Below are positions 1 to 51,019 of a stretch of DNA of 51,019 bases, one piece after another. Numbering within the stretch: the first letter of the stretch is position 1; each line of letters opens with the position of its first letter. The DNA is taken from the NCBI GenBank assembly GCA_030432715.1, contig JAUIML010000004.1, forward strand, positions 1-51,019, given 5' to 3'. Under the pieces are notes generated by a model. It had not been told where the DNA came from and did not search any database. It was given only the letters and a program-made list of their open reading frames with translations. Origin of the DNA: Acidimicrobiia bacterium (lineage in GTDB: Bacteria > Actinomycetota > Acidimicrobiia > Acidimicrobiales > Aldehydirespiratoraceae). The position numbers and the translations under genes are program-made.

Positions 1-29
1 CCGCCGACGAGAGCGACGGCGACGAGTAG
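1..29 (+). CDS. 3' end of upstream gene (probably an injection-system structural gene)
   Basis: Only the last eight codons are visible. They read ADESDGDE and end in TAG at 27-29, in the only frame that gives a plausible acidic tail. In contractile injection clusters the sheath gene commonly precedes the first tube gene, so a sheath C-terminus is the natural guess, but nothing in these residues proves it. The next start is 37 bases downstream, with an AGGAG ribosome-binding site at about 53-57. Confidence 0.4.
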
Positions 30-66
30 TACGCCCGATCAGATCTAGGAACAGGAGAACCACGAC

Positions 67-507
67 ATGCCAATCGGAGAAGACGCCCTCGGCGCCTACA
101 ACTTCCAGGTGGAGATCGATGGGGTCACCATCGCCCAGTTCAAGGAAGTCACCGGGCTCTCGGTCGAGATCAAGGTGATCGAGCACGAAGAGCTCACCAT
201 GGGCGGCAAGCCCATCCTCAAGAAGATCCCGGGCCCGAAGAAGTGGGGCGACGTCACCCTCAAGCGCGGTCTCACCGACGACCCGGGCTGGTGGGAATGG
301 ATCAACGAAGTCCACTCCGGAAACATCGACGGTGGCCGCCGCAACGGCTCCATCGTGCTGTACGACTACGCCCTCGGCGAGCAGCAGCGCTTCAACTTCA
401 TCAACGGCTGGCCCTCCAAGGTCAGCATCGGCGGCCTGAAGGCCGGCGGCGCCGAGGTCGTGGTCGAGGAATGCACGCTCGTCCATGAGGGCCTCGAGAT
501 CGCATGA
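67..507 (+). CDS. Contractile injection system inner tube protein (T4 gp19-like), first copy
   Basis: A 146-aa protein of the T4 gp19/Afp1 tail-tube family. Hexamers of this fold stack into the rigid inner tube that contraction of the sheath drives forward. The N-terminus (YNFQVEIDGVTIAQFKEVTGL) is the classic start of the family: a beta strand followed by a conserved 'xxEVTGL' loop. The segment GPKKWGDVTLKRGLTDD matches the conserved 'ItLkRG' strand. Length is typical. Start chosen at the ATG 9 bases after AGGAG. The stop overlaps the next start (ATGA), so translation is probably coupled. A second tube paralogue lies at 3148-3711. Confidence 0.93.
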   Translation: MPIGEDALGAYNFQVEIDGVTIAQFKEVTGLSVEIKVIEHEELTMGGKPILKKIPGPKKWGDVTLKRGLTDDPGWWEWINEVHSGNIDGGRRNGSIVLYDYALGEQQRFNFINGWPSKVSIGGLKAGGAEVVVEECTLVHEGLEIA

Positions 508-911
508 CCATGGCCGAGGCCGTGCTGCCAGACGAACACGGCTTGCAGACGACCTTCGAGTTCGAACTCCCGCGGGGCTATGTCGCCAACGACGGCACAG
601 TCCACCGCCGAGGGATCATGCGGCTGGCGACGGCACGCGACGAGATCCTTCCGCTGCGCGATCCGCGGGTGCGCGACAACGAGGCGTACCTCACGGTCCT
701 GCTGCTGTCACGAGTCGTCACCTCGCTTGGCGATCTGGATCAGGTCAACGCGTCCACCATCGAGGGGCTCTTCGCTCCCGATCTCGCGTTCCTCCAGGAC
801 CTCTACCGCCGGATCAATCAGGAGGGCCACACGCACGCGAGCGTGCGGTGCCCGTCATGCGAAACGGAGTTTGCGGTCGATGTGACCGGTGGTTTGTCGG
901 GGGGATGCTGA
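504..911 (+). CDS. Phage tail assembly chaperone-like protein with C-terminal Cys motif
   Basis: A 135-aa protein between the tube gene and a tiny conserved gene, the usual place for a tail-assembly-chaperone-like protein in these clusters. The core (YVANDGTVHRRGIMRLATARDEI through LRDPRVRDNEAYLTVLLLSRVV) resembles the family annotated as phage tail assembly protein, with the typical 'MRlATarDEi' stretch. The C-terminus carries CPSC (a zinc-knuckle half) and ends in Cys, so it may bind metal with a partner. The start ATG at 504 overlaps the previous stop; an in-frame ATG at 510 is an alternative. Function is inferred from context and similarity. Confidence 0.75.
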   Translation: MTMAEAVLPDEHGLQTTFEFELPRGYVANDGTVHRRGIMRLATARDEILPLRDPRVRDNEAYLTVLLLSRVVTSLGDLDQVNASTIEGLFAPDLAFLQDLYRRINQEGHTHASVRCPSCETEFAVDVTGGLSGGC

Positions 912-1066
912 TGTACGCAGAGGATCGCCTGCTCAGCGACGCTGCGTACATCGCTCACAACCTCCACTGGTCGCTGGGAAGCATCCTCGACCTCGAGCAC
1001 CGTGACCGCGAGTTCCTGCTCACGCAGATCGAGTCGTGGTACCCGGCCGAGGAAGTCGAGGCCTGA
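911..1066 (+). CDS. Small conserved injection-system protein (DUF6760-like)
   Basis: A 51-aa protein that starts inside the previous stop (TGATG at 909-913). The sequence (YAEDRLLSDAAYIAHNLHWSLGSILDLEHRDREFLLTQI) has the hallmark of the short family, which I recall as DUF6760, that sits directly behind the tail chaperone in many eCIS loci: an aromatic, acidic start, a central 'HW' and an 'LEHRDRE' helix. It is predicted all-helical and soluble. Its role is unknown, and assembly or a small baseplate subunit are both possible. An in-frame ATG at 905 would add two residues. Easily missed because it is so short. Confidence 0.8.
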   Translation: MYAEDRLLSDAAYIAHNLHWSLGSILDLEHRDREFLLTQIESWYPAEEVEA

Positions 1067-1071
1067 TCGTC

Positions 1072-3102
1072 GTGGGGATCCTCGACCGGGTTCGAGATCG
1101 CATCGCGCGTCGCGACGCGACCGCGTCGCCAACGCCGTCGGCTCGCGGCTCGGCGGCGGACACCGCCGCGCCCGCGGCGCCGGCATGGCGGACGGCCTCA
1201 CCCACGCCGTCGGCGATCCCCCGCATGGCCACCACCACGGGAACCGACGGTCTCCATCGTGACCTGACGGTCAGGCGCCAACGGCTGGTGCTCGAGGCGC
1301 CCACCCACGACCTCCGGCCGGCGAGCGGCGGCACGGTGAAGGGGCTCATCAACACACCGCCCGCGGTGGCGCCCCCCAACACCGGTGTGATCGCCCGCCA
1401 GGTCGCGACCCCGGCTCGGCCCGCGGTGGCCACCGATCCGACCACCATCACGACCTCGAGCGAGGGGTCGGACCCCGGCGAGACCGACCCGACCGCCGTC
1501 GATCGCGGCGACGCCGCCGCCGCCACCGAAGTCGCATCGGCCGACCCGTCGCCGCTGAGCCCGGCGACGGCAGGCCCGACGCCGGGCGCACCGCCGGTCC
1601 TGCGGGCCGCGACCCCCACGGCACCGAGTGCTCCGACCTCCGACGCACCCGGCCGCGTGCCCACCCTCGGCAGCCAATCGCGGGCCGCAACCACGAACAG
1701 TGCACCCACGGCACCGCCACCACCGCCGGCGCCCACTGCCGGTCCGGCCGACCGCGCCGTGCCCGCCGACCGCGCCGTACCCGTCGACCGCCGCCCGGCC
1801 CCCGGCCCTGCGCCGGCCGCCCGAGAAACCGACCTGCGTCCACCCTCGGCCACGCCCGTCGCCGGATCCAGCGCCGACCCCCACGTGCAGCGCCTGGCCG
1901 CAGCACCTTCTGCCCCGCCCTCCGCCGCGACCGGTCCGTCGCCGCGACCGATGACCGATTCCGAGCTGCCCCACTCTGCCGCGACCCCGACGTCGGCGTC
2001 CGCGCCACCCTCGACCCCGCCCCTCGACGAGGCACCGGGCGAGCCCACCCTCGACCGTGCTCCCGGCGTCGGCCGATCGATGGCCGACACGGAGACGGCG
2101 TCCACGCCGCCGACCCCGACGGGAGCCGACGCGCCCTCCGAACCGGTCATGAACCGCGCCACCGCATCGTCGCCCGACGACCGGACGGTCGACCGCTCGG
2201 CGGCCGAACCAGCTCCACCGGCTCGGCGGGTCACGCGTTCGAAGCTCGACACTCCCCTCGGACTCCAGCCACCCACCCGCCCGAGCGAGCCGATCGACCG
2301 GGCGGCGCCCGAGTCCGCGTCACACGACCAGGTTGACACTCCCGCCGCCGACACGCCGACCGGCGACGGTGCCGCGCCCGGCCTGCCCATCGACCGCGTT
2401 CCCCGCGACCGCAATGCCCCCGACCGCACCGCCCCCGACAGCCAACTCCCGACCGCGGTACCCGGCGAGGGGTTCCCGCTCGTGGTGCGCTCGCCGGAGC
2501 CACCCGCACCGCTCATCGACCGTCGCGACGAGATCGCCGCGACGGCACCCGGTACCGACCTCGACCGGGCCCTCGACATCGACCGGACCGTCGAGGTCCA
2601 CCGAGCCGACGCCGGCGCGCGGTCCGCCCGGCCGGAGCCAGCCCCTCGCCCCGGCCTTCGACCGCCGCTGCCCGACTCCGGGCCGCCCGCCCTGCCGTCG
2701 CTCCCGACGGCCGAACCCCCGCCGGTCGACCGCGCCGTTGCACCAACGCGCCGGCGGATGTCGGACCAGCCGACCACCCCTCGTCCGCCGCAGGGCGCCC
2801 CCGTCGCCGCGCCGGAACCATTGGCCCCCGTCGACGGCCCGGTGCCTGACGGACTCGACCTCCTCTTGCAGCGCGCGCCGATGTCGGTCGACCGGGCGCC
2901 CGCGATGGCCCCCGCGGCGCCGCCCCTGGCGATCGACCGCGCCGCAACCGACGACGTCATGGATGCGCCGGCCGACCCCGGCCGAAGCTCCTCGGACGAC
3001 GCCGCGCTCGCCGATGCGATCTACGAGCGGGTCGAACGCCGGCTCCGCGGCGAACTCTTTCGCGATCTAGAACGACGCGGCCATCTCTCGGAGTGGGGCT
3101 GA
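1072..3102 (+). CDS. Large Pro/Ala-rich low-complexity injection-system protein with repeated VDRA-type motifs
   Basis: About 676 aa. A short basic helix (GILDRVRDRIARR) opens the protein. Roughly 600 residues of Pro/Ala/Thr-rich disordered sequence follow, and a conserved-looking C-terminal helix closes it (ALADAIYERVERRLRGELFRDLERRGHLSEWG). The disordered part is studded with short [V/I/L/A][D/Q/N]R[A/S/T] motifs, such as PADRAVPADRAVPVDR, TVDRSAAE, PIDRAAPES, LLQRAPMSVDRAP and AIDRAATD. No family with known function is recognised. Proteins with this layout occupy the same place in actinobacterial CIS loci. Start chosen at GTG 1072, six bases after the previous stop, because it gives a family-like 'MGILD' start. 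The long antisense frame here is a GC artefact. Tether, scaffold or cargo are possible roles. Confidence 0.7.
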   Translation: MGILDRVRDRIARRDATASPTPSARGSAADTAAPAAPAWRTASPTPSAIPRMATTTGTDGLHRDLTVRRQRLVLEAPTHDLRPASGGTVKGLINTPPAVAPPNTGVIARQVATPARPAVATDPTTITTSSEGSDPGETDPTAVDRGDAAAATEVASADPSPLSPATAGPTPGAPPVLRAATPTAPSAPTSDAPGRVPTLGSQSRAATTNSAPTAPPPPPAPTAGPADRAVPADRAVPVDRRPAPGPAPAARETDLRPPSATPVAGSSADPHVQRLAAAPSAPPSAATGPSPRPMTDSELPHSAATPTSASAPPSTPPLDEAPGEPTLDRAPGVGRSMADTETASTPPTPTGADAPSEPVMNRATASSPDDRTVDRSAAEPAPPARRVTRSKLDTPLGLQPPTRPSEPIDRAAPESASHDQVDTPAADTPTGDGAAPGLPIDRVPRDRNAPDRTAPDSQLPTAVPGEGFPLVVRSPEPPAPLIDRRDEIAATAPGTDLDRALDIDRTVEVHRADAGARSARPEPAPRPGLRPPLPDSGPPALPSLPTAEPPPVDRAVAPTRRRMSDQPTTPRPPQGAPVAAPEPLAPVDGPVPDGLDLLLQRAPMSVDRAPAMAPAAPPLAIDRAATDDVMDAPADPGRSSSDDAALADAIYERVERRLRGELFRDLERRGHLSEWG

Positions 3103-3155
3103 TGCAGACCTCCGTGCACCCGTCGTCCACCGAAGGAGTGATGAACCATGGCTGA
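3102..3155 (+). other. Possible 17-codon coupling ORF
   Basis: An ATG inside the stop of the preceding gene (TGATG) opens a frame reading MQTSVHPSSTEGVMNHG. It ends at TGA 3153-3155, just past the start of the second tube gene (3148). It may keep ribosomes moving across the 45-base gap. The good GAAGGAG site at 3133-3139 also serves the tube gene directly, so this may be chance. Confidence 0.2.
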
Positions 3156-3711
3156 TCCCGGTGTCGCCTATGTCTTCCAGATCGCGATCGATGGCATCCT
3201 CTTCGGCAACTTCACGAGCGTGTCGGGCCTGAGCGCGAAGTACGAGACCGAGGAGGTGAAGGAGGGTGGCGAGAACACCCACGTCCACCATCTGCCCGGA
3301 CGCATGACCTACACCAACGTCACGCTCGAACGACCCGTCGACTACGGGACGATGGCCTTGGCGGCCTGGTTCAGCAAGTTCCAGAAGAACCTGTCGAAGG
3401 GTTCGTCCAACTCCCGCAACAACGCGAGCATCATGGCCTACGGGGCCAACCACATCCCGATCGCCGAATGGACCCTGCTCGATGCCGTGCCGGTCGCCTA
3501 CACCGGGCCGAAGCTGAGCGCCGGCAAGTCGGAGATCCTCACCGAGTCGATCGAGCTCGCCCACAACGGCTTCTGGAGCCTCTCGTCAAGCGTGCAGGGC
3601 ATCACTGCAGCGACGGCGGTCGCCGCCGGCGCGGTCGTCGCGATGGGCATGTCGGCCAAACGGGAGCTCGACCTGGTGTCGCGAGCCGGCATGCCGCTGG
3701 GAGGCATCTGA
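3148..3711 (+). CDS. Contractile injection system tube protein (T4 gp19-like), second copy
   Basis: A 187-aa tube-family protein related to the one at 67-507, with the same N-terminal signature (YVFQIAIDGILFGNFTSVSGLSAKYETEEVKEGG). It resembles the Afp5-type second tube protein that forms the tube's first rings on the baseplate. It is about 40 residues longer; the extra C-terminal part (SSVQGITAATAVAAGAVVAMGMSAKRELDLVSRAGMPLGGI) is Ala/Gly-rich and could be a lumen-facing or baseplate-contacting tail. GAAGGAG lies 8 bases before the ATG. The stop overlaps the next start (TGATG at 3709-3713). Confidence 0.92.
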   Translation: MADPGVAYVFQIAIDGILFGNFTSVSGLSAKYETEEVKEGGENTHVHHLPGRMTYTNVTLERPVDYGTMALAAWFSKFQKNLSKGSSNSRNNASIMAYGANHIPIAEWTLLDAVPVAYTGPKLSAGKSEILTESIELAHNGFWSLSSSVQGITAATAVAAGAVVAMGMSAKRELDLVSRAGMPLGGI

Positions 3712-4385
3712 TGAAGCTCGCCAAGGCCCGGCTCGAGAACCGGGAGAAGAAGAGCCAATACGTCGAGTTCCAGTTCAACCCCGACACCATCGCGTTCACC
3801 AAGTCGGCCAAGTGGCGCGAACAGCGGACCCAGGCCGGCGAGAACGGCCCGGTCCAGCAGTTCGAGGGCACCGACGCGATCACGTTGTCGCTCGATCTCC
3901 TGCTCGACGACGCCGAGGAGGGAACCTCGCGCGTGCCCGACGCGGTCAACCTCCTCGCCTCGTGGACGAACCCGACGGAGGCGTCGAAGAAGGACAAGGC
4001 GCCGGAGGCGCCCGAACTCGTCTTCTCCTGGGGCCAGTTCAAGATCGGGCAGACCGGTGACTTCTCGTGCCACCTCATGTCGGTCAACGTCAACTTCACC
4101 ATGTTCCGTCCCAACGGGGTGCCGGTGCGGGCCAAGGTGAAGGTCGAACTCAAGTCGACCAAGAAGATCGCCTGGCGCCAGAACCCGACCTCGGGTGGGC
4201 TCCGGCCCCAGCGGCGCCACGTGCTCCAACGAGGCGACCGACTCGGCGTGATCGCCAACCGCGAGTACGGCGATGCCGGCTACTGGCGCCAGATCGCCGA
4301 CTTCAACGGACTGCAGGATCCGTTCAACCTGCCCATCGGACGCCAGATCCTGCTGCCCGCCCTCGACGAGATGCCGAGGATCTGA
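3711..4385 (+). CDS. LysM-domain tube-initiator/baseplate hub protein (Afp7/gp53-like)
   Basis: A 224-aa protein. The N-terminal ~140 residues (VEFQFNPDTIAFTKSAKWREQ) match the 'CIS tube protein' family, with the usual 'FqFNPdti..tks..W' motif. Residues ~165-220 form a LysM domain (HVLQRGDRLGVIANREYGDAGYWRQIADFNGLQDPFNLPIGRQILLP). In T4 and Afp-like particles this protein sits between the spike hub and the tube, and its LysM fold packs against other baseplate parts rather than binding peptidoglycan. The start ATG overlaps the previous stop, and a single base separates this stop from the spike gene. Confidence 0.9.
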   Translation: MKLAKARLENREKKSQYVEFQFNPDTIAFTKSAKWREQRTQAGENGPVQQFEGTDAITLSLDLLLDDAEEGTSRVPDAVNLLASWTNPTEASKKDKAPEAPELVFSWGQFKIGQTGDFSCHLMSVNVNFTMFRPNGVPVRAKVKVELKSTKKIAWRQNPTSGGLRPQRRHVLQRGDRLGVIANREYGDAGYWRQIADFNGLQDPFNLPIGRQILLPALDEMPRI

Positions 4386-4386
4386 C

Positions 4387-6081
4387 ATGGCCGACGCGAA
4401 CTACACCGCAGCCCCGAGCCTCGAGGTCAACGGTCAACCCCTCGACCCCGATCTCGTGCAGTCGCTCGTGGAAGTGGTGGTCGACTCCGACCTGACGGCG
4501 GCCGACAGTTGCGAGATCACGATCCTCGACATCGCGCAGTCCGCCTTCGACGGCATGAAGTACGGCACCAAGATCAAGGTGAGCGTGCCCGCGGTGGACC
4601 CGGGCAAGAAGCTCGTGCCGATCTTCGAGGGCGAGATCTACGGATCGGAGTTCGAGGCCGACGAACGCGGCTCCTACACCCGGATCACTGCCTACGACCC
4701 GTCGTTTCGCCTGCGCCAGCACCGGGCGACGAGGGCGCACGTCAGCGTGACCGACAGCGACATTGCCCGGTCGATGGCCGGCGAGGTCGGTCTCCGGCTC
4801 GGCAAGGTCGACAAGTCGAGTGTCGTGCACGAACACATGGGGCAGATCAACCAGACCGACTGGGACTTCCTCCAGGAGCGGGCGGCCGACAACGGCTACG
4901 AGCTCTACCTGCGCGACGGAAAGCTCAACTTCTGCAATCCGATGACCACGACGTCGGGGGCGATCGACCTCACTCGCGGGGACGATCTGATCCGGTTCCG
5001 GGCCCGCACCAGCGGGGTCGAGCAGGTCGACACCATCCACGTGCGGGGATGGGACCCGAAGACGAAAAAGGAAGTGAAGGCTCGGGAGCCGGCGAAGAGC
5101 AAGGCCACCGCACTGAGCCCCGACCCGGCGCGTGAAGTTCGCTCGCTCAAGACCAAGGATCGGGTGACCGCCCGCCCGGAGATGACAACGGCGGCCGAAT
5201 GTGCGGCGCTCGCCAAGTCGCTCGCCGAGAAGACGGCCACGACTGCGGTGTTCGCCGAAGGAGTGGCTCTGGGGCGACCCGAGCTGGCGGCCGGCAAGGT
5301 CGTCAACATCAAGGACGTTGGTCGTTTCAGCGGCAAGTACGTGCTGACCCGGGCTCGCCACACGATCGCCGCCGGCGACTACCGGACCACGTTCGTCGTG
5401 TCGGGAAGTCACGACCGGACCCCCCTCGGGCTCACGACCAACCGGCCGCGCACCGACTACACGGGCACGTATCCGGCGATCGTCACGAGCCTGCAGGACA
5501 AGGAGAAGCTCGGGCGGGTGAAGCTCAAGTTCCCCTGGCTCGACGAGACCTACGAGTCGGGGTGGGCGCGCGTCGTGCAGACCGGCGCCGGCGCCGGCGA
5601 GGGGCTGCTCTGGTACCCCGAGGTCGGCGACGAAGTCCTCGTCGGTTTCATCGGCGGCGACCCCCGGCGCCCCACCGTCATCGGGGGCATGTTCAACGGC
5701 AAGGACAAGCCGCCCTTCGCCGACCACATCTCGAAGAACGGCGAGGTCGAGATCCGCGGGATGAAGTCGAGGACGGGCCACACCATCGCCTTCCACGACA
5801 AGAAGGGCGAGGAACGGATCGAGATCAACTCCAACGGCGACTCGTGCGTCATCCATCTCAAGGAGAAGGACAAGCAGATCATCATCGAGAGCAAGGGCGA
5901 CGTGACGGTCAAGGCCGCGAAGAATGCGATCGTCGAGGCGGGCGGCGACGCGACGGTCAAGGCCCAGAAGAACCTCGCTCTCGAGTCCGGCGCCAACACC
6001 GAGATCAAGGCGGGCGGTGGCCTCAAGATCCAGGCCGCCGCAGTGGTCGAGATCAAGGGCGCCCTCGTGAAGTTGAACTGA
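4387..6081 (+). CDS. VgrG-like spike/hub protein (gpD + gp5-like OB fold, Afp8-type)
   Basis: A 564-aa protein. Residues 1-~335 are the gpD/gp27-like hub (DLTAADSCEITILD; DWDFLQERAADNGYELYLRDGKLNF). Residues ~360-440 form the gp5 OB fold (YPAIVTSLQDKEKLGRVKLKFPWLDE...WYPEVGDEVLVGFIGGDPRRP). The C-terminus is a triple beta-helix-like needle of short Lys/Gly/Ala strands (VTVKAAKNAIVEAGGDATVK). It would form the trimeric puncturing spike capped by the PAAR protein encoded next. No extra C-terminal effector domain follows the needle, so cargo must be loaded elsewhere. ATG at 4387 directly follows the upstream TGA. Confidence 0.95.
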   Translation: MADANYTAAPSLEVNGQPLDPDLVQSLVEVVVDSDLTAADSCEITILDIAQSAFDGMKYGTKIKVSVPAVDPGKKLVPIFEGEIYGSEFEADERGSYTRITAYDPSFRLRQHRATRAHVSVTDSDIARSMAGEVGLRLGKVDKSSVVHEHMGQINQTDWDFLQERAADNGYELYLRDGKLNFCNPMTTTSGAIDLTRGDDLIRFRARTSGVEQVDTIHVRGWDPKTKKEVKAREPAKSKATALSPDPAREVRSLKTKDRVTARPEMTTAAECAALAKSLAEKTATTAVFAEGVALGRPELAAGKVVNIKDVGRFSGKYVLTRARHTIAAGDYRTTFVVSGSHDRTPLGLTTNRPRTDYTGTYPAIVTSLQDKEKLGRVKLKFPWLDETYESGWARVVQTGAGAGEGLLWYPEVGDEVLVGFIGGDPRRPTVIGGMFNGKDKPPFADHISKNGEVEIRGMKSRTGHTIAFHDKKGEERIEINSNGDSCVIHLKEKDKQIIIESKGDVTVKAAKNAIVEAGGDATVKAQKNLALESGANTEIKAGGGLKIQAAAVVEIKGALVKLN

Positions 6082-6088
6082 GAGAACG

Positions 6089-6481
6089 ATGGGACAACCA
6101 GCAGCAACCCTCAACGACCGGATCATGGGCATGTGCGCCACGCACCAGATCCCCAGCCCGGCCGGCGCGCCGATGCCCAGCCCGGCGCCGATGCCGTTCA
6201 GCTCACCCCTCACGCTCGGCCTCGCGATGACGGTCCAGATCGGCGGGAAGCCCGCGGCCGTGCAGGGATCGTCGGGCTTCAACACTCCCCCCCACGTCGG
6301 ACTCCACGCGACCGATCCCCACATGGCGCCGCCGACCCAGAGCGGCCGGGTCTTGGTCGGGAGCACCACCGTGCAATTCGAGGGCAAGGGCGCGGCCTAC
6401 ACCGGCTGTCAGACGAGCATCTGCTTCCAGATGCCCGGCAACCTCATGGGCACCGCGGCGACCGTGCAGATCGGACCCTGA
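6089..6481 (+). CDS. PAAR-domain spike tip protein
   Basis: A 130-aa protein with no fused effector. It shows the PAAR-like pattern of eCIS tips: an N-terminal 'PAATLNDRIMGMCATHQI', a Pro-rich loop (SPAGAPMPSPAPMPFSSP), then repeated 'VqIGGKPAAVqGSS', 'GRVLVGSTTVQFEGKGAAYTGC' and 'GTAATVQIG' beta hairpins. His and Cys residues (C16, H18, H58, H62, C108, C113) include candidate ligands for the metal that pins the cone. It starts 7 bases after the spike gene. Confidence 0.9.
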   Translation: MGQPAATLNDRIMGMCATHQIPSPAGAPMPSPAPMPFSSPLTLGLAMTVQIGGKPAAVQGSSGFNTPPHVGLHATDPHMAPPTQSGRVLVGSTTVQFEGKGAAYTGCQTSICFQMPGNLMGTAATVQIGP

Positions 6482-6490
6482 GGCCGCGCC

Positions 6491-6901
6491 ATGCTGACCC
6501 ACAACGACAATCCGTTCGTCGGCACGGGCTGGGCCTACCCCGTGGGCGTCAACGCCATCGGCGGCATCGCCATGGTCGATGGCGTCGACGAGATCGAGCA
6601 GGCGATGTATCTCATCCTCGCCACGACGCCCGGCGAACGGCCCATGCGTCCCGAGTTCGGGTGTCCCCTCGTCGACTACCTGTTCGATCCCATCGACGCG
6701 ACCACCTGCGGACGCATCGAACGCACCGTCGAGGAGTCGCTGCAGCGCTGGGAGCCGCGCGTCGACATCACCGCGGTCGAGGTCGTCATCGATCCCGACA
6801 CCGACGGCCGCGTCTTCATCGACATCAACTACGTGATCCGCGACACGTACGACGTGCGCAGTCTCGTGTTCCCCTTCTACCTGATCCCCGACCACCACTG
6901 A
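6491..6901 (+). CDS. Baseplate wedge protein, GPW/gp25 family
   Basis: A 136-aa gp25-like protein, the most conserved wedge subunit of contractile systems; it links baseplate to sheath. Family marks are the conserved core EIEQAMYLILATTPGERPMRPEFGCPLVDYLFDPID (containing the 'l.T.pGeR...pefG' motif) and a C-terminal beta-rich half (VDITAVEVVIDPDTDGRVFIDINYVIRDT). Length is typical. It starts 9 bases after the PAAR gene and precedes the gp6/J-like gene by 19 bases, where an AAGAGAGGA ribosome site lies. Confidence 0.93.
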   Translation: MLTHNDNPFVGTGWAYPVGVNAIGGIAMVDGVDEIEQAMYLILATTPGERPMRPEFGCPLVDYLFDPIDATTCGRIERTVEESLQRWEPRVDITAVEVVIDPDTDGRVFIDINYVIRDTYDVRSLVFPFYLIPDHH

Positions 6902-6920
6902 AGAAAGAGAGGACGATCGC

Positions 6921-8933
6921 ATGGCACTCCCCGCCCCCCGACTCGACGACCGCTCGTTCCAGGACCTGGTCGACGATGCGAAGCGCTTCATTCAGGAGCG
7001 CTGCCCCGAGTGGACCGACCACAACGTGTCCGATCCCGGCATCACGCTCGTCGAGACGTTCGCGTGGATGACCGACCTCCTGTTGTTCCGACTCAATCGC
7101 GTGCCCGACCGCACCTTCATCAAGTTCCTCGATCTGCTCGGGGTCCATCGCTATGCGCCGACCGCCGCCATGGCCGCGGTCGACTTCCGGCTCTCTGCTC
7201 CCCAGGACGAGCCGATCACCATTCCCGCCGGCACGGTCGTCTCGACCCCGCGGACCATCAGCGACGCCGCCGTGCCCTTCACGACCATCAGCGACCTCAG
7301 GGTCGTCTCCTCGGCGATCGACGTCGTCGCCAACCGCACCGGCAAGCAGCGCAACATCCGCGACATCACCGCGACGCTCGACATGGACCGCGCCATCCCG
7401 TGCTTCAGCGACACGCCCGAACCCGACGACGCCCTCTACTTCGGCTTCGATGCCGGCCTACCCGATCATCTCGTCGTCATCGAGTTCGACTGTGAGGTCG
7501 CCGGCCACGGCATCAACCCGAACCGACCGCCCCTGCGGTGGGAGGCGTGGGACGGCGACGACTGGGAACCGTGCGACGTGAGTCTCGACGAAACCGGCGG
7601 TTTGAACCGACCGGGCAATGTCGAGTTGCAGCTCCCGCCCAACCACGCGATCGCAGAGATCGACGACGTGCGCAAGGGATGGATCCGAGCCCGCGTGATC
7701 GAGGACGACGAGATCGAGGCCTACCGTTCGTCGCCCACGATCCGCTCCATCCGTGGCTATGTGATCGGGGCCACGGGCAACGCAGTCAACGCCGAGTTCG
7801 TCGACTCCGAGATCCTGGGGATCTCATCGGGCGTCGCCGGCCAGGAGTTCCACCTGAAGAACGCGCCGGTCGTCGCCAGCGACGAGCCGTTCGTCGTGCT
7901 GATCTCCCAGCCCGACCTCGACGAGGACGACGCCGAGAGCGTCGACGACGAGGACGACGATGGACCCGCGCCCCAGGTCGGCTACCAGCCGTGGGAACTC
8001 CGCTCCGACTTCGCCGACAGCGGACCGGATGACCGACACTTCACCCTCGATGCCCACGCCGGCATCGTGAAGTTCGGGCCGATGCTCCGCGACCCCGACG
8101 GGTCGGCCCGCCGCCACGGCGCCGTCCCGCCCCGCGGGGTGACGATCACCGCGTCGCGCTATCGCACCGGCGGGGGCACGGCCGGCAACGTCTCGGCCGG
8201 CGCCATCTCGGTCCTGCGTTCCTCGATACCGATGGTCGCGTCGGTCAACAACCGGCGATCGGCCCGCGGCGGCGTCGACGCGGAGACCGTCGATCAGGCC
8301 AAGGAGCGCGGTCCGGTGCAGCTCCGGGTTCGCAACCGAGCGGTGACGATCGAGGACTTCGAGTACCTCGCCCGCGAAGCCGCACCCGAGCTGGCCCGGG
8401 TGCGAGCCCTCGAGGTGACCGACGACGGGGCGGCCCCAGGGGTGCGGGTGCTGTTGGTGCCCGACGTGGGTGGGCCAGAAGAGGCACTCGAGCTGCGCGA
8501 CCTGTTCCCCAACGAGGCGCTGCGCGACCGTGTCGTCGAGTTCCTCGACCGCCGGCGGGTGATCGGCACCCGCCTGGTCGTCGAACCTCCGACCTATCTC
8601 GGCCTCCGGGTGGACGCCGACGTGACCCCGTTGCCCGATGCGAACCCCGCCGACGTCGAGACCGAGGTCAACATCGCTCTCCGCCGCTACTTCCACCCGG
8701 TGGCGGGTGGCCGCAACGGGACGGGATGGGAGTTCGGTCGGGACGTGCGCGTGAGCGAGGTCTACGCCGTGATCCAACGGGTGGCGGGTGTCGACATCGT
8801 GCAGAACGTCGAGCTCTTCGTGGTCAACCCCGAGTCCGGCGAGTCCGAGTCGGCCGGCGACGTCGTCGAACTGTTCGACACCGATCTGCTGCTGCCCGCC
8901 AACCACCAGATCACGATGGTGAACGAGCCATGA
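6921..8933 (+). CDS. Baseplate assembly protein, gp6/J-like wedge (Afp11-type)
   Basis: A 670-aa wedge protein of the 'putative baseplate assembly protein' family. The start (LPAPRLDDRSFQDLVDDAKRFIQERCPEWTDHNVSDPGITLVETFAWMTDLLLFRLNRVPDR) is the diagnostic N-terminus of this family. The rest is beta-rich, with an acidic insert at ~332-350 (DLDEDDAESVDDEDDDG) that may be a flexible loop. The C-terminal third (QLRVRNRAVTIEDFEYLAREA) matches baseplate J proteins. It should dimerise around the hub together with the next protein. The stop overlaps the next start (ATGA). Confidence 0.94.
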   Translation: MALPAPRLDDRSFQDLVDDAKRFIQERCPEWTDHNVSDPGITLVETFAWMTDLLLFRLNRVPDRTFIKFLDLLGVHRYAPTAAMAAVDFRLSAPQDEPITIPAGTVVSTPRTISDAAVPFTTISDLRVVSSAIDVVANRTGKQRNIRDITATLDMDRAIPCFSDTPEPDDALYFGFDAGLPDHLVVIEFDCEVAGHGINPNRPPLRWEAWDGDDWEPCDVSLDETGGLNRPGNVELQLPPNHAIAEIDDVRKGWIRARVIEDDEIEAYRSSPTIRSIRGYVIGATGNAVNAEFVDSEILGISSGVAGQEFHLKNAPVVASDEPFVVLISQPDLDEDDAESVDDEDDDGPAPQVGYQPWELRSDFADSGPDDRHFTLDAHAGIVKFGPMLRDPDGSARRHGAVPPRGVTITASRYRTGGGTAGNVSAGAISVLRSSIPMVASVNNRRSARGGVDAETVDQAKERGPVQLRVRNRAVTIEDFEYLAREAAPELARVRALEVTDDGAAPGVRVLLVPDVGGPEEALELRDLFPNEALRDRVVEFLDRRRVIGTRLVVEPPTYLGLRVDADVTPLPDANPADVETEVNIALRRYFHPVAGGRNGTGWEFGRDVRVSEVYAVIQRVAGVDIVQNVELFVVNPESGESESAGDVVELFDTDLLLPANHQITMVNEP

Positions 8934-9469
8934 GCCGCCGAGCGCTCGACGACCTCCCGACGGGGGCACCCCTGATCGACGGGATGCCGGCGCTCTTCCG
9001 CGACGACGAGATGCTGATGGGCATGCTCGAAGGGTTCGACGAGGTCCTCGCGCCGATACACGCCGTCGTCCGCGACCTCGACGCCTACTTCGACCCGGCC
9101 CTGTGCCCGACCGATTTCCTGGAGTGGCTCGCCACCTGGCTCGGCGTCGAGCTCAACGCCCGCTGGCCCTTGCAGCGGCGCCGAGAACTGTTGCGCCGGG
9201 CGGTGGAGGTCCACCGTATGCGGGGCACCGCCTGGGGTGTGAGCAACGCGGTCGAGCTCTACACGGGCACCGAACCCGAGGTCACCGAGAACGGCGCCGC
9301 CGCCGGCTCGGCTGCGCCCGGCGGCGACCTTCCCGGTCAGCGTCAGCTCGGCCTGTCCGTCACCGTCACCACCAACGACTCGCGCATCGATCCCGAGGTG
9401 GTCGACCGCATCGTCGCCGCGACGAAACCGGCCCATGTGCCCCACACCGTGAGCGTGGTGGTCAGGTAG
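8930..9469 (+). CDS. Tail protein I-like baseplate wedge protein (Afp12-type)
   Basis: A 179-aa protein with the phage tail protein I-type signature: an N-terminal 'LPxxl..D..l..ml..fdevl' helix, then DPALCPTDFLEWLATWLGVELNARWPLQRRRELLRRAVEVHRMRGTAWGV. It completes the wedge with gp25 and gp6/J. In systems with fibres a fibre gene usually follows, but here the operon stops. Its last 8 bases overlap the end of the convergent regulator gene (9462-9469). Confidence 0.92.
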   Translation: MSRRALDDLPTGAPLIDGMPALFRDDEMLMGMLEGFDEVLAPIHAVVRDLDAYFDPALCPTDFLEWLATWLGVELNARWPLQRRRELLRRAVEVHRMRGTAWGVSNAVELYTGTEPEVTENGAAAGSAAPGGDLPGQRQLGLSVTVTTNDSRIDPEVVDRIVAATKPAHVPHTVSVVVR

Positions 9470-12269
9470 TCGACCCCGGCCCGGGATCGAGCGCGTAGGA
9501 GTCGACCAGCGCCTCGTAGGCCGATCGGAGCTGACCGGCCCGCGCCTCTCCGGCGTTGGCGATGGCGATCCGCCACAGCCCGTCGGCGCCGGGGTCGATC
9601 TCGATCACCGCCTCGGCGATCCGACCCGCGCGCGCCGCGTCGACCGGAGCAAGCTCGTCTACCAGGGCTTCGGCCGCCCGAGAGATCCGCGCGGAGATCT
9701 CCCGCCGCGCCTCGACGGCCCAATCGGTGGCCCCGAGGTCGTCGACGAGCGCGCCGTACATCCCGGTCGCCGCCTCCAGGGCCTCTGCGCGGTCCTCGGG
9801 CGCAGCCGACCCGTGAGCAAGGAGCTCGCGCAAGGTCAAGAGGTCGACGGTCGTTGTGGCCGACGGGACGAGCGAGTACCGGGCGCCGTCTCGCTCGATG
9901 GTGCCGATCTGGTGGGCCTCGACCTCGATGCGGACCTTCGAGATCGCCACCTGGAGGTTGCGACGGGCCCGCGTGTCGTCCTTGTCCGGCCAGAAGGCCG
10001 CCATCAACCGGTCGCTGTGGACCCACTCCCCTGCGTGCACGGCCAGGAAGGCGAGCACCTCGCGGTGCAGGGGACTCACCCCGAGCGCGATCGGCTCCTC
10101 TTCGACGAGCACCTGGAAGGAACCGAGCACGCGGACGGTCACCGACCGTTCCTCAGCCGCGGCGTCGGCATCCCACCCGTTGCTCCGCCGCAGACGCTGG
10201 GCGAGTCGGACGAGGTCGTAGCGCCGGGCCAGTCGATCGGCTTGCTCGTCGAGCACCGGATCGTGGCGGGCCGCCGACTCCGCACGGGCGACGGCCACCA
10301 GCAGCTGCCCGAAGCTCCCGGTGCGACGGGTCGCCGACTCGAGCGCCTCGAGATCGGCGACCGGCTGATCGGTGGCAGCCGCGGCAGCGGCCTCGAAGCA
10401 GCGAGCCAGCATGGCCAACTCGTCGTAGCCGCCCTCGGCGAAGGTGGCGCCGGCGTCGCCGAACGGTCGTGGGTGCGGGAGGCCCGCATGGATCAACGCC
10501 ACGCCGTCGATCATCCGCACCAGGCCTCCGCCGAGGTGATCGTTGGACACGGCGCACTCTTGGGCGAGTGCGTCGGTGCTGTCGGGCGCGGTCGCCCCCC
10601 GGGCGACCGCCCCCACCACCCGCTCGACGATTCGGGCATCGAGCCCCTTCGCCGCCTGTTGGATCCGGCGGATGGCGACGGGCGAGCACCCCTCGTCGCC
10701 GGCCCGCAGCAGGTCGACCACCAGTCTCGTGGCGGCGGCGATCGCCGCCGAGAGACCACCGAGTGTCTCCTCGGCCTCTCGGAGACCGACCGATGCGGCC
10801 GCGAGGTTGCCCGTCAAAACGTCGGCCACCGCTCGCTGGACGCCGCTCGTCGACTCGTCGGAAGCGACCGCCCCGCGCCGCAACGTGGCGGAAACCTGGC
10901 CGACCCAACCGGTGATCGGCGTCGCCTCCCCGAGAAGCCACGCCTCGAGGCTGCGGAGCTCCTGACGAGCCCGCCGACCAGCGGCATCGCTCGTGTCGAG
11001 AAGCGTGACCGCATGGGTGTAGCGAACCCGCGCCTCGACGAGGTCACCCTGGCGAACGAGCTGTCGTGCGCTGGTGAGCAACACGAAGGGGTCTTGCTCG
11101 CGCATGGCCGGGGGGAGCACCTCGAGCCACCGGCCGGGACCGACGGAGAGTTCGTCACCGTTGTTGTCGAGGATGCGACGCACCGCATCGAGGTGACCGG
11201 CGCGAGCGAAGTAGCGGATCGCCTCGGCCGGTTCGCCCTCGTTCTCGACCAGCGTAGCTGCGTCGAGATGGCGCTGGGCGACCTCTGCGGCGCCGATCTG
11301 CTCCGTCAGCCGTCCCAGCAGGTGAGTGCGCAGGAGCTCGTGACATCGGAACGACTCCCCGCCCGTCGCGTCGTCGCCGAACAGCCCCGCCGCCCGGATC
11401 GAGCGCAGCATCGAAGCAGAGTTCGCGACACCGAGCAGCGCGTCGGCGCGGGCGGCGGTGACCCGCTCGAGGACCGAGGTCGCGATGAGGAAGTCGCGTT
11501 CCTCGGGCTGAAGGCTCGACAGGACCTCGGACATCAGGAAGTCGTGGAGCATCCCGGTGCTGCCGCGTAGGCCCGAGATCATCTGGCTGCGGTGCTCCGG
11601 CGCTGCGTTGCGCGAAGCGACCGAGAACAACCTCAGCGCGGTGGCCCATCCGTCGGTGTAGCGGCACAGAAGATGAAGGTCGGCCGGTGCGATCGCCATG
11701 TCGAACTGGGAACGGAGTAGATCGCCGACTTCCCAGAGCCGGAAGCGAAGGTCCTCGAAGTCGACGACCATCGGTTCGACCGCCCCGAACTGGTTGCGCA
11801 ACGCCATGGGACACTCGTGGCGCGATGCCATCAGCACCGCCACGTGGGGTGGCCGGTAGCGCACGAGCCGGTGCACGGCGAGTTCCGCGCCGGAGCCTTC
11901 GATGCTGTGGAGATCATCGAGCACGATCAGGGTCGACGAATACGCCGGGGAGTCGAGGTCGGCGATCACGTCGTCGATCATCGCGTCGTGATCACGTGAC
12001 GCTCCCAGAGCCGCGTCGAGCAACGAGACGAGTCGGGGTTCCTCCGCGTCGCCGTGGTCGAGCCGCACCCACGCGACACGGCCCGGCCACGCCTCCGCGA
12101 GCTGGGCAACCGCCGTGGTCTTGCCGATTCCGGCCGCGCCGTGGACGTAGCCGACACCGGCATGTGCCAGCTCGGCCACCCGGTCGGTGATGCGGGGGCG
12201 CGGGAGGGCGTTGAGGACGGGGGCAGCGACCTTCTCTCCGATCACCACCCGACGTCCCGTCGACTCCAC
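9462..12269 (-). CDS. STAND ATPase-TPR-SARP (BTAD) transcriptional regulator
   Basis: About 935 aa. The N-terminus holds a MalT/LuxR-type STAND NTPase with Walker A (GAAGIGKTT, ~44-52) and Walker B (TLIVLDDLHS). A helical TPR-like middle follows. The last ~230 residues form an OmpR-type winged helix plus BTAD domain (VRVLGSFQVLVEEEPIALGVSPLHREVLAFLAVHAGEWVHSDRLMAAFWPD), as in SARP activators but placed at the C-terminus. GTG 12269 is preferred because AGGAG lies 7 bases before it, and the upstream ATG at 12311 sits inside the likely -10 box (TAGTAT). Convergent with, and overlapping, the injection operon; a regulator of that system is the obvious inference but is untested. Confidence 0.88.
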   Translation of the reverse strand: MESTGRRVVIGEKVAAPVLNALPRPRITDRVAELAHAGVGYVHGAAGIGKTTAVAQLAEAWPGRVAWVRLDHGDAEEPRLVSLLDAALGASRDHDAMIDDVIADLDSPAYSSTLIVLDDLHSIEGSGAELAVHRLVRYRPPHVAVLMASRHECPMALRNQFGAVEPMVVDFEDLRFRLWEVGDLLRSQFDMAIAPADLHLLCRYTDGWATALRLFSVASRNAAPEHRSQMISGLRGSTGMLHDFLMSEVLSSLQPEERDFLIATSVLERVTAARADALLGVANSASMLRSIRAAGLFGDDATGGESFRCHELLRTHLLGRLTEQIGAAEVAQRHLDAATLVENEGEPAEAIRYFARAGHLDAVRRILDNNGDELSVGPGRWLEVLPPAMREQDPFVLLTSARQLVRQGDLVEARVRYTHAVTLLDTSDAAGRRARQELRSLEAWLLGEATPITGWVGQVSATLRRGAVASDESTSGVQRAVADVLTGNLAAASVGLREAEETLGGLSAAIAAATRLVVDLLRAGDEGCSPVAIRRIQQAAKGLDARIVERVVGAVARGATAPDSTDALAQECAVSNDHLGGGLVRMIDGVALIHAGLPHPRPFGDAGATFAEGGYDELAMLARCFEAAAAAATDQPVADLEALESATRRTGSFGQLLVAVARAESAARHDPVLDEQADRLARRYDLVRLAQRLRRSNGWDADAAAEERSVTVRVLGSFQVLVEEEPIALGVSPLHREVLAFLAVHAGEWVHSDRLMAAFWPDKDDTRARRNLQVAISKVRIEVEAHQIGTIERDGARYSLVPSATTTVDLLTLRELLAHGSAAPEDRAEALEAATGMYGALVDDLGATDWAVEARREISARISRAAEALVDELAPVDAARAGRIAEAVIEIDPGADGLWRIAIANAGEARAGQLRSAYEALVDSYALDPGPGSTT

Positions 12270-12296
12270 CACCACGCTCCTCGTTCGAGCCGTCCC

Positions 12297-12315
12297 TGCC
12301 GCGTGCGGCATACTA
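12297..12315 (-). promoter_or_regulatory. Promoter -10 (TAGTAT) and 14-bp dyad for the STAND-SARP gene
   Basis: On the - strand TAGTAT (12315-12310) matches the TANNNT -10. Directly downstream, across the expected transcription start, lies the dyad TGCCGCGTGCGGCA (12297-12310; arms TGCCGC/GCGGCA). It sits in the divergent space between this gene and the M23-like gene, so it could be an operator for both. Confidence 0.45.
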
Positions 12316-12347
12316 ACGACCGGGACCCGATCGATCGAGAGGAACTC

Positions 12348-13088
12348 GTGGCCGAAGAACCGGACGAGCCCGAAGAGGACGTCTCGAGTCTGCTTGCGCC
12401 ACGTTTCCGGCGTGCCGCGAGACCGGTTCCCGCGTCCGAGCCCACTCCCGCAACCGCCGCCGCCCAGACGCCCCCAGTACCGGTGACACCGGTCCCTCCC
12501 GCGTCAACGACCCCGACGCCCACACCTCCCGCGACCGAGGCCACACCACCGGCCGAGCTACCCGAGGTCGCCACACCCTCCCGGTCGAGCGCCCCGCCGG
12601 TCCTGACCGCCGAAGCCGCCACCGCCATCGTCGGCAACGAGCGCTTCCTCCCCGTTGCGGAGGCGATCATCGTGGCCGGCAAGGAGCCCGGCCCGATCCG
12701 GATCTTCGTGCCGGTCGGCACCGCCGTCCACGTGATCGAAGAGGGCCGGGTCGCCGAGATCGACGAACACATCGGCGGTGAGGTCACCGTTCGGGCCGCG
12801 GGCGACCGCTTCTACCACTATCGGCGTCTGCTGCCGTCGTCGGTCTGCGTGGAATCCGGCGAACGGGTGGCTCCAGGTGCCATCATCGGCACCGTGGGCG
12901 ATGCCATCGACGACGACCCGCCCTGCCTCGTCGTCGGACTCCAGTCCGGCGACGGAAGCTGGGCCGACATCAGCGCCGAACTCGTGGGCCTCTGCGATCC
13001 CGGCGAGCTCGGCCTGTGTGTGGCCGACGCTGCGAGTGAATGGATCGATCCGCTGGCTGCCGACCGGGCGGCCGCGGCGACCTCATGA
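12348..13088 (+). CDS. Degenerate M23 (LytM-like) peptidase-fold protein in injection locus
   Basis: A 246-aa protein with no signal peptide. Residues 1-20 are acidic (MAEEPDEPEEDVSSLLAPRF) and ~25-85 are Pro/Thr-rich linker. Residues ~105-225 resemble the LytM beta sheet: FYHYRRLLPSSVCVESGERVAPGAIIGTVGDA parallels 'tyYaHL....V..Gq.V..Gq.IG.vG'. The zinc ligands are absent: the HxH strand is replaced by CLVVGL, and no N-terminal HxxxD site is seen. It is therefore probably not an active endopeptidase. The GTG at 12348 follows GAGAGGA. It overlaps the next gene by ATGA, so the two are co-translated. M23-like genes do occur in actinobacterial injection clusters. Confidence 0.6.
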   Translation: MAEEPDEPEEDVSSLLAPRFRRAARPVPASEPTPATAAAQTPPVPVTPVPPASTTPTPTPPATEATPPAELPEVATPSRSSAPPVLTAEAATAIVGNERFLPVAEAIIVAGKEPGPIRIFVPVGTAVHVIEEGRVAEIDEHIGGEVTVRAAGDRFYHYRRLLPSSVCVESGERVAPGAIIGTVGDAIDDDPPCLVVGLQSGDGSWADISAELVGLCDPGELGLCVADAASEWIDPLAADRAAAATS

Positions 13089-14503
13089 TCCGCTGCCGCG
13101 TCTGCGATCGCGAACACGACGCCGCCACCAAGGTGTGCCCCTGCGGCGCCGACCTCGCCGTCGACGGTGTTGCCATCGGCGCCGACGCCCGGTTCGGTGA
13201 CACCGAACTGGGCGACGCGCTCCCCGATCTCGGTGACCTTCCCGATCTCGGCGACGCGCTCCCCGACTTCCCCGTCGACGACTCGCTGACCGATCTCATC
13301 TCGATCTCCGACGAGCCTGCTGCCGCGACCTCACCGACCCCCGCTCCCGCTCCGGTCGAGCCGCCGGCGGCGCCCGTCGACGACACCACCGCCCCGACGG
13401 ACCCCACGATCACGGCGCCCGCGGCGAAGACGCAACCCACCCGCCGCGACGGGTTCGCCGTGAAGCCCACAGCCGATTCCGGCGATCCGAACAAGGGAGC
13501 GTCGCGGCGCACGCCGAAGGACCGCGAGACCGCGCCATCGTCCCCACTCCAGGACGTGCCCACGGCGCCGATCGTCGACGACGACGAACACTCGGTGTTC
13601 CGCGAGGGCGGGTGGGAAGGATCGGCTCTCCGCGACGAACTCGACATCACCCGCGCCGGCGGCGTCCGCGACTGCCCCGACTGTGGCCGGGAGAACACCG
13701 CAGACAGCCGCTTCTGCCGGTGCGGCCACCAATTCGCCTTCGCCGTTCGCACGGAGGTCGAAGCGCCACCCGAACCATCGGCCCTCACCTCGTTGTGGCG
13801 CCGTATCACCGGGACGGCCAAGAACAACCGCGGTGACGCCCGCACGTGGGGCCAACGGGCGCGCGACACCGGCGCCCGCCGGGGCATGCGCTACGCCCAG
13901 CGGCTCAGCGCTCGCACCCGCCTCGGGCGGACGGGTCTCATGCTCGCCGGCGGTGCCAGTGCGGTCATGGTGCTCGGCCCGCTCCGCAGCCAGGTCCAGG
14001 ATCTGCCCAATCTGTTCTCGGCCAGCCAGCCCACCCAGGTGGAGAACTGGAATCCCGGCGAGTGCGACGACGCGGCACGGGACGTGCCGAGCCGCCCCTG
14101 GCAGAGTCGGTGGCCCAGCGACGCGACCGCCACCCCCGACGGCGCCTGTCCCGGCGTGTTCGACGCGATCACCGGCACGTTCCCGCAGCCGACCGACATC
14201 GACCGGATCACGATCGAGATCGGCCCGACCAGCGGCCAACCCGACTCCACCCAGCTCAACTTCGGCCAACCGGTGATGAGCCCGCAGGTGGTGTCGCTCA
14301 CCTTCACCCACGAGGGCGATCGGGAGCCTACGGTGGTCGACCCGATCGAGCTCGCCGACACTGCCGCCGTGCAGGAGTTCGGCCGGTCGGTCCGCGACGC
14401 GACCGGCTTCACCCTCACCGTCGAGTCGATTCGCGACCGCGACGGCGCATGGGTCGAACTCGACATCGTGCAGATCGCCCAGATCGCCTTCTTCACCGAG
14501 TAG
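13085..14503 (+). CDS. Zinc-ribbon, single-pass membrane protein with extracytoplasmic beta-sandwich (possible CIS membrane adaptor)
   Basis: A 472-aa protein. Zinc ribbon 1 uses C4/C7/C18/C20. Residues 44-62 hold an LPDLGD-type repeat, then a disordered Pro/Thr-rich region runs to ~165. Zinc ribbon 2 uses C197/C200/C211/C213. A strongly basic stretch (~238-282) precedes one membrane segment (~283-301, GLMLAGGASAVMVLGPL). The C-terminal ~150 residues resemble a discoidin/NPCBM-like carbohydrate-binding fold (WNPGECDDAARDVPSRPWQSRW...ITIEIGPTSGQPDSTQLNFG). The basic stretch before the membrane segment predicts N-terminus inside, C-terminus outside. It ends 6 bases from the convergent neighbour. 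Adaptor role is inferred from layout only. Confidence 0.72.
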   Translation: MIRCRVCDREHDAATKVCPCGADLAVDGVAIGADARFGDTELGDALPDLGDLPDLGDALPDFPVDDSLTDLISISDEPAAATSPTPAPAPVEPPAAPVDDTTAPTDPTITAPAAKTQPTRRDGFAVKPTADSGDPNKGASRRTPKDRETAPSSPLQDVPTAPIVDDDEHSVFREGGWEGSALRDELDITRAGGVRDCPDCGRENTADSRFCRCGHQFAFAVRTEVEAPPEPSALTSLWRRITGTAKNNRGDARTWGQRARDTGARRGMRYAQRLSARTRLGRTGLMLAGGASAVMVLGPLRSQVQDLPNLFSASQPTQVENWNPGECDDAARDVPSRPWQSRWPSDATATPDGACPGVFDAITGTFPQPTDIDRITIEIGPTSGQPDSTQLNFGQPVMSPQVVSLTFTHEGDREPTVVDPIELADTAAVQEFGRSVRDATGFTLTVESIRDRDGAWVELDIVQIAQIAFFTE

Positions 14504-14509
14504 CCGGGA

Positions 14510-16420
14510 TCAGCTGAGCGGACCGAAGGCTCGACACTTCTCCGGGGGAACCCCGATCGGGAAGGCCTCGTCGAAATCGCTCTCGATCCCTTCGAGCAGG
14601 CCGTTGACAGTGTCGCAGAGTTCGACCGCGGCCCCCCGCGAATCGAAGCGGTCGACGATCAGGTAGAAGTCGGAGTCGAGCGCGCCGGGTAGGCGGATCA
14701 GCTCCATCGACGGTGGCGCCTCGGGCGTCTCCTTCACGGGACCGAAATAGATGTTGGCTCGATCGACCACCGGGGGGATGCCGGGATCGATCAGGACGTT
14801 GCGGATCTGTTCGAGCAGACCGGCGAGGGTGAGTCCCTCGCCCGTCAAGGGCAGCTGCTCCGACGGGAAGTAGCTGTAGACGATTGCGAAGGCGCCAACC
14901 GGGGCCCGCCCGTCGGCGTTCTCCGCCTCCTCGCGGTCCTCGATCGCCTGGATCGCATCGGCCACCTCTGCCCGGGTGACCGTCTCTGTCCGGCCAGGGA
15001 GGGCCTCGCCGGGGCTCACGCTGATCACGAACTCGCCGTTGACCGCGTCCTCGAGTGGCAGCGACACGTTGGCCGCAATCGTCTCGGGGTCGTCGAACGT
15101 CTGCTGTGGGACCCCGTTGACCGAGATGGTCCAGATCGCCTGGTCGGCGGTGCTGCACCCCTCGCCGTAGGTCCAGTTGACGGTCCAGACGGTGCCGTCA
15201 TCGGGCGATGCGGTGATGTCACCGATCACGGGCGCGTCGCACTGGTCGGGCAGCTGCGCCGTGACACAGTTGCCGGCCGGGAGATCGGAGGTGAGCAGGC
15301 CCCCAGGGCTGGCAACGCCGACGATCACCGATTGGGTCGTCTGTCCGCTGTCCGGATCGTCGAAGACCGACTGGATGAAGAGGCACTTGGTCGTGCCGCC
15401 CTCCACCGCGAGCGGGAACGCGCGGTCCTGTGCTCCCAACTCCTCCAGGTCGGCCTCGGGAATCGGATCGAAGCGGCCGGCGGCGTAGAGCACGGGGTCG
15501 GCGCTGATGATCTGATAGCCCGACGGCGGGTTGGGGGGCGGCTCCCAGGTGATCGTCAGCTGGTCGACACCGGGGGTGACGGCGAACTCGGTGGGCGGCA
15601 GGGGCGCGGCGACGGGGTTGGCCACGACCGCCTCGATGTCGGCGGTCTGGGCGCGGAAGATCACGAGACCGCCGATGAGCAGGAGAAGGGCGAAGGCGGC
15701 CATCATCCACTTGGCGACGATCGGCTTCTGTTCGAACGTTGCGTCGACGAACGCTTCGGTCTCGCCACCCGACGTGGCGCCCAGGTAGGCGTCGCGCACG
15801 CCCGCCTTGCGACGGTAGGAAACCTGATACGGAAGGTGGGTCGACGACCCCACGATCATCGACTTCCGAGGGCGGATCTTGAGGAACGCCTCGGCGGTGC
15901 CGTCGGGCGGCACTTCGATCTCGCGAGGCGAGAGGGCGAACGACAGCTTCTCGTCGGGGTCGAGGGTGCGGAGGCGAACCACGAGATCCTCGGTGCCGCG
16001 GTTGTGCATTTCGACTCTCGCCTTGGCCCGCCAGCGACCGGCGGCGCGGGCCGGCAACACCTTGGCGGCGAGAAGGTTGATCGCCCCGAGGGTGAGTTCG
16101 CCCTCGGCGATCTCGGTGCGGTCGTCGTCTTCTCGCGACTGGGCCCGGATGGCGAACGGAATCTGACCGCTCGTGATCAGCGAGTCGTAGGGCGGCCGGA
16201 AGATGACGGTGGCCTCGGCGACGTCGCCGACGTAGACCGACACCTGGGCCGGGATCACCTCGGTGTAGGCGGCCGCTTCACCGAGCACCGAGAGGTCGTA
16301 CTCCTCGACGATGTCGCTCGTGTTGCGGATCCGCACCACGGTCATGACCTCACTGCCCGGCTCCACGACCGGGCGTTCGTCAGTGAGTGTTACGACAGGG
16401 TCCAACTCGGCCTTCTCCAT
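14510..16420 (-). CDS. Single-pass membrane protein with two cytoplasmic beta-sandwich domains (CisA-like adaptor candidate)
   Basis: A 636-aa protein without signal peptide. Residues ~10-100 and ~110-228 are two Ig/CARDB-like sandwiches (PGSEVMTVVRIRNTSDIVEEYDLSVLG; ARVEMHNRGTEDLVVRLR). KPIVAK leads into one membrane helix (~238-255, MMAAFALLLLIGGLVIF). The outer part contains an Fn3-like domain from ~270 (LPPTEFAVTPGVDQLTITWEPP) and a C-terminal domain of ~150 residues. The N-terminal half resembles a protein found in Streptomyces CIS clusters and often annotated 'hydrolytic protein'. The layout, cytoplasmic N-terminus plus one helix, matches that reported for the CIS membrane adaptor CisA. 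No catalytic motif is visible. Confidence 0.72.
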   Translation of the reverse strand: MEKAELDPVVTLTDERPVVEPGSEVMTVVRIRNTSDIVEEYDLSVLGEAAAYTEVIPAQVSVYVGDVAEATVIFRPPYDSLITSGQIPFAIRAQSREDDDRTEIAEGELTLGAINLLAAKVLPARAAGRWRAKARVEMHNRGTEDLVVRLRTLDPDEKLSFALSPREIEVPPDGTAEAFLKIRPRKSMIVGSSTHLPYQVSYRRKAGVRDAYLGATSGGETEAFVDATFEQKPIVAKWMMAAFALLLLIGGLVIFRAQTADIEAVVANPVAAPLPPTEFAVTPGVDQLTITWEPPPNPPSGYQIISADPVLYAAGRFDPIPEADLEELGAQDRAFPLAVEGGTTKCLFIQSVFDDPDSGQTTQSVIVGVASPGGLLTSDLPAGNCVTAQLPDQCDAPVIGDITASPDDGTVWTVNWTYGEGCSTADQAIWTISVNGVPQQTFDDPETIAANVSLPLEDAVNGEFVISVSPGEALPGRTETVTRAEVADAIQAIEDREEAENADGRAPVGAFAIVYSYFPSEQLPLTGEGLTLAGLLEQIRNVLIDPGIPPVVDRANIYFGPVKETPEAPPSMELIRLPGALDSDFYLIVDRFDSRGAAVELCDTVNGLLEGIESDFDEAFPIGVPPEKCRAFGPLS

Positions 16421-16434
16421 GGGGCAGCGGGCTC

Positions 16435-16440
16435 ACGGTA
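16435..16440 (-). promoter_or_regulatory. Likely -10 box (TACCGT) for the membrane-adaptor candidate
   Basis: TACCGT on the - strand, 14 bases before the ATG at 16420, in the 51-base gap behind wecB. It would let this gene be expressed apart from the polysaccharide genes. A TGTTCC 17 bases further upstream is a weak -35 candidate. Confidence 0.4.
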
Positions 16441-16471
16441 GCAAACCCCGGGAATTCGGAACACGAGCCCC

Positions 16472-17578
16472 TCAGGACGGCGGGAGATCGGTCGGGCGGG
16501 GCCGCTCGACCAGCGGAACCTCGAGCAGTGCGTCGATGATGCGGGCGGACGCCGCGCCGTCCCACAGTTCGGGCCGCGGGTGATCATCCTCGGAGGCCAG
16601 CGCCGCGGTCGCGGCCTCGACGATCGTCGCGGGATCGGTGCCGACCACCCGGTTCGATCCCTCCGTGACCGTGATGGGTCGCTCCGTGTTCTCTCGCAGG
16701 GTGAGACACGGCACACCGAGCATCGTGGTCTCCTCCTGCACCCCGCCCGAATCGGTGAGGACGAGCCGAGCACCGTCCTGCAGAGCGATGAAGTCGAGAT
16801 AGCCGGCCGGATCGATCAACGTGATGGAATCGTCGAGCGCGAACTGCTCGAGCATCGGTCGGGTACGAGGGTGAATCGGGAAGATCAAGGGGAGCTGGCT
16901 GGCGACGGCGCCGAGCGCCTCGGCGATCCCGGCAAAGACTGCCGGGTCGTCGACGTTCGACGGCCGATGCAGCGTGACAAGGCCGTACCCGCCGGCCGCG
17001 ACACCGAGATCGCGCAAGGTCGAGCGCTCGCGGGCCCGGTCGAGGTTGGCCAGCAACGTGTCGACCATGACATTGCCGACGAGGTGGATCTGATCGTCGC
17101 GATACCCCTCGGCCCGGAGGTTCGCGACCCCGTCGGCCGAGGGGGCGAAGAGGAAGTCACTCAGCCGATCGGTCACCACCCGGTTGATCTCCTCGGGCAT
17201 GTCCCAGTCGCGGCTGCGTAGACCAGCCTCCACATGGGCGACACGGATCCCGAGCTTGGCGGCCACGAGGCTGCAGGCGACCGTGCTGTTGACATCGCCC
17301 ACGACCACCACGACATCGACGTCACGTGCACCAAGCGCCTGTTCGAACGCCACCATGACTCCGGCGGTCTGCTCAGACTGCGTGCCGGAACCGACACCAA
17401 GGTTCACGTCGGGCTCGCGGATGCCGAGGTCCTGGAAGAAGACGTCGCTCATGTTGTGGTCGTAGTGCTGGCCGCTGTGGACCAGGGTCACGTCGATGCC
17501 ACGGCGCTCGGCCTCCCAGAGCACTGGGGCGACCTTCATGAAGTTGGGTCGAGCTCCCGCGACCAAGACCATGTGCAT
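16472..17578 (-). CDS. wecB: UDP-N-acetylglucosamine 2-epimerase (non-hydrolysing)
   Basis: A 368-aa WecB/MnaA family enzyme that converts UDP-GlcNAc to UDP-ManNAc. Motifs: N-terminal VLVAGARPNFMKVAPVL, HSGQHYD, VVVVGDVNST, HVEAGLRS, TLHRPSNVDD, and the active-site strand LTDSGGVQEE followed by LRENTERPIT. Length is typical. The ATG at 17578 is chosen because TAGCCT lies exactly 7 bases upstream (leaderless pattern); a longer frame runs to 17641 but overlaps the glycosyltransferase. With the dehydrogenase at 25255-26514 it would supply UDP-ManNAcA for the polysaccharide made by the neighbouring transferases. Confidence 0.95.
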   Translation of the reverse strand: MHMVLVAGARPNFMKVAPVLWEAERRGIDVTLVHSGQHYDHNMSDVFFQDLGIREPDVNLGVGSGTQSEQTAGVMVAFEQALGARDVDVVVVVGDVNSTVACSLVAAKLGIRVAHVEAGLRSRDWDMPEEINRVVTDRLSDFLFAPSADGVANLRAEGYRDDQIHLVGNVMVDTLLANLDRARERSTLRDLGVAAGGYGLVTLHRPSNVDDPAVFAGIAEALGAVASQLPLIFPIHPRTRPMLEQFALDDSITLIDPAGYLDFIALQDGARLVLTDSGGVQEETTMLGVPCLTLRENTERPITVTEGSNRVVGTDPATIVEAATAALASEDDHPRPELWDGAASARIIDALLEVPLVERPRPTDLPPS

Positions 17579-17585
17579 CCGGCGG

Positions 17586-17591
17586 AGGCTA
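17586..17591 (-). promoter_or_regulatory. -10 box (TAGCCT) of wecB, leaderless pattern
   Basis: TAGCCT on the - strand, followed by 7 bases and the ATG at 17578. It lies in the short gap after the glycosyltransferase stop (17601) and supports the chosen start. Confidence 0.5.
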
Positions 17592-17600
17592 GTGGCCCGG

Positions 17601-19883
17601 CTAGAGGAAGATCGCCTCGCGGTGGAACCCGGCAGCCACATCGGCGCAGCCCTTGAGGAACGTCTCGTCGTCGATCTTCCATGTGTGGGCGGTCACATCG
17701 GTGTGTCGGACCTGGCAGAAGTTGAACCGGTCGGCGCTGAACACGGTCAAGCCCCGCGCCTTGACCTCGTCGAGGAAGAGCGTGTCGGTACCCTGGGGAA
17801 CGGCCTGGAACTCGATGTCACCGACCATCGAACGGTCGGCCACGATGGTGCCGCCGACGACACGCGGCGCGTCGCGGAACTCGCGTCCGGGGAAGCGCAG
17901 CACCGTGCGGTCCTGACCCTCCATGTAGGCGAAGTAACACTGCTTCCCAGCGACAGCCGCACCCGAGTAGGGGAATGTCATCATCACGTCGGCGAGATAC
18001 TCGTCGCCGTAGTGGTCATCGTCGTCGAACTTGGCGAAGTACTCGCCGTCGGCCACCCGCAACGCCTCGTTGAGGCAATCCCCCAGGGTGGCTTCGCTCG
18101 AGACCTGGAGCACGCGGCTCCCCGGGACCCGAGCCTCGACCGATGCCAGCATGTCGGCGTCGAACCCCTCGTCGTTGGCGACGAACACGAGTTCCCGGTC
18201 GTCGTAGGTCTGCCGCAGATACGAGTCGATGACGTGGTCGAGTTGGGCGGGCCGGTTGCTCACGCAGATGACCGACACCCGCCGACGAGCCCGCTGCGCA
18301 GGCAGCCCCACGCGATCGAGCATCTCGTCGACGCGGTTGGCGTAGGTGTGGGCACGATGGACCAGGCGGTACCCGAGGTGGGTGTGGCGTTCCCGGGCAT
18401 CGGGCTCGTTGAGCACCCAGTCGACCAGGTCGGCCGTGCGCTCGGGGGTGTCGGTGGTGAGCACGGTGTCGCCCAGCATCTCCTCGATGCCGCGCGCCGG
18501 CGTGGAGATCACCGGGGTGGCGCAGGCGAGCAGCTCGAAGACCCGACGACTGAACATCGTCGGCGACTGGTCGACGCTGTTGACGTTGAGGAACGCGGCG
18601 TAGCGGCGATAGGCCGACACCATCTCGCTGTAGGGGAGGCTGCCCACCACGGCGTCGCGGAAGGGGGCGGGGAAACCGAGCGTCTCGGCGTCCGGGCCAT
18701 CGGCATACCGGTCGTAGATGTCGAGTACGCCACGGGCGAGAGGTGGGCGCAACAAGACATCGAAGTCCTCGCCCCGCTTGCCGTACTTGTCGCCCCGCCA
18801 ACTGCCCGCGAAGCAGACGCGACCCTCGAGATCGGCGCCACGGGCCCGGCCGACGGGATTGTGAAGCCTCGGCTGGGCCGCGAAGGCGAGGGTGCCGACC
18901 CGGTCGTGACCGAGTTCCCGGCGGTACGCGTCGACCATGTCGCGATCGGTGGTGAGGACCGTGTCGAACGTCCGGGCCGCAGGGAGGAACACGTCGAAGG
19001 CGACGGGATCCTCCTTGTTCCAGAAGACCGTCGGCACCCCTTGCCGTTGCATGGCCGCAACCACAGCCCGGATGTCGGCACCCTGGTCGGCGAAGTGGTT
19101 GAGCGTGTAGCTCCACCGACCGCGATTACCCCGCCACGCCGATTCGACGAAGAGCAGGTCGATGTCGGCGATCTGGTCTTCCCAGCCCGGACGATCGAGG
19201 GGGACCAGCTCGAACTCGGGAGCGAAGCAGTCGTGGGTGAACTCGTCGAGCACCGACGCCACTCGTAGATCGAGGGTCGGGTCGTCGTGCACCGCGGGGA
19301 GCTCGACGCGGGTGGGGCGGGACCGGCGCCTCCAGAGTTCGAGGAACACGCGCGGCAACCGGAGGATCTGCGATGGGCGGCGCACGACGTCGATGAGGGC
19401 CGCACCGATGCGGTACTGCGTGCTGTCGTGGGCCCGCTCGAGACTCGCGACCGTCTGCTTCGCCGCTCGGGTCGCGTCCTTCTTCAGCCGGTCGATCTGG
19501 GCTTCGGCCGTGCGTAGTTCGTCAGCCAGTCCGCTCGCCACGGTCAACGCCTGCGGGAGCAGCGCGGGCTCGCTCCCGTCGCCCTCCGAGACCCAGATTT
19601 CGACCGCGCCGGCGTGGCTGCCCAGTTCGACCCGCCGCCAGCCGACAGGCAGTGCATCGATCAGCGCGACGACGTCGACGGTCGGGTCGAGCCCGCCGGC
19701 CGGAACTCGCAACCGCATCAGACCACCGGGCTCGAGACAGGCGAGGGCCGGCTCGACGACGGCGAGCGTGGCGTCGACCGAGCCGCGGATCGTGAGCCGG
19801 CAGGTGGCGAGGCTGGCCGCGGCCACGGCGGCCGGCTCGACACGGTCGAAGTCGGCGGAACGGGTGGGGTCGAACTTCGGCAC
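17601..19883 (-). CDS. Two-domain glycosyltransferase (GT-B-like + GT2) with coiled coil
   Basis: About 760 aa. An N-terminal ~115-residue alpha/beta region is followed by a coiled coil (~116-153, LADELRTAEAQIDRLKKDATRAAKQTVASLERA). A basic amphipathic module comes next (YRIGAALIDVVRRPSQILRLPRVFLELWRRR). A CgeB-like GT-B half holds SRRVFELLACATPVISTPARGIEEML, and a C-terminal GT2 domain (~535-760) holds VSVICVSNRPAQLDHVIDSYLRQTYDDRELVFVAND and the acidic AKFDDDDHYGDEY. It probably adds two sugars in a row. GTG 19883 is preferred because TACAGT lies 7 bases upstream; GTG 19889 is the alternative. Expected at the inner membrane face. Confidence 0.88.
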   Translation of the reverse strand: MPKFDPTRSADFDRVEPAAVAAASLATCRLTIRGSVDATLAVVEPALACLEPGGLMRLRVPAGGLDPTVDVVALIDALPVGWRRVELGSHAGAVEIWVSEGDGSEPALLPQALTVASGLADELRTAEAQIDRLKKDATRAAKQTVASLERAHDSTQYRIGAALIDVVRRPSQILRLPRVFLELWRRRSRPTRVELPAVHDDPTLDLRVASVLDEFTHDCFAPEFELVPLDRPGWEDQIADIDLLFVESAWRGNRGRWSYTLNHFADQGADIRAVVAAMQRQGVPTVFWNKEDPVAFDVFLPAARTFDTVLTTDRDMVDAYRRELGHDRVGTLAFAAQPRLHNPVGRARGADLEGRVCFAGSWRGDKYGKRGEDFDVLLRPPLARGVLDIYDRYADGPDAETLGFPAPFRDAVVGSLPYSEMVSAYRRYAAFLNVNSVDQSPTMFSRRVFELLACATPVISTPARGIEEMLGDTVLTTDTPERTADLVDWVLNEPDARERHTHLGYRLVHRAHTYANRVDEMLDRVGLPAQRARRRVSVICVSNRPAQLDHVIDSYLRQTYDDRELVFVANDEGFDADMLASVEARVPGSRVLQVSSEATLGDCLNEALRVADGEYFAKFDDDDHYGDEYLADVMMTFPYSGAAVAGKQCYFAYMEGQDRTVLRFPGREFRDAPRVVGGTIVADRSMVGDIEFQAVPQGTDTLFLDEVKARGLTVFSADRFNFCQVRHTDVTAHTWKIDDETFLKGCADVAAGFHREAIFL

Positions 19884-19890
19884 CCGCACG

Positions 19891-19896
19891 ACTGTA
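19891..19896 (-). promoter_or_regulatory. -10 box (TACAGT) of the two-domain glycosyltransferase, leaderless pattern
   Basis: TACAGT on the - strand, then 7 bases to GTG 19883. It lies in the gap behind the methyltransferase stop at 19949. Confidence 0.45.
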
Positions 19897-19948
19897 GAGG
19901 ACCGACCGGGCGATCCCGCCTCTCGTCCGAGCAGACGAACGGAACCGC

Positions 19949-20758
19949 TCAGCGGGTGGGCAGGAGCCGCCGCACCCACCGTCGCACCGGCGCGAGGACG
20001 CGGCCGACGGGTGTGCGGCGCACCCGGGTGCGCAACGACTCGGGCGGCGACGAGTAGCGGCGGTCGGCGTCGAGGCAGGCCTCGACGGCGGCGAGTCGGA
20101 GCGGAGACGAAACCGGTGGACTCTTCGTCGGCCATTCCTCCATCACCGCCCACGACATTCCCGGTCGGGCCAACAGCACCCGCTCGGCGGTGGGGAACAC
20201 CCGCACGATGTCGTCCGCCTCGAAGCGCCGACAGTGGCCCGAATAGATGGGCTCGGGTTCCTCGTAGGGCACAGTCATGATCAGCTGCCCACCGCACACG
20301 CGACGAAGCTCGGCCAGCCCGGCGGCGAACACGCCGTCGGGCACGTGCTCGAGCACCTCCATGCAGGTGACCACGTCGAAGTGGTCATCGGGGAACGGCA
20401 GCTCGGCCACGCTCACGTCGACCCGTTCGATATCGGCTGTGAGCTCGACGTACTTGTTGAAGCGCACGGGATCGGCACCGTGGACCGCCTCGTAGCGACC
20501 CGTCGACGCGATCGCGTTGATGAACTGGCCCGCGCCGAGGCCGACGTCGAGGAACCGGCCGCCCGGATGCACCGCTCCGAGCACGAAGCCGATCCGGAGC
20601 CAGTCGTGGCGGGTGTACCAGCCGCCCCGGTCCTCCGGGTCCGTGCCGTGGAGTTGGATGTAGGCGTCGCGCACCGATGCGACCGCACCCGGCAGAGGCA
20701 AGCGGCGCAGCGGCACCACCGTGCGAAACGGCGAGGCGGAATCGAACGATGCGGTCAT
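19949..20758 (-). CDS. Class I SAM-dependent methyltransferase
   Basis: A 269-aa methyltransferase. The SAM-binding glycine loop is FLDVGLGAGQFINAI, the acidic post-loop is VHGADPVRFNKY, and motif IV-like FDVVTCMEVLEHVPDG follows. The C-terminus is very basic (RTRVRRTPVGRVLAPVRRWVRRLLPTR) and may bind membrane or partner enzymes. The ATG at 20758 lies 16 bases after the stop of the upstream glycosyltransferase, so they are co-transcribed. It probably methylates a sugar or caps the polysaccharide chain; the substrate cannot be read from sequence. Confidence 0.88.
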   Translation of the reverse strand: MTASFDSASPFRTVVPLRRLPLPGAVASVRDAYIQLHGTDPEDRGGWYTRHDWLRIGFVLGAVHPGGRFLDVGLGAGQFINAIASTGRYEAVHGADPVRFNKYVELTADIERVDVSVAELPFPDDHFDVVTCMEVLEHVPDGVFAAGLAELRRVCGGQLIMTVPYEEPEPIYSGHCRRFEADDIVRVFPTAERVLLARPGMSWAVMEEWPTKSPPVSSPLRLAAVEACLDADRRYSSPPESLRTRVRRTPVGRVLAPVRRWVRRLLPTR

Positions 20759-20774
20759 CGGGGCACCGGCCGAC

Positions 20775-21935
20775 TCATCCGAGTACCGACCTGACCGCAT
20801 CGAAGAAGCGCCGCGAGATAGCCTCGGGACTGTTGGCCTCGGCGAACCGCGCCACCGCAGCGGCGGTCTCGGCCGGATCGCGCGCCAGAAGGCGACGGAC
20901 GGCGTCGACGAGACCATCGGCGTCGCCAGGCGGGAACAGCTCCCCGATCTCCGGGGTGACGGTCTCGGTGAACGTGCCGAGCTGGGGCCCGACGATCGGC
21001 AGACCGAACGCGACGGCGAGCAGCCCCGCGCTGCTGTTGAGGCCGCCCACGTAGGGCAACACGGCGTAGTCGGCCGCTCGCATGTACATCTGCACTTCCT
21101 CGACCGGGATGCGGCGGGCGGCGATGAGCAGGTTTGGGTGACGGTCGGCCATCTCCTCGAGGGCGACACGAGTCTCCTCGTCGAAGGGAGAGCCCGCGAC
21201 CACGAACCGGTGGCCGGCATCGAGGCGATCCGATGCCTCGGCGAGGACATCGATTCCCTTGTAGCCGCGCAACGCGCCGAATAACACGCCGACCCGGTCG
21301 GACTGGCGGAGGTCCAGCTCGAATCGTGCCTCGGCCCGGGTGACATGGTCGGGGTAGACGCCGTTGTAGCTCGGGATCGGCACATGCACGAGTCGGTCGT
21401 CGACCGGAAGGGTGTAGTGCTCGGCCACCTGCTCGACGGTGCGCCGGCCGAGCACGTGGACAACGTCGACCTCGTCGCAGAGCCACTGGCGCAGTCGGGC
21501 GTCGGCCTCCGGAAACCGACACTCGTGGGGCAGCACGTTGTGCACGCTCCACAGGAGTCGTACGTCGCGGGCCTTCGCCGCGGTGAGGATCTCGATCGCT
21601 CGGTCGACGGCGGACTCGGCTGCGGCCGCCGACTCGGCTTCGGAGGTGACCGGCCGGGTCCAGTGGAGGTGCAACGCGATGGGATGGGGCCATCGCAGTC
21701 CGTCGAAGGTCTCCAGGTCGAGAGTGGGCACCACGGCCACTCCGAACTCGTCGCAATTTCGGTAGAGCAGCTGTTGGTAGGGGTTGCCGCGGGCCGGCGG
21801 CGTGTAGATCAACACGAGTGGGTCGTGGCCGGTGGCCTCGCCGGCGTCGATGGCGCGGCGTGTGGCCGCGGCCACCGACTCGGCCAGGAACTCACGTCGC
21901 TGCGCAAAGCGGGAATAGCGGAGATCGGCGCTCAT
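20775..21935 (-). CDS. Glycosyltransferase, GT4-like GT-B fold
   Basis: A 386-aa enzyme. The acceptor-binding half contains IALHLHWTRP and LLWSVHNVLPHE. The nucleotide-sugar half has VGVLFGALRGYKGIDVLAEA, FVVAGSP, and the donor-binding strand YAVLPYVGGLNSSAGLLAVAFGLPIVGP. The ATG at 21935 overlaps the stop of the next upstream glycosyltransferase (ATGA), so the two are translationally coupled. It has no signal peptide or membrane helix. Donor and acceptor are unknown. Confidence 0.9.
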   Translation of the reverse strand: MSADLRYSRFAQRREFLAESVAAATRRAIDAGEATGHDPLVLIYTPPARGNPYQQLLYRNCDEFGVAVVPTLDLETFDGLRWPHPIALHLHWTRPVTSEAESAAAAESAVDRAIEILTAAKARDVRLLWSVHNVLPHECRFPEADARLRQWLCDEVDVVHVLGRRTVEQVAEHYTLPVDDRLVHVPIPSYNGVYPDHVTRAEARFELDLRQSDRVGVLFGALRGYKGIDVLAEASDRLDAGHRFVVAGSPFDEETRVALEEMADRHPNLLIAARRIPVEEVQMYMRAADYAVLPYVGGLNSSAGLLAVAFGLPIVGPQLGTFTETVTPEIGELFPPGDADGLVDAVRRLLARDPAETAAAVARFAEANSPEAISRRFFDAVRSVLG

Positions 21936-23758
21936 GCGCGAGCCCCCTGTTCTTCGAGCACCTGCGCGTACAGGTCGACGTAGCGCCGAGCGTTGGCCTC
22001 CCACGATCGCTCGCTCTGGACCCACCGGCGGGCGCGCTGCCCGAGCGCGATCCGGGCATCGCGGTCCTCGACGAGCGGCCGGGCGACGGCAGCCAACGAC
22101 GCCGGATCTTCGCGGGTGAAGGTGAGTCCCCGCTCGGGGGCACCGACGATCTCGGCCAGCGCCGGAAGGTCCGACACGATCAACGCCCGCTCGAGCGCCA
22201 TCGCCTCGAAAGGCTTGATGGGCGTCACGTAGCGGGCCGCCCGATCGTCGCGGCGGGGAACGACGAACACGTCGATGAGCTGGTAATAGCGGTCGACGTC
22301 GTCGTGGGGAACCGCACCGGTGAGGCGGACCCGATCCGCGATGCCCAGCTCCCCGGCGAGGGCCCGGAGCGCCTCGAGCTCGGGACCGTCGCCACACACG
22401 AGGCAGCCGACGTCGAGCCCGTCGTCGACGAGGAGCCTCACCGCCTGCAACAAGAAGTCGACCCCCTCGCGGCGCGAGAGATTGGAGATGTAGCCGAGCA
22501 CCGTGCGCCCGTGCAGTCCGAGCTCTCGGGCCAGGGCCTCATCTCGAGGGGCGGGCGCGAAGTGTTCGGTGTCGACCGCGTTGGGCACGACGGTGATGCG
22601 GGCCGGATCGACACCGCGGGCGACCAGATCGTCGCGCATCGATTCGGCCAGGGTGACCACCTGGGTCGCCGCTCGCATGCAGGCATTCTCGCGATCGATG
22701 CGGAGGTTGTAGAGCGGTGAGGACTCCGCGATCCCGAGATCGGCGGTCCAGGTGGCCTCGTGGAAGCTCCGCACCTCGTAGACCACCGGCAACGAATGGT
22801 GACGTCCCAACGCATGGGCGATCACCGCGTTCTCGTAGCCTCGGGAGCCGGAGGCGGCGTGGAGCAGGGCTGGACGCTCGAGTCGCACCACCCGGTCGGC
22901 CAGCGTGGCCCAGATCTCGAGCTGGCGATCGTTGGGCACCAGCCGCAGCTCGACGCCGGGGCCGGCGTCGAGACGGTGGTGCCGGATCCCGTCGACCTCT
23001 TCGAGGAGATCGAACTCGTCGACACCGACGGTGCGGGGAAACTGGAGATCGGTGACCGCAACCGGGTCCAGTCCGGCAGCCGCCTGGGCCCGCAGCGTAT
23101 AGCGGCTCCGCGTCGTGGCGCCGGCGACGAGGTAAGGGAAGGAACCCTTGAGGAGGTGCAGCACACGGGCCGAGGATGCGGGCTCGAGCGGCGCCGGCGC
23201 GCCCGGCACCGGTGGGAGCCATTCGGGATCGAGCTCGTGGAGACCGCCCTCGGAGATGCGCTGCAGGAGCCGATGCTTCGCAGTATCGGAGATTCGGGTC
23301 ATCCGGCGGGCCAGCGTTCGCCCGGCGACCGGGTCGCCGATCCGACCGGCGTGGGTTCGGAGCTTCCGGGTGGTGGCGAGGTCGTCGGGTCGGAGTTCGC
23401 TCGCCTCGAGGAGCCGCTCCCATGCGGCCTGCTGATCGCCGGCATCGATCAGGCGGTCGGCTTCGCGCAGGAGCGCCTCGGCGCGCGGGACGTCGGTGCC
23501 CTCCTGGCGGACCTGACCGTCGGAGGTGAAGTCCGGTCGCGGCGGACTGCTCGGCGGCCGCAGAAGGATCCGGGCCAGCGCCCGCGGGAAGCCGAGGATC
23601 CGTCGCGGATTGCGGATGGTGCCGAGCACCAACAGGCCCAACTGGGTCCATCGGCGAGCGATGAGATCCTGGCGGCGCCATCGCTCCATCTCGAGGTCCC
23701 GGCGGAGCTTGTTGCGCTGCTCCGTCAGCGTGCGGACCTTGGTTTCCAGTTGGCTCAG
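21932..23758 (-). CDS. Glycosyltransferase (GT4-like) with N-terminal coiled coil and basic module; possible CTG start
   Basis: About 608 aa from the proposed start. A coiled coil (~2-35, SQLETKVRTLTEQRNKLRRDLEMERW) is followed by a basic module (TQLGLLVLGTIRNPRRILGFPRALARILLR) and a TPR-like helical pair (LIDAGDQQAAWERLLEASELRPDD). A GT-B glycosyltransferase follows, with VLGYISNLSRREGVDFLLQAV, CLVCGDGPELEAL and KPFEAMALERALIVSDLPALAEIV. No ATG, GTG or TTG lies in frame near the apparent protein start. CTG 23758 is proposed because GGAGGT precedes it by 6 bases and a TAGGAT -10 lies 29 bases upstream. In-frame ATG 23878 or ATG 23689 are alternatives. Confidence 0.85.
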   Translation of the reverse strand: MSQLETKVRTLTEQRNKLRRDLEMERWRRQDLIARRWTQLGLLVLGTIRNPRRILGFPRALARILLRPPSSPPRPDFTSDGQVRQEGTDVPRAEALLREADRLIDAGDQQAAWERLLEASELRPDDLATTRKLRTHAGRIGDPVAGRTLARRMTRISDTAKHRLLQRISEGGLHELDPEWLPPVPGAPAPLEPASSARVLHLLKGSFPYLVAGATTRSRYTLRAQAAAGLDPVAVTDLQFPRTVGVDEFDLLEEVDGIRHHRLDAGPGVELRLVPNDRQLEIWATLADRVVRLERPALLHAASGSRGYENAVIAHALGRHHSLPVVYEVRSFHEATWTADLGIAESSPLYNLRIDRENACMRAATQVVTLAESMRDDLVARGVDPARITVVPNAVDTEHFAPAPRDEALARELGLHGRTVLGYISNLSRREGVDFLLQAVRLLVDDGLDVGCLVCGDGPELEALRALAGELGIADRVRLTGAVPHDDVDRYYQLIDVFVVPRRDDRAARYVTPIKPFEAMALERALIVSDLPALAEIVGAPERGLTFTREDPASLAAVARPLVEDRDARIALGQRARRWVQSERSWEANARRYVDLYAQVLEEQGARA

Positions 23759-23764
23759 GACCCG

Positions 23765-23793
23765 ACCTCCAGGTCGCTCGAAGATGCATCCTA
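23765..23793 (-). promoter_or_regulatory. -10 box (TAGGAT) and Shine-Dalgarno (GGAGGT) before a CTG codon
   Basis: On the - strand TAGGAT (23793-23788) and GGAGGT (23770-23765) are spaced as promoter and ribosome site for a start at CTG 23758. The -10 lies downstream of the only in-frame ATGs before the glycosyltransferase, which argues against those starts. Confidence 0.4.
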
Positions 23794-23869
23794 ACCCTGC
23801 CGGTGAGCGCCCTCCACGCCGTCGCGCCGCGTAGGCTCGCCCGAACACCGACCACCCAGGATTCCCCAA

Positions 23870-23941
23870 ATGAATCATGGCGACAGGGAGACAACCCAAG
23901 AGGCCACCGTGCGCTCACGCGCGCGCTCGATGCGGCGATGA
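23870..23941 (+). other. Possible 23-codon leader ORF ahead of the sulfotransferase gene
   Basis: ATG 23870 opens a frame of 23 codons (begins MNHGDRETTQ, ends ARSMRR) whose TGA overlaps the sulfotransferase ATG as ATGA at 23938-23941. TAGGCT at 23832-23837 is a possible -10. No ribosome site is visible for the sulfotransferase itself, so coupled translation from this leader is plausible. Confidence 0.3.
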
Positions 23942-25203
23942 CCTCACCCCGGCTCGCCCCGCCCCTTCGATTCATGATCGTCGGACTGGCTCGATCCGGA
24001 ACGACACTCGTCCAACGACTCGCGTCAGAACTCTCAGGCGTCTGGGTCCCCCCAGAGACCCAATTCTGGCGACACGCGCCCCACCTCGCACGGACCTTCA
24101 GGTGGCCGATCGAACGGTCGAATGTCGATGACCTCGTCGATTCGATCGCCGGTCTGCCTGGCCTCTCCGAGTTCCCTCTCGAGCGCGACGCGCTTCGTGC
24201 GCGTATCGCGGAACCGGCGTGGCTCTGGGACATCTTCGAATCGATTACGCAGGCCGCGGTTCCCTCTGGGACCTCGGTCGTCGGCGAGAAGACCCCCGCG
24301 CACTATCGCTGGGCGCTTCGCCTGCTCGCCGATGTCGACGATCTGCGCATCGTCGGCGTGCGGAGGAGCCCCAGCGCAACGTTCGCCTCGCACCAGAACG
24401 TCGAGTGGGGGGTGAAAGACCCGGTCGGCTTCGCGACGCAGTGGCGAGCAGCGAACCAAGTACTACACGAGGCAGCGCGCCTCTATCCTGAACGCGTTCT
24501 CCGTCTGGAGTATGACGACGTCGTGGAAGACCCTGCCGCAGCACGTGCAGAGATTGCCACGCTCATTGGCGTGGAACCATCAGTCAAGCGTGATCCCGTC
24601 CAGCAATCGGGCGTTCTTTTTGATCCGTCGGAAACCTGGAAGGAACGAGCCCTCGAAGCGATCGAGCCGAGCAAGCCGCATCCTGTCGGCAAGACCGACG
24701 CGGATGCGGAACTGATCGATGCGCTGGTCGGAAACAACCCTCCAGCGGCATTCCGCGAGCGGCTCGCGTCGAGTGCGGCTCAGGAACGCCGGCTCGCCGC
24801 CATGACCGAGCTCCCGCTTCCAATGTCGGCGGAATCGTGCGACCGCTGGGAGCAATCCGACACCGCACGATCCACCGCATGGCGGATCCGAGCGAGCGAG
24901 TTGAGCGCGGCTGCCGGTGATCGGGAAACTGAGATCGACCGGCTACGCGGTGTGAACACACGACTTCAACATCAGCTGCGCGAGCGGGAGAACGAGCTCG
25001 TGAGCGCACACGTTGAAACGGCTCGCCTGCGGACGACCAATCAGCAGGAGGCAGCCCGTAGCCGGCAGCGCGAGTCAGAGATCCGCCGACTGAACGGGGC
25101 CCTCGCCATGAAACAGCAGAAGATCGCAGCTCTCGAAAGTAGGCGAGCCCTGCGGTTCGCCAACGCCCTCGGGCGCCTGCGCGGGCGGCGCCGGCGAGAC
25201 TGA
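23938..25203 (+). CDS. Sulfotransferase family protein with C-terminal coiled coil
   Basis: A 421-aa protein. The PAPS 5'-phosphosulfate loop is FMIVGLARSGTTLVQRL (~12-28), and the 3'-phosphate region is IVGVRRSPSATFASHQNVEW (~138-157). It would move sulfate from PAPS to a polysaccharide or lipid acceptor. Residues ~325-400 form a long charged coiled coil ending in a very basic tail (RFANALGRLRGRRRRD), as in the coiled-coil modules of two neighbouring glycosyltransferases. Base use is visibly more A/T-tolerant than in its neighbours (codons such as GTT, TTT, CCT, GAA), suggesting transfer. It runs opposite to the glycosyltransferases. Confidence 0.85.
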   Translation: MTSPRLAPPLRFMIVGLARSGTTLVQRLASELSGVWVPPETQFWRHAPHLARTFRWPIERSNVDDLVDSIAGLPGLSEFPLERDALRARIAEPAWLWDIFESITQAAVPSGTSVVGEKTPAHYRWALRLLADVDDLRIVGVRRSPSATFASHQNVEWGVKDPVGFATQWRAANQVLHEAARLYPERVLRLEYDDVVEDPAAARAEIATLIGVEPSVKRDPVQQSGVLFDPSETWKERALEAIEPSKPHPVGKTDADAELIDALVGNNPPAAFRERLASSAAQERRLAAMTELPLPMSAESCDRWEQSDTARSTAWRIRASELSAAAGDRETEIDRLRGVNTRLQHQLRERENELVSAHVETARLRTTNQQEAARSRQRESEIRRLNGALAMKQQKIAALESRRALRFANALGRLRGRRRRD

Positions 25204-25254
25204 TCACCTGGGCGGAAGCGATACGCTCAGCGACCGTAGGTGGAGGAGTCGCAA

Positions 25255-26514
25255 ATGTCGGAGAATCTGGTGATCGTGGGGCTGGGCTATGTCGGCCTGC
25301 CCTTGGCCCAAGAGGCCGTGCGCGCAGGACTGTCGGTCACGGGGTTCGACGTCTCCGACGCTACCGTCGACGGACTGAACAGTGGTCAGTCGCATGTCGA
25401 CGACCTGTCCGACGACGACGTCGCCGAGATGCTGGCCGGCGGGTTCCGTGCCACCAAGGACGACGCCTGCCTGGCCGAAGCCGACGTGATCGTCATCTGT
25501 GTGCCCACCCCGCTGCGCAACGACACCACGCCCGATCTCGGCGCAGTGGAGGCGTCGGCCCGCAGCATCGGTGGTCGCCTCACCGCAGACACCCTCGTGG
25601 TGTTGGAGTCCACCACCTACCCGGGCACGACCGACGACATCGTCCGCCCCATCCTCGAGTCGGGCAGCGGCCTCACGGCCGGCACCGACTTCGCCCTCGC
25701 CTACTCGCCCGAGCGGATCGATCCCGGCAACCCGCAGTTCGGTCTGCGCAACACACCCAAGGTCGTGGGCGGCTTCACCGAGGCGTGCACCAGCCGTGCC
25801 GTCGACTTCTACTCGACGGTGGTCGACGATGTCGTGCCCACGGTGGGCACCCGCGAGGCAGAGCTGTCGAAGCTGCTCGAAAACACCTACCGCCACGTCA
25901 ACATCGCACTCGTCAATGAGATGGCGATCTTCACCCACGATCTCGGGATCGACCTCTGGGCCGCCATCGACGCCGCCAAGACGAAGCCGTTCGGCTTCCA
26001 GGCGTTCTACCCCGGCCCCGGCGTGGGCGGTCATTGCATCCCGATCGATCCCAACTACCTCTCCTACGCGGTGCGCTCCCTCGGCTACCAGTTCCGTTTC
26101 GTCGAGCTGGCCCAAGAGGTGTCGGGCCGCATGCCCGCGTATGTCGCGGCCCGCGCCCAGGGTGCGCTCAACGAGGCCGAGAAGTCGGTCAAGGGTTCGT
26201 CGATCCTGCTGCTGGGCGTCACCTACAAGGCCAACATCGCCGATGAGCGCGAGACCCCGAGCCGACCGGTGGCCCGGCGACTGATCGAACTGGGCGCCGA
26301 CGTCAGCTACTTCGATCCCCACGCGGCGTCGTTCGACGTCGATGGCACCCCGCTGTCTCGCGCCGACGACCTCGGGGCCGCGATGCGCGAGGCCGACCTC
26401 GTGATCCTCCTCCAGCCCCACGACGCGATCCTCGCGGAGGGCTCGTTCGCCGACGCCGCGCTCGTGCTCGACACCCGCGGTGTGCTCGAGGGCGACAACG
26501 TCGAACGGCTCTGA
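25255..26514 (+). CDS. wecC: Nucleotide-sugar dehydrogenase, UDP-ManNAc dehydrogenase-like
   Basis: A 419-aa UDP-sugar 6-dehydrogenase family enzyme that oxidises C6 twice with NAD+. The Rossmann start is VIVGLGYVGLPLAQ. Other motifs: VPTPLRND, LESTTYPGTTDDIV, AYSPERIDPG, the substrate-binding KLLENTYRHVNIALVNEM, and the catalytic Cys261 in GPGVGGHCIPIDPNYLSY. Product UDP-ManNAcA is inferred from the nearby wecB; a UDP-GlcNAc or UDP-Glc dehydrogenase cannot be excluded. GGAGGAG at 25242-25248 makes ATG 25255 the start, since the in-frame GTG at 25240 overlaps that site. Confidence 0.92.
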   Translation: MSENLVIVGLGYVGLPLAQEAVRAGLSVTGFDVSDATVDGLNSGQSHVDDLSDDDVAEMLAGGFRATKDDACLAEADVIVICVPTPLRNDTTPDLGAVEASARSIGGRLTADTLVVLESTTYPGTTDDIVRPILESGSGLTAGTDFALAYSPERIDPGNPQFGLRNTPKVVGGFTEACTSRAVDFYSTVVDDVVPTVGTREAELSKLLENTYRHVNIALVNEMAIFTHDLGIDLWAAIDAAKTKPFGFQAFYPGPGVGGHCIPIDPNYLSYAVRSLGYQFRFVELAQEVSGRMPAYVAARAQGALNEAEKSVKGSSILLLGVTYKANIADERETPSRPVARRLIELGADVSYFDPHAASFDVDGTPLSRADDLGAAMREADLVILLQPHDAILAEGSFADAALVLDTRGVLEGDNVERL

Positions 26515-26530
26515 CGCCGCGCGGCGTCAG
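26511..26530. terminator. Perfect 20-bp palindrome holding both convergent stop codons
   Basis: CTGACGCCGCGCGGCGTCAG reads the same on both strands. It contains the TGA of the dehydrogenase (26512-26514) and, in mirror image, the TGA of the ABC ATPase gene (26527-26529). An RNA from either strand folds into an 8-bp GC-rich stem with a GCGC loop. No T-tract follows, so it is a candidate bidirectional terminator or stabilising hairpin rather than a textbook intrinsic terminator. Confidence 0.55.
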
Positions 26531-27291
26531 GACGCTTCGTAGGCGGCGACCACGTCCTTCGGGTCGCCCTCCATCCGCAACACCCCGTTGTCGAGCCAGA
26601 TGGCACGGGTGCACGACGAAGTGATCTCCGACAGGCTGTGCGACACCATGATCACGGTGCCGGCCTCAGCACGGATCTTGTCGATGCGCTCGAGGCTTCG
26701 GGTCCGGAAATCGCGATCGCCGACAGCGAGCGCTTCGTCGATCAACAAGATGTCGGGCACCCGAAGGGTGGCTATGGAGAAGGCGAGGCGCGCCTGCATT
26801 CCCGAGGAGTAGGTCTGCATCGGCCGCTGCATTGCTTCGCCGATTCCGGCGAACTCGACGACGTCATCCATTTCCGCCTCGATCTCGCTGCGGGTGAGCC
26901 CCATGGCCAGCCCACCCAACAACACGTTGCGGTAGCCGGAAAGCCCAGGCTTCAGGGCCGCTCCGACGCCGAGCAGCCCCGTGCGTCCACGCACCTCGAT
27001 CAGCCCACCGGTGAGCGACTGCAGGCCGGCGATGGCTCTCAACAGCGACGACTTTCCCGAACCGTTGGATCCGATGATGCCGAGGGCTTCGCCGGTGCGC
27101 ACCTGGAAGGAAACGTCCTTGACCGCATGAACCTCGGCCGACTGCCGCCCACGAAACCCGCGACTGATCATGTTGCGGGCGCTGAAGAACTGGTCCCGGT
27201 ACACGCGGTAGCGGATATCGGCATGAGCGACATTGACGCTCAGCATGGACTCGGGTTCGACCTCGGTCGGCGAGGATGCGATCTCAGACAC
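26527..27291 (-). CDS. Polysaccharide ABC exporter, ATP-binding protein (Wzt/TagH-like)
   Basis: A 254-aa ATPase. Walker A is GSNGSGKSS (74-82), the signature is YSSGMQARLAF, Walker B is DILLIDEALAVGDRDF, and the switch is VSHSLSEI. The GLSGYRNVLLGGLAMGL segment and the 'EALAVGD' Walker B are typical of teichoic/O-antigen exporters. It lacks the extra C-terminal sugar-binding domain found in Wzt of capped O-antigens. GTG 27291 overlaps the permease stop by 8 bases, so translation is coupled. It pairs with the permease at 27284-28129. Confidence 0.93.
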   Translation of the reverse strand: MSEIASSPTEVEPESMLSVNVAHADIRYRVYRDQFFSARNMISRGFRGRQSAEVHAVKDVSFQVRTGEALGIIGSNGSGKSSLLRAIAGLQSLTGGLIEVRGRTGLLGVGAALKPGLSGYRNVLLGGLAMGLTRSEIEAEMDDVVEFAGIGEAMQRPMQTYSSGMQARLAFSIATLRVPDILLIDEALAVGDRDFRTRSLERIDKIRAEAGTVIMVSHSLSEITSSCTRAIWLDNGVLRMEGDPKDVVAAYEAS

Positions 27292-28129
27292 GGCCGTAGC
27301 GCTCCTCGGCGGCACGGAACCAGAGGAACCCGCCGACCAGCAACAGCACCGACCATCCGGTACCGACGACGAGGATCGTGAGGTCGAGATCACCCCCGAG
27401 CATGCACCACCGTCCGAACGTGACGAAGCAGTACATCGGATTGAGGATGAACAACCAGCGGACGTTCGAGTCGGCCTCGACGTACGACGTCACGTTGAAG
27501 ATGATGCCCGAGGCGTAGAAGATGAGCCGGAACACGAACGGCAGGATCTGGATGACGTCGACGAAGTGCGTCGTCATCCGGGCCGCGATGAACGATGCCC
27601 CCAGATTGAAGAGGAACTGGACGCCGAGCATCGGGAACAGAAGCAACCACCGGAAGCTCGGCGGCTCACCGGTGATGATGGCGATCGCGAAGAGGACAAC
27701 GAACGTCGACGCCGCACCAAGCATCTCGGTGACGGCACCGGTCACCGGGAGCAGGGCCCGCGGAAACTTGATGGCCTTCAGCAGGCCGGTGTTGCTCACG
27801 ATCGAGCGAGCACCGTCCGTGGTCGACTTCTGCGTCAGCTGATAGACGAACAGACCACTCGACAGGAAGAGGATGAAGTTGTCGACACCACGGTCGGTCT
27901 TGAGCAACAGCCCGAAGATCAGGTAGTAGATGAGGATGTTGAGCGCCGGGTTGAGGAGATGCCAGAGGTTTCCCAGCACATTGGTGACCTGGCGGGCGCG
28001 AAGCTCACTCACCGCCTCGTACCAGACATAGCTTCGCCTGTCCCACAGATCTCCGAGATACGGACGGAGCCGCATCGCCGCATGAGCGTCGCGAAGCTCC
28101 GGTCGCTGCTTCGGGGCGGTCGAACTCAT
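27284..28129 (-). CDS. Polysaccharide ABC exporter, permease (Wzm/TagG-like)
   Basis: A 281-aa ABC-2 permease with about six membrane helices. The N-terminal amphipathic region (YVWYEAVSELRARQVTNVLGNLWHLLNPALNILIYYLIFGLLL) carries the 'lgllWhllnP' pattern of the family, and the middle has the usual FPRALLPV coupling segment. It would form a channel for lipid-linked polysaccharide from the cytoplasmic to the outer membrane face. ATG 28129 is supported by TAGGGT exactly 7 bases upstream. Its stop overlaps the ATPase start. Confidence 0.93.
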   Translation of the reverse strand: MSSTAPKQRPELRDAHAAMRLRPYLGDLWDRRSYVWYEAVSELRARQVTNVLGNLWHLLNPALNILIYYLIFGLLLKTDRGVDNFILFLSSGLFVYQLTQKSTTDGARSIVSNTGLLKAIKFPRALLPVTGAVTEMLGAASTFVVLFAIAIITGEPPSFRWLLLFPMLGVQFLFNLGASFIAARMTTHFVDVIQILPFVFRLIFYASGIIFNVTSYVEADSNVRWLFILNPMYCFVTFGRWCMLGGDLDLTILVVGTGWSVLLLVGGFLWFRAAEERYGRV

Positions 28130-28136
28130 CTGCGCA

Positions 28137-28142
28137 ACCCTA
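28137..28142 (-). promoter_or_regulatory. -10 box (TAGGGT) of the ABC exporter operon, leaderless pattern
   Basis: TAGGGT on the - strand, 7 bases before ATG 28129, in the 56-base gap after the Lhr helicase stop. Confidence 0.5.
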
Positions 28143-28185
28143 CCAACGAGGCGTCGTGGGGTGATCACGACGGCGGGACGAGCCA

Positions 28186-31100
28186 CTACCCTCGAAACGT
28201 CATGCCGCGGTACCCGGCCGAGAAGCCGGCCGACTCGAGCCGCGCCGCCCACGGGGTCTCCCGCACCGCCTCGCCGTCGACCTTCGCGATCTCCAGCTTG
28301 GGGAGACGTCCGTTCTTCACGAGTTCCTGGAGCGCGCCGATCCATGCGGGCCCTTCGTCGGCCCCCGGGAACGTGATCAGCGACCGACCGCCGCGTTCGA
28401 GTTCGACCAGTGGCCGGCCGTCGTGCAAGACGACGTGGGCGCCGGCGGCCCGCACCGGCCGGCCCGACGTCTCCGGCCACGGCAGCGCCGCGCCGTAGGG
28501 CTGCGCCGGGTCGGTGGCGGCGAGGACCACTGGTTCGGTGTCGGGATTCGCCTCGCGGGCACCCCGCAGCCGATCGACGGCGCCGGGCAGGGCGAACTGG
28601 GCTGCACCCAACCCGGCGACGAAGTAGCCGCGGCGCACCTCACCCCGTTCCTCGAGCGCCTTCAGCAGCGGGTAGACGCCGGCGAATCCTCCCTCGTGCC
28701 CCTCACCGAGCGCGGCCTCGCGGGTCAGCACGCCATAACGGTCGAGCAGCTGGTGAGCACGCGCATGTGCAGTTTCTGTCGGCGTGGGCGTGGGCATCCG
28801 CAGCGGAGCCACGAGCGACCACCGACCGGCAGCGGCGGGCGGACCCAACCGGTTGACACCGCCGGGGCGGGGTCGGCGGCGGCGCGCACCCGAGCCGCGT
28901 CGCCGGTCGGTCGCCGCGCCGGTCACCAGCGAACGGAGTGGCGCGAGGGTGTCGTTGGTGATCTCTCCGGCCCACACCAGATCCCACAACGCCGCGAGCA
29001 CCGAGACGTCGTCGTACGGCAGTGCGGCCGCGGCCACCGCGCCAACGATCTCGGGCCAGAACGACGCACCGCGATCGGCGAGATGGGCTCGCACGGCCTC
29101 GTGGACGGGATCGGCCGGTACCTCGTCGGCGACGGGGGCCAGGAGTCCCGCCTGGTCACGAAACAGCAGGCGGACCCGTCCATCGTTGGCACCCACGGCG
29201 CCTGCACCGATCCAGACCACCTCACCCGAGGTGCACAGCGTGTCGAGGTCGCTCGGCTGATAGCCGGCGAGCCGAGCCGGCAACACGTCGGCTTCGAGCA
29301 CCGAGGCCGCGATGGGTGTGCCCTGGAGTTGGGCCAGCACCTCGGCCAGCCCGTCGAGCCCGCGACGTCGACCGCCCACTCCCTGCCAGGCAGGAAGGAA
29401 CCGGGCGAGGGCCTCGGCCTCGACGGGTTCGATCTCGTGACGCAGCTCGGCCAGCGACCGGCGTCGGAGCTGGCGGAGTACATCGTCGTCGCAATACTCG
29501 CGCTCGACGCCGCCGGGCCGGAACTCGCCCCGCACCAGCCGTCCTTCGGTGAGGAGGGTCTCGAGCGCAACGGTGACCCGGTCGACGCCGACGCCGAGCC
29601 ATCGAGCGACATCGCGGGCCAGGAACGGGCCGTGCGTGCGCGCGTAGCGGCGGCACAGATCGCCGAGCGGGTCGTCGACCGGGTCGGTGAACACCGCCGG
29701 CAGGCCGACCGGAAGGGCGACACCGATCGCGTCGCGCAGACGGGATGCATCATCTGAGGCCGCGAACCGCTCGGCGTCGGCGATCCGCACCTCGATGACG
29801 CGCCGCTCCTCCAGCAGCTGTCGCACCCATCCGGAGACGTCGGCGCCCTCGACGGCACGGGCCTCGAGGTCGACGTGCGTGAGGGGCCCGAGGGTGCGCA
29901 GGAGGTCGTGGAGTTCGTCACGGTCGCGGGCCCGACGGCCCTCGACCAGACGCTGGAGCTCGAGTTCGAGGTCGGCCAGCACCTCGGCCGACAACAGTTC
30001 CCGGAGCTCTTCCGCGCCGAGGAGGTCGCGCAGCAGATCGCGGTCGAGGGCCAGTGCGGCGGCCCGCCGCTCGGCGATCGGCGCATCGCCCTCGTACATG
30101 TAGACGGCGATCCACGAGAACAGCAACGACTGGGCGAACGGCGAGGCCTTGGTCGTCTCGACCGGCACGACACGGATCCTGCGGCTTCGGAGATCGGTCA
30201 TCACCTGGCGGAGCGCGGGGAGATCGAAGACGTCGTTGACACACTCGCGGGTCGCCTCGAGCAGCATCGGGAACGACGGGTACTTGGCGGCCACCGACAG
30301 CAGGTCGGCCGCGCGTTGGCGCTGCTGCCACAACGGGGTGCGCTGGTCGGGCCGGCGCCGGGGCAACAGCAGGGCCCGGGCCGAGCACTCGCGGAAGCGC
30401 GACGCGAACATCGCCGTGTCGGGCAGTCGCCCGATGATCAGGTCGTCGATCTCGTCGGGGTCGAAGAGGAGCTCGTCGACCGGCAACGTGTCGAGGGCCT
30501 CGGGGAGGCGCATGACGATGCCGTCGTCGCTCCACATCAGCTCGACGTCGGTCCCCCACTGCTCCCCCAGCCGTGCCTGCAGAGCCATCCCCCAGGGGGC
30601 GTGGATCTGCGCACCGAACGGGGTGAGGATGCAGACCCGCCAATCGCCGAGCTCGTCGCGGAAGCGCTCGACGACGATCTGGCGGTCATCGGGCACGGCC
30701 CCGGCGACCTCGAACTGCTCCTCGAGGTAGGCGATCAGGTTCTGCGCCGCCAGCTCGTCGAGGCCGTGGCGTTCACGCAGCCGAGGCAGGGGATCCTCCT
30801 CTTCGCGGATCTCCCTGACGAACGCACCGATGGCCCGACCGAGTTCGAGCGGCCGACCGGGGCCGTCGCCGTGCCAGAACGGCATCTTGCCGGGCTGACC
30901 GGGTGCCGGTGTGACGACGACCCGCTCGAAGGTGATGTCCTCGATCCGCCAGGTCGACGCCCCGAGCAGGAACGTCTCGCCCACTCGACTCTCGTAGACC
31001 ATCTCCTCGTCGAGCTCGCCGACGCGGGTGCCGTCGGGGAGGAAGACCCCGAAGAGGCCCCGGTCGGGGATGGTGCCCGCGTTGGTGACGGCCAGCCGCT

Positions 31101-32733
31101 GCGACCCGGCCCGTCCTCGCACCACTCCAGCCACGCGGTCGTAGACGATCCGGGGCCGCAACTCGGAGAACTCCTCCGAGGGATAGGTGCCGGAGAGCAG
31201 GTCGAGCACGTTGCCGAGCACTTCGTCGGAGAGGTCGTTGAAGTTGGCGCTCCGGCGCACGACGGCGGCGAGTTCGTCGACGTCCCAGTCGTCCATCGCA
31301 CACATCGCCACGACCTGTTGGGCGAGCACATCGAGTGGATTCCGCGGGTAGTGGGTCTCCTCGATGAGTCCCTGGTGCATGCGGTCGACGACCACCGCGG
31401 CTTCGACGAGATCGGCGCGGTGCTTCGGGAAGATCTTGCCGCGGCTCGGCTCGCCCACCTGGTGTCCGGCCCGCCCGATCCGCTGCATCCCCGACGCGAC
31501 CGAGCCGGGACTCGCGACCTGGATCACGAGATCGACCGCGCCCATGTCGATGCCCAACTCGAGCGACGACGTGGCGACGAGGCCCTTGAGGTCACCGCGT
31601 TTGAGCTCGTCCTCGATCTGGAGGCGCCGCTCGCGGGACAAGGAGCCGTGATGGGCCTTGACCAACTCCTCGCCCTCGATCGCGCTGGTGCCGGTCTGCT
31701 CGTCGCCGGCCCCCACCACGACCGGCGGAGGAGGCAGCGACATGCCCTCCTCGAGCGCCCGCTTCTCGAGCGACAGCTCGTTGAGCCGCGTGGCCAGACG
31801 TTCGCTCAGGCGGCGGGCGTTCGAGAAGATGAGTGTGGAGTGGTGGGTCTCGACCAGCTCCAGCAGCCGCGGATGGATCGACGGCCAGATGCTGCGTCGC
31901 CCGGGGGTGGCTGCGGCCGGACCGTCGATCGGTGGCTCGACCCGCTCGCCCAGCGCGCCCATGTCGTCGATCGGCACCACGACCTCGACATCGAGCTCCT
32001 TGCGGGCCCCCGCATCGACGATCGTGACGGGTCGCGGGGTGATCGACCCGTCGTCACTCGTCGTCGCGCCTCCCAGGAAGCGGGCGATCTCGTCGAGCGG
32101 GCGCTGCGTGGCCGACAGCGCGATGCGCTGCGGTGGTCGCTCGGTGAGCTCCTCGAGCCGCTCGAGCGAGAGCATCAGGTGGGCACCACGCTTGGTGCCG
32201 GCCATGGCGTGGATCTCGTCGATGATCACGTGCTGGACGTTGGCCAGCGTCTCGCGGGCCTTCGAGGTCAGCATCAGGTAGAGCGACTCGGGGGTGGTGA
32301 TCAGGATGTCGGGCGGATGGCGGACGAGTTGGCGACGCTCCCGCGTGGGCGTGTCGCCGGTGCGGATTCCGACCGTGGGAGTGTGCACCGACTCGCCCGA
32401 TCGTGCGGCGGCGAAGCCGATGCCCTTGAGCGGCGCTCGGAGGTTCTTCTCGACATCGACGGCGAGGGCTCGAAGGGGCGACAGGTAGACGACTCGGGTG
32501 CGCCGTTGCTCCTCTTCGGGCACCGGGTCGACGGCGAGTCGGTCGAGCGCCCAGAGGAACGCCGAGAGGGTCTTGCCGGTACCGGTGGGCGCGAGGATGA
32601 GCGTGTGGTCGCCGTCGGCGATCGCGGGCCACCCGGCAACCTGCGGCGGAGTGGGCGCCTCGAACGTGGAACGGAACCACTCGCGCACCGGCGTCGAGAA
32701 TCGGGCCAGTGCTTGCGTGGCGTCGTCCGGCAT
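28186..32733 (-). CDS. lhr: Lhr-type large ATP-dependent helicase
   Basis: A 1515-aa superfamily 2 helicase, matching the ~1500-aa length of mycobacterial Lhr. Walker A is LAPTGTGKTLSAF (~47-59), motif Ia is LSPLRALAVDVEKNLRAPL, motif II is DEIH, motif III is SAT, and the RecA2 motifs include TSSLELGIDMGAVDLVIQVASPGSVASGMQRIGRAGH. A winged helix and a long C-terminal region follow. The family translocates 3' to 5' on single-stranded DNA and unwinds RNA:DNA hybrids; it belongs to the DNA-damage response in mycobacteria. It has its own leaderless-type promoter. Confidence 0.95.
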   Translation of the reverse strand: MPDDATQALARFSTPVREWFRSTFEAPTPPQVAGWPAIADGDHTLILAPTGTGKTLSAFLWALDRLAVDPVPEEEQRRTRVVYLSPLRALAVDVEKNLRAPLKGIGFAAARSGESVHTPTVGIRTGDTPTRERRQLVRHPPDILITTPESLYLMLTSKARETLANVQHVIIDEIHAMAGTKRGAHLMLSLERLEELTERPPQRIALSATQRPLDEIARFLGGATTSDDGSITPRPVTIVDAGARKELDVEVVVPIDDMGALGERVEPPIDGPAAATPGRRSIWPSIHPRLLELVETHHSTLIFSNARRLSERLATRLNELSLEKRALEEGMSLPPPPVVVGAGDEQTGTSAIEGEELVKAHHGSLSRERRLQIEDELKRGDLKGLVATSSLELGIDMGAVDLVIQVASPGSVASGMQRIGRAGHQVGEPSRGKIFPKHRADLVEAAVVVDRMHQGLIEETHYPRNPLDVLAQQVVAMCAMDDWDVDELAAVVRRSANFNDLSDEVLGNVLDLLSGTYPSEEFSELRPRIVYDRVAGVVRGRAGSQRLAVTNAGTIPDRGLFGVFLPDGTRVGELDEEMVYESRVGETFLLGASTWRIEDITFERVVVTPAPGQPGKMPFWHGDGPGRPLELGRAIGAFVREIREEEDPLPRLRERHGLDELAAQNLIAYLEEQFEVAGAVPDDRQIVVERFRDELGDWRVCILTPFGAQIHAPWGMALQARLGEQWGTDVELMWSDDGIVMRLPEALDTLPVDELLFDPDEIDDLIIGRLPDTAMFASRFRECSARALLLPRRRPDQRTPLWQQRQRAADLLSVAAKYPSFPMLLEATRECVNDVFDLPALRQVMTDLRSRRIRVVPVETTKASPFAQSLLFSWIAVYMYEGDAPIAERRAAALALDRDLLRDLLGAEELRELLSAEVLADLELELQRLVEGRRARDRDELHDLLRTLGPLTHVDLEARAVEGADVSGWVRQLLEERRVIEVRIADAERFAASDDASRLRDAIGVALPVGLPAVFTDPVDDPLGDLCRRYARTHGPFLARDVARWLGVGVDRVTVALETLLTEGRLVRGEFRPGGVEREYCDDDVLRQLRRRSLAELRHEIEPVEAEALARFLPAWQGVGGRRRGLDGLAEVLAQLQGTPIAASVLEADVLPARLAGYQPSDLDTLCTSGEVVWIGAGAVGANDGRVRLLFRDQAGLLAPVADEVPADPVHEAVRAHLADRGASFWPEIVGAVAAAALPYDDVSVLAALWDLVWAGEITNDTLAPLRSLVTGAATDRRRGSGARRRRPRPGGVNRLGPPAAAGRWSLVAPLRMPTPTPTETAHARAHQLLDRYGVLTREAALGEGHEGGFAGVYPLLKALEERGEVRRGYFVAGLGAAQFALPGAVDRLRGAREANPDTEPVVLAATDPAQPYGAALPWPETSGRPVRAAGAHVVLHDGRPLVELERGGRSLITFPGADEGPAWIGALQELVKNGRLPKLEIAKVDGEAVRETPWAARLESAGFSAGYRGMTFRG

Positions 32734-32739
32734 GGCCTG

Positions 32740-32745
32740 AACCTA
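32740..32745 (-). promoter_or_regulatory. -10 box (TAGGTT) of lhr, leaderless pattern
   Basis: TAGGTT on the - strand, then 6 bases to ATG 32733, within the 41-base gap behind the membrane glycosyltransferase gene. Confidence 0.5.
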
Positions 32746-32774
32746 CCGACCCCTGGTGACAACGTCCTGCGGCG

Positions 32775-34409
32775 TCACGGCGGAGGCTCCTCGAGATTGG
32801 CGAAGACCAGGGCGTAGCGCAGTCCCCGGATCTCGACCTCGGCGACGGGCTCGCGCCCGTTCGCGACGCGCTCGATCAGGGTCGGGTCGCGCTGCCACTT
32901 GCTGACATACACGACGGTGTAGTCGGCGGTCACGGCGACCAACTGGCCGTCGTCGTCGATCCCGACAGGGAGTCCGAGACACTCGAAACCGAAGAAGGCA
33001 TAGATGCCGATGCCGTCGGCGGACACTCCCTCGCAGTCGCCGTCCTCCAACTCGCGGATGGTGTCGGCGACTCGGTCCATACCGTCGTCCCAACCGATCA
33101 GGAGATTGCCCGCCGCGGTGTCGGCGCCGCCGAGGCCGGGGTTGTAGTAGGCGAGTCCGTAGGGGGCCACCGCCCAGCTGTACAACGCCACACCAGTCAC
33201 CGCGACGAGCGCGGCTCGCCCGGCTCCACGCCGGTGTTTCGGCGGGATCCGGATGGTCGACGCGCCGAGACCGGCGACGAGGAACAGCGGGAAGAGCAGG
33301 AGCAGTCCGTACCGGTCGAACTGCTTGGCCGCCGCGCTGAACGTGAGCCACAGCGGGAGCGTTCCGATCAGGAGGATCAACGCCGCCCGGCGTGTCGCGG
33401 CGCGGGCGAGCGCGATCGGCACCAACGCGATCACCGCAGCCAGTGCCCAAGGCGTCATCCGCAGCGGAAGCACGTAGAAGTAGAAGGACGGGCCGGGGGT
33501 CTGGGTAACCTCCCCGCGGTAGAACTGGGTGTGGCCGGCGGTCCCCAACTCGGCCGAGCCGCGGAGATTCGCGAACTGGTCGCCGAAGTCGGCCGCGATG
33601 GCCGGCCACGAGAGCGGGACGGAGACGAGTGCGACACCGGCGGCGACCGCGGTCACGCGTGCGATGTCACCGAGCGGCAGCGTCGTCCGCTCAGTGGCGA
33701 CGTCCGTGTCACGCTGCGACTCCACGATGGCCAGGCCGACGATGACCAGGACGAGCGGTCCGTAGCCGAGGCCGGAGATCTTCGTGAGCGGAGCCTGGGC
33801 CAGCAGACCACCCGCCACCGCGCCCAGCAGCATGGGCCGGGCGCTCCGACGCTCGGGGTCCGGTACGCCGAGGGCCAGGGCCAGGGCGACCGCACCGGTG
33901 AGGCCGAAGAGCGCAGTGAGATGGTCGGTGTGGAGGACGGAGCCGAGCCCCACCACCCAGGGCTCCGTGGCGATGACGACAGCGGTGAACCCGGCCGCCA
34001 CCACTCCGACCCATCGCCACACCAGCGCGAACAGCAGCGCGATGAGCGCCGAGTTCACGAGCGCGGCCAGCACCTGCGCGATCTCCAGCACCTCGAAGCG
34101 GTTGGAGATGTCGCCACCCGCGTCGGTGATGCCGACGGCGCCGCCGAGATTCCACAGCCACCGGGCGAGGGTGCCGATCCACATCACGATTGCGCCCGGC
34201 ATCGTCGCCGGTTCGCCGAGACTGGCCGTCATCTCGCTGGGATCACCGTCGAGGAGAGCTTGCGAGAAGCGTTGCGAACGACGCAGCCAGGTGGGTTCGT
34301 CGGTCGTCATGAAGTTGCCCGTCGTTCGGATCCGGGGCAACGCGGCGAGCAGGAACACCGCGACCACTGCTGCCCGGCGGGGGCGGGACTGCGGGGCAGG
34401 GGCGTTCAT
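32775..34409 (-). CDS. GT-C-type membrane glycosyltransferase (PMT/ArnT-like)
   Basis: A 544-aa polytopic protein. A first helix (AAVVAVFLLAALPRI) is followed by the loop NFMTTDEPTWLRRSQRFSQAL, whose Asp-Glu pair is the expected catalytic/metal site of lipid-phosphosugar-dependent GT-C enzymes. About ten more helices follow, then a soluble C-terminal domain of ~130 residues (from GLGGADTAAGNLLIGWDDG). It should act on the outer face of the membrane with a polyprenyl-phosphate sugar. ATG 34409 is chosen since helix 1 follows directly; the longer frame upstream is Pro/Arg noise. It diverges from the DtxR-family gene, 56 bases away. Confidence 0.8.
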   Translation of the reverse strand: MNAPAPQSRPRRAAVVAVFLLAALPRIRTTGNFMTTDEPTWLRRSQRFSQALLDGDPSEMTASLGEPATMPGAIVMWIGTLARWLWNLGGAVGITDAGGDISNRFEVLEIAQVLAALVNSALIALLFALVWRWVGVVAAGFTAVVIATEPWVVGLGSVLHTDHLTALFGLTGAVALALALGVPDPERRSARPMLLGAVAGGLLAQAPLTKISGLGYGPLVLVIVGLAIVESQRDTDVATERTTLPLGDIARVTAVAAGVALVSVPLSWPAIAADFGDQFANLRGSAELGTAGHTQFYRGEVTQTPGPSFYFYVLPLRMTPWALAAVIALVPIALARAATRRAALILLIGTLPLWLTFSAAAKQFDRYGLLLLFPLFLVAGLGASTIRIPPKHRRGAGRAALVAVTGVALYSWAVAPYGLAYYNPGLGGADTAAGNLLIGWDDGMDRVADTIRELEDGDCEGVSADGIGIYAFFGFECLGLPVGIDDDGQLVAVTADYTVVYVSKWQRDPTLIERVANGREPVAEVEIRGLRYALVFANLEEPPP

Positions 34410-34453
34410 GCTGGTGCAGGGTGGCACAGCGGGTTCGAGAAGCAAAGCCGCTC

Positions 34454-34459
34454 TAGACT
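34454..34459 (+). promoter_or_regulatory. -10 box (TAGACT) of the DtxR-family gene, leaderless pattern
   Basis: TAGACT, then 6 bases to ATG 34466. No dyad like the two at the fbp promoters is present here, so strong self-repression is not indicated. Confidence 0.45.
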
Positions 34460-34465
34460 GAGGCC

Positions 34466-35134
34466 ATGGCCGAGTACGAGTCGCCCGAGTGGCACCCCGC
34501 ATTCGAGGAGTACTGCGAGACGATCTTCGAACTCGACGAAGACGACTTCGACGTCATCCAGGCCCGTATCGCCGAACGGCTCGAGGTCTCGCGGCCGGCC
34601 GTGTCGGAGATGGTCAAGCGCATGGAGGCCGAGGGTCTGATCGAGGCCGGGCGCCAGATCACCCTCACCGAGACCGGCCGCGAACTGGCCGAGACCGTCG
34701 TGCGCCGCCACCGGCTCGCCGAGTGCTTCCTCACCGACATCCTCGGCCTCTCATGGGCCGATGCCCACCAGGAAGCAGGCAAGTGGGAGCACGTCATCTC
34801 CCCGGTCGTCGAGGCGGCGATGATGGCCCGGCTCGACGACCCCACCACGTGCCCGCACGGCAACCCGATCCCGGGCACCGGCTACGAAGCGCCCAATCTG
34901 GTCACGCTCGACTCGATCCGTGTCGGCGACGCGTTCACGGTTCACCGGATCCCCGAGGAGCTCGAGTTCCTCGAGGGCATGCTCGACTTCCTCGAGCAGT
35001 CGTCGATCACTCCCGGCTCCAAGGGCCGGATGAAGGCCATGTCCCCCGACGGCACCGCAACCGTCGAGATCGAGGGCGCGGCCGTGGGGGTCGGCGAGTT
35101 CGCCAGCGCCCGGATCATGGTCACCACCGGCTGA
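34466..35134 (+). CDS. DtxR/MntR-family metal-dependent transcriptional regulator
   Basis: A 222-aa protein. The N-terminal winged helix (DFDVIQARIAERLEVSRPAVSEMVKRMEAEGLIEAGRQITLTETGRELAETVVRRHRLAECFLTDILGL) matches the DtxR HTH plus the start of the dimerisation helix. The metal-binding region includes EAGKWEHVISPVVEAAMMARLDDPTTCPHGNPIP, with Glu, His and Cys ligands placed as in DtxR/IdeR. The last ~75 residues form the SH3-like FeoA-type domain. Loaded with Fe(II) or Mn(II) it should repress uptake genes. It stands tail-to-tail with the Fe(III) transporter, whose two promoters carry matching dyads. Confidence 0.93.
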   Translation: MAEYESPEWHPAFEEYCETIFELDEDDFDVIQARIAERLEVSRPAVSEMVKRMEAEGLIEAGRQITLTETGRELAETVVRRHRLAECFLTDILGLSWADAHQEAGKWEHVISPVVEAAMMARLDDPTTCPHGNPIPGTGYEAPNLVTLDSIRVGDAFTVHRIPEELEFLEGMLDFLEQSSITPGSKGRMKAMSPDGTATVEIEGAAVGVGEFASARIMVTTG

Positions 35135-35156
35135 ACCGCGGCGGTGTCGTCGGGTC

Positions 35157-36794
35157 TCAGTAGTGCTCGAGCCGCCGGAGGACCACCGCCCAGGTGAGCA
35201 CGGCCGAGACCGCGACGAGGGCCAACGACGCGAGCGCACCCTGGGCGAGGGCACCGCTCTCGCCGGCGCTCCATATCTCGGTGGCCAGGGTCTCGAACCC
35301 GGCCGGCGCCAGCAGCTTGGTGGCCGGGAGTTCCTTCATCGTCGACAGCATGACGAGGCCCGCGCCGGCGAGGAGCCCGGGTGTCATGAGGGGGAGTTCG
35401 ATGGTGAACAGCCGTCGGATCCGGCCGGCCCCGAGCGTCGCCGCGGCATCGCCGAGGCGGGCCGGCACCGCTCCCACGGCAACCTGAGCGGCTCGGGTCG
35501 CCTGGGCACCGAAGTGCAGCACGTAGGCGAGGATCAACAGCGGGAACGTCTGGTACCAGCGTTGGATGATCGGCGCATCGATCGCCCAGAACACGATCGA
35601 CAGGGCGATGACCACTCCCGGGAGCGCGAACCCGGCGACCACCATGGAGTTGGCGGTGCCGCCGACCTTGCTGCGGTAGCGGGCCGTCAGCCAGGCCACG
35701 GGGAGCACGACGGCGACGGCGATCGCCGCGGTGATCAGACCCGCCTGCGCAGTGTGGACGGCGGGCTCGACGAGCTCGCCGAGGTCGGTGCCGAGCCCGA
35801 TGGTGTCGGAGTCGGCCCGCAGCCCCCGCCAGGCCCAGAAGCCGAACACCGCCACCGGGCCGACCAGCGCGTTGCCCAGTACGACGACGACACCGAGCAG
35901 GGCCGGCCACTTCCAGCGACCCAACGGCACGGTGAGGGCGTCGCGCGTCCGGACGACCTCGATCCGCTGCCGACGGCGATGGAGGGCCCGTTCGGCCCCG
36001 ACCACGGCGAGGGCGACGACGCCGAGCACGAGCGAGAGTCCCATCGCCCGAGGCTGGTCGAACAGCCGGTCCGAGTAGATGTCGCGGGTGAGCGTGTCGT
36101 AGCGCAGGAGGTTGACGGCCCCCCAGTCGCTGATCGTGTAGAGGAACACGAGCAGGGCTCCGGCCCAGATGGCCCCGGAGATCTGCGGGAGGACCACCGT
36201 GCGGAAGACCCCCCAGGGCGAACGCCCGAGGATCCGAGCCGACTCCTCGAGCGAGGGCGACAGCGACGCGAGACGAGCAGCGACGGGCAGGTACACGTAG
36301 GGATAGGTGAAGAGTGTGAGCACCACCCAGGCTCCGCGGAACCCCGTCATGTCGGGGAGGTCGTCGATGCCGATGGGCGACAGGATCTCCTCGACGAGAC
36401 CGCCGGTGGCGAAGGCGGCGATGAGGGCCGTGGCACCGACGAAGCTCGGGAACACGAGCGGCAACGGCGACAGCACGCGCAGGAGGCGACGGCCGGGAAG
36501 GTCGGTGCGGATGGTGAGCCACGCCAGTCCGGTGCCGATCACCATCGACGCGGCGGCGACGGAGGTGCCGAGCCACAGCGACCGACGCAGCGGCTCCCAG
36601 GTGTCGGCCGACCAGATGATGGTCCCGAGATCGGTGCCGAGGTCGAGGTTGCGCGACACGACATAGGCGAAGGGCCCGAGGAAGACGACGCCGGTGAGGA
36701 CGGCGAGGAACAGCAAACCGACCGGCGGGCGCACGCGCGCACCGTCGGTCGGGGCTGCCGAGGCCGGAGTGGTCGCGCTACTGGACGAGGCCAC
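35157..36794 (-). CDS. fbpB: Fe(III) ABC transporter permease (FbpB/SfuB-like)
   Basis: A 545-aa permease made of two fused halves of six helices each, as in FbpB/SfuB. Each half has an EAA-type loop facing the ATPase (ESARILGRSPWGVFRTVVLPQISGAIWAG; DAAATLGAGRIRRLFTIELPLMTPGLLAG). It moves iron delivered by the binding lipoprotein encoded just upstream. GTG 36794 overlaps that gene's end by 17 bases, so translation is coupled. Convergent with the DtxR-family gene; a short ACCGC/GCGGT dyad (35136-35146) lies between their stops. Confidence 0.92.
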   Translation of the reverse strand: MASSSSATTPASAAPTDGARVRPPVGLLFLAVLTGVVFLGPFAYVVSRNLDLGTDLGTIIWSADTWEPLRRSLWLGTSVAAASMVIGTGLAWLTIRTDLPGRRLLRVLSPLPLVFPSFVGATALIAAFATGGLVEEILSPIGIDDLPDMTGFRGAWVVLTLFTYPYVYLPVAARLASLSPSLEESARILGRSPWGVFRTVVLPQISGAIWAGALLVFLYTISDWGAVNLLRYDTLTRDIYSDRLFDQPRAMGLSLVLGVVALAVVGAERALHRRRQRIEVVRTRDALTVPLGRWKWPALLGVVVVLGNALVGPVAVFGFWAWRGLRADSDTIGLGTDLGELVEPAVHTAQAGLITAAIAVAVVLPVAWLTARYRSKVGGTANSMVVAGFALPGVVIALSIVFWAIDAPIIQRWYQTFPLLILAYVLHFGAQATRAAQVAVGAVPARLGDAAATLGAGRIRRLFTIELPLMTPGLLAGAGLVMLSTMKELPATKLLAPAGFETLATEIWSAGESGALAQGALASLALVAVSAVLTWAVVLRRLEHY

Positions 36795-37842
36795 TCTCTC
36801 GGATCAGTTCGATCGTGCCGGTGAGGCCTTCACCGAGTGCGGAGAGCTCGATGGTGTCGGTGGCGTAGCCGTCGAGGGGCGGGAGCCCCTCGGGTGCCGC
36901 AACGCCCGGCAACAGCGGATATTCCTGGGTCTCGGCGGCGAAGGTCGCCTGTGCGTTCTCGCTGAGGAGGAAGGCCAGGAGCTGCTCGGCTTCGGTCTTG
37001 GCGTCGGAGGACTCGAGCACCGCCCCACCGGTGACGATCACGAGCGATCCGAGGTCGCCGCTGTCGAGGAAGTGGTTGACGCTGGGCAGCGAACTGTCGG
37101 CTTCGAGGGCCCGGAGGTTGTAGTAGTGGTTCACCAGCCCCATCGGGATCTCACCACGGCCGACCGCTTCCACGATCGCGGAGTTCTTGGGATAGTTCGG
37201 CGAGTTGTTGGCCGCCATACCCTCGAGCCATTCGCGGGTGGCGTCGTCGCCGAGCTCGCTGCGCATCGCGGTGACGAAGTCCTGGAACGAGCCGTTGTCG
37301 GGCGCCACGCCCACCCGGCCGTCGTAGACGGGGTCGGTCAGCTCGAGCACCGACGACGGAAGATCGGCGGGATCGACGAGTTCGGAGTTGTAGACGATGA
37401 CCCGGACGCGGCCGGTGATGCCGACCCAGGTGTCGTCGCTCGCGGCGAACCCGTCGTCGACGAGACCGGTGAGCGAGCTGTCGAGCGGGGCGAGCCGGCC
37501 TTCTCCGGCCAGGAGGCCCAGGGCGCCGGGGCTCTGCGAGATGAAGACGTCGGCCGGCGAGTTGTCGCCCTCGGTCTGGATCAGCAGGGCGAGGTCGGCC
37601 GAGCCCTCGTAGCGGGCGGTGACCTCGATCCCGGTCTCTTCGGTGAAGGCATCGAGCAGCGGCTCGATGAGGTCCTGGTCGCGACCCGAGTAGACGGTGA
37701 TCGACGACGCGCCCTCGCTGCCGTCGCCACCGCCGTCGTCGGCGGCGCCACTGTCGTCGTCACCGCAGGCGGTGGCCAACAGTGCCAGGGCGAGAAGCGC
37801 GGCCAGGAACCGCACGGTCGATTTGGTGAGTGATGTCGTCAT
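36778..37842 (-). CDS. fbpA: Fe(III)-binding lipoprotein of ABC transporter (FbpA-like)
   Basis: A 354-aa extracellular-solute-binding lipoprotein. The signal peptide ends in lipobox LLATAC with Cys26, followed by an acidic/Gly linker. The family start ITVYSGRDQDLIEPLLDAFTEETGIEVTARYEGSADL is clear. The C-lobe contains VNHYYNLRAL, whose paired tyrosines are the usual Fe(III) ligands. ATG 37842 is chosen: the hydrophobic signal follows, and TAGGTT lies 7 bases upstream. The gene is separated from the ATPase gene by a 58-base gap holding a DtxR-type dyad. Confidence 0.94.
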   Translation of the reverse strand: MTTSLTKSTVRFLAALLALALLATACGDDDSGAADDGGGDGSEGASSITVYSGRDQDLIEPLLDAFTEETGIEVTARYEGSADLALLIQTEGDNSPADVFISQSPGALGLLAGEGRLAPLDSSLTGLVDDGFAASDDTWVGITGRVRVIVYNSELVDPADLPSSVLELTDPVYDGRVGVAPDNGSFQDFVTAMRSELGDDATREWLEGMAANNSPNYPKNSAIVEAVGRGEIPMGLVNHYYNLRALEADSSLPSVNHFLDSGDLGSLVIVTGGAVLESSDAKTEAEQLLAFLLSENAQATFAAETQEYPLLPGVAAPEGLPPLDGYATDTIELSALGEGLTGTIELIRESGLVQ

Positions 37843-37849
37843 GAGCGCG

Positions 37850-37890
37850 AACCTACACAGACTCCGTGGGATGTTAGGTATTCCTAACAT
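37850..37890 (-). promoter_or_regulatory. fbpA promoter with DtxR-type operator
   Basis: The 20-bp perfect dyad ATGTTAGGTATTCCTAACAT (37871-37890; 8-bp arms, 4-bp spacer) matches the TTAGG-N4-CCTAA core of DtxR/MntR boxes. A -10 TAGGTT (37855-37850 on the - strand) follows, then 7 bases to ATG 37842. A bound repressor would cover the -35 region. Confidence 0.72.
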
Positions 37891-37900
37891 GTGATGTTCG

Positions 37901-38971
37901 TCACACCTTCGCCGCCGGCTCCGGCGCGTAGGCGATCGTCGGACCCCCGCGATAGGTGACGGCGACCCGATCGCCCACCCGATGGGCCGGCGCACCCGTG
38001 ACCCGGCTGCGCAGGAGAGTCCCGTCGGCCAGGCGCACCGTGGAGAGAGCGTCGTGGCCGTAGTACTCGACGTCGATCACGACGGCGTTCTCGCCGTCGG
38101 ACAGCGCGAGCTCCTCGGGACGGACCATGACCCGGACCGGGCCGGTGTACTCGTCGACCAGGCCGACCACGCCGATGGCGGTATCGGCTCGGCGACCCGT
38201 CGCCCGGCCGTCGAGGAGTTCGGCCTCGCCGACGAACGCGGCGAGCCACGGATCGACCGGATTGCGGTAGAGCTCGGCCGGCGACGCCTGCTGGACGACC
38301 CTCCCGTCACGCATGACCGCGACCTGGTCGCCCAGCACGAACGCCTCGTCCTGGTCGTGGGTGACGAACAGCGCCGTCACCGACAGCTCACGGAGGAGTT
38401 GGGCGACCTCCGCGCGGACGTCGGCCCGGAGGTTGGTGTCGAGACTGGAGAACGGCTCGTCGAGGAGCAGGACCCGGGGCTGGGGAGCGAGGGCACGGGC
38501 GAGCGCCACCCGCTGCTGCTGACCGCCCGAGAGCGAGCCGGGCAAACGGTGGGCGAGATCGCTCACCCCCACCATCTCGAGCAGGGCGCCGATGCGGGCA
38601 TCGGTTTCGGGATTGCGCCGGCCGAGCCGGCGAGGGCGCAGGGCGCGCGGCAGCCCGTAGGCGACATTGGCCGCCACGGTCAGGTGCGGGAACAGGGCCC
38701 AGTCCTGGAACACGAGGCCGACCCGGCGATCCTCGGCGGGCACGTGCACGCCCGCACCGACCACCCGGTGACCGCCGAGCCAGATCTCTCCGCTGTCGAG
38801 CTGCTGGAGCCCTGCGATGGCGCGCAGCAGCGTGGTCTTGCCACACCCACTGGGGCCGAGAATGGCCGTCTGGCTCCCGGCCGGCGCCTCGAGCGCCACA
38901 CCCCGCAGAACGGCCGCGCCGCCGAGCTCCACGCACGCATCGCGTACCGCAACTCCCGGAGTGTCAGGCAT
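37901..38971 (-). CDS. fbpC: Fe(III) ABC transporter ATP-binding protein (FbpC-like)
   Basis: A 356-aa ATPase. Walker A is GPSGCGKTT (39-47), the signature is LSGGQQQRVALARALA, Walker B is VLLLDEPFSSLD, and the switch is THDQDEAFVLGD. The C-terminal ~100 residues form a TOBE regulatory domain (VRVMVRPEELALSDGENAVVIDVEYYGHDALSTV). It energises the FbpB permease. It is read before fbpA but fbpA has its own promoter, so the two units can be tuned separately. ATG 38971 starts a likely leaderless mRNA. Confidence 0.93.
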   Translation of the reverse strand: MPDTPGVAVRDACVELGGAAVLRGVALEAPAGSQTAILGPSGCGKTTLLRAIAGLQQLDSGEIWLGGHRVVGAGVHVPAEDRRVGLVFQDWALFPHLTVAANVAYGLPRALRPRRLGRRNPETDARIGALLEMVGVSDLAHRLPGSLSGGQQQRVALARALAPQPRVLLLDEPFSSLDTNLRADVRAEVAQLLRELSVTALFVTHDQDEAFVLGDQVAVMRDGRVVQQASPAELYRNPVDPWLAAFVGEAELLDGRATGRRADTAIGVVGLVDEYTGPVRVMVRPEELALSDGENAVVIDVEYYGHDALSTVRLADGTLLRSRVTGAPAHRVGDRVAVTYRGGPTIAYAPEPAAKV

Positions 38972-38984
38972 GCCTTACACCGTA
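38962..38984 (-). promoter_or_regulatory. fbpC promoter with DtxR-type operator over the transcription start
   Basis: On the - strand TACGGT (38984-38979) is the -10, and 7 bases later comes ATG 38971 (leaderless pattern). The 18-bp dyad TGTCAGGCATGCCTTACA (38962-38979, one mismatched pair) overlaps the end of the -10 and the start codon. It shares the TGT.AGGnnnnCCT.ACA pattern with the fbpA dyad. Confidence 0.65.
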
Positions 38985-39071
38985 CCGGCGGGGCGCTTCA
39001 GACAGAAACCCGGCGACCACCGTTCGCGAGCGGTCGGTCACCGCCCGCGTGGGAGGCGGGACGCGTCCGAA

Positions 39072-40031
39072 CTACGGCACCCGGGTGATCGAGCGCACCC
39101 GCCACTCCACACCGGGCTTGGCCGGAAGCCCGCCGGGCGCGCCGCAGGCGATCGTCGGCACCGAACGGGAGGCTTCGATGTCGACCCGCCACCGATGCGC
39201 CCCGGCGGTCACGTCGACCGTGGCGGCCCCGGTCGGCTCATCGTGCTCCTCGATCACCTGGACCGTGCGGGCGGTCTCGTCGAAACCCCAGTCGTCGACC
39301 TCGGCCATGACGGCGCGCTCGGCCATCTGGGCGGGTCCGTCTGCCGCGCCCACCCAGCCGCGACAGCGATGAGCCACGGCGGCGGGCGTCACGTCGGCTC
39401 GCAGGATGGCCGTCATCTCCTCGACCGTGACCATGCCCCACATCCGCCCATCGGGAAGCGTGAGGCCCGTCGGCGCCATCCGATGGCCACCGGTGTGGCT
39501 TACACGGCGAATCGAGAACGACGGGTCGACCGCGAGGAGGGCGTTCCACATCGTGGTTCCCCGAGCACCGCAGCACACATCGTGACTGCCCTGCGTGCAG
39601 AGGAGGAGTTCGCGGCGGGCTGCGGTCGACACCATCGTCGCCGGCGAGGCGTCGAGCCCGTCGGCCAGAAGTCGTTCCAGGAGTCCGGGGACCCGCATGG
39701 GGTCGACATGGTGTTCGGCGCGGGCGAACTGCGCCCGGTCGGTGAGGCGATGGGTGACGACTCGGCCGATGCCGTCGGCGAGCGGCACCGCAGCCAGCAC
39801 CCGGACCCGACGGCCGGCCTCACCGGCCGCCGTGACCAACTCGGGAACGGCGGTGAACCCGTCGGCCGCCCAGACCGGCTTCGGCCACGGCAACGGCACG
39901 TCGACCACGATCAACTCGTCGACCCACAGCGCAGTACCGCCGGGATCGAGATGGATCCGTTCGGCGTGGACCGCACATCGCTCGAGCTCTGTCGCCGCCG
40001 GCAGCAGGGTCGGGTCGAAGGTGGCGGTCAT
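39072..40031 (-). CDS. Sucrase/ferredoxin-like (thioredoxin-fold Fe-S) family protein
   Basis: A 319-aa protein of the Suc_Fer-like family. The diagnostic motif is LLLCTQGSHDVCCGARGTTMWNAL followed by IRRVSHTGGHRMAPTGLTLPDG; the Cys residues and the 'SHtGGHR' His residues are those expected to hold a 2Fe-2S cluster in a thioredoxin-like fold. The biochemical role of the family is poorly known, and electron transfer is likely. Its ATG overlaps the stop of the HelD-like gene by 4 bases, so the two are co-translated. It lies 100 bases upstream of the fbpC promoter. Confidence 0.87.
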   Translation of the reverse strand: MTATFDPTLLPAATELERCAVHAERIHLDPGGTALWVDELIVVDVPLPWPKPVWAADGFTAVPELVTAAGEAGRRVRVLAAVPLADGIGRVVTHRLTDRAQFARAEHHVDPMRVPGLLERLLADGLDASPATMVSTAARRELLLCTQGSHDVCCGARGTTMWNALLAVDPSFSIRRVSHTGGHRMAPTGLTLPDGRMWGMVTVEEMTAILRADVTPAAVAHRCRGWVGAADGPAQMAERAVMAEVDDWGFDETARTVQVIEEHDEPTGAATVDVTAGAHRWRVDIEASRSVPTIACGAPGGLPAKPGVEWRVRSITRVP

Positions 40032-42094
40032 GGTCCGGTCAGGATCGCAGGAAGCGGCTCGCGATGCACGACCGTGATCCGCTTCGTGGCCCGAGTGAGC
40101 GCGACATAGAGCGATCGGACACCCTGACGTTCCTCGGCGACGATCCGAGCCGGCTCCACGATCACCGCGGCGTCGACTTCGAGTCCCTTCACCAGCCGCA
40201 CCGGCACCACGGTGACGCGTTGGTCGAGTCCGTGTCGGGTCGGTCCGCCGACCGGCATCTCGTGCGCGTCGAACGCGGCGTGGACCTCCTCGACGAGGGA
40301 ATCGGGAACCACGACCGCCACGTTGCCCTCGTCGACCGCCTCGAGCTCGGAGCGAACGACGTCGACGAGGCCGTCGGTGAACTCGGCGACCGCGGCGATG
40401 CGAGGCGGGTCGCCATCGGTGCGCACCGGTTGAGGGGGCCGCAAGCCGGGTGCGGCGTGAGGCAGGACCCGGTTGGCGAGGGCCATCGCCGGGCCGGGGA
40501 TGCGGTAGCCGATGGTGAGTTCACGGAACCGCGGCTCGCGCTTGCGGGGCAGGGCATCGACGACCGCATCCCACCCGTCGTTGGCCCAGGCCCCGGTCGC
40601 CTGGGCGATGTCGCCCACGACCGTCATCGACCCGTTCAGCGATCGCCGGGCGATCATGCGCAACTCCATCGGGGAGAGATCCTGCGCCTCGTCGATGCAG
40701 ATGTGGCCGTAGGTGCGCACCGCGTCGGTGGCCCGCTTTCCGGGTCGGTAGCCGAGCAGGGCCCGTGCCTCGTCGAGCAGCGGGACGTCCTGGAACCGCC
40801 AGATCACGTCGTCGGCGTGGGCGGACCGCGGCCGGTGGAGCAGTTGGATCTCGTCGTCGGTGAAGACGCCCCGATTGGCCGACCGCAGCAGGGCCCGGGA
40901 GCCGTAGAGGTCGTGGAGGAGGTGGGCCGGGCTGAGCACCGGCCACATCCAGTCGAGGGCTTCGCGGATCGGCAGTTCGTGGCGCAATCGTTCGCGGACC
41001 GTGTTGGCGTCGACGTGGCGTCGGGCGCTCGCGGCGAGCGCGGCGAAGAACAGCTCCTCGACGATCTTGCGACCCGAGTTGTGGCCGCGCGAGCGACGGC
41101 GGGCCTCCTTGATCACCGCGGCCGACTCCTCGACGGTGATCCGCAACCGCTGCACGCCGAAACCGATCACCAACTCGTCGCGCAGCGGACGTTCGCGGTC
41201 GTGCACGGCGCGGGCCAACACCCGGATCATCCGATCGTCGCCCTTCACTCGGGCGGCAGCCTCGCCGTCGAGCTTGTCGACCCGGACCCTGGGACGCAGG
41301 AGATCGGCCAACACGGCGATGTCGACGCCGGCCTCGCCCAGCGAGGGCAGGACTTGTTCGATGTAGGCGACGAAGAGCCGGTTGGGGCCCACCACGAGCA
41401 CGCCCTGCCCCTCGAGCGGGAAGCGGTGGGTGTACAGCAGGTAGGCGGCGCGGTGCAGGGCCACCACCGTCTTCCCGGTGCCCGGACCTCCCTGCACCAC
41501 CATCACCCCGGGCATCTCGGCACGAATGATCTCGTCCTGTTCGCCCTGGATGGTCGCGACGATGTCGCCGAGCCGCCCGGTACGGGATGCTTCGAGGGCC
41601 GCGATCAGTGCGCCCTGACCACGAGCGCCGACGTCGTCGGGCATGACCCCTTCGAGATCGCCGAACAGCTCGTCGTCTATCCCGAGCAGCGTTCGGCCCC
41701 GGGTGGCGAAATGGCGTCGCCGCTCGATGCCCATGGGCTCGCGCCCCGTGGCCCTGTAGAAGGGCTCGGCGATCGGCGCTCGCCAGTCGACGACCACGGG
41801 GTCGTGCTCGCGGTCCCAGACCCCGAGGCGACCGATGTAGAACTTCTCGTCGGTATCGGCCGGATCGATGCGCCCGAAGACCAGCGAGCGGTCGCCCAGG
41901 TTGAGCTGGCTCAGCCGCGTGACGGCACCGTCGATCATCGATTCGCGCTCGAATCGATGCTGGTTGGTGCCGCCCCGCTGGGCCTCGTGCCCGCCGGTGA
42001 TGCGGTGGGCGCGCTCGCGCGCGTCCTCCAGGCAGGCGTAGGCCCAGTCGAGGTGGGCCTGCTCGGCATCGAGTTCGGGATGACGGTCTGACAC
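40028..42094 (-). CDS. HelD-like RNA polymerase-associated ATPase (UvrD-superfamily)
   Basis: A 688-aa superfamily 1 ATPase. The N-terminal coiled-coil arm (~8-60) precedes the HelD-type segment RIDPADTDEKFYIGRLGVWDREHDPVVVDWRAPIAEPFYRATGREPMGIERRRHF, which normally marks HelD rather than DNA-repair UvrD. Walker A is QGGPGTGKTVVALHRAAYLLY (from 201) and motif II is CIDEAQDLSPMELRMIARR. The C-terminus carries LYVALTRATKRITVVH. Actinobacterial HelD/HelR removes RNA polymerase from DNA and can protect it from rifampicin. GTG 42094 begins MSDRHPELDAEQ. Confidence 0.88.
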   Translation of the reverse strand: MSDRHPELDAEQAHLDWAYACLEDARERAHRITGGHEAQRGGTNQHRFERESMIDGAVTRLSQLNLGDRSLVFGRIDPADTDEKFYIGRLGVWDREHDPVVVDWRAPIAEPFYRATGREPMGIERRRHFATRGRTLLGIDDELFGDLEGVMPDDVGARGQGALIAALEASRTGRLGDIVATIQGEQDEIIRAEMPGVMVVQGGPGTGKTVVALHRAAYLLYTHRFPLEGQGVLVVGPNRLFVAYIEQVLPSLGEAGVDIAVLADLLRPRVRVDKLDGEAAARVKGDDRMIRVLARAVHDRERPLRDELVIGFGVQRLRITVEESAAVIKEARRRSRGHNSGRKIVEELFFAALAASARRHVDANTVRERLRHELPIREALDWMWPVLSPAHLLHDLYGSRALLRSANRGVFTDDEIQLLHRPRSAHADDVIWRFQDVPLLDEARALLGYRPGKRATDAVRTYGHICIDEAQDLSPMELRMIARRSLNGSMTVVGDIAQATGAWANDGWDAVVDALPRKREPRFRELTIGYRIPGPAMALANRVLPHAAPGLRPPQPVRTDGDPPRIAAVAEFTDGLVDVVRSELEAVDEGNVAVVVPDSLVEEVHAAFDAHEMPVGGPTRHGLDQRVTVVPVRLVKGLEVDAAVIVEPARIVAEERQGVRSLYVALTRATKRITVVHREPLPAILTGP

Positions 42095-42207
42095 GTTGGG
42101 GGCGGACTCCCGGGGAGGGGGAAACGGTTCAGTCTACCCGGGCGTCCGGGCGCTGCGTCCGGGGTTCGACACCCCAACGGGCCACCGTCGTCGTACCCTC
42201 ACGGATC
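42095..42207. other. Divergent intergenic region with repeats between HelD-like and patatin-like genes
   Basis: The 113-base gap holds two copies of GCGTCCGGG (42142-42150 and 42155-42163, 13 bases apart) and an inverted repeat GGGGT-TCGAC-ACCCC (42161-42175). No rifampicin-associated element (long GGGGCTTGC-type inverted repeat) is recognised. TACCCT for the + strand gene lies at 42194-42199. Confidence 0.4.
42194..42199 (+). promoter_or_regulatory. Possible -10 box (TACCCT) of the patatin-like gene, leaderless pattern
   Basis: TACCCT followed by 8 bases and ATG 42208. No good -35 is visible. Confidence 0.35.
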
Positions 42208-43161
42208 ATGTTCTCGATCGGTTTGGTTCTCAGCGCCGGCGGCCCGCTCGGCGACCCGTGGCATTCCGGAGTCCTGGGTCGGCTCCAGGAGACGACCGGG
42301 TGGGACGCCCGCTCGGCGGCGCTGGTCATCGGCACCTCGGCGGGTGCGATCACCGCGGTCACGATCCGGGCCGGCGTCGCAGCGGTCGATCGAAAGCTGC
42401 ACATGACCGGTGGCCCGATCAGCCCCGAGGCCGAGGCGATCTACAACCGCATCGTGACCCCCTACGACGAACCCGAGGTCCCCCGCGACTGGCGACCGGC
42501 TTCGCCCCGTATGGCACTGCGGGCGGCGTGGCCGCCGTGGAAGCTCGACCCGGTGCGAGTGATGATGGCCAACCTTCCCCGGGGCACCCGCTCCGGGGAG
42601 CCGCTCGCGAAGCGGATGAACGAACTCCTGCCCGATGGCTGGCCCGAGCAGCCGCTCTGGATCACAGCGGTGCGGATGGGTGACGGCCGTCGGGTCGTGT
42701 TCGGGCGCGACGACGTCAGAGGCACTGTCGGGCAGGCCGTGCGTTCGTCGTCGGCCGTACCCGGCTACTACGCGCCGGGAAGGGTCGGCGAGCGCGAATA
42801 CATCGACGGCGGCGTCCACTCGTCGACCAATCTCGATCTCACTGCCGCCCTCGGCTTCGACCTCGTGATCGTGTCCTCGGCGATGACGGCGGCCGAGGGC
42901 GACCGAAACTGGCTCACCGACCCCACGAGGGCGTGGTTCAGCACGAAGCTCGACGAGGAGGTCGCCGAGGTGCAGGCCCGCGGCACCGCGGTGGTCGTGG
43001 TCGAGCCGGATGCCGAGACACTGCCGGCGCTCGACAAGACCGCCGACGATGCACGACGCAAGGCAACCGAAGCCGGTGCCGCAGCCGTCGACCGGGTGCT
43101 GGCCGGTGTCGACGGAGCCGGCCTGGTCGAGCTGATCGAACGGGCGAAGGCCACGTCGTAG
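42208..43161 (+). CDS. Patatin-like phospholipase family protein
   Basis: A 317-aa patatin-fold hydrolase with a Ser-Asp dyad. The Gly-rich oxyanion region is [19 protein letters not shown], the nucleophile elbow is IGTSAGA with Ser44, and the dyad Asp200 lies in [14 protein letters not shown]. It is predicted soluble, with no signal peptide. The family cleaves acyl chains from phospholipids or related lipids; the substrate is unknown. It stands alone with its own promoter and is convergent with the next lipoprotein gene. Confidence 0.9.
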
Positions 43162-43175
43162 CCCGACCCGACGAC

Positions 43176-43955
43176 TCAACAGCCCCCGCCGGGGGTGGGG
43201 ATGTCGGGGATCGAGGGGTCGACCACCTCGACGTGCACGTGCGGGTTCGACGGGTCGTCGGTGAACTCGTCGACCTGCGACTCGAACGGGAGCCGGGTGG
43301 CCCGCGGCGCGATCACGGTGATCCCGGCCTCGAGCTCGTCGCCCACCCCGACCGCCAATCCGTCGATGTGGAAGATCTTGACCTCCCAGCCGGGCGCCGT
43401 GTCGGGCTCGATCACCAGGAAATCGTCGGAGTAGTCGCAGTAGAGGACGTAGGTACCGGCCCGGATCACCGTGCCGGTGACCGGCGAGCGGATCTCCGAC
43501 TCGGGGTCGACCACGATGTCGGCGGCCGTCCGGGAACCGGTGTTGCGACCCCGGCTCTCCAGGGTCACCGAGGGCGCCGCACCGTCGGTCGGCGTCTGCT
43601 GCTGCGAGCCGTCGTGGCCCGCCTCGTGGAAGCCGATCATCTCGACCCGGCGAGCCGGATGGAAGAGCAGGACCGGCCCGGCCGACGCGAACTGCGTGTG
43701 GTCCTGCTCGAAGTACACCGGACCGGCCGGCAGAGTCGTCGTCGTCGTGGTCGTGGTCGTCGTCGTGGTGGTGGTGGTGGTCGTGGTGGTGCTCGTGGTC
43801 GTGGTGGTGCTGGTCGTGGTGGACGAGGGCACCGCGAGTGCCTCGGGTGCGGCCGACGCGACATCGCCGTCGTCGCGCAGCCCGCAGGACGCGGCCAGCG
43901 CGGTGAAGGCCAGGACGGCGATGGCGAGCCTCAGGGGGTGGGAGTGACTCGGCAC
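43176..43955 (-). CDS. Lipoprotein with poly-Thr linker and M23-like domain
   Basis: A 259-aa protein. The signal peptide ([17 protein letters not shown]) ends in a lipobox Cys near residue 24. A ~31-residue Thr/Ser linker follows, then a beta-rich domain. [41 protein letters not shown] and the terminal [10 protein letters not shown] parallel LytM/M23 strands, including the HxH pair, so it may bind zinc and act on peptidoglycan; the first zinc ligand pair is uncertain. GTG 43955 is supported by TACGAT 6 bases upstream. Anchored on the outer membrane face, with the linker as a wall-spanning spacer. Confidence 0.78.
43734..43826. repeat. GTN/ACN trinucleotide repeat coding for a poly-Thr tract
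   Basis: About 31 consecutive codons, nearly all Thr (ACG/ACC on the - strand) with a few Ser. The varied third bases mean the amino acid run is selected but the DNA is also prone to slippage in whole codons, so linker length may vary between strains. Confidence 0.9.
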
Positions 43956-43961
43956 CCCGCA

Positions 43962-43967
43962 ATCGTA
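43962..43967 (-). promoter_or_regulatory. -10 box (TACGAT) of the poly-Thr lipoprotein gene, leaderless pattern
   Basis: TACGAT on the - strand, then 6 bases to GTG 43955. Confidence 0.5.
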
Positions 43968-44005
43968 CTGCCCAGCCCACTGGCGCCCCGGGCCGCGGGC
44001 ATCGG

Positions 44006-44011
44006 TAGCCT
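44006..44011 (+). promoter_or_regulatory. -10 box (TAGCCT) of hemE, leaderless pattern
   Basis: TAGCCT followed by 7 bases and ATG 44019. It diverges from the lipoprotein promoter 40 bases away. Confidence 0.5.
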
Positions 44012-44018
44012 CGGCGGC

Positions 44019-45062
44019 ATGTCCGCCGGCCGATTCGACGACCACCCCTTCATCCGCGCCTGCCGATGCCAACCCCACGACCGGGTCCCGGTGTGGTTCA
44101 TGCGTCAGGCCGGCCGGTCGCTGCCGGAGTACCGCGCCATCCGCGGTGAGGGCACGATCCTCGACGCGATCGCCGATCCCGACCTGTCGACCGAGATCAC
44201 CTTGCAGCCGGTGCGCCGCTACGGCGTCGACGCCGCGATCCTCTACTCCGACATCGTCGTCCCCGCCCACGCGGTCGGCTTCGGACTCACGGTGACCCCG
44301 GGGGTGGGCCCCGAAGTCGAACACCCCTTCCGCTCGGCCGCCGATCTCGACCGTCTGCGGCCGCTCGATCCCGAGGCCGACACCCCCTACGTCCTCGAGA
44401 CGGTCCGCCAGCTGGTGACCGAGCTCGACGTGCCGCTCATCGGTTTCGCCGGTGCGCCGTTCACGGTGGCCTCCTATCTCATCGAGGGACGCCCGTCTCG
44501 CGACTACGCCAACACCAAGCGCCTCATGTTCACGGACGAGACGCTCTGGCATGCGCTGATGGAACGACTGGCCGACATGGCGATCACGTCGCTGCGGTCA
44601 CAGATCGACAACGGCGCCTCTGCGATCCAGCTGTTCGACTCCTGGGCGGGCGCGCTGTCGCCCCCGCAGTACGAGCGCTACGTGCTCCCCCACTCCTCGC
44701 GGGTGCTGGCCGGCGTCGCCGACACGGGCGTGCCCCGCATCCACTTCGGCGTCACCACCGGTGAGCTGCTCGAGCTGATCCGCGACGCCGGCGCCGACGT
44801 CGTCGGGGTCGACTGGCGGGTGCCGCTCGATCGCGCCCGCGCCCGCGTCGGCGACGAAGTCGCCCTCCAAGGCAATCTCGACCCCACGATGGTGCTGGCC
44901 GGGGTCGACGCCGCCCTCGAGGGCACCAGAGACGTCCTCGCCCGAAACGCCGGCCATCCGGGCCATGTTTTCAACCTCGGCCACGGGGTGATGCCGGCGG
45001 TCGACCCCGACGTGCTCAGCGCGGTCGTCGAGGTCGTGCACCGCGAAGGAACCGTCAACTGA
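44019..45062 (+). CDS. hemE: Uroporphyrinogen decarboxylase
   Basis: A 347-aa enzyme that removes four carboxyl groups from uroporphyrinogen III to give coproporphyrinogen III in haem synthesis. The N-terminal signature [19 protein letters not shown] carries the conserved Arg residues that bind substrate carboxylates. [17 protein letters not shown] contains the catalytic Asp. [17 protein letters not shown] and the C-terminal [14 protein letters not shown] are further family marks. Its stop shares bases with the hemY start (TGATG), so the two are translated together. Confidence 0.97.
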
Positions 45063-46420
45063 TGAGCGACCGGACGGTGATCGTCGGCGGCGGGATCACC
45101 GGTCTCGCCGCCGCCCACGAGCTGTATCGGCAGGGCCGCGATGTCGTGGTGCTCGACGCCGCGCCGCGGGTGGGGGGAAAGGTCGCCGGTGGCCCGGTCG
45201 ACGGCGCCGGCCTGCCCTTCGACGTCGACATGGCGGCCGACGGCTTCCTCGCCCGAGAGCCCGAGATGACCGAACTCTGTATCGAGCTCGGACTCGAGGA
45301 CGACCTCACCTCCCCGCGGCCCGGTGGAGCCTTCATGTGGGTCGACGGCGCGCTCCGCCGCATCCCTCCAGGGGTGCTCGGTGCGCCGCTCGACCCCGAT
45401 GCGGTGGCCGCCAGCGGCATCGTCTCCGACGCCGGCGTCGAGGCCCTCCGGGCTGCGCTGGATCTCGATCACCCCGCCCTTGCCGGCGACGCGACGGTGG
45501 GCGAAGTGCTCCGGCCCCGAGTGGGTGACGAGGTGTTCACCCGCCTGGTCGACCCGCTGATCGGCGGCATCAACGCCGGGACGGCCGACGAGATGAGCAT
45601 CCGCGCCGGTGCCGCAGCCCTCGCCAACGCTGCCGCGAAGGGCGGATCCTTCGGCCAGGCGCTCCGCGACCATGTTGCGACCGCGGTTTCCGCCGGCCCG
45701 GTCTTCCATGGCGTCCGCGGCGGCAGCCAGCGCATCGTCGATGCGTTGCAGGACGAGCTCGGCGATCGGATCCACACCGGGGCCGAGGTCTTCGACCTCA
45801 CCCGTGACGGCGACACCTGGATCGTGCGGACCGACGACCACGCCCACGACGCCGATGCGGTGGTGCTCACCACCCCGGCCTGGGTCAGTGCGGGACTTCT
45901 CGCCCCCCACGCGCCTGAGGTGGCCGCCGTGCTCGCCGGCCTCGACTACGCCGACGCCGTGCTCGTCACCTTCGTGGCCCACCGCGACCAGGTCCGACAC
46001 GAGCTCGACGGGGCCGGGTTCCTGGTGCCCCGCGATCAGGGTCTCCTGATGACGGCGTGCTCGGTCTCCTCCTACAAGTGGGAGCACTACGACGACGGCG
46101 AGCACGTGATCATGCGGGTGTCGGCCGGGCGCACCGACGACGGCCGGTGGCTCGAGATGACGACCGAGGGCGTCGTCGCCCGACTCCTCGACGAGCTCCG
46201 CACCACGGTCGGACTCACCGGTGAGGCGGTCGCGCGGGTCACCGAGTGGCGGCGGTGTCTTCCCCAGTACCGCCCCGGTCATCTCGACCGCTGCGACCGG
46301 ATCGACGAATGGCTCCGCCGGGATGCGCCGGGGGTACGGATCGCCGGCGCGAGCATGCGCGGCCTCGGGCTACCCGCCTGCGTCCGCCAGGGCCGCGCCG
46401 CGGTCGGGGCCGGCGCCTGA
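45062..46420 (+). CDS. hemY: FAD-dependent proto-/coproporphyrinogen oxidase (HemY/CgoX-type)
   Basis: A 452-aa flavoenzyme. The dinucleotide fold is VIVGGGITGLAAAHELYRQGRDVVVLDAAPRVGGK, and the C-terminal FAD strand is VRIAGASMRGLGLPACVRQGRAA. It belongs to the oxygen-dependent oxidase family. In Actinobacteria these enzymes usually oxidise coproporphyrinogen III (CgoX) in the coproporphyrin route rather than protoporphyrinogen IX; databases may call it hemG. Directly coupled to hemE. No other haem genes are in the window. Confidence 0.93.
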   Translation: MSDRTVIVGGGITGLAAAHELYRQGRDVVVLDAAPRVGGKVAGGPVDGAGLPFDVDMAADGFLAREPEMTELCIELGLEDDLTSPRPGGAFMWVDGALRRIPPGVLGAPLDPDAVAASGIVSDAGVEALRAALDLDHPALAGDATVGEVLRPRVGDEVFTRLVDPLIGGINAGTADEMSIRAGAAALANAAAKGGSFGQALRDHVATAVSAGPVFHGVRGGSQRIVDALQDELGDRIHTGAEVFDLTRDGDTWIVRTDDHAHDADAVVLTTPAWVSAGLLAPHAPEVAAVLAGLDYADAVLVTFVAHRDQVRHELDGAGFLVPRDQGLLMTACSVSSYKWEHYDDGEHVIMRVSAGRTDDGRWLEMTTEGVVARLLDELRTTVGLTGEAVARVTEWRRCLPQYRPGHLDRCDRIDEWLRRDAPGVRIAGASMRGLGLPACVRQGRAAVGAGA

Positions 46421-46454
46421 CGCCGACGCGGTCTGCGAGGATTCCTTGCGAGAA

Positions 46455-46483
46455 TTGTCCTCGGGATCCTCACACTCTACGGT
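46455..46483 (+). promoter_or_regulatory. Promoter TTGTCC-17-TACGGT of the TetR-like gene
   Basis: TTGTCC (46455-46460), 17-base spacer, TACGGT (46478-46483), then 6 bases to ATG 46490. It is the best full sigma-70-type promoter with leaderless spacing seen in the window. Confidence 0.6.
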
Positions 46484-46489
46484 GGGGAC

Positions 46490-47077
46490 ATGGCCGACGA
46501 CTTCCCCCCAGCAAAGAAGACGAGGCGCTCGCGCGCCGAGCTCGAGGAGCTCATGATCGAAGGCGGCACCGAGGTGCTGCGAGAACTCGGCGTCGAGACG
46601 CAACTGTCGTCGGTCAGCTACGCCAAGGTGTTCGAGCACCTCGAGCGGACACGCGGCGTCCGCGTCACGTATGGCTCGGTCCACGAACGGATCTGGAACT
46701 CACTCCAGGAGTACCAGCTGTCGGTGATCGAGCGAGCCGGAGTCTGGGACCACGCAGCGATCACGGACGAGGGTTGGGTCGACTGGCTCCAGACCATGGT
46801 CGCGCTGTCGTCGGGCGGGGCCGACGAACCGGTCGGTGAGGCCGCCCGGGCCGGCGCGCAGTCCACCTACCGCAACCGCACCGCCGCCCACACGCCACCG
46901 GCGGGAGACCCCGCCGTGCCGACCGGGGCCGACGCCGACGACGTCGCCGCGACGCTCGCCGTCGCGGTGGCCGACGGACTGCAGCTGCGGTCGTTCCTCA
47001 CCGGCGACGACTCTGCCGCCCTCACCGAACTGGCGCAGACCATCATCCGGGATTGGGCCGATACCCAGGGCCGATGA
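46490..47077 (+). CDS. TetR-like transcriptional regulator
   Basis: A 195-aa protein. After a basic start (PPAKKTRRSRAELEELMIEGGTEVLRELG), the segment LSSVSYAKVFEHLERTRGVRVTYGSVHERIWNSLQEYQLSVIERA reads like a TetR helix-turn-helix with a longer loop between helices. The C-terminal helix (LAVAVADGLQLRSFLTGDDSAALTELAQTII) resembles the TetR dimer interface. Match to the family is partial. Target unknown; it follows hemY but has its own promoter. Confidence 0.65.
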   Translation: MADDFPPAKKTRRSRAELEELMIEGGTEVLRELGVETQLSSVSYAKVFEHLERTRGVRVTYGSVHERIWNSLQEYQLSVIERAGVWDHAAITDEGWVDWLQTMVALSSGGADEPVGEAARAGAQSTYRNRTAAHTPPAGDPAVPTGADADDVAATLAVAVADGLQLRSFLTGDDSAALTELAQTIIRDWADTQGR

Positions 47078-47124
47078 CTCGTCGCTGACCGCCTGCTGGG
47101 CGGTATGTGACTTCCGTCTCAATG

Positions 47125-47155
47125 TTGCGGTTGTGTGACGGAACTCCTCTACCTT
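47125..47155 (+). promoter_or_regulatory. Possible promoter TTGCGG-19-TACCTT for the Rpf-like gene
   Basis: TTGCGG (47125-47130) and TACCTT (47150-47155) with a 19-base spacer, in the 196-base gap after the TetR-like gene. It implies a ~110-base leader before ATG 47274; GAGGAGG sits at 47256-47262. Nothing else was recognised in the leader. Confidence 0.35.
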
Positions 47156-47273
47156 GTCCGTCGCTGAGGCGTCGGTGACCGACCCGCTCCCCTGCCCACG
47201 ACCAGCGCGTCGTGTGAACGGTCACCCAGATCACGTCACGACACGGGCCCTGCCCGAGGAGGCAGCACTTCTC

Positions 47274-47648
47274 ATGCGTCGAACGATCCGATTGATCGCG
47301 TTCGCCCTGACCGCACTGTTCGTCACCGCCGCGTGCACCCCGGAGGAGCTGGCGTTGTACCTCGACTCCACCGAGGAGGTACGAGACGTTCTCTCCAACG
47401 AGGAACTCCACCGTCTCCGGATGTGCGAATCGACCGACAACTACGAGGCCGTCTCGCGCAGCGGTACCTATCGCGGTGCCTACCAGTTCGACCAGACGAC
47501 CTGGGACGACGTGGCCGGTCGGTTCTTCCCCTGGCTGGTCGGCATCGACCCGATCGAGGTCGCTCCGTGGTGGCAGGACGCGATGACCCGCGCGTTGTGG
47601 TCGGAGCGGGGCAAACAGCCCTGGCCCATCTGCGGCCACAAGGTCTGA
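47274..47648 (+). CDS. Rpf-like transglycosylase-fold lipoprotein
   Basis: A 124-aa lipoprotein. The signal peptide (IRLIAFALTALFVTAAC) gives lipid-anchored Cys21. Residues ~46-122 match the transglycosylase-like fold of resuscitation-promoting factors: LRMCESTDNYEAVSRSGTYRGAYQFDQTTWDDVAGRFF and SERGKQPWPICGHKV parallel 'laqCESGGnW.....G.yGGlQF...TW' and 'QGw.aWPvC'. Glu52, in CES, is the expected catalytic acid. C51 and C120 probably form the family disulfide. It would cleave peptidoglycan close to the membrane. Start chosen at the ATG directly before the signal peptide. Confidence 0.83.
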   Translation: MRRTIRLIAFALTALFVTAACTPEELALYLDSTEEVRDVLSNEELHRLRMCESTDNYEAVSRSGTYRGAYQFDQTTWDDVAGRFFPWLVGIDPIEVAPWWQDAMTRALWSERGKQPWPICGHKV

Positions 47649-47705
47649 GGAGAATCGGCGGTGCGTTGCCCGTGACCGGGCCACCGCCTGTGGGAGTCTG
47701 ACGGC

Positions 47706-48395
47706 GTGTCGTCGTCACCTCATCCCCCGTCCGGCAGCGAGCCGGCTTCGCCACCCACGGCCCTGACCACCAGCACCGATCCCACCGGCGAGTTGCTGGT
47801 GCCGTTGCTCGCGTCCGACACGGGCCCGGCCCGGGAGTGGGCCGATGCGGCACAGGTCGATCAGGTCGCCCGACCGGAAGACCTGGCCGAAGGCGACACC
47901 CATCTCAACGTGATGCGCACGTTCTGCTTCGCGGACCTGAGCGGCTTCACCGCCTACACGCGTGAGCACGGACCCCATGCCGCGGTTCGTCAGCTGGGCG
48001 AGTTCCGCCGGGTCACCCGCAATGTCGCGGCGAAGCGTGGTGTCCGCGTGGCGAAGTGGTTGGGAGACGGTGTGATGCTGGTCGGCACCGAATCGGCCCC
48101 GACGATCGCGCTCGGGGCCCACCTGGTGCATCACTTCTCCGAGTCGGCCATTCGCGTGCGAGTGGGGATCGCCACCGGTATCGCCCTGCTCTTCGAGGGT
48201 GATGACTACATCGGTGAGCCCGTCAACCTGGCCTCGAAGCTCTGCAACCAGGCCGAGCCCGGCGAACTCCTCGCGGTCACCGATCTCCAGGGGCTGCCCG
48301 CGTGGGTCCGTTCCGACGGGGAGGTGCCGGTGCGCATCAAGGGCGTCGGCGCGGTCGGCGGCGTCCACCGACTCCGCGTCACCCCGCCCACGTGA
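47706..48395 (+). CDS. Class III adenylate/guanylate cyclase-domain protein
   Basis: A 229-aa soluble protein. A ~65-residue N-terminal region of low complexity precedes the cyclase domain. Metal-binding aspartates are Asp77 (FADLSGFTAY) and Asp121 (KWLGDGVMLVG). VRVGIATG and DDYIGEPVNLASKLCNQAEPGELLA follow; Asn174 of the transition-state pair is kept, but the usual Arg four residues later is Lys178. Activity may thus be altered. It overlaps the next gene by GTGA. Confidence 0.85.
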   Translation: MSSSPHPPSGSEPASPPTALTTSTDPTGELLVPLLASDTGPAREWADAAQVDQVARPEDLAEGDTHLNVMRTFCFADLSGFTAYTREHGPHAAVRQLGEFRRVTRNVAAKRGVRVAKWLGDGVMLVGTESAPTIALGAHLVHHFSESAIRVRVGIATGIALLFEGDDYIGEPVNLASKLCNQAEPGELLAVTDLQGLPAWVRSDGEVPVRIKGVGAVGGVHRLRVTPPT

Positions 48396-49843
48396 ACCGA
48401 ACTCGAGCCTCGAGCGCCCTCGCGGGGCTCGGCATCGCCGCCGCGCTGCCGCCCTGGGGATGGTGGCCGCTCGGCCTGGCCGGACTGGGTCTGTGGTTCC
48501 ACCTGCTCGCCGACGCGGCGCCGCGGACCCGCTTCCGCCGCTCGTTGCTCGTCGGCGCCTTCTGGGCCTTCCCTTCCACCCTGTGGATGTTCGACCTCAC
48601 ACCCCCGGGGTGGCCGGTGGCCGCCGGCGTCTTCACCCTCCTGGTCGCGGTGGCCGGCCGGGCGACCCCGGCATCGGGAGAGCGACGGGCAGCCGCGTTC
48701 GCGGCGGCAGTGGTGATCGCGGAGCTGGTCCGCTGGCACGTTCCCTTCGGCGGCGTGCCGATCGCCACGCTCGCGATGGCATCGGTCGACACGCCGTGGG
48801 CGGTCGCGGCCCGGTTCCTCGGGTCACCGTTCCTGGTGTTCGTCACCGTGTTCATCGCGGCCGGGTTGCGCGAAGCCGTGGTGCGACGCCGGGTGCCCTG
48901 GTCACCGATCGGCGCCCTCTGCGCCTCGGTCTTCCTGGGGTATCTCGGTGGCATGGGGGTCGACACGGTTCGCACCATCGATGTCGTCGTGGTGCAGGGC
49001 GGCGGGCCACAGAACACCCGGGCCGACACGTGCGAGAACCGACGGGTCTTCGAGCGACATGTGGCGGCGACCGAACGCATCGCCGACGACGAGGACGTCG
49101 ATCTGATCCTCTGGCCCGAGGACGTCGTGCACCCGGTCGACGACGCGATCCCCACACCGTCTCGCTGCGACGCCCCGGTCCTGCGCGCCGACGAGGCCCT
49201 GGGCGAGTTGCAGCGACTCGCGGCCGAGAAGGACGCCACGATCATCAGTGGTTGGTTCGAACCGTCCGACGACCGACGGTTCAACGAGAACTTCTCGCTG
49301 GTGGTCACCCCCGACGGGATGGTCGGCGATCGCTACGACAAGGTCCGTCTCGTTCCCTTCGGCGAGTTCGTTCCCCTGCGGTCGTTCCTGGAGAACTTCA
49401 GCGACGAGCTGCCGGGGCGCGACGTGCGCTCGGGCACCGGCCCGGCGGTGCTCGACACCGAGTTCGGACCGCTCGGTATCGCGATCTCGTGGGAGATCTT
49501 CTTCGACTATCGCGCCCGCGATGCGATGAACAACGGTGGGCAGGTCCTGCTCAACCCGACCAACGGGTCGTCGTACTGGCTCACCATCGTGCAGACCCAG
49601 CAGGTCGCCTCGAGTCGGCTGCGGGCGATCGAGAACGACCGTTGGGTGCTGCAGGCCGCACCGACGGGCTTCTCCGCCGTGGTCGGCAACGACGGCACGG
49701 TGCACCAACGCACCGGCGTGAGCGAGCAGGCGATCCTGCGCCAGGCGATCCCGCTACGGGAGGGGCGTTCGCTCGCCACGATCGTCGGGCCGTGGCCCAT
49801 GTTGTTGTTCTCGCTCGCCGTGCTGGCGCGGGTCCGCCGATGA
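48392..49843 (+). CDS. Apolipoprotein N-acyltransferase (Lnt)-like protein with Cys-to-Ser active site
   Basis: A 483-aa membrane protein. About seven N-terminal helices precede a nitrilase domain (~195-455). It matches Lnt: Glu243 (LILWPEDVV), Lys317 (YDKVRLVPFGEFVPLRSF, with Glu325), and the strand where Cys is expected reads GIAISWEIFFDY, so the catalytic Cys is Ser366. NPTNGSSYWLT follows, where 'NiSNDaWFG' is usual. Lnt adds the third acyl chain to lipoproteins; without Cys this one may use Ser or be inactive. GTG 48392 overlaps the cyclase stop. Confidence 0.85.
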   Translation: MNRTRASSALAGLGIAAALPPWGWWPLGLAGLGLWFHLLADAAPRTRFRRSLLVGAFWAFPSTLWMFDLTPPGWPVAAGVFTLLVAVAGRATPASGERRAAAFAAAVVIAELVRWHVPFGGVPIATLAMASVDTPWAVAARFLGSPFLVFVTVFIAAGLREAVVRRRVPWSPIGALCASVFLGYLGGMGVDTVRTIDVVVVQGGGPQNTRADTCENRRVFERHVAATERIADDEDVDLILWPEDVVHPVDDAIPTPSRCDAPVLRADEALGELQRLAAEKDATIISGWFEPSDDRRFNENFSLVVTPDGMVGDRYDKVRLVPFGEFVPLRSFLENFSDELPGRDVRSGTGPAVLDTEFGPLGIAISWEIFFDYRARDAMNNGGQVLLNPTNGSSYWLTIVQTQQVASSRLRAIENDRWVLQAAPTGFSAVVGNDGTVHQRTGVSEQAILRQAIPLREGRSLATIVGPWPMLLFSLAVLARVRR

Positions 49844-49907
49844 ACTGGTCACGCTCCGTCCCTCGCTGGTGACGATGCGTGCCAGCCGCTACTCTTCGCG
49901 CGCCATC

Positions 49908-51019
49908 ATGAACGAACCAAAGCCGACGATCTCGCCCTTGGGTCGCAGAGATGTTGTCGCCCTTCTCGCCCTCCTGCCGGCCGCGGCCATGCTTCGCAAC
50001 GTGTGGCGCGGGTCCGACATGCAGTACCAGGACTACTGGCTCATGCACGATCGGCTCACCGAGGGCGGCGCGTTGCTCGATCTCGGCGCGCTGTTCACGC
50101 TGAACAACGAGCATCCAGTGGTCGTCCCCCAGCTCCTCTATCGGCTCGGGGCGCTCGTCGCCGACGGCTCGAACCGGTGGCTCGGCACGCTGGTCGTGCT
50201 GATCGCAGCCGGTCAGGTCGTCGCGCTCTGGTTCGTCGTGCAGCGCCAGTCCCACCGGACCCCGACGTCTTTCGTCCCGGCGCTGTTCGCAGTGAGCGCC
50301 AGCGCCTTCCTCTTCTCCCGCCATGGCGTGTGGAACTTCATGGCCTCGATGAGCGGCACCGCCTGGCTCACCGCGAATCTTCTCGTCGTCCTCGCCATCA
50401 CCCTCACGGCGACCGAGCGCGACAGGGCCGCCCTCGTGTGTGGTGTCGGCGCGTCCTTGAGTTACGCGACGGGGCTGATGGTCTGGCCGGCCCTGCTCAT
50501 CGGGCGGATCGTGAGAGAACGGCGACTCATCGTCGATCCCTGGTTCATCGCCCTCGCGACAGCGACCTACGCCTGGTACTTCCTGCTCGCAGACGCAGTG
50601 AATTCACAGAGTGGGCCCGGTGAGTTCCAGCCGATCGAGTCGCTCAACTCCGCAGCCGTGTTCGGGGCGGCAGCGGTGGAGCCCGTCATCCTGCGGGGAG
50701 CGCCGATCGGGTTCCTCGGGCTGTACGGGGGCGCCTTCATCATGGGCCACCTCATCTGGCGGCGGCGCGCCGCGGCCGCGCCGTGGGTTGCGCTCTATCT
50801 CTACGCGTCGCTCTCGTTGGTGCTGATGTCCTATGGCCGGGGAGGCGCCGCGTTCCTCGCCGAGTATTCGCCATCTCGTTTCACGTCGCTCTCGAGCCTC
50901 TTGTGGATCTCGATCCTCGGCGGGTTGGTGCTCCTGATCGACGACGGACGTCTCTCGACGGGGCTGTGTATCTTGGCGATCATCCTGGCGGCGCGAGTGG
51001 GAGGAGCCGAGGTGGAGAA
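49908..51019 (+). CDS. Polytopic membrane protein, truncated at the window edge
   Basis: At least 370 aa, with no stop before the edge. The first helix (VVALLALLPAAAML) is followed by MQYQDYWLMHDRLTEGGALLDLGALFTLNNEHPVVVPQLLYRLG, then many hydrophobic helices with short loops. The Asp- and His-rich first loop and the 'NEHpvv.p.l.y' pattern recall GT-C-like or O-antigen-type membrane glycosyltransferases of unknown donor, but no family is assigned with certainty. TACTCT at 49890-49895 is a possible -10. It starts 64 bases after the Lnt-like gene. Confidence 0.75.
   Translation, partial: MNEPKPTISPLGRRDVVALLALLPAAAMLRNVWRGSDMQYQDYWLMHDRLTEGGALLDLGALFTLNNEHPVVVPQLLYRLGALVADGSNRWLGTLVVLIAAGQVVALWFVVQRQSHRTPTSFVPALFAVSASAFLFSRHGVWNFMASMSGTAWLTANLLVVLAITLTATERDRAALVCGVGASLSYATGLMVWPALLIGRIVRERRLIVDPWFIALATATYAWYFLLADAVNSQSGPGEFQPIESLNSAAVFGAAAVEPVILRGAPIGFLGLYGGAFIMGHLIWRRRAAAAPWVALYLYASLSLVLMSYGRGGAAFLAEYSPSRFTSLSSLLWISILGGLVLLIDDGRLSTGLCILAIILAARVGGAEVE

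What the first reader, a model, noticed from the sequence alone, without database searches (positions are those of the whole stretch)
1..16420. Fibre-less contractile injection system followed by membrane-anchor genes: a probable cytoplasmic CIS
A complete baseplate-spike-tube set runs from 67 to 9469. Where fibre genes usually come, there is a regulator and two single-pass proteins with cytoplasmic N-termini. Established knowledge: Streptomyces CIS are cytoplasmic, lack fibres and need a membrane adaptor (CisA) to fire. Inference: this actinobacterium has the same kind of self-directed device, with different accessory proteins.
Basis: partly seen in the sequence, partly recalled or inferred. 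Interest (0 to 1): 0.78.

Follow-up and report, generated by a model that had tools for sequence, protein, structure and literature searches.

The report
Cytoplasmic injection machine with firing adaptor
This bacterium appears to carry a spring-loaded, phage-tail-like injection machine of the kind that Streptomyces uses inside its own cells, with distant versions of the known membrane firing adaptor and of the known effector, plus an extra partner gene locked to the adaptor.

Summary
In detail: a tube-baseplate-spike set (67-9469), no fibre gene found, then a convergent regulator and two single-pass proteins. 'Probable cytoplasmic CIS' is well supported; 'with different accessory proteins' is not. 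Gene 13085-14503 is CisA-family: two zinc ribbons, disordered linker, membrane helix, CBM32/F5-8C-like outer domain. The 468-aa CisA-position gene of a genome whose Cis11 equals solved S. coelicolor Cis11 has the same parts. Gene 14510-16420 is of the Sco4256-4258 effector family (E about 1e-26 to two ricin-tailed genes). blastp from CisA misses the window copy; profiles find it. Cap, AAA+ ATPase and eCIS_core genes lie on contig C200 of the same genome, with neighbours shared with a Cellulomonas CIS; the sheath was not found, probably lost in the assembly gap. New here: the window, three Cellulomonas and two Frankiaceae loci group together, and in all six a degenerate cytosolic M23/LytM-like gene (12348-13088) overlaps cisA by 4 bp, behind a regulator inserted after cis12. 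CisA-family genes also occur in 10 of 12 testable Chloroflexota loci. Cytoplasmic location and self-killing are untested. New variant of a known kind.

The parts
67..507 (+). inner tube protein (Cis1-like, gp19 family)
   Evidence: PF06841 1.8e-34, TIGR02241 1e-34; solved CIS tube proteins
504..911 (+). small Cys-containing protein between tube and baseplate genes, conserved in relatives; weak match to a tail assembly chaperone family
   Evidence: 68% identity in G042, also in G020 and G036; phrog_508 3e-5
911..1066 (+). 51-aa conserved small protein
   Evidence: homologues at the same place in L014, L017, L021
1036..3102 (+). Pro/Ala-rich protein, probably disordered, with conserved C-terminal stretch; its G042 counterpart carries an eCIS_core domain, none was matched in this one (start codon uncertain)
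3148..3711 (+). second tube protein (possible tube initiator)
   Evidence: TIGR02241 2e-28
3711..4385 (+). Cis7-like tube/hub protein with LysM-like end
   Evidence: PF19266 CIS_tube 2.5e-25 (scanned with a longer 5' end); 39% identity in G042
4387..6081 (+). VgrG-like spike (Cis8)
   Evidence: NF033848 1e-129, PF04717 7e-26 (scanned with a longer 5' end)
6089..6481 (+). PAAR spike tip (Cis10)
   Evidence: PF05488 3.6e-7
6491..6901 (+). gp25-like baseplate protein (Cis9)
   Evidence: PF04965 2.5e-24
6921..8933 (+). baseplate wedge Cis11
   Evidence: TIGR02243 8e-142; S. coelicolor Cis11 9gtp 1.2e-176
8930..9469 (+). baseplate wedge Cis12
   Evidence: TIGR02242 5.8e-29; 9gtp_E 2.4e-38
9462..12311 (-). 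AAA/STAND-type ATPase with a C-terminal transcription-regulator domain, convergent with the baseplate genes; homologues (E up to 1e-5) in 37 of 80 named CIS loci and in G042
12348..13088 (+). degenerate M23/LytM-like protein without zinc-ligand motif, signal or membrane segment (so probably cytosolic), overlapping cisA by 4 bp; found in 6 loci that group together in the Cis11 tree
13085..14503 (+). CisA-family membrane adaptor: zinc ribbon, disordered linker, zinc ribbon, basic stretch, membrane helix (about residues 284-300), CBM32/F5-8C-like outer domain
14510..16420 (-). Sco4256-4258-family protein: N-terminal Ig-like part, one membrane helix (about residue 240), C-terminal part of its own; probable CIS effector

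Best explanation
The locus is the downstream half of a chromosomal contractile injection system of the lineage that includes the S. coelicolor cytoplasmic CIS (published subtype IId). Most likely working (inferred from the Streptomyces system): particles are built and kept extended in the cytoplasm, filled with an Ig-like/single-helix effector (14510-16420). On a stress signal the CisA-family protein (13085-14503), whose zinc ribbons face the cytoplasm and whose sugar-binding-like domain lies outside the membrane, captures the baseplate (Cis11 in the published proposal) and lets the sheath fire at the cell's own membrane. In this sub-lineage the adaptor is made together with a soluble, catalytically dead M23/LytM-like protein that probably binds the adaptor or the baseplate and tunes docking or firing. 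A convergent STAND-type regulator probably controls expression. Shown here: gene content, homology, synteny, lineage. Inferred: cytoplasmic location, membrane topology and firing, role of the M23-like partner, self-killing.
For: Best solved relatives of Cis11 and Cis12 are from the S. coelicolor particle. CisA link: a profile of the outer domain from 14 rows (12 Streptomyces) finds 56 ORFs in 56 loci among 11,850 ORFs (E below 1e-3, its own rows included), among them Chloroflexota, G042, Cellulomonas and a Parafrankia; the window ORF scores 5.5e-8 with a profile of all rows but the window; the ribbon cysteines are invariant or nearly so in 47 rows; the modelled outer domain matches CBM32/F5-8C domains; the gene after cis12 in G336 (Cis11 100% identical to 9gtp over 648 residues) is 468 aa with the same parts, the length implied for CisA in PMC12237407. 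Effector link: E 1e-26 to two ricin-tailed genes of that cluster; homologue in 29 of 29 other CIS genomes asked, and in 6 of 6 strong-Cis11 relatives besides the own genome against 2 of 54 others (p 8e-8 with the own genome counted). M23-like gene: exactly the six members of one Cis11 group (SH-aLRT 92), 4-bp overlap with cisA in 6 of 6. Upstream half on C200, neighbours shared with Cellulomonas.
Against: No sheath gene was found in the 83%-complete assembly, so the machine could be broken; C200 and C219 are not joined and their first 400 bases share no 12-mer. The direct link of the window protein to CisA is marginal (mostly-Streptomyces profile 0.0048; single-sequence hhalign probability 26 against that profile and 70 against a Chloroflexota profile) and CisA blastp misses it; the link leans on intermediate sequences. 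Its membrane stretch is short (best 17-residue Kyte-Doolittle mean 1.69, 19-residue 1.31), and residues 321-360 of the model are below pLDDT 45. The support 92 is below the tree program's 95 mark, and the window branch is long. Four of the six effector matches among relatives are weak (7e-9 to 9e-6). Some Actinobacteriota CIS do have fibre genes (PMC12923769, passages), and an unlinked or unassembled fibre is not excluded. No expression or imaging data.
Confidence: 0.78

Rival explanations
1. An extracellular CIS: particles are released by lysis and aimed at other cells through an unlinked or unassembled fibre; the membrane proteins only help release.
For: Fibre genes are reported in many Actinobacteriota systems (PMC12923769, passages); part of the locus is unassembled.
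Against: No fibre match in the window or on C200; the slot after cis12 that holds fibres in other eCIS holds a CisA-family gene in 56 of 66 testable loci, in a few of them behind a regulator; the nearest solved system is the fibre-less S. coelicolor particle.
Confidence: 0.1
2. A decayed locus: the sheath or other parts are lost and the remaining genes are relics.
For: Sheath not found by family or by a relative's protein (that protein is a sheath by Pfam); same-genus genomes G001-G006 have no Cis11 match.
Against: The genes listed have open frames with homologues in other CIS loci; the assembly is 83% complete and C219 breaks where the sheath lies in G042; cap and ATPase genes are intact on C200.
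Confidence: 0.08
3. The M23-like protein is not a firing partner but cargo: a soluble tube-lumen passenger delivered to the cell wall.
For: M23/LytM fold, long low-confidence N-terminal half, no secretion signal seen.
Against: None of the six copies keeps the HxGxD ligand motif, and the one HxH (L048) is not at the aligned catalytic place, while 24 of 25 other M23 relatives aligned keep both motifs; its frame overlaps cisA, not a cargo gene.
Confidence: 0.25
4. The 14510-16420 protein is a second membrane anchor for the particle rather than an effector.
For: One strong membrane helix, adjacent to and convergent with cisA.
Against: Its N-terminal part and helix align with two ricin-tailed genes of the S. 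coelicolor-type cluster, whose family is reported as effectors whose deletion empties the tube lumen.
Confidence: 0.15

Closest known systems
CIS of Streptomyces coelicolor (subtype IId, cytoplasmic; SCO4242-4260)
   Same: Tube, baseplate and spike set; cap, AAA+ ATPase and eCIS_core genes (on C200); CisA-family adaptor; Sco4256-4258-family effector; no fibre found
   Different: PAAR gene present (absent in S. coelicolor, present in S. venezuelae, PMC10066040); cisA separated from cis12 by a regulator and an M23-like gene coupled to cisA; neither gene matched in the 31 kb of G336 looked at; Cis11 45% identical; sheath unassembled
CisA (SCO4242)
   Same: Two zinc ribbons, proline-rich linker, one membrane helix at nearly the same place, F5/8C-like outer domain; lengths 472 and 468
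   Different: Below blastp detection; second ribbon one residue shorter, as in the Cellulomonas and Parafrankia rows; insert in the outer domain; weaker membrane helix
Sco4256-4258 effectors
   Same: N-terminal Ig-like part and membrane helix (26% identity over 232 residues)
   Different: C-terminal part matches no Pfam family at E up to 0.1
Chloroflexota/Deinococcota cytoplasmic CIS (Roseiflexus, PMC12998442)
   Same: IId lineage, cytoplasmic particles reported there (passages)
   Different: The paper reports no close cisA homologues in Roseiflexus; other Chloroflexota loci here do have a CisA-family gene (10 of 12); Roseiflexus itself was not tested
M23/LytM peptidases and LytM-fold regulators (EnvC, DipM, SpoIIQ among the matches)
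   Same: Fold
   Different: No catalytic ligands, no export signal, tied to a CIS

Membership tests
Cytoplasmic CIS, subtype IId | Core proteins closest to the Streptomyces system rather than Afp/PVC, MAC/AlgoCIS-type or T6SS | tested here: met
   9gtp Cis11 1.2e-176 against 7aeb 2.6e-6 and Afp11 7e-4; for Cis12 only 9gtp_E
Cytoplasmic CIS, subtype IId | No fibre gene after the baseplate genes | tested here: met
   a stretch between C200 and C219 is unassembled
Cytoplasmic CIS, subtype IId | Sheath gene | tested here: inconclusive
   not found in an incomplete assembly
Cytoplasmic CIS, subtype IId | Cap and AAA+ ATPase genes | tested here: met
   C200: Pvc16_N 1.2e-41, AAA 1.9e-23; linkage to C219 by synteny only
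Cytoplasmic CIS, subtype IId | Free particles in the cytoplasm, not released; firing kills the producer | not testable with these tools
   needs cryo-ET and viability assays
CisA | Unstructured cytoplasmic N-terminal region, one membrane helix, conserved C-terminal domain of about 150 aa | tested here: met
   the helix is weak and topology is inferred from CisA
CisA | Sequence homology to CisA | tested here: met
   profile without the window 5.5e-8; lineage profile (window included) against mostly-Streptomyces profile, probability 98.7; direct blastp negative
CisA | Gene next to the baseplate genes | tested here: met
   behind cis12, the regulator and the M23-like gene here; directly after cis12 in G042, G336 and many of the 80 loci
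CisA | Needed for contraction in cells | not testable with these tools
   needs a mutant
Sco4256-4258 effectors | Shared N-terminal domain plus one membrane helix | tested here: met
   1.4e-26 and 1.9e-26; the compared genes are assigned by description, not by locus tag
Sco4256-4258 effectors | Loaded in the tube lumen, toxic | not testable with these tools
   needs particles and expression tests
Peptidase M23 (as an enzyme) | Zinc ligands (HxGxD, HxH) | tested here: not met
   both absent in the window copy; HxGxD absent in all six

The most novel reading that the evidence does not exclude
One sub-lineage of cytoplasmic CIS has turned a dead cell-wall-hydrolase fold into a cytosolic partner of the membrane firing adaptor: the M23-like protein and CisA form a two-part docking or safety-catch complex, made from overlapping, translationally coupled genes, that decides when the particle may fire at the cell's own membrane.
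Probability: 0.35. Interest if true: 0.7.

Novelty: new variant of a known kind. Interest (0 to 1): 0.5.

Why it matters
How a fibre-less CIS is told where and when to fire is open. CisA is the factor known from Streptomyces; it was found in 75 of 120 genomes by reciprocal BLAST (PMC12237407, section read), and Roseiflexus is said to lack close cisA homologues (PMC12998442, passages). Here a profile finds a CisA-family domain in 56 of 66 testable loci, Chloroflexota included, and points to two zinc ribbons as the most conserved parts of the otherwise variable cytoplasmic half, which makes the docking surface directly testable. The coupled M23-like gene offers a second component, for which my paper searches found no description, in genera that can be grown (Cellulomonas, Frankia).

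Tried and rejected
Rejected: phage remnant (no capsid or terminase match among 39 window proteins; beyond 16.4 kb the matched genes are ordinary chromosomal ones). Rejected: active M23 peptidase. Rejected: unrelated membrane anchors.

Led nowhere: Rfam and tRNA scans of the window were empty; PHROGs gave nothing for the two membrane proteins; contig-end overlap between C200 and C219 gave nothing. Paper searches, all seen as listings: no paper held 'contractile injection' with 'zinc ribbon' or with 'Acidimicrobi'; with 'LytM' and 'cytoplasmic' one T6SS paper; with 'M23' and 'Streptomyces' none; (at least two of contractile injection, Frankia, Cellulomonas) found 54 papers, 10 listed; two searches gave the CIS papers used. 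Papers opened: PMC12237407 (outline, three sections, passages), PMC10066040, PMC10020575, PMC12998442, PMC12923769 and PMC13277306 (passages only).

Mistakes and limits: the M23-like gene was translated in the wrong frame, so its lack of matches there means nothing; corrected from then on. Gene starts were chosen by eye and by a GC-frame script, so some are uncertain.
Full report
What is there. The window is contig C219, 1-51019, of a 310-contig, 83%-complete genome. A 565-residue piece of its rpoB is 76-80% identical to three MAGs titled Actinomycetes or Actinobacteria, 59-65% to five cultured actinobacteria, and 53% and 58% (longest pieces) to two Chloroflexota MAGs; a Nitriliruptorales MAG gives pieces of 78% and 51%. 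So 'actinobacterium' stands. From 67 to 9469 run tube, two small conserved genes, a Pro/Ala-rich gene, a second tube, Cis7-like, spike, PAAR, gp25, Cis11 and Cis12. Then follow a convergent STAND-type regulator (9462-12311, minus), an M23-like gene (12348-13088), a zinc-ribbon membrane protein (13085-14503) and an Ig-like membrane protein (14510-16420, minus). Beyond lie sugar-nucleotide and glycosyltransferase genes, then ordinary chromosomal genes.

The missing half. The contig starts 66 bp before the first tube gene. In the own genome a cap gene (Pvc16_N, 1.2e-41) lies on C200. C200 also holds an AAA+ ATPase, an eCIS_core gene cut by the contig end, a gene with SLT_3 and VanY domains, a LuxR-type gene and two dynamin-like genes. 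In Cellulomonas sp. Root485, a member of the same Cis11 group, the cap gene is followed by an SLT_3 gene (second domain NLPC_P60, not VanY), a LuxR-type gene (37% identical, opposite orientation) and two dynamin-like genes. That makes C200 and C219 two parts of one locus likely, though not proven: their first 400 bases share no 12-mer. No sheath was found in the own genome with PF04984 or with the G042 sheath protein (the latter is a sheath by Pfam); in G042 the sheath lies just upstream of the tube gene, where C219 breaks.

Which kind of CIS. Cis11 matches S. coelicolor Cis11 (9gtp; identified in PMC12237407) at 1.2e-176, next a wedge protein gp31 at 6.8e-7, and Afp11 at 6.8e-4; Cis12 matches only 9gtp_E.

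The zinc-ribbon membrane protein is CisA-family. In many of the 80 loci the ORF after cis12 has two CxxC ribbons, a proline-rich linker, a hydrophobic stretch and a C-terminal domain. In a 47-row alignment the window positions C4, C7, C18, C20, C200, C211 and C213 are invariant and C197 nearly so. A profile of the outer domain from 14 rows (12 Streptomyces, one Actinomadura, one Catenulispora) finds 56 ORFs in 56 loci among 11,850 ORFs at E below 1e-3. With all rows except the window the window ORF scores 5.5e-8; with three Cellulomonas and one Parafrankia row 1.9e-6; with the mostly-Streptomyces profile only 0.0048 and with a Chloroflexota profile 2.6e-5. The lineage profile, which includes the window, against the mostly-Streptomyces profile gives hhalign probability 98.7; the window alone gives 26, and 70 against Chloroflexota. 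Of 80 loci, 66 have at least 2.5 kb after cis11; 56 of these have the domain, 10 do not. Two of the ten (L042, L056) still have a double-ribbon ORF; the other eight include three Kribbella. Of the 12 Chloroflexota loci among the 66, 10 have it (counted). In 61 genomes (own plus 60 relatives), strong matches to the helix-plus-domain profile (E below 1e-20) occur in G000, G040 and G042 only; 16 others have weaker matches, the best 2.4e-10, many of them short and in large proteins, which I take for general F5/8C domains (the window is a row of that alignment).

To compare with CisA itself I looked for a genome with the S. coelicolor Cis11. G336, one of 392 genomes searched in that genus, is 100% identical over 648 residues. 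Its gene after cis12 is 468 aa, the length implied for CisA in PMC12237407, with two ribbons, a helix near residue 281 and an F5/8C-type domain. Zinc binding was proposed for one Cys-rich region before the helix in PMC10020575 (passages); the N-terminal ribbon is not mentioned in the passages I saw, and 'zinc' does not occur in the main text of PMC12237407. blastp of that CisA reaches 40 of the 47 rows at E below 1 and misses seven: the window, three Cellulomonas, one Parafrankia and two MAGs. The AlphaFold2 model of the window protein has mean pLDDT 65; both ribbons are at 80-94, residues 361-472 mostly 84-95 with dips to 59-70, residues 321-360 below 45. Its best solved matches are CBM32/F5-8C domains (7blg, 1.2e-5).

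The Ig-like membrane protein is of the effector family. It aligns over its N-terminal 250 residues and helix with two neighbouring genes of the G336 cluster that end in ricin-type lectin domains (E 1.4e-26 and 1.9e-26), as described for Sco4257 and Sco4258 in PMC10066040 (passages). Identity to those names is by description; I did not have the named records. A match was found in 30 of 30 genomes asked, the own genome by construction, so 29 of 29 others (27 of the 80 loci plus G040 and G042). Among the own genome and 60 relatives, 7 of 7 with a Cis11 match below 1e-100 have one (the own by construction; four of the other six weak, 6.7e-9 to 9e-6), against 2 of 54 others. Three genomes with weaker Cis11 matches (G043, G051, G054) are counted in the 54 and have none.

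The lineage-specific part. phmmer with the M23-like protein and then with its hits found homologues in L034, L040, L088 (Cellulomonas), L048 and L052 (Parafrankia, Frankia) and nowhere else among the loci then held; none in the 31 kb of the G336 cluster. In all six loci the regulator homologue (minus) lies between cis12 and the M23-like gene, which is followed by cisA; in L052 a small extra ORF lies before the regulator. In all six the M23-like stop overlaps the cisA start as ATGA or GTGA. The Cis11 tree puts exactly these six together (SH-aLRT 92, below the program's 95 mark; quick search, long window branch). A one-residue shortening of the second knuckle of the second ribbon is shared by the 5 members in alignment A2 and absent from the other 27 rows. 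The fold is M23/LytM: Pfam M23 in 5 of 6 at E up to 0.1, 4.7e-7 for the window (the L034 copy alone gave nothing at 0.01); Foldseek 5e-6; model mean pLDDT 63, residues 111-210 at 78-92 (six-row alignment). HxGxD is absent from all six and HxH from five; the HLH of L048 is not at the aligned catalytic place. In a sample of 396 genomes of the phylum the own copy scores 2.3e-84 and the next match 2.7e-13. Of the 29 other loci fetched there, 25 gave an alignable ORF; 24 of 25 keep both motifs, and none has a CisA domain in the short stretch held.

Mechanism. Taken from the literature: particles free in the cytoplasm, CisA needed for contraction, CisA N-terminus inside and C-terminus outside, predicted contact with Cis11, effectors in the lumen (PMC12237407, abstract, sections 7, 9 and 27 and passages; PMC10066040, passages). 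That the window system does the same is inference from homology. The role of the M23-like protein is a proposal from gene overlap and co-occurrence only.

Limits. The first-stage reading could not see the upstream half; I could not see the sheath. Fibre absence is shown for what is assembled. The 80 loci are the best matches to a Cis11 alignment led by the window, so counts describe that sample, not all CIS.

Noticed in passing
L017:17384-17986 (+) and L021:1118-1567 (-): In a more distant CIS lineage of the same family (G020, G036) the slot after cis12 holds a short protein that ends in a membrane helix and has weak zinc-ribbon matches (DZR about 4e-4 in both). It looks like a minimal anchor without an outer domain.
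   Followed up: partly
L107:3306-5159 (contig C200 of the window's genome): A gene with lysozyme-like (SLT_3) and VanY domains diverges from the cap gene; matches to it lie in the Cellulomonas Root485 locus and three Kribbella CIS loci. It may be a cell-wall-cutting cargo or release factor.
   Followed up: partly
L107:5971-9497: Two adjacent dynamin-like GTPase genes near the cap gene, matched also beside the Cellulomonas sp. Root485 CIS and in no other locus then held, many of which do not reach that far.
   Followed up: partly
window 1036-3102: Pro/Ala-rich protein with many short [IVL]DR motifs (seen by eye); the G042 counterpart has an eCIS_core domain that was not matched in this copy.
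   Followed up: no
L015:150-7946: In G042 a 2,599-aa gene between the ATPase and sheath genes has annexin repeats and a C-terminal match to a DNA-deaminase toxin family.
   Followed up: no
L042 and L056 (Chloroflexota), L073, L092, L100 (Kribbella), L083, L086, L087, L094, L095: Ten of 66 testable loci lack a match to the CisA-type outer domain; two keep a double zinc ribbon, in the other eight I saw neither. What triggers those machines is unknown.
   Followed up: no
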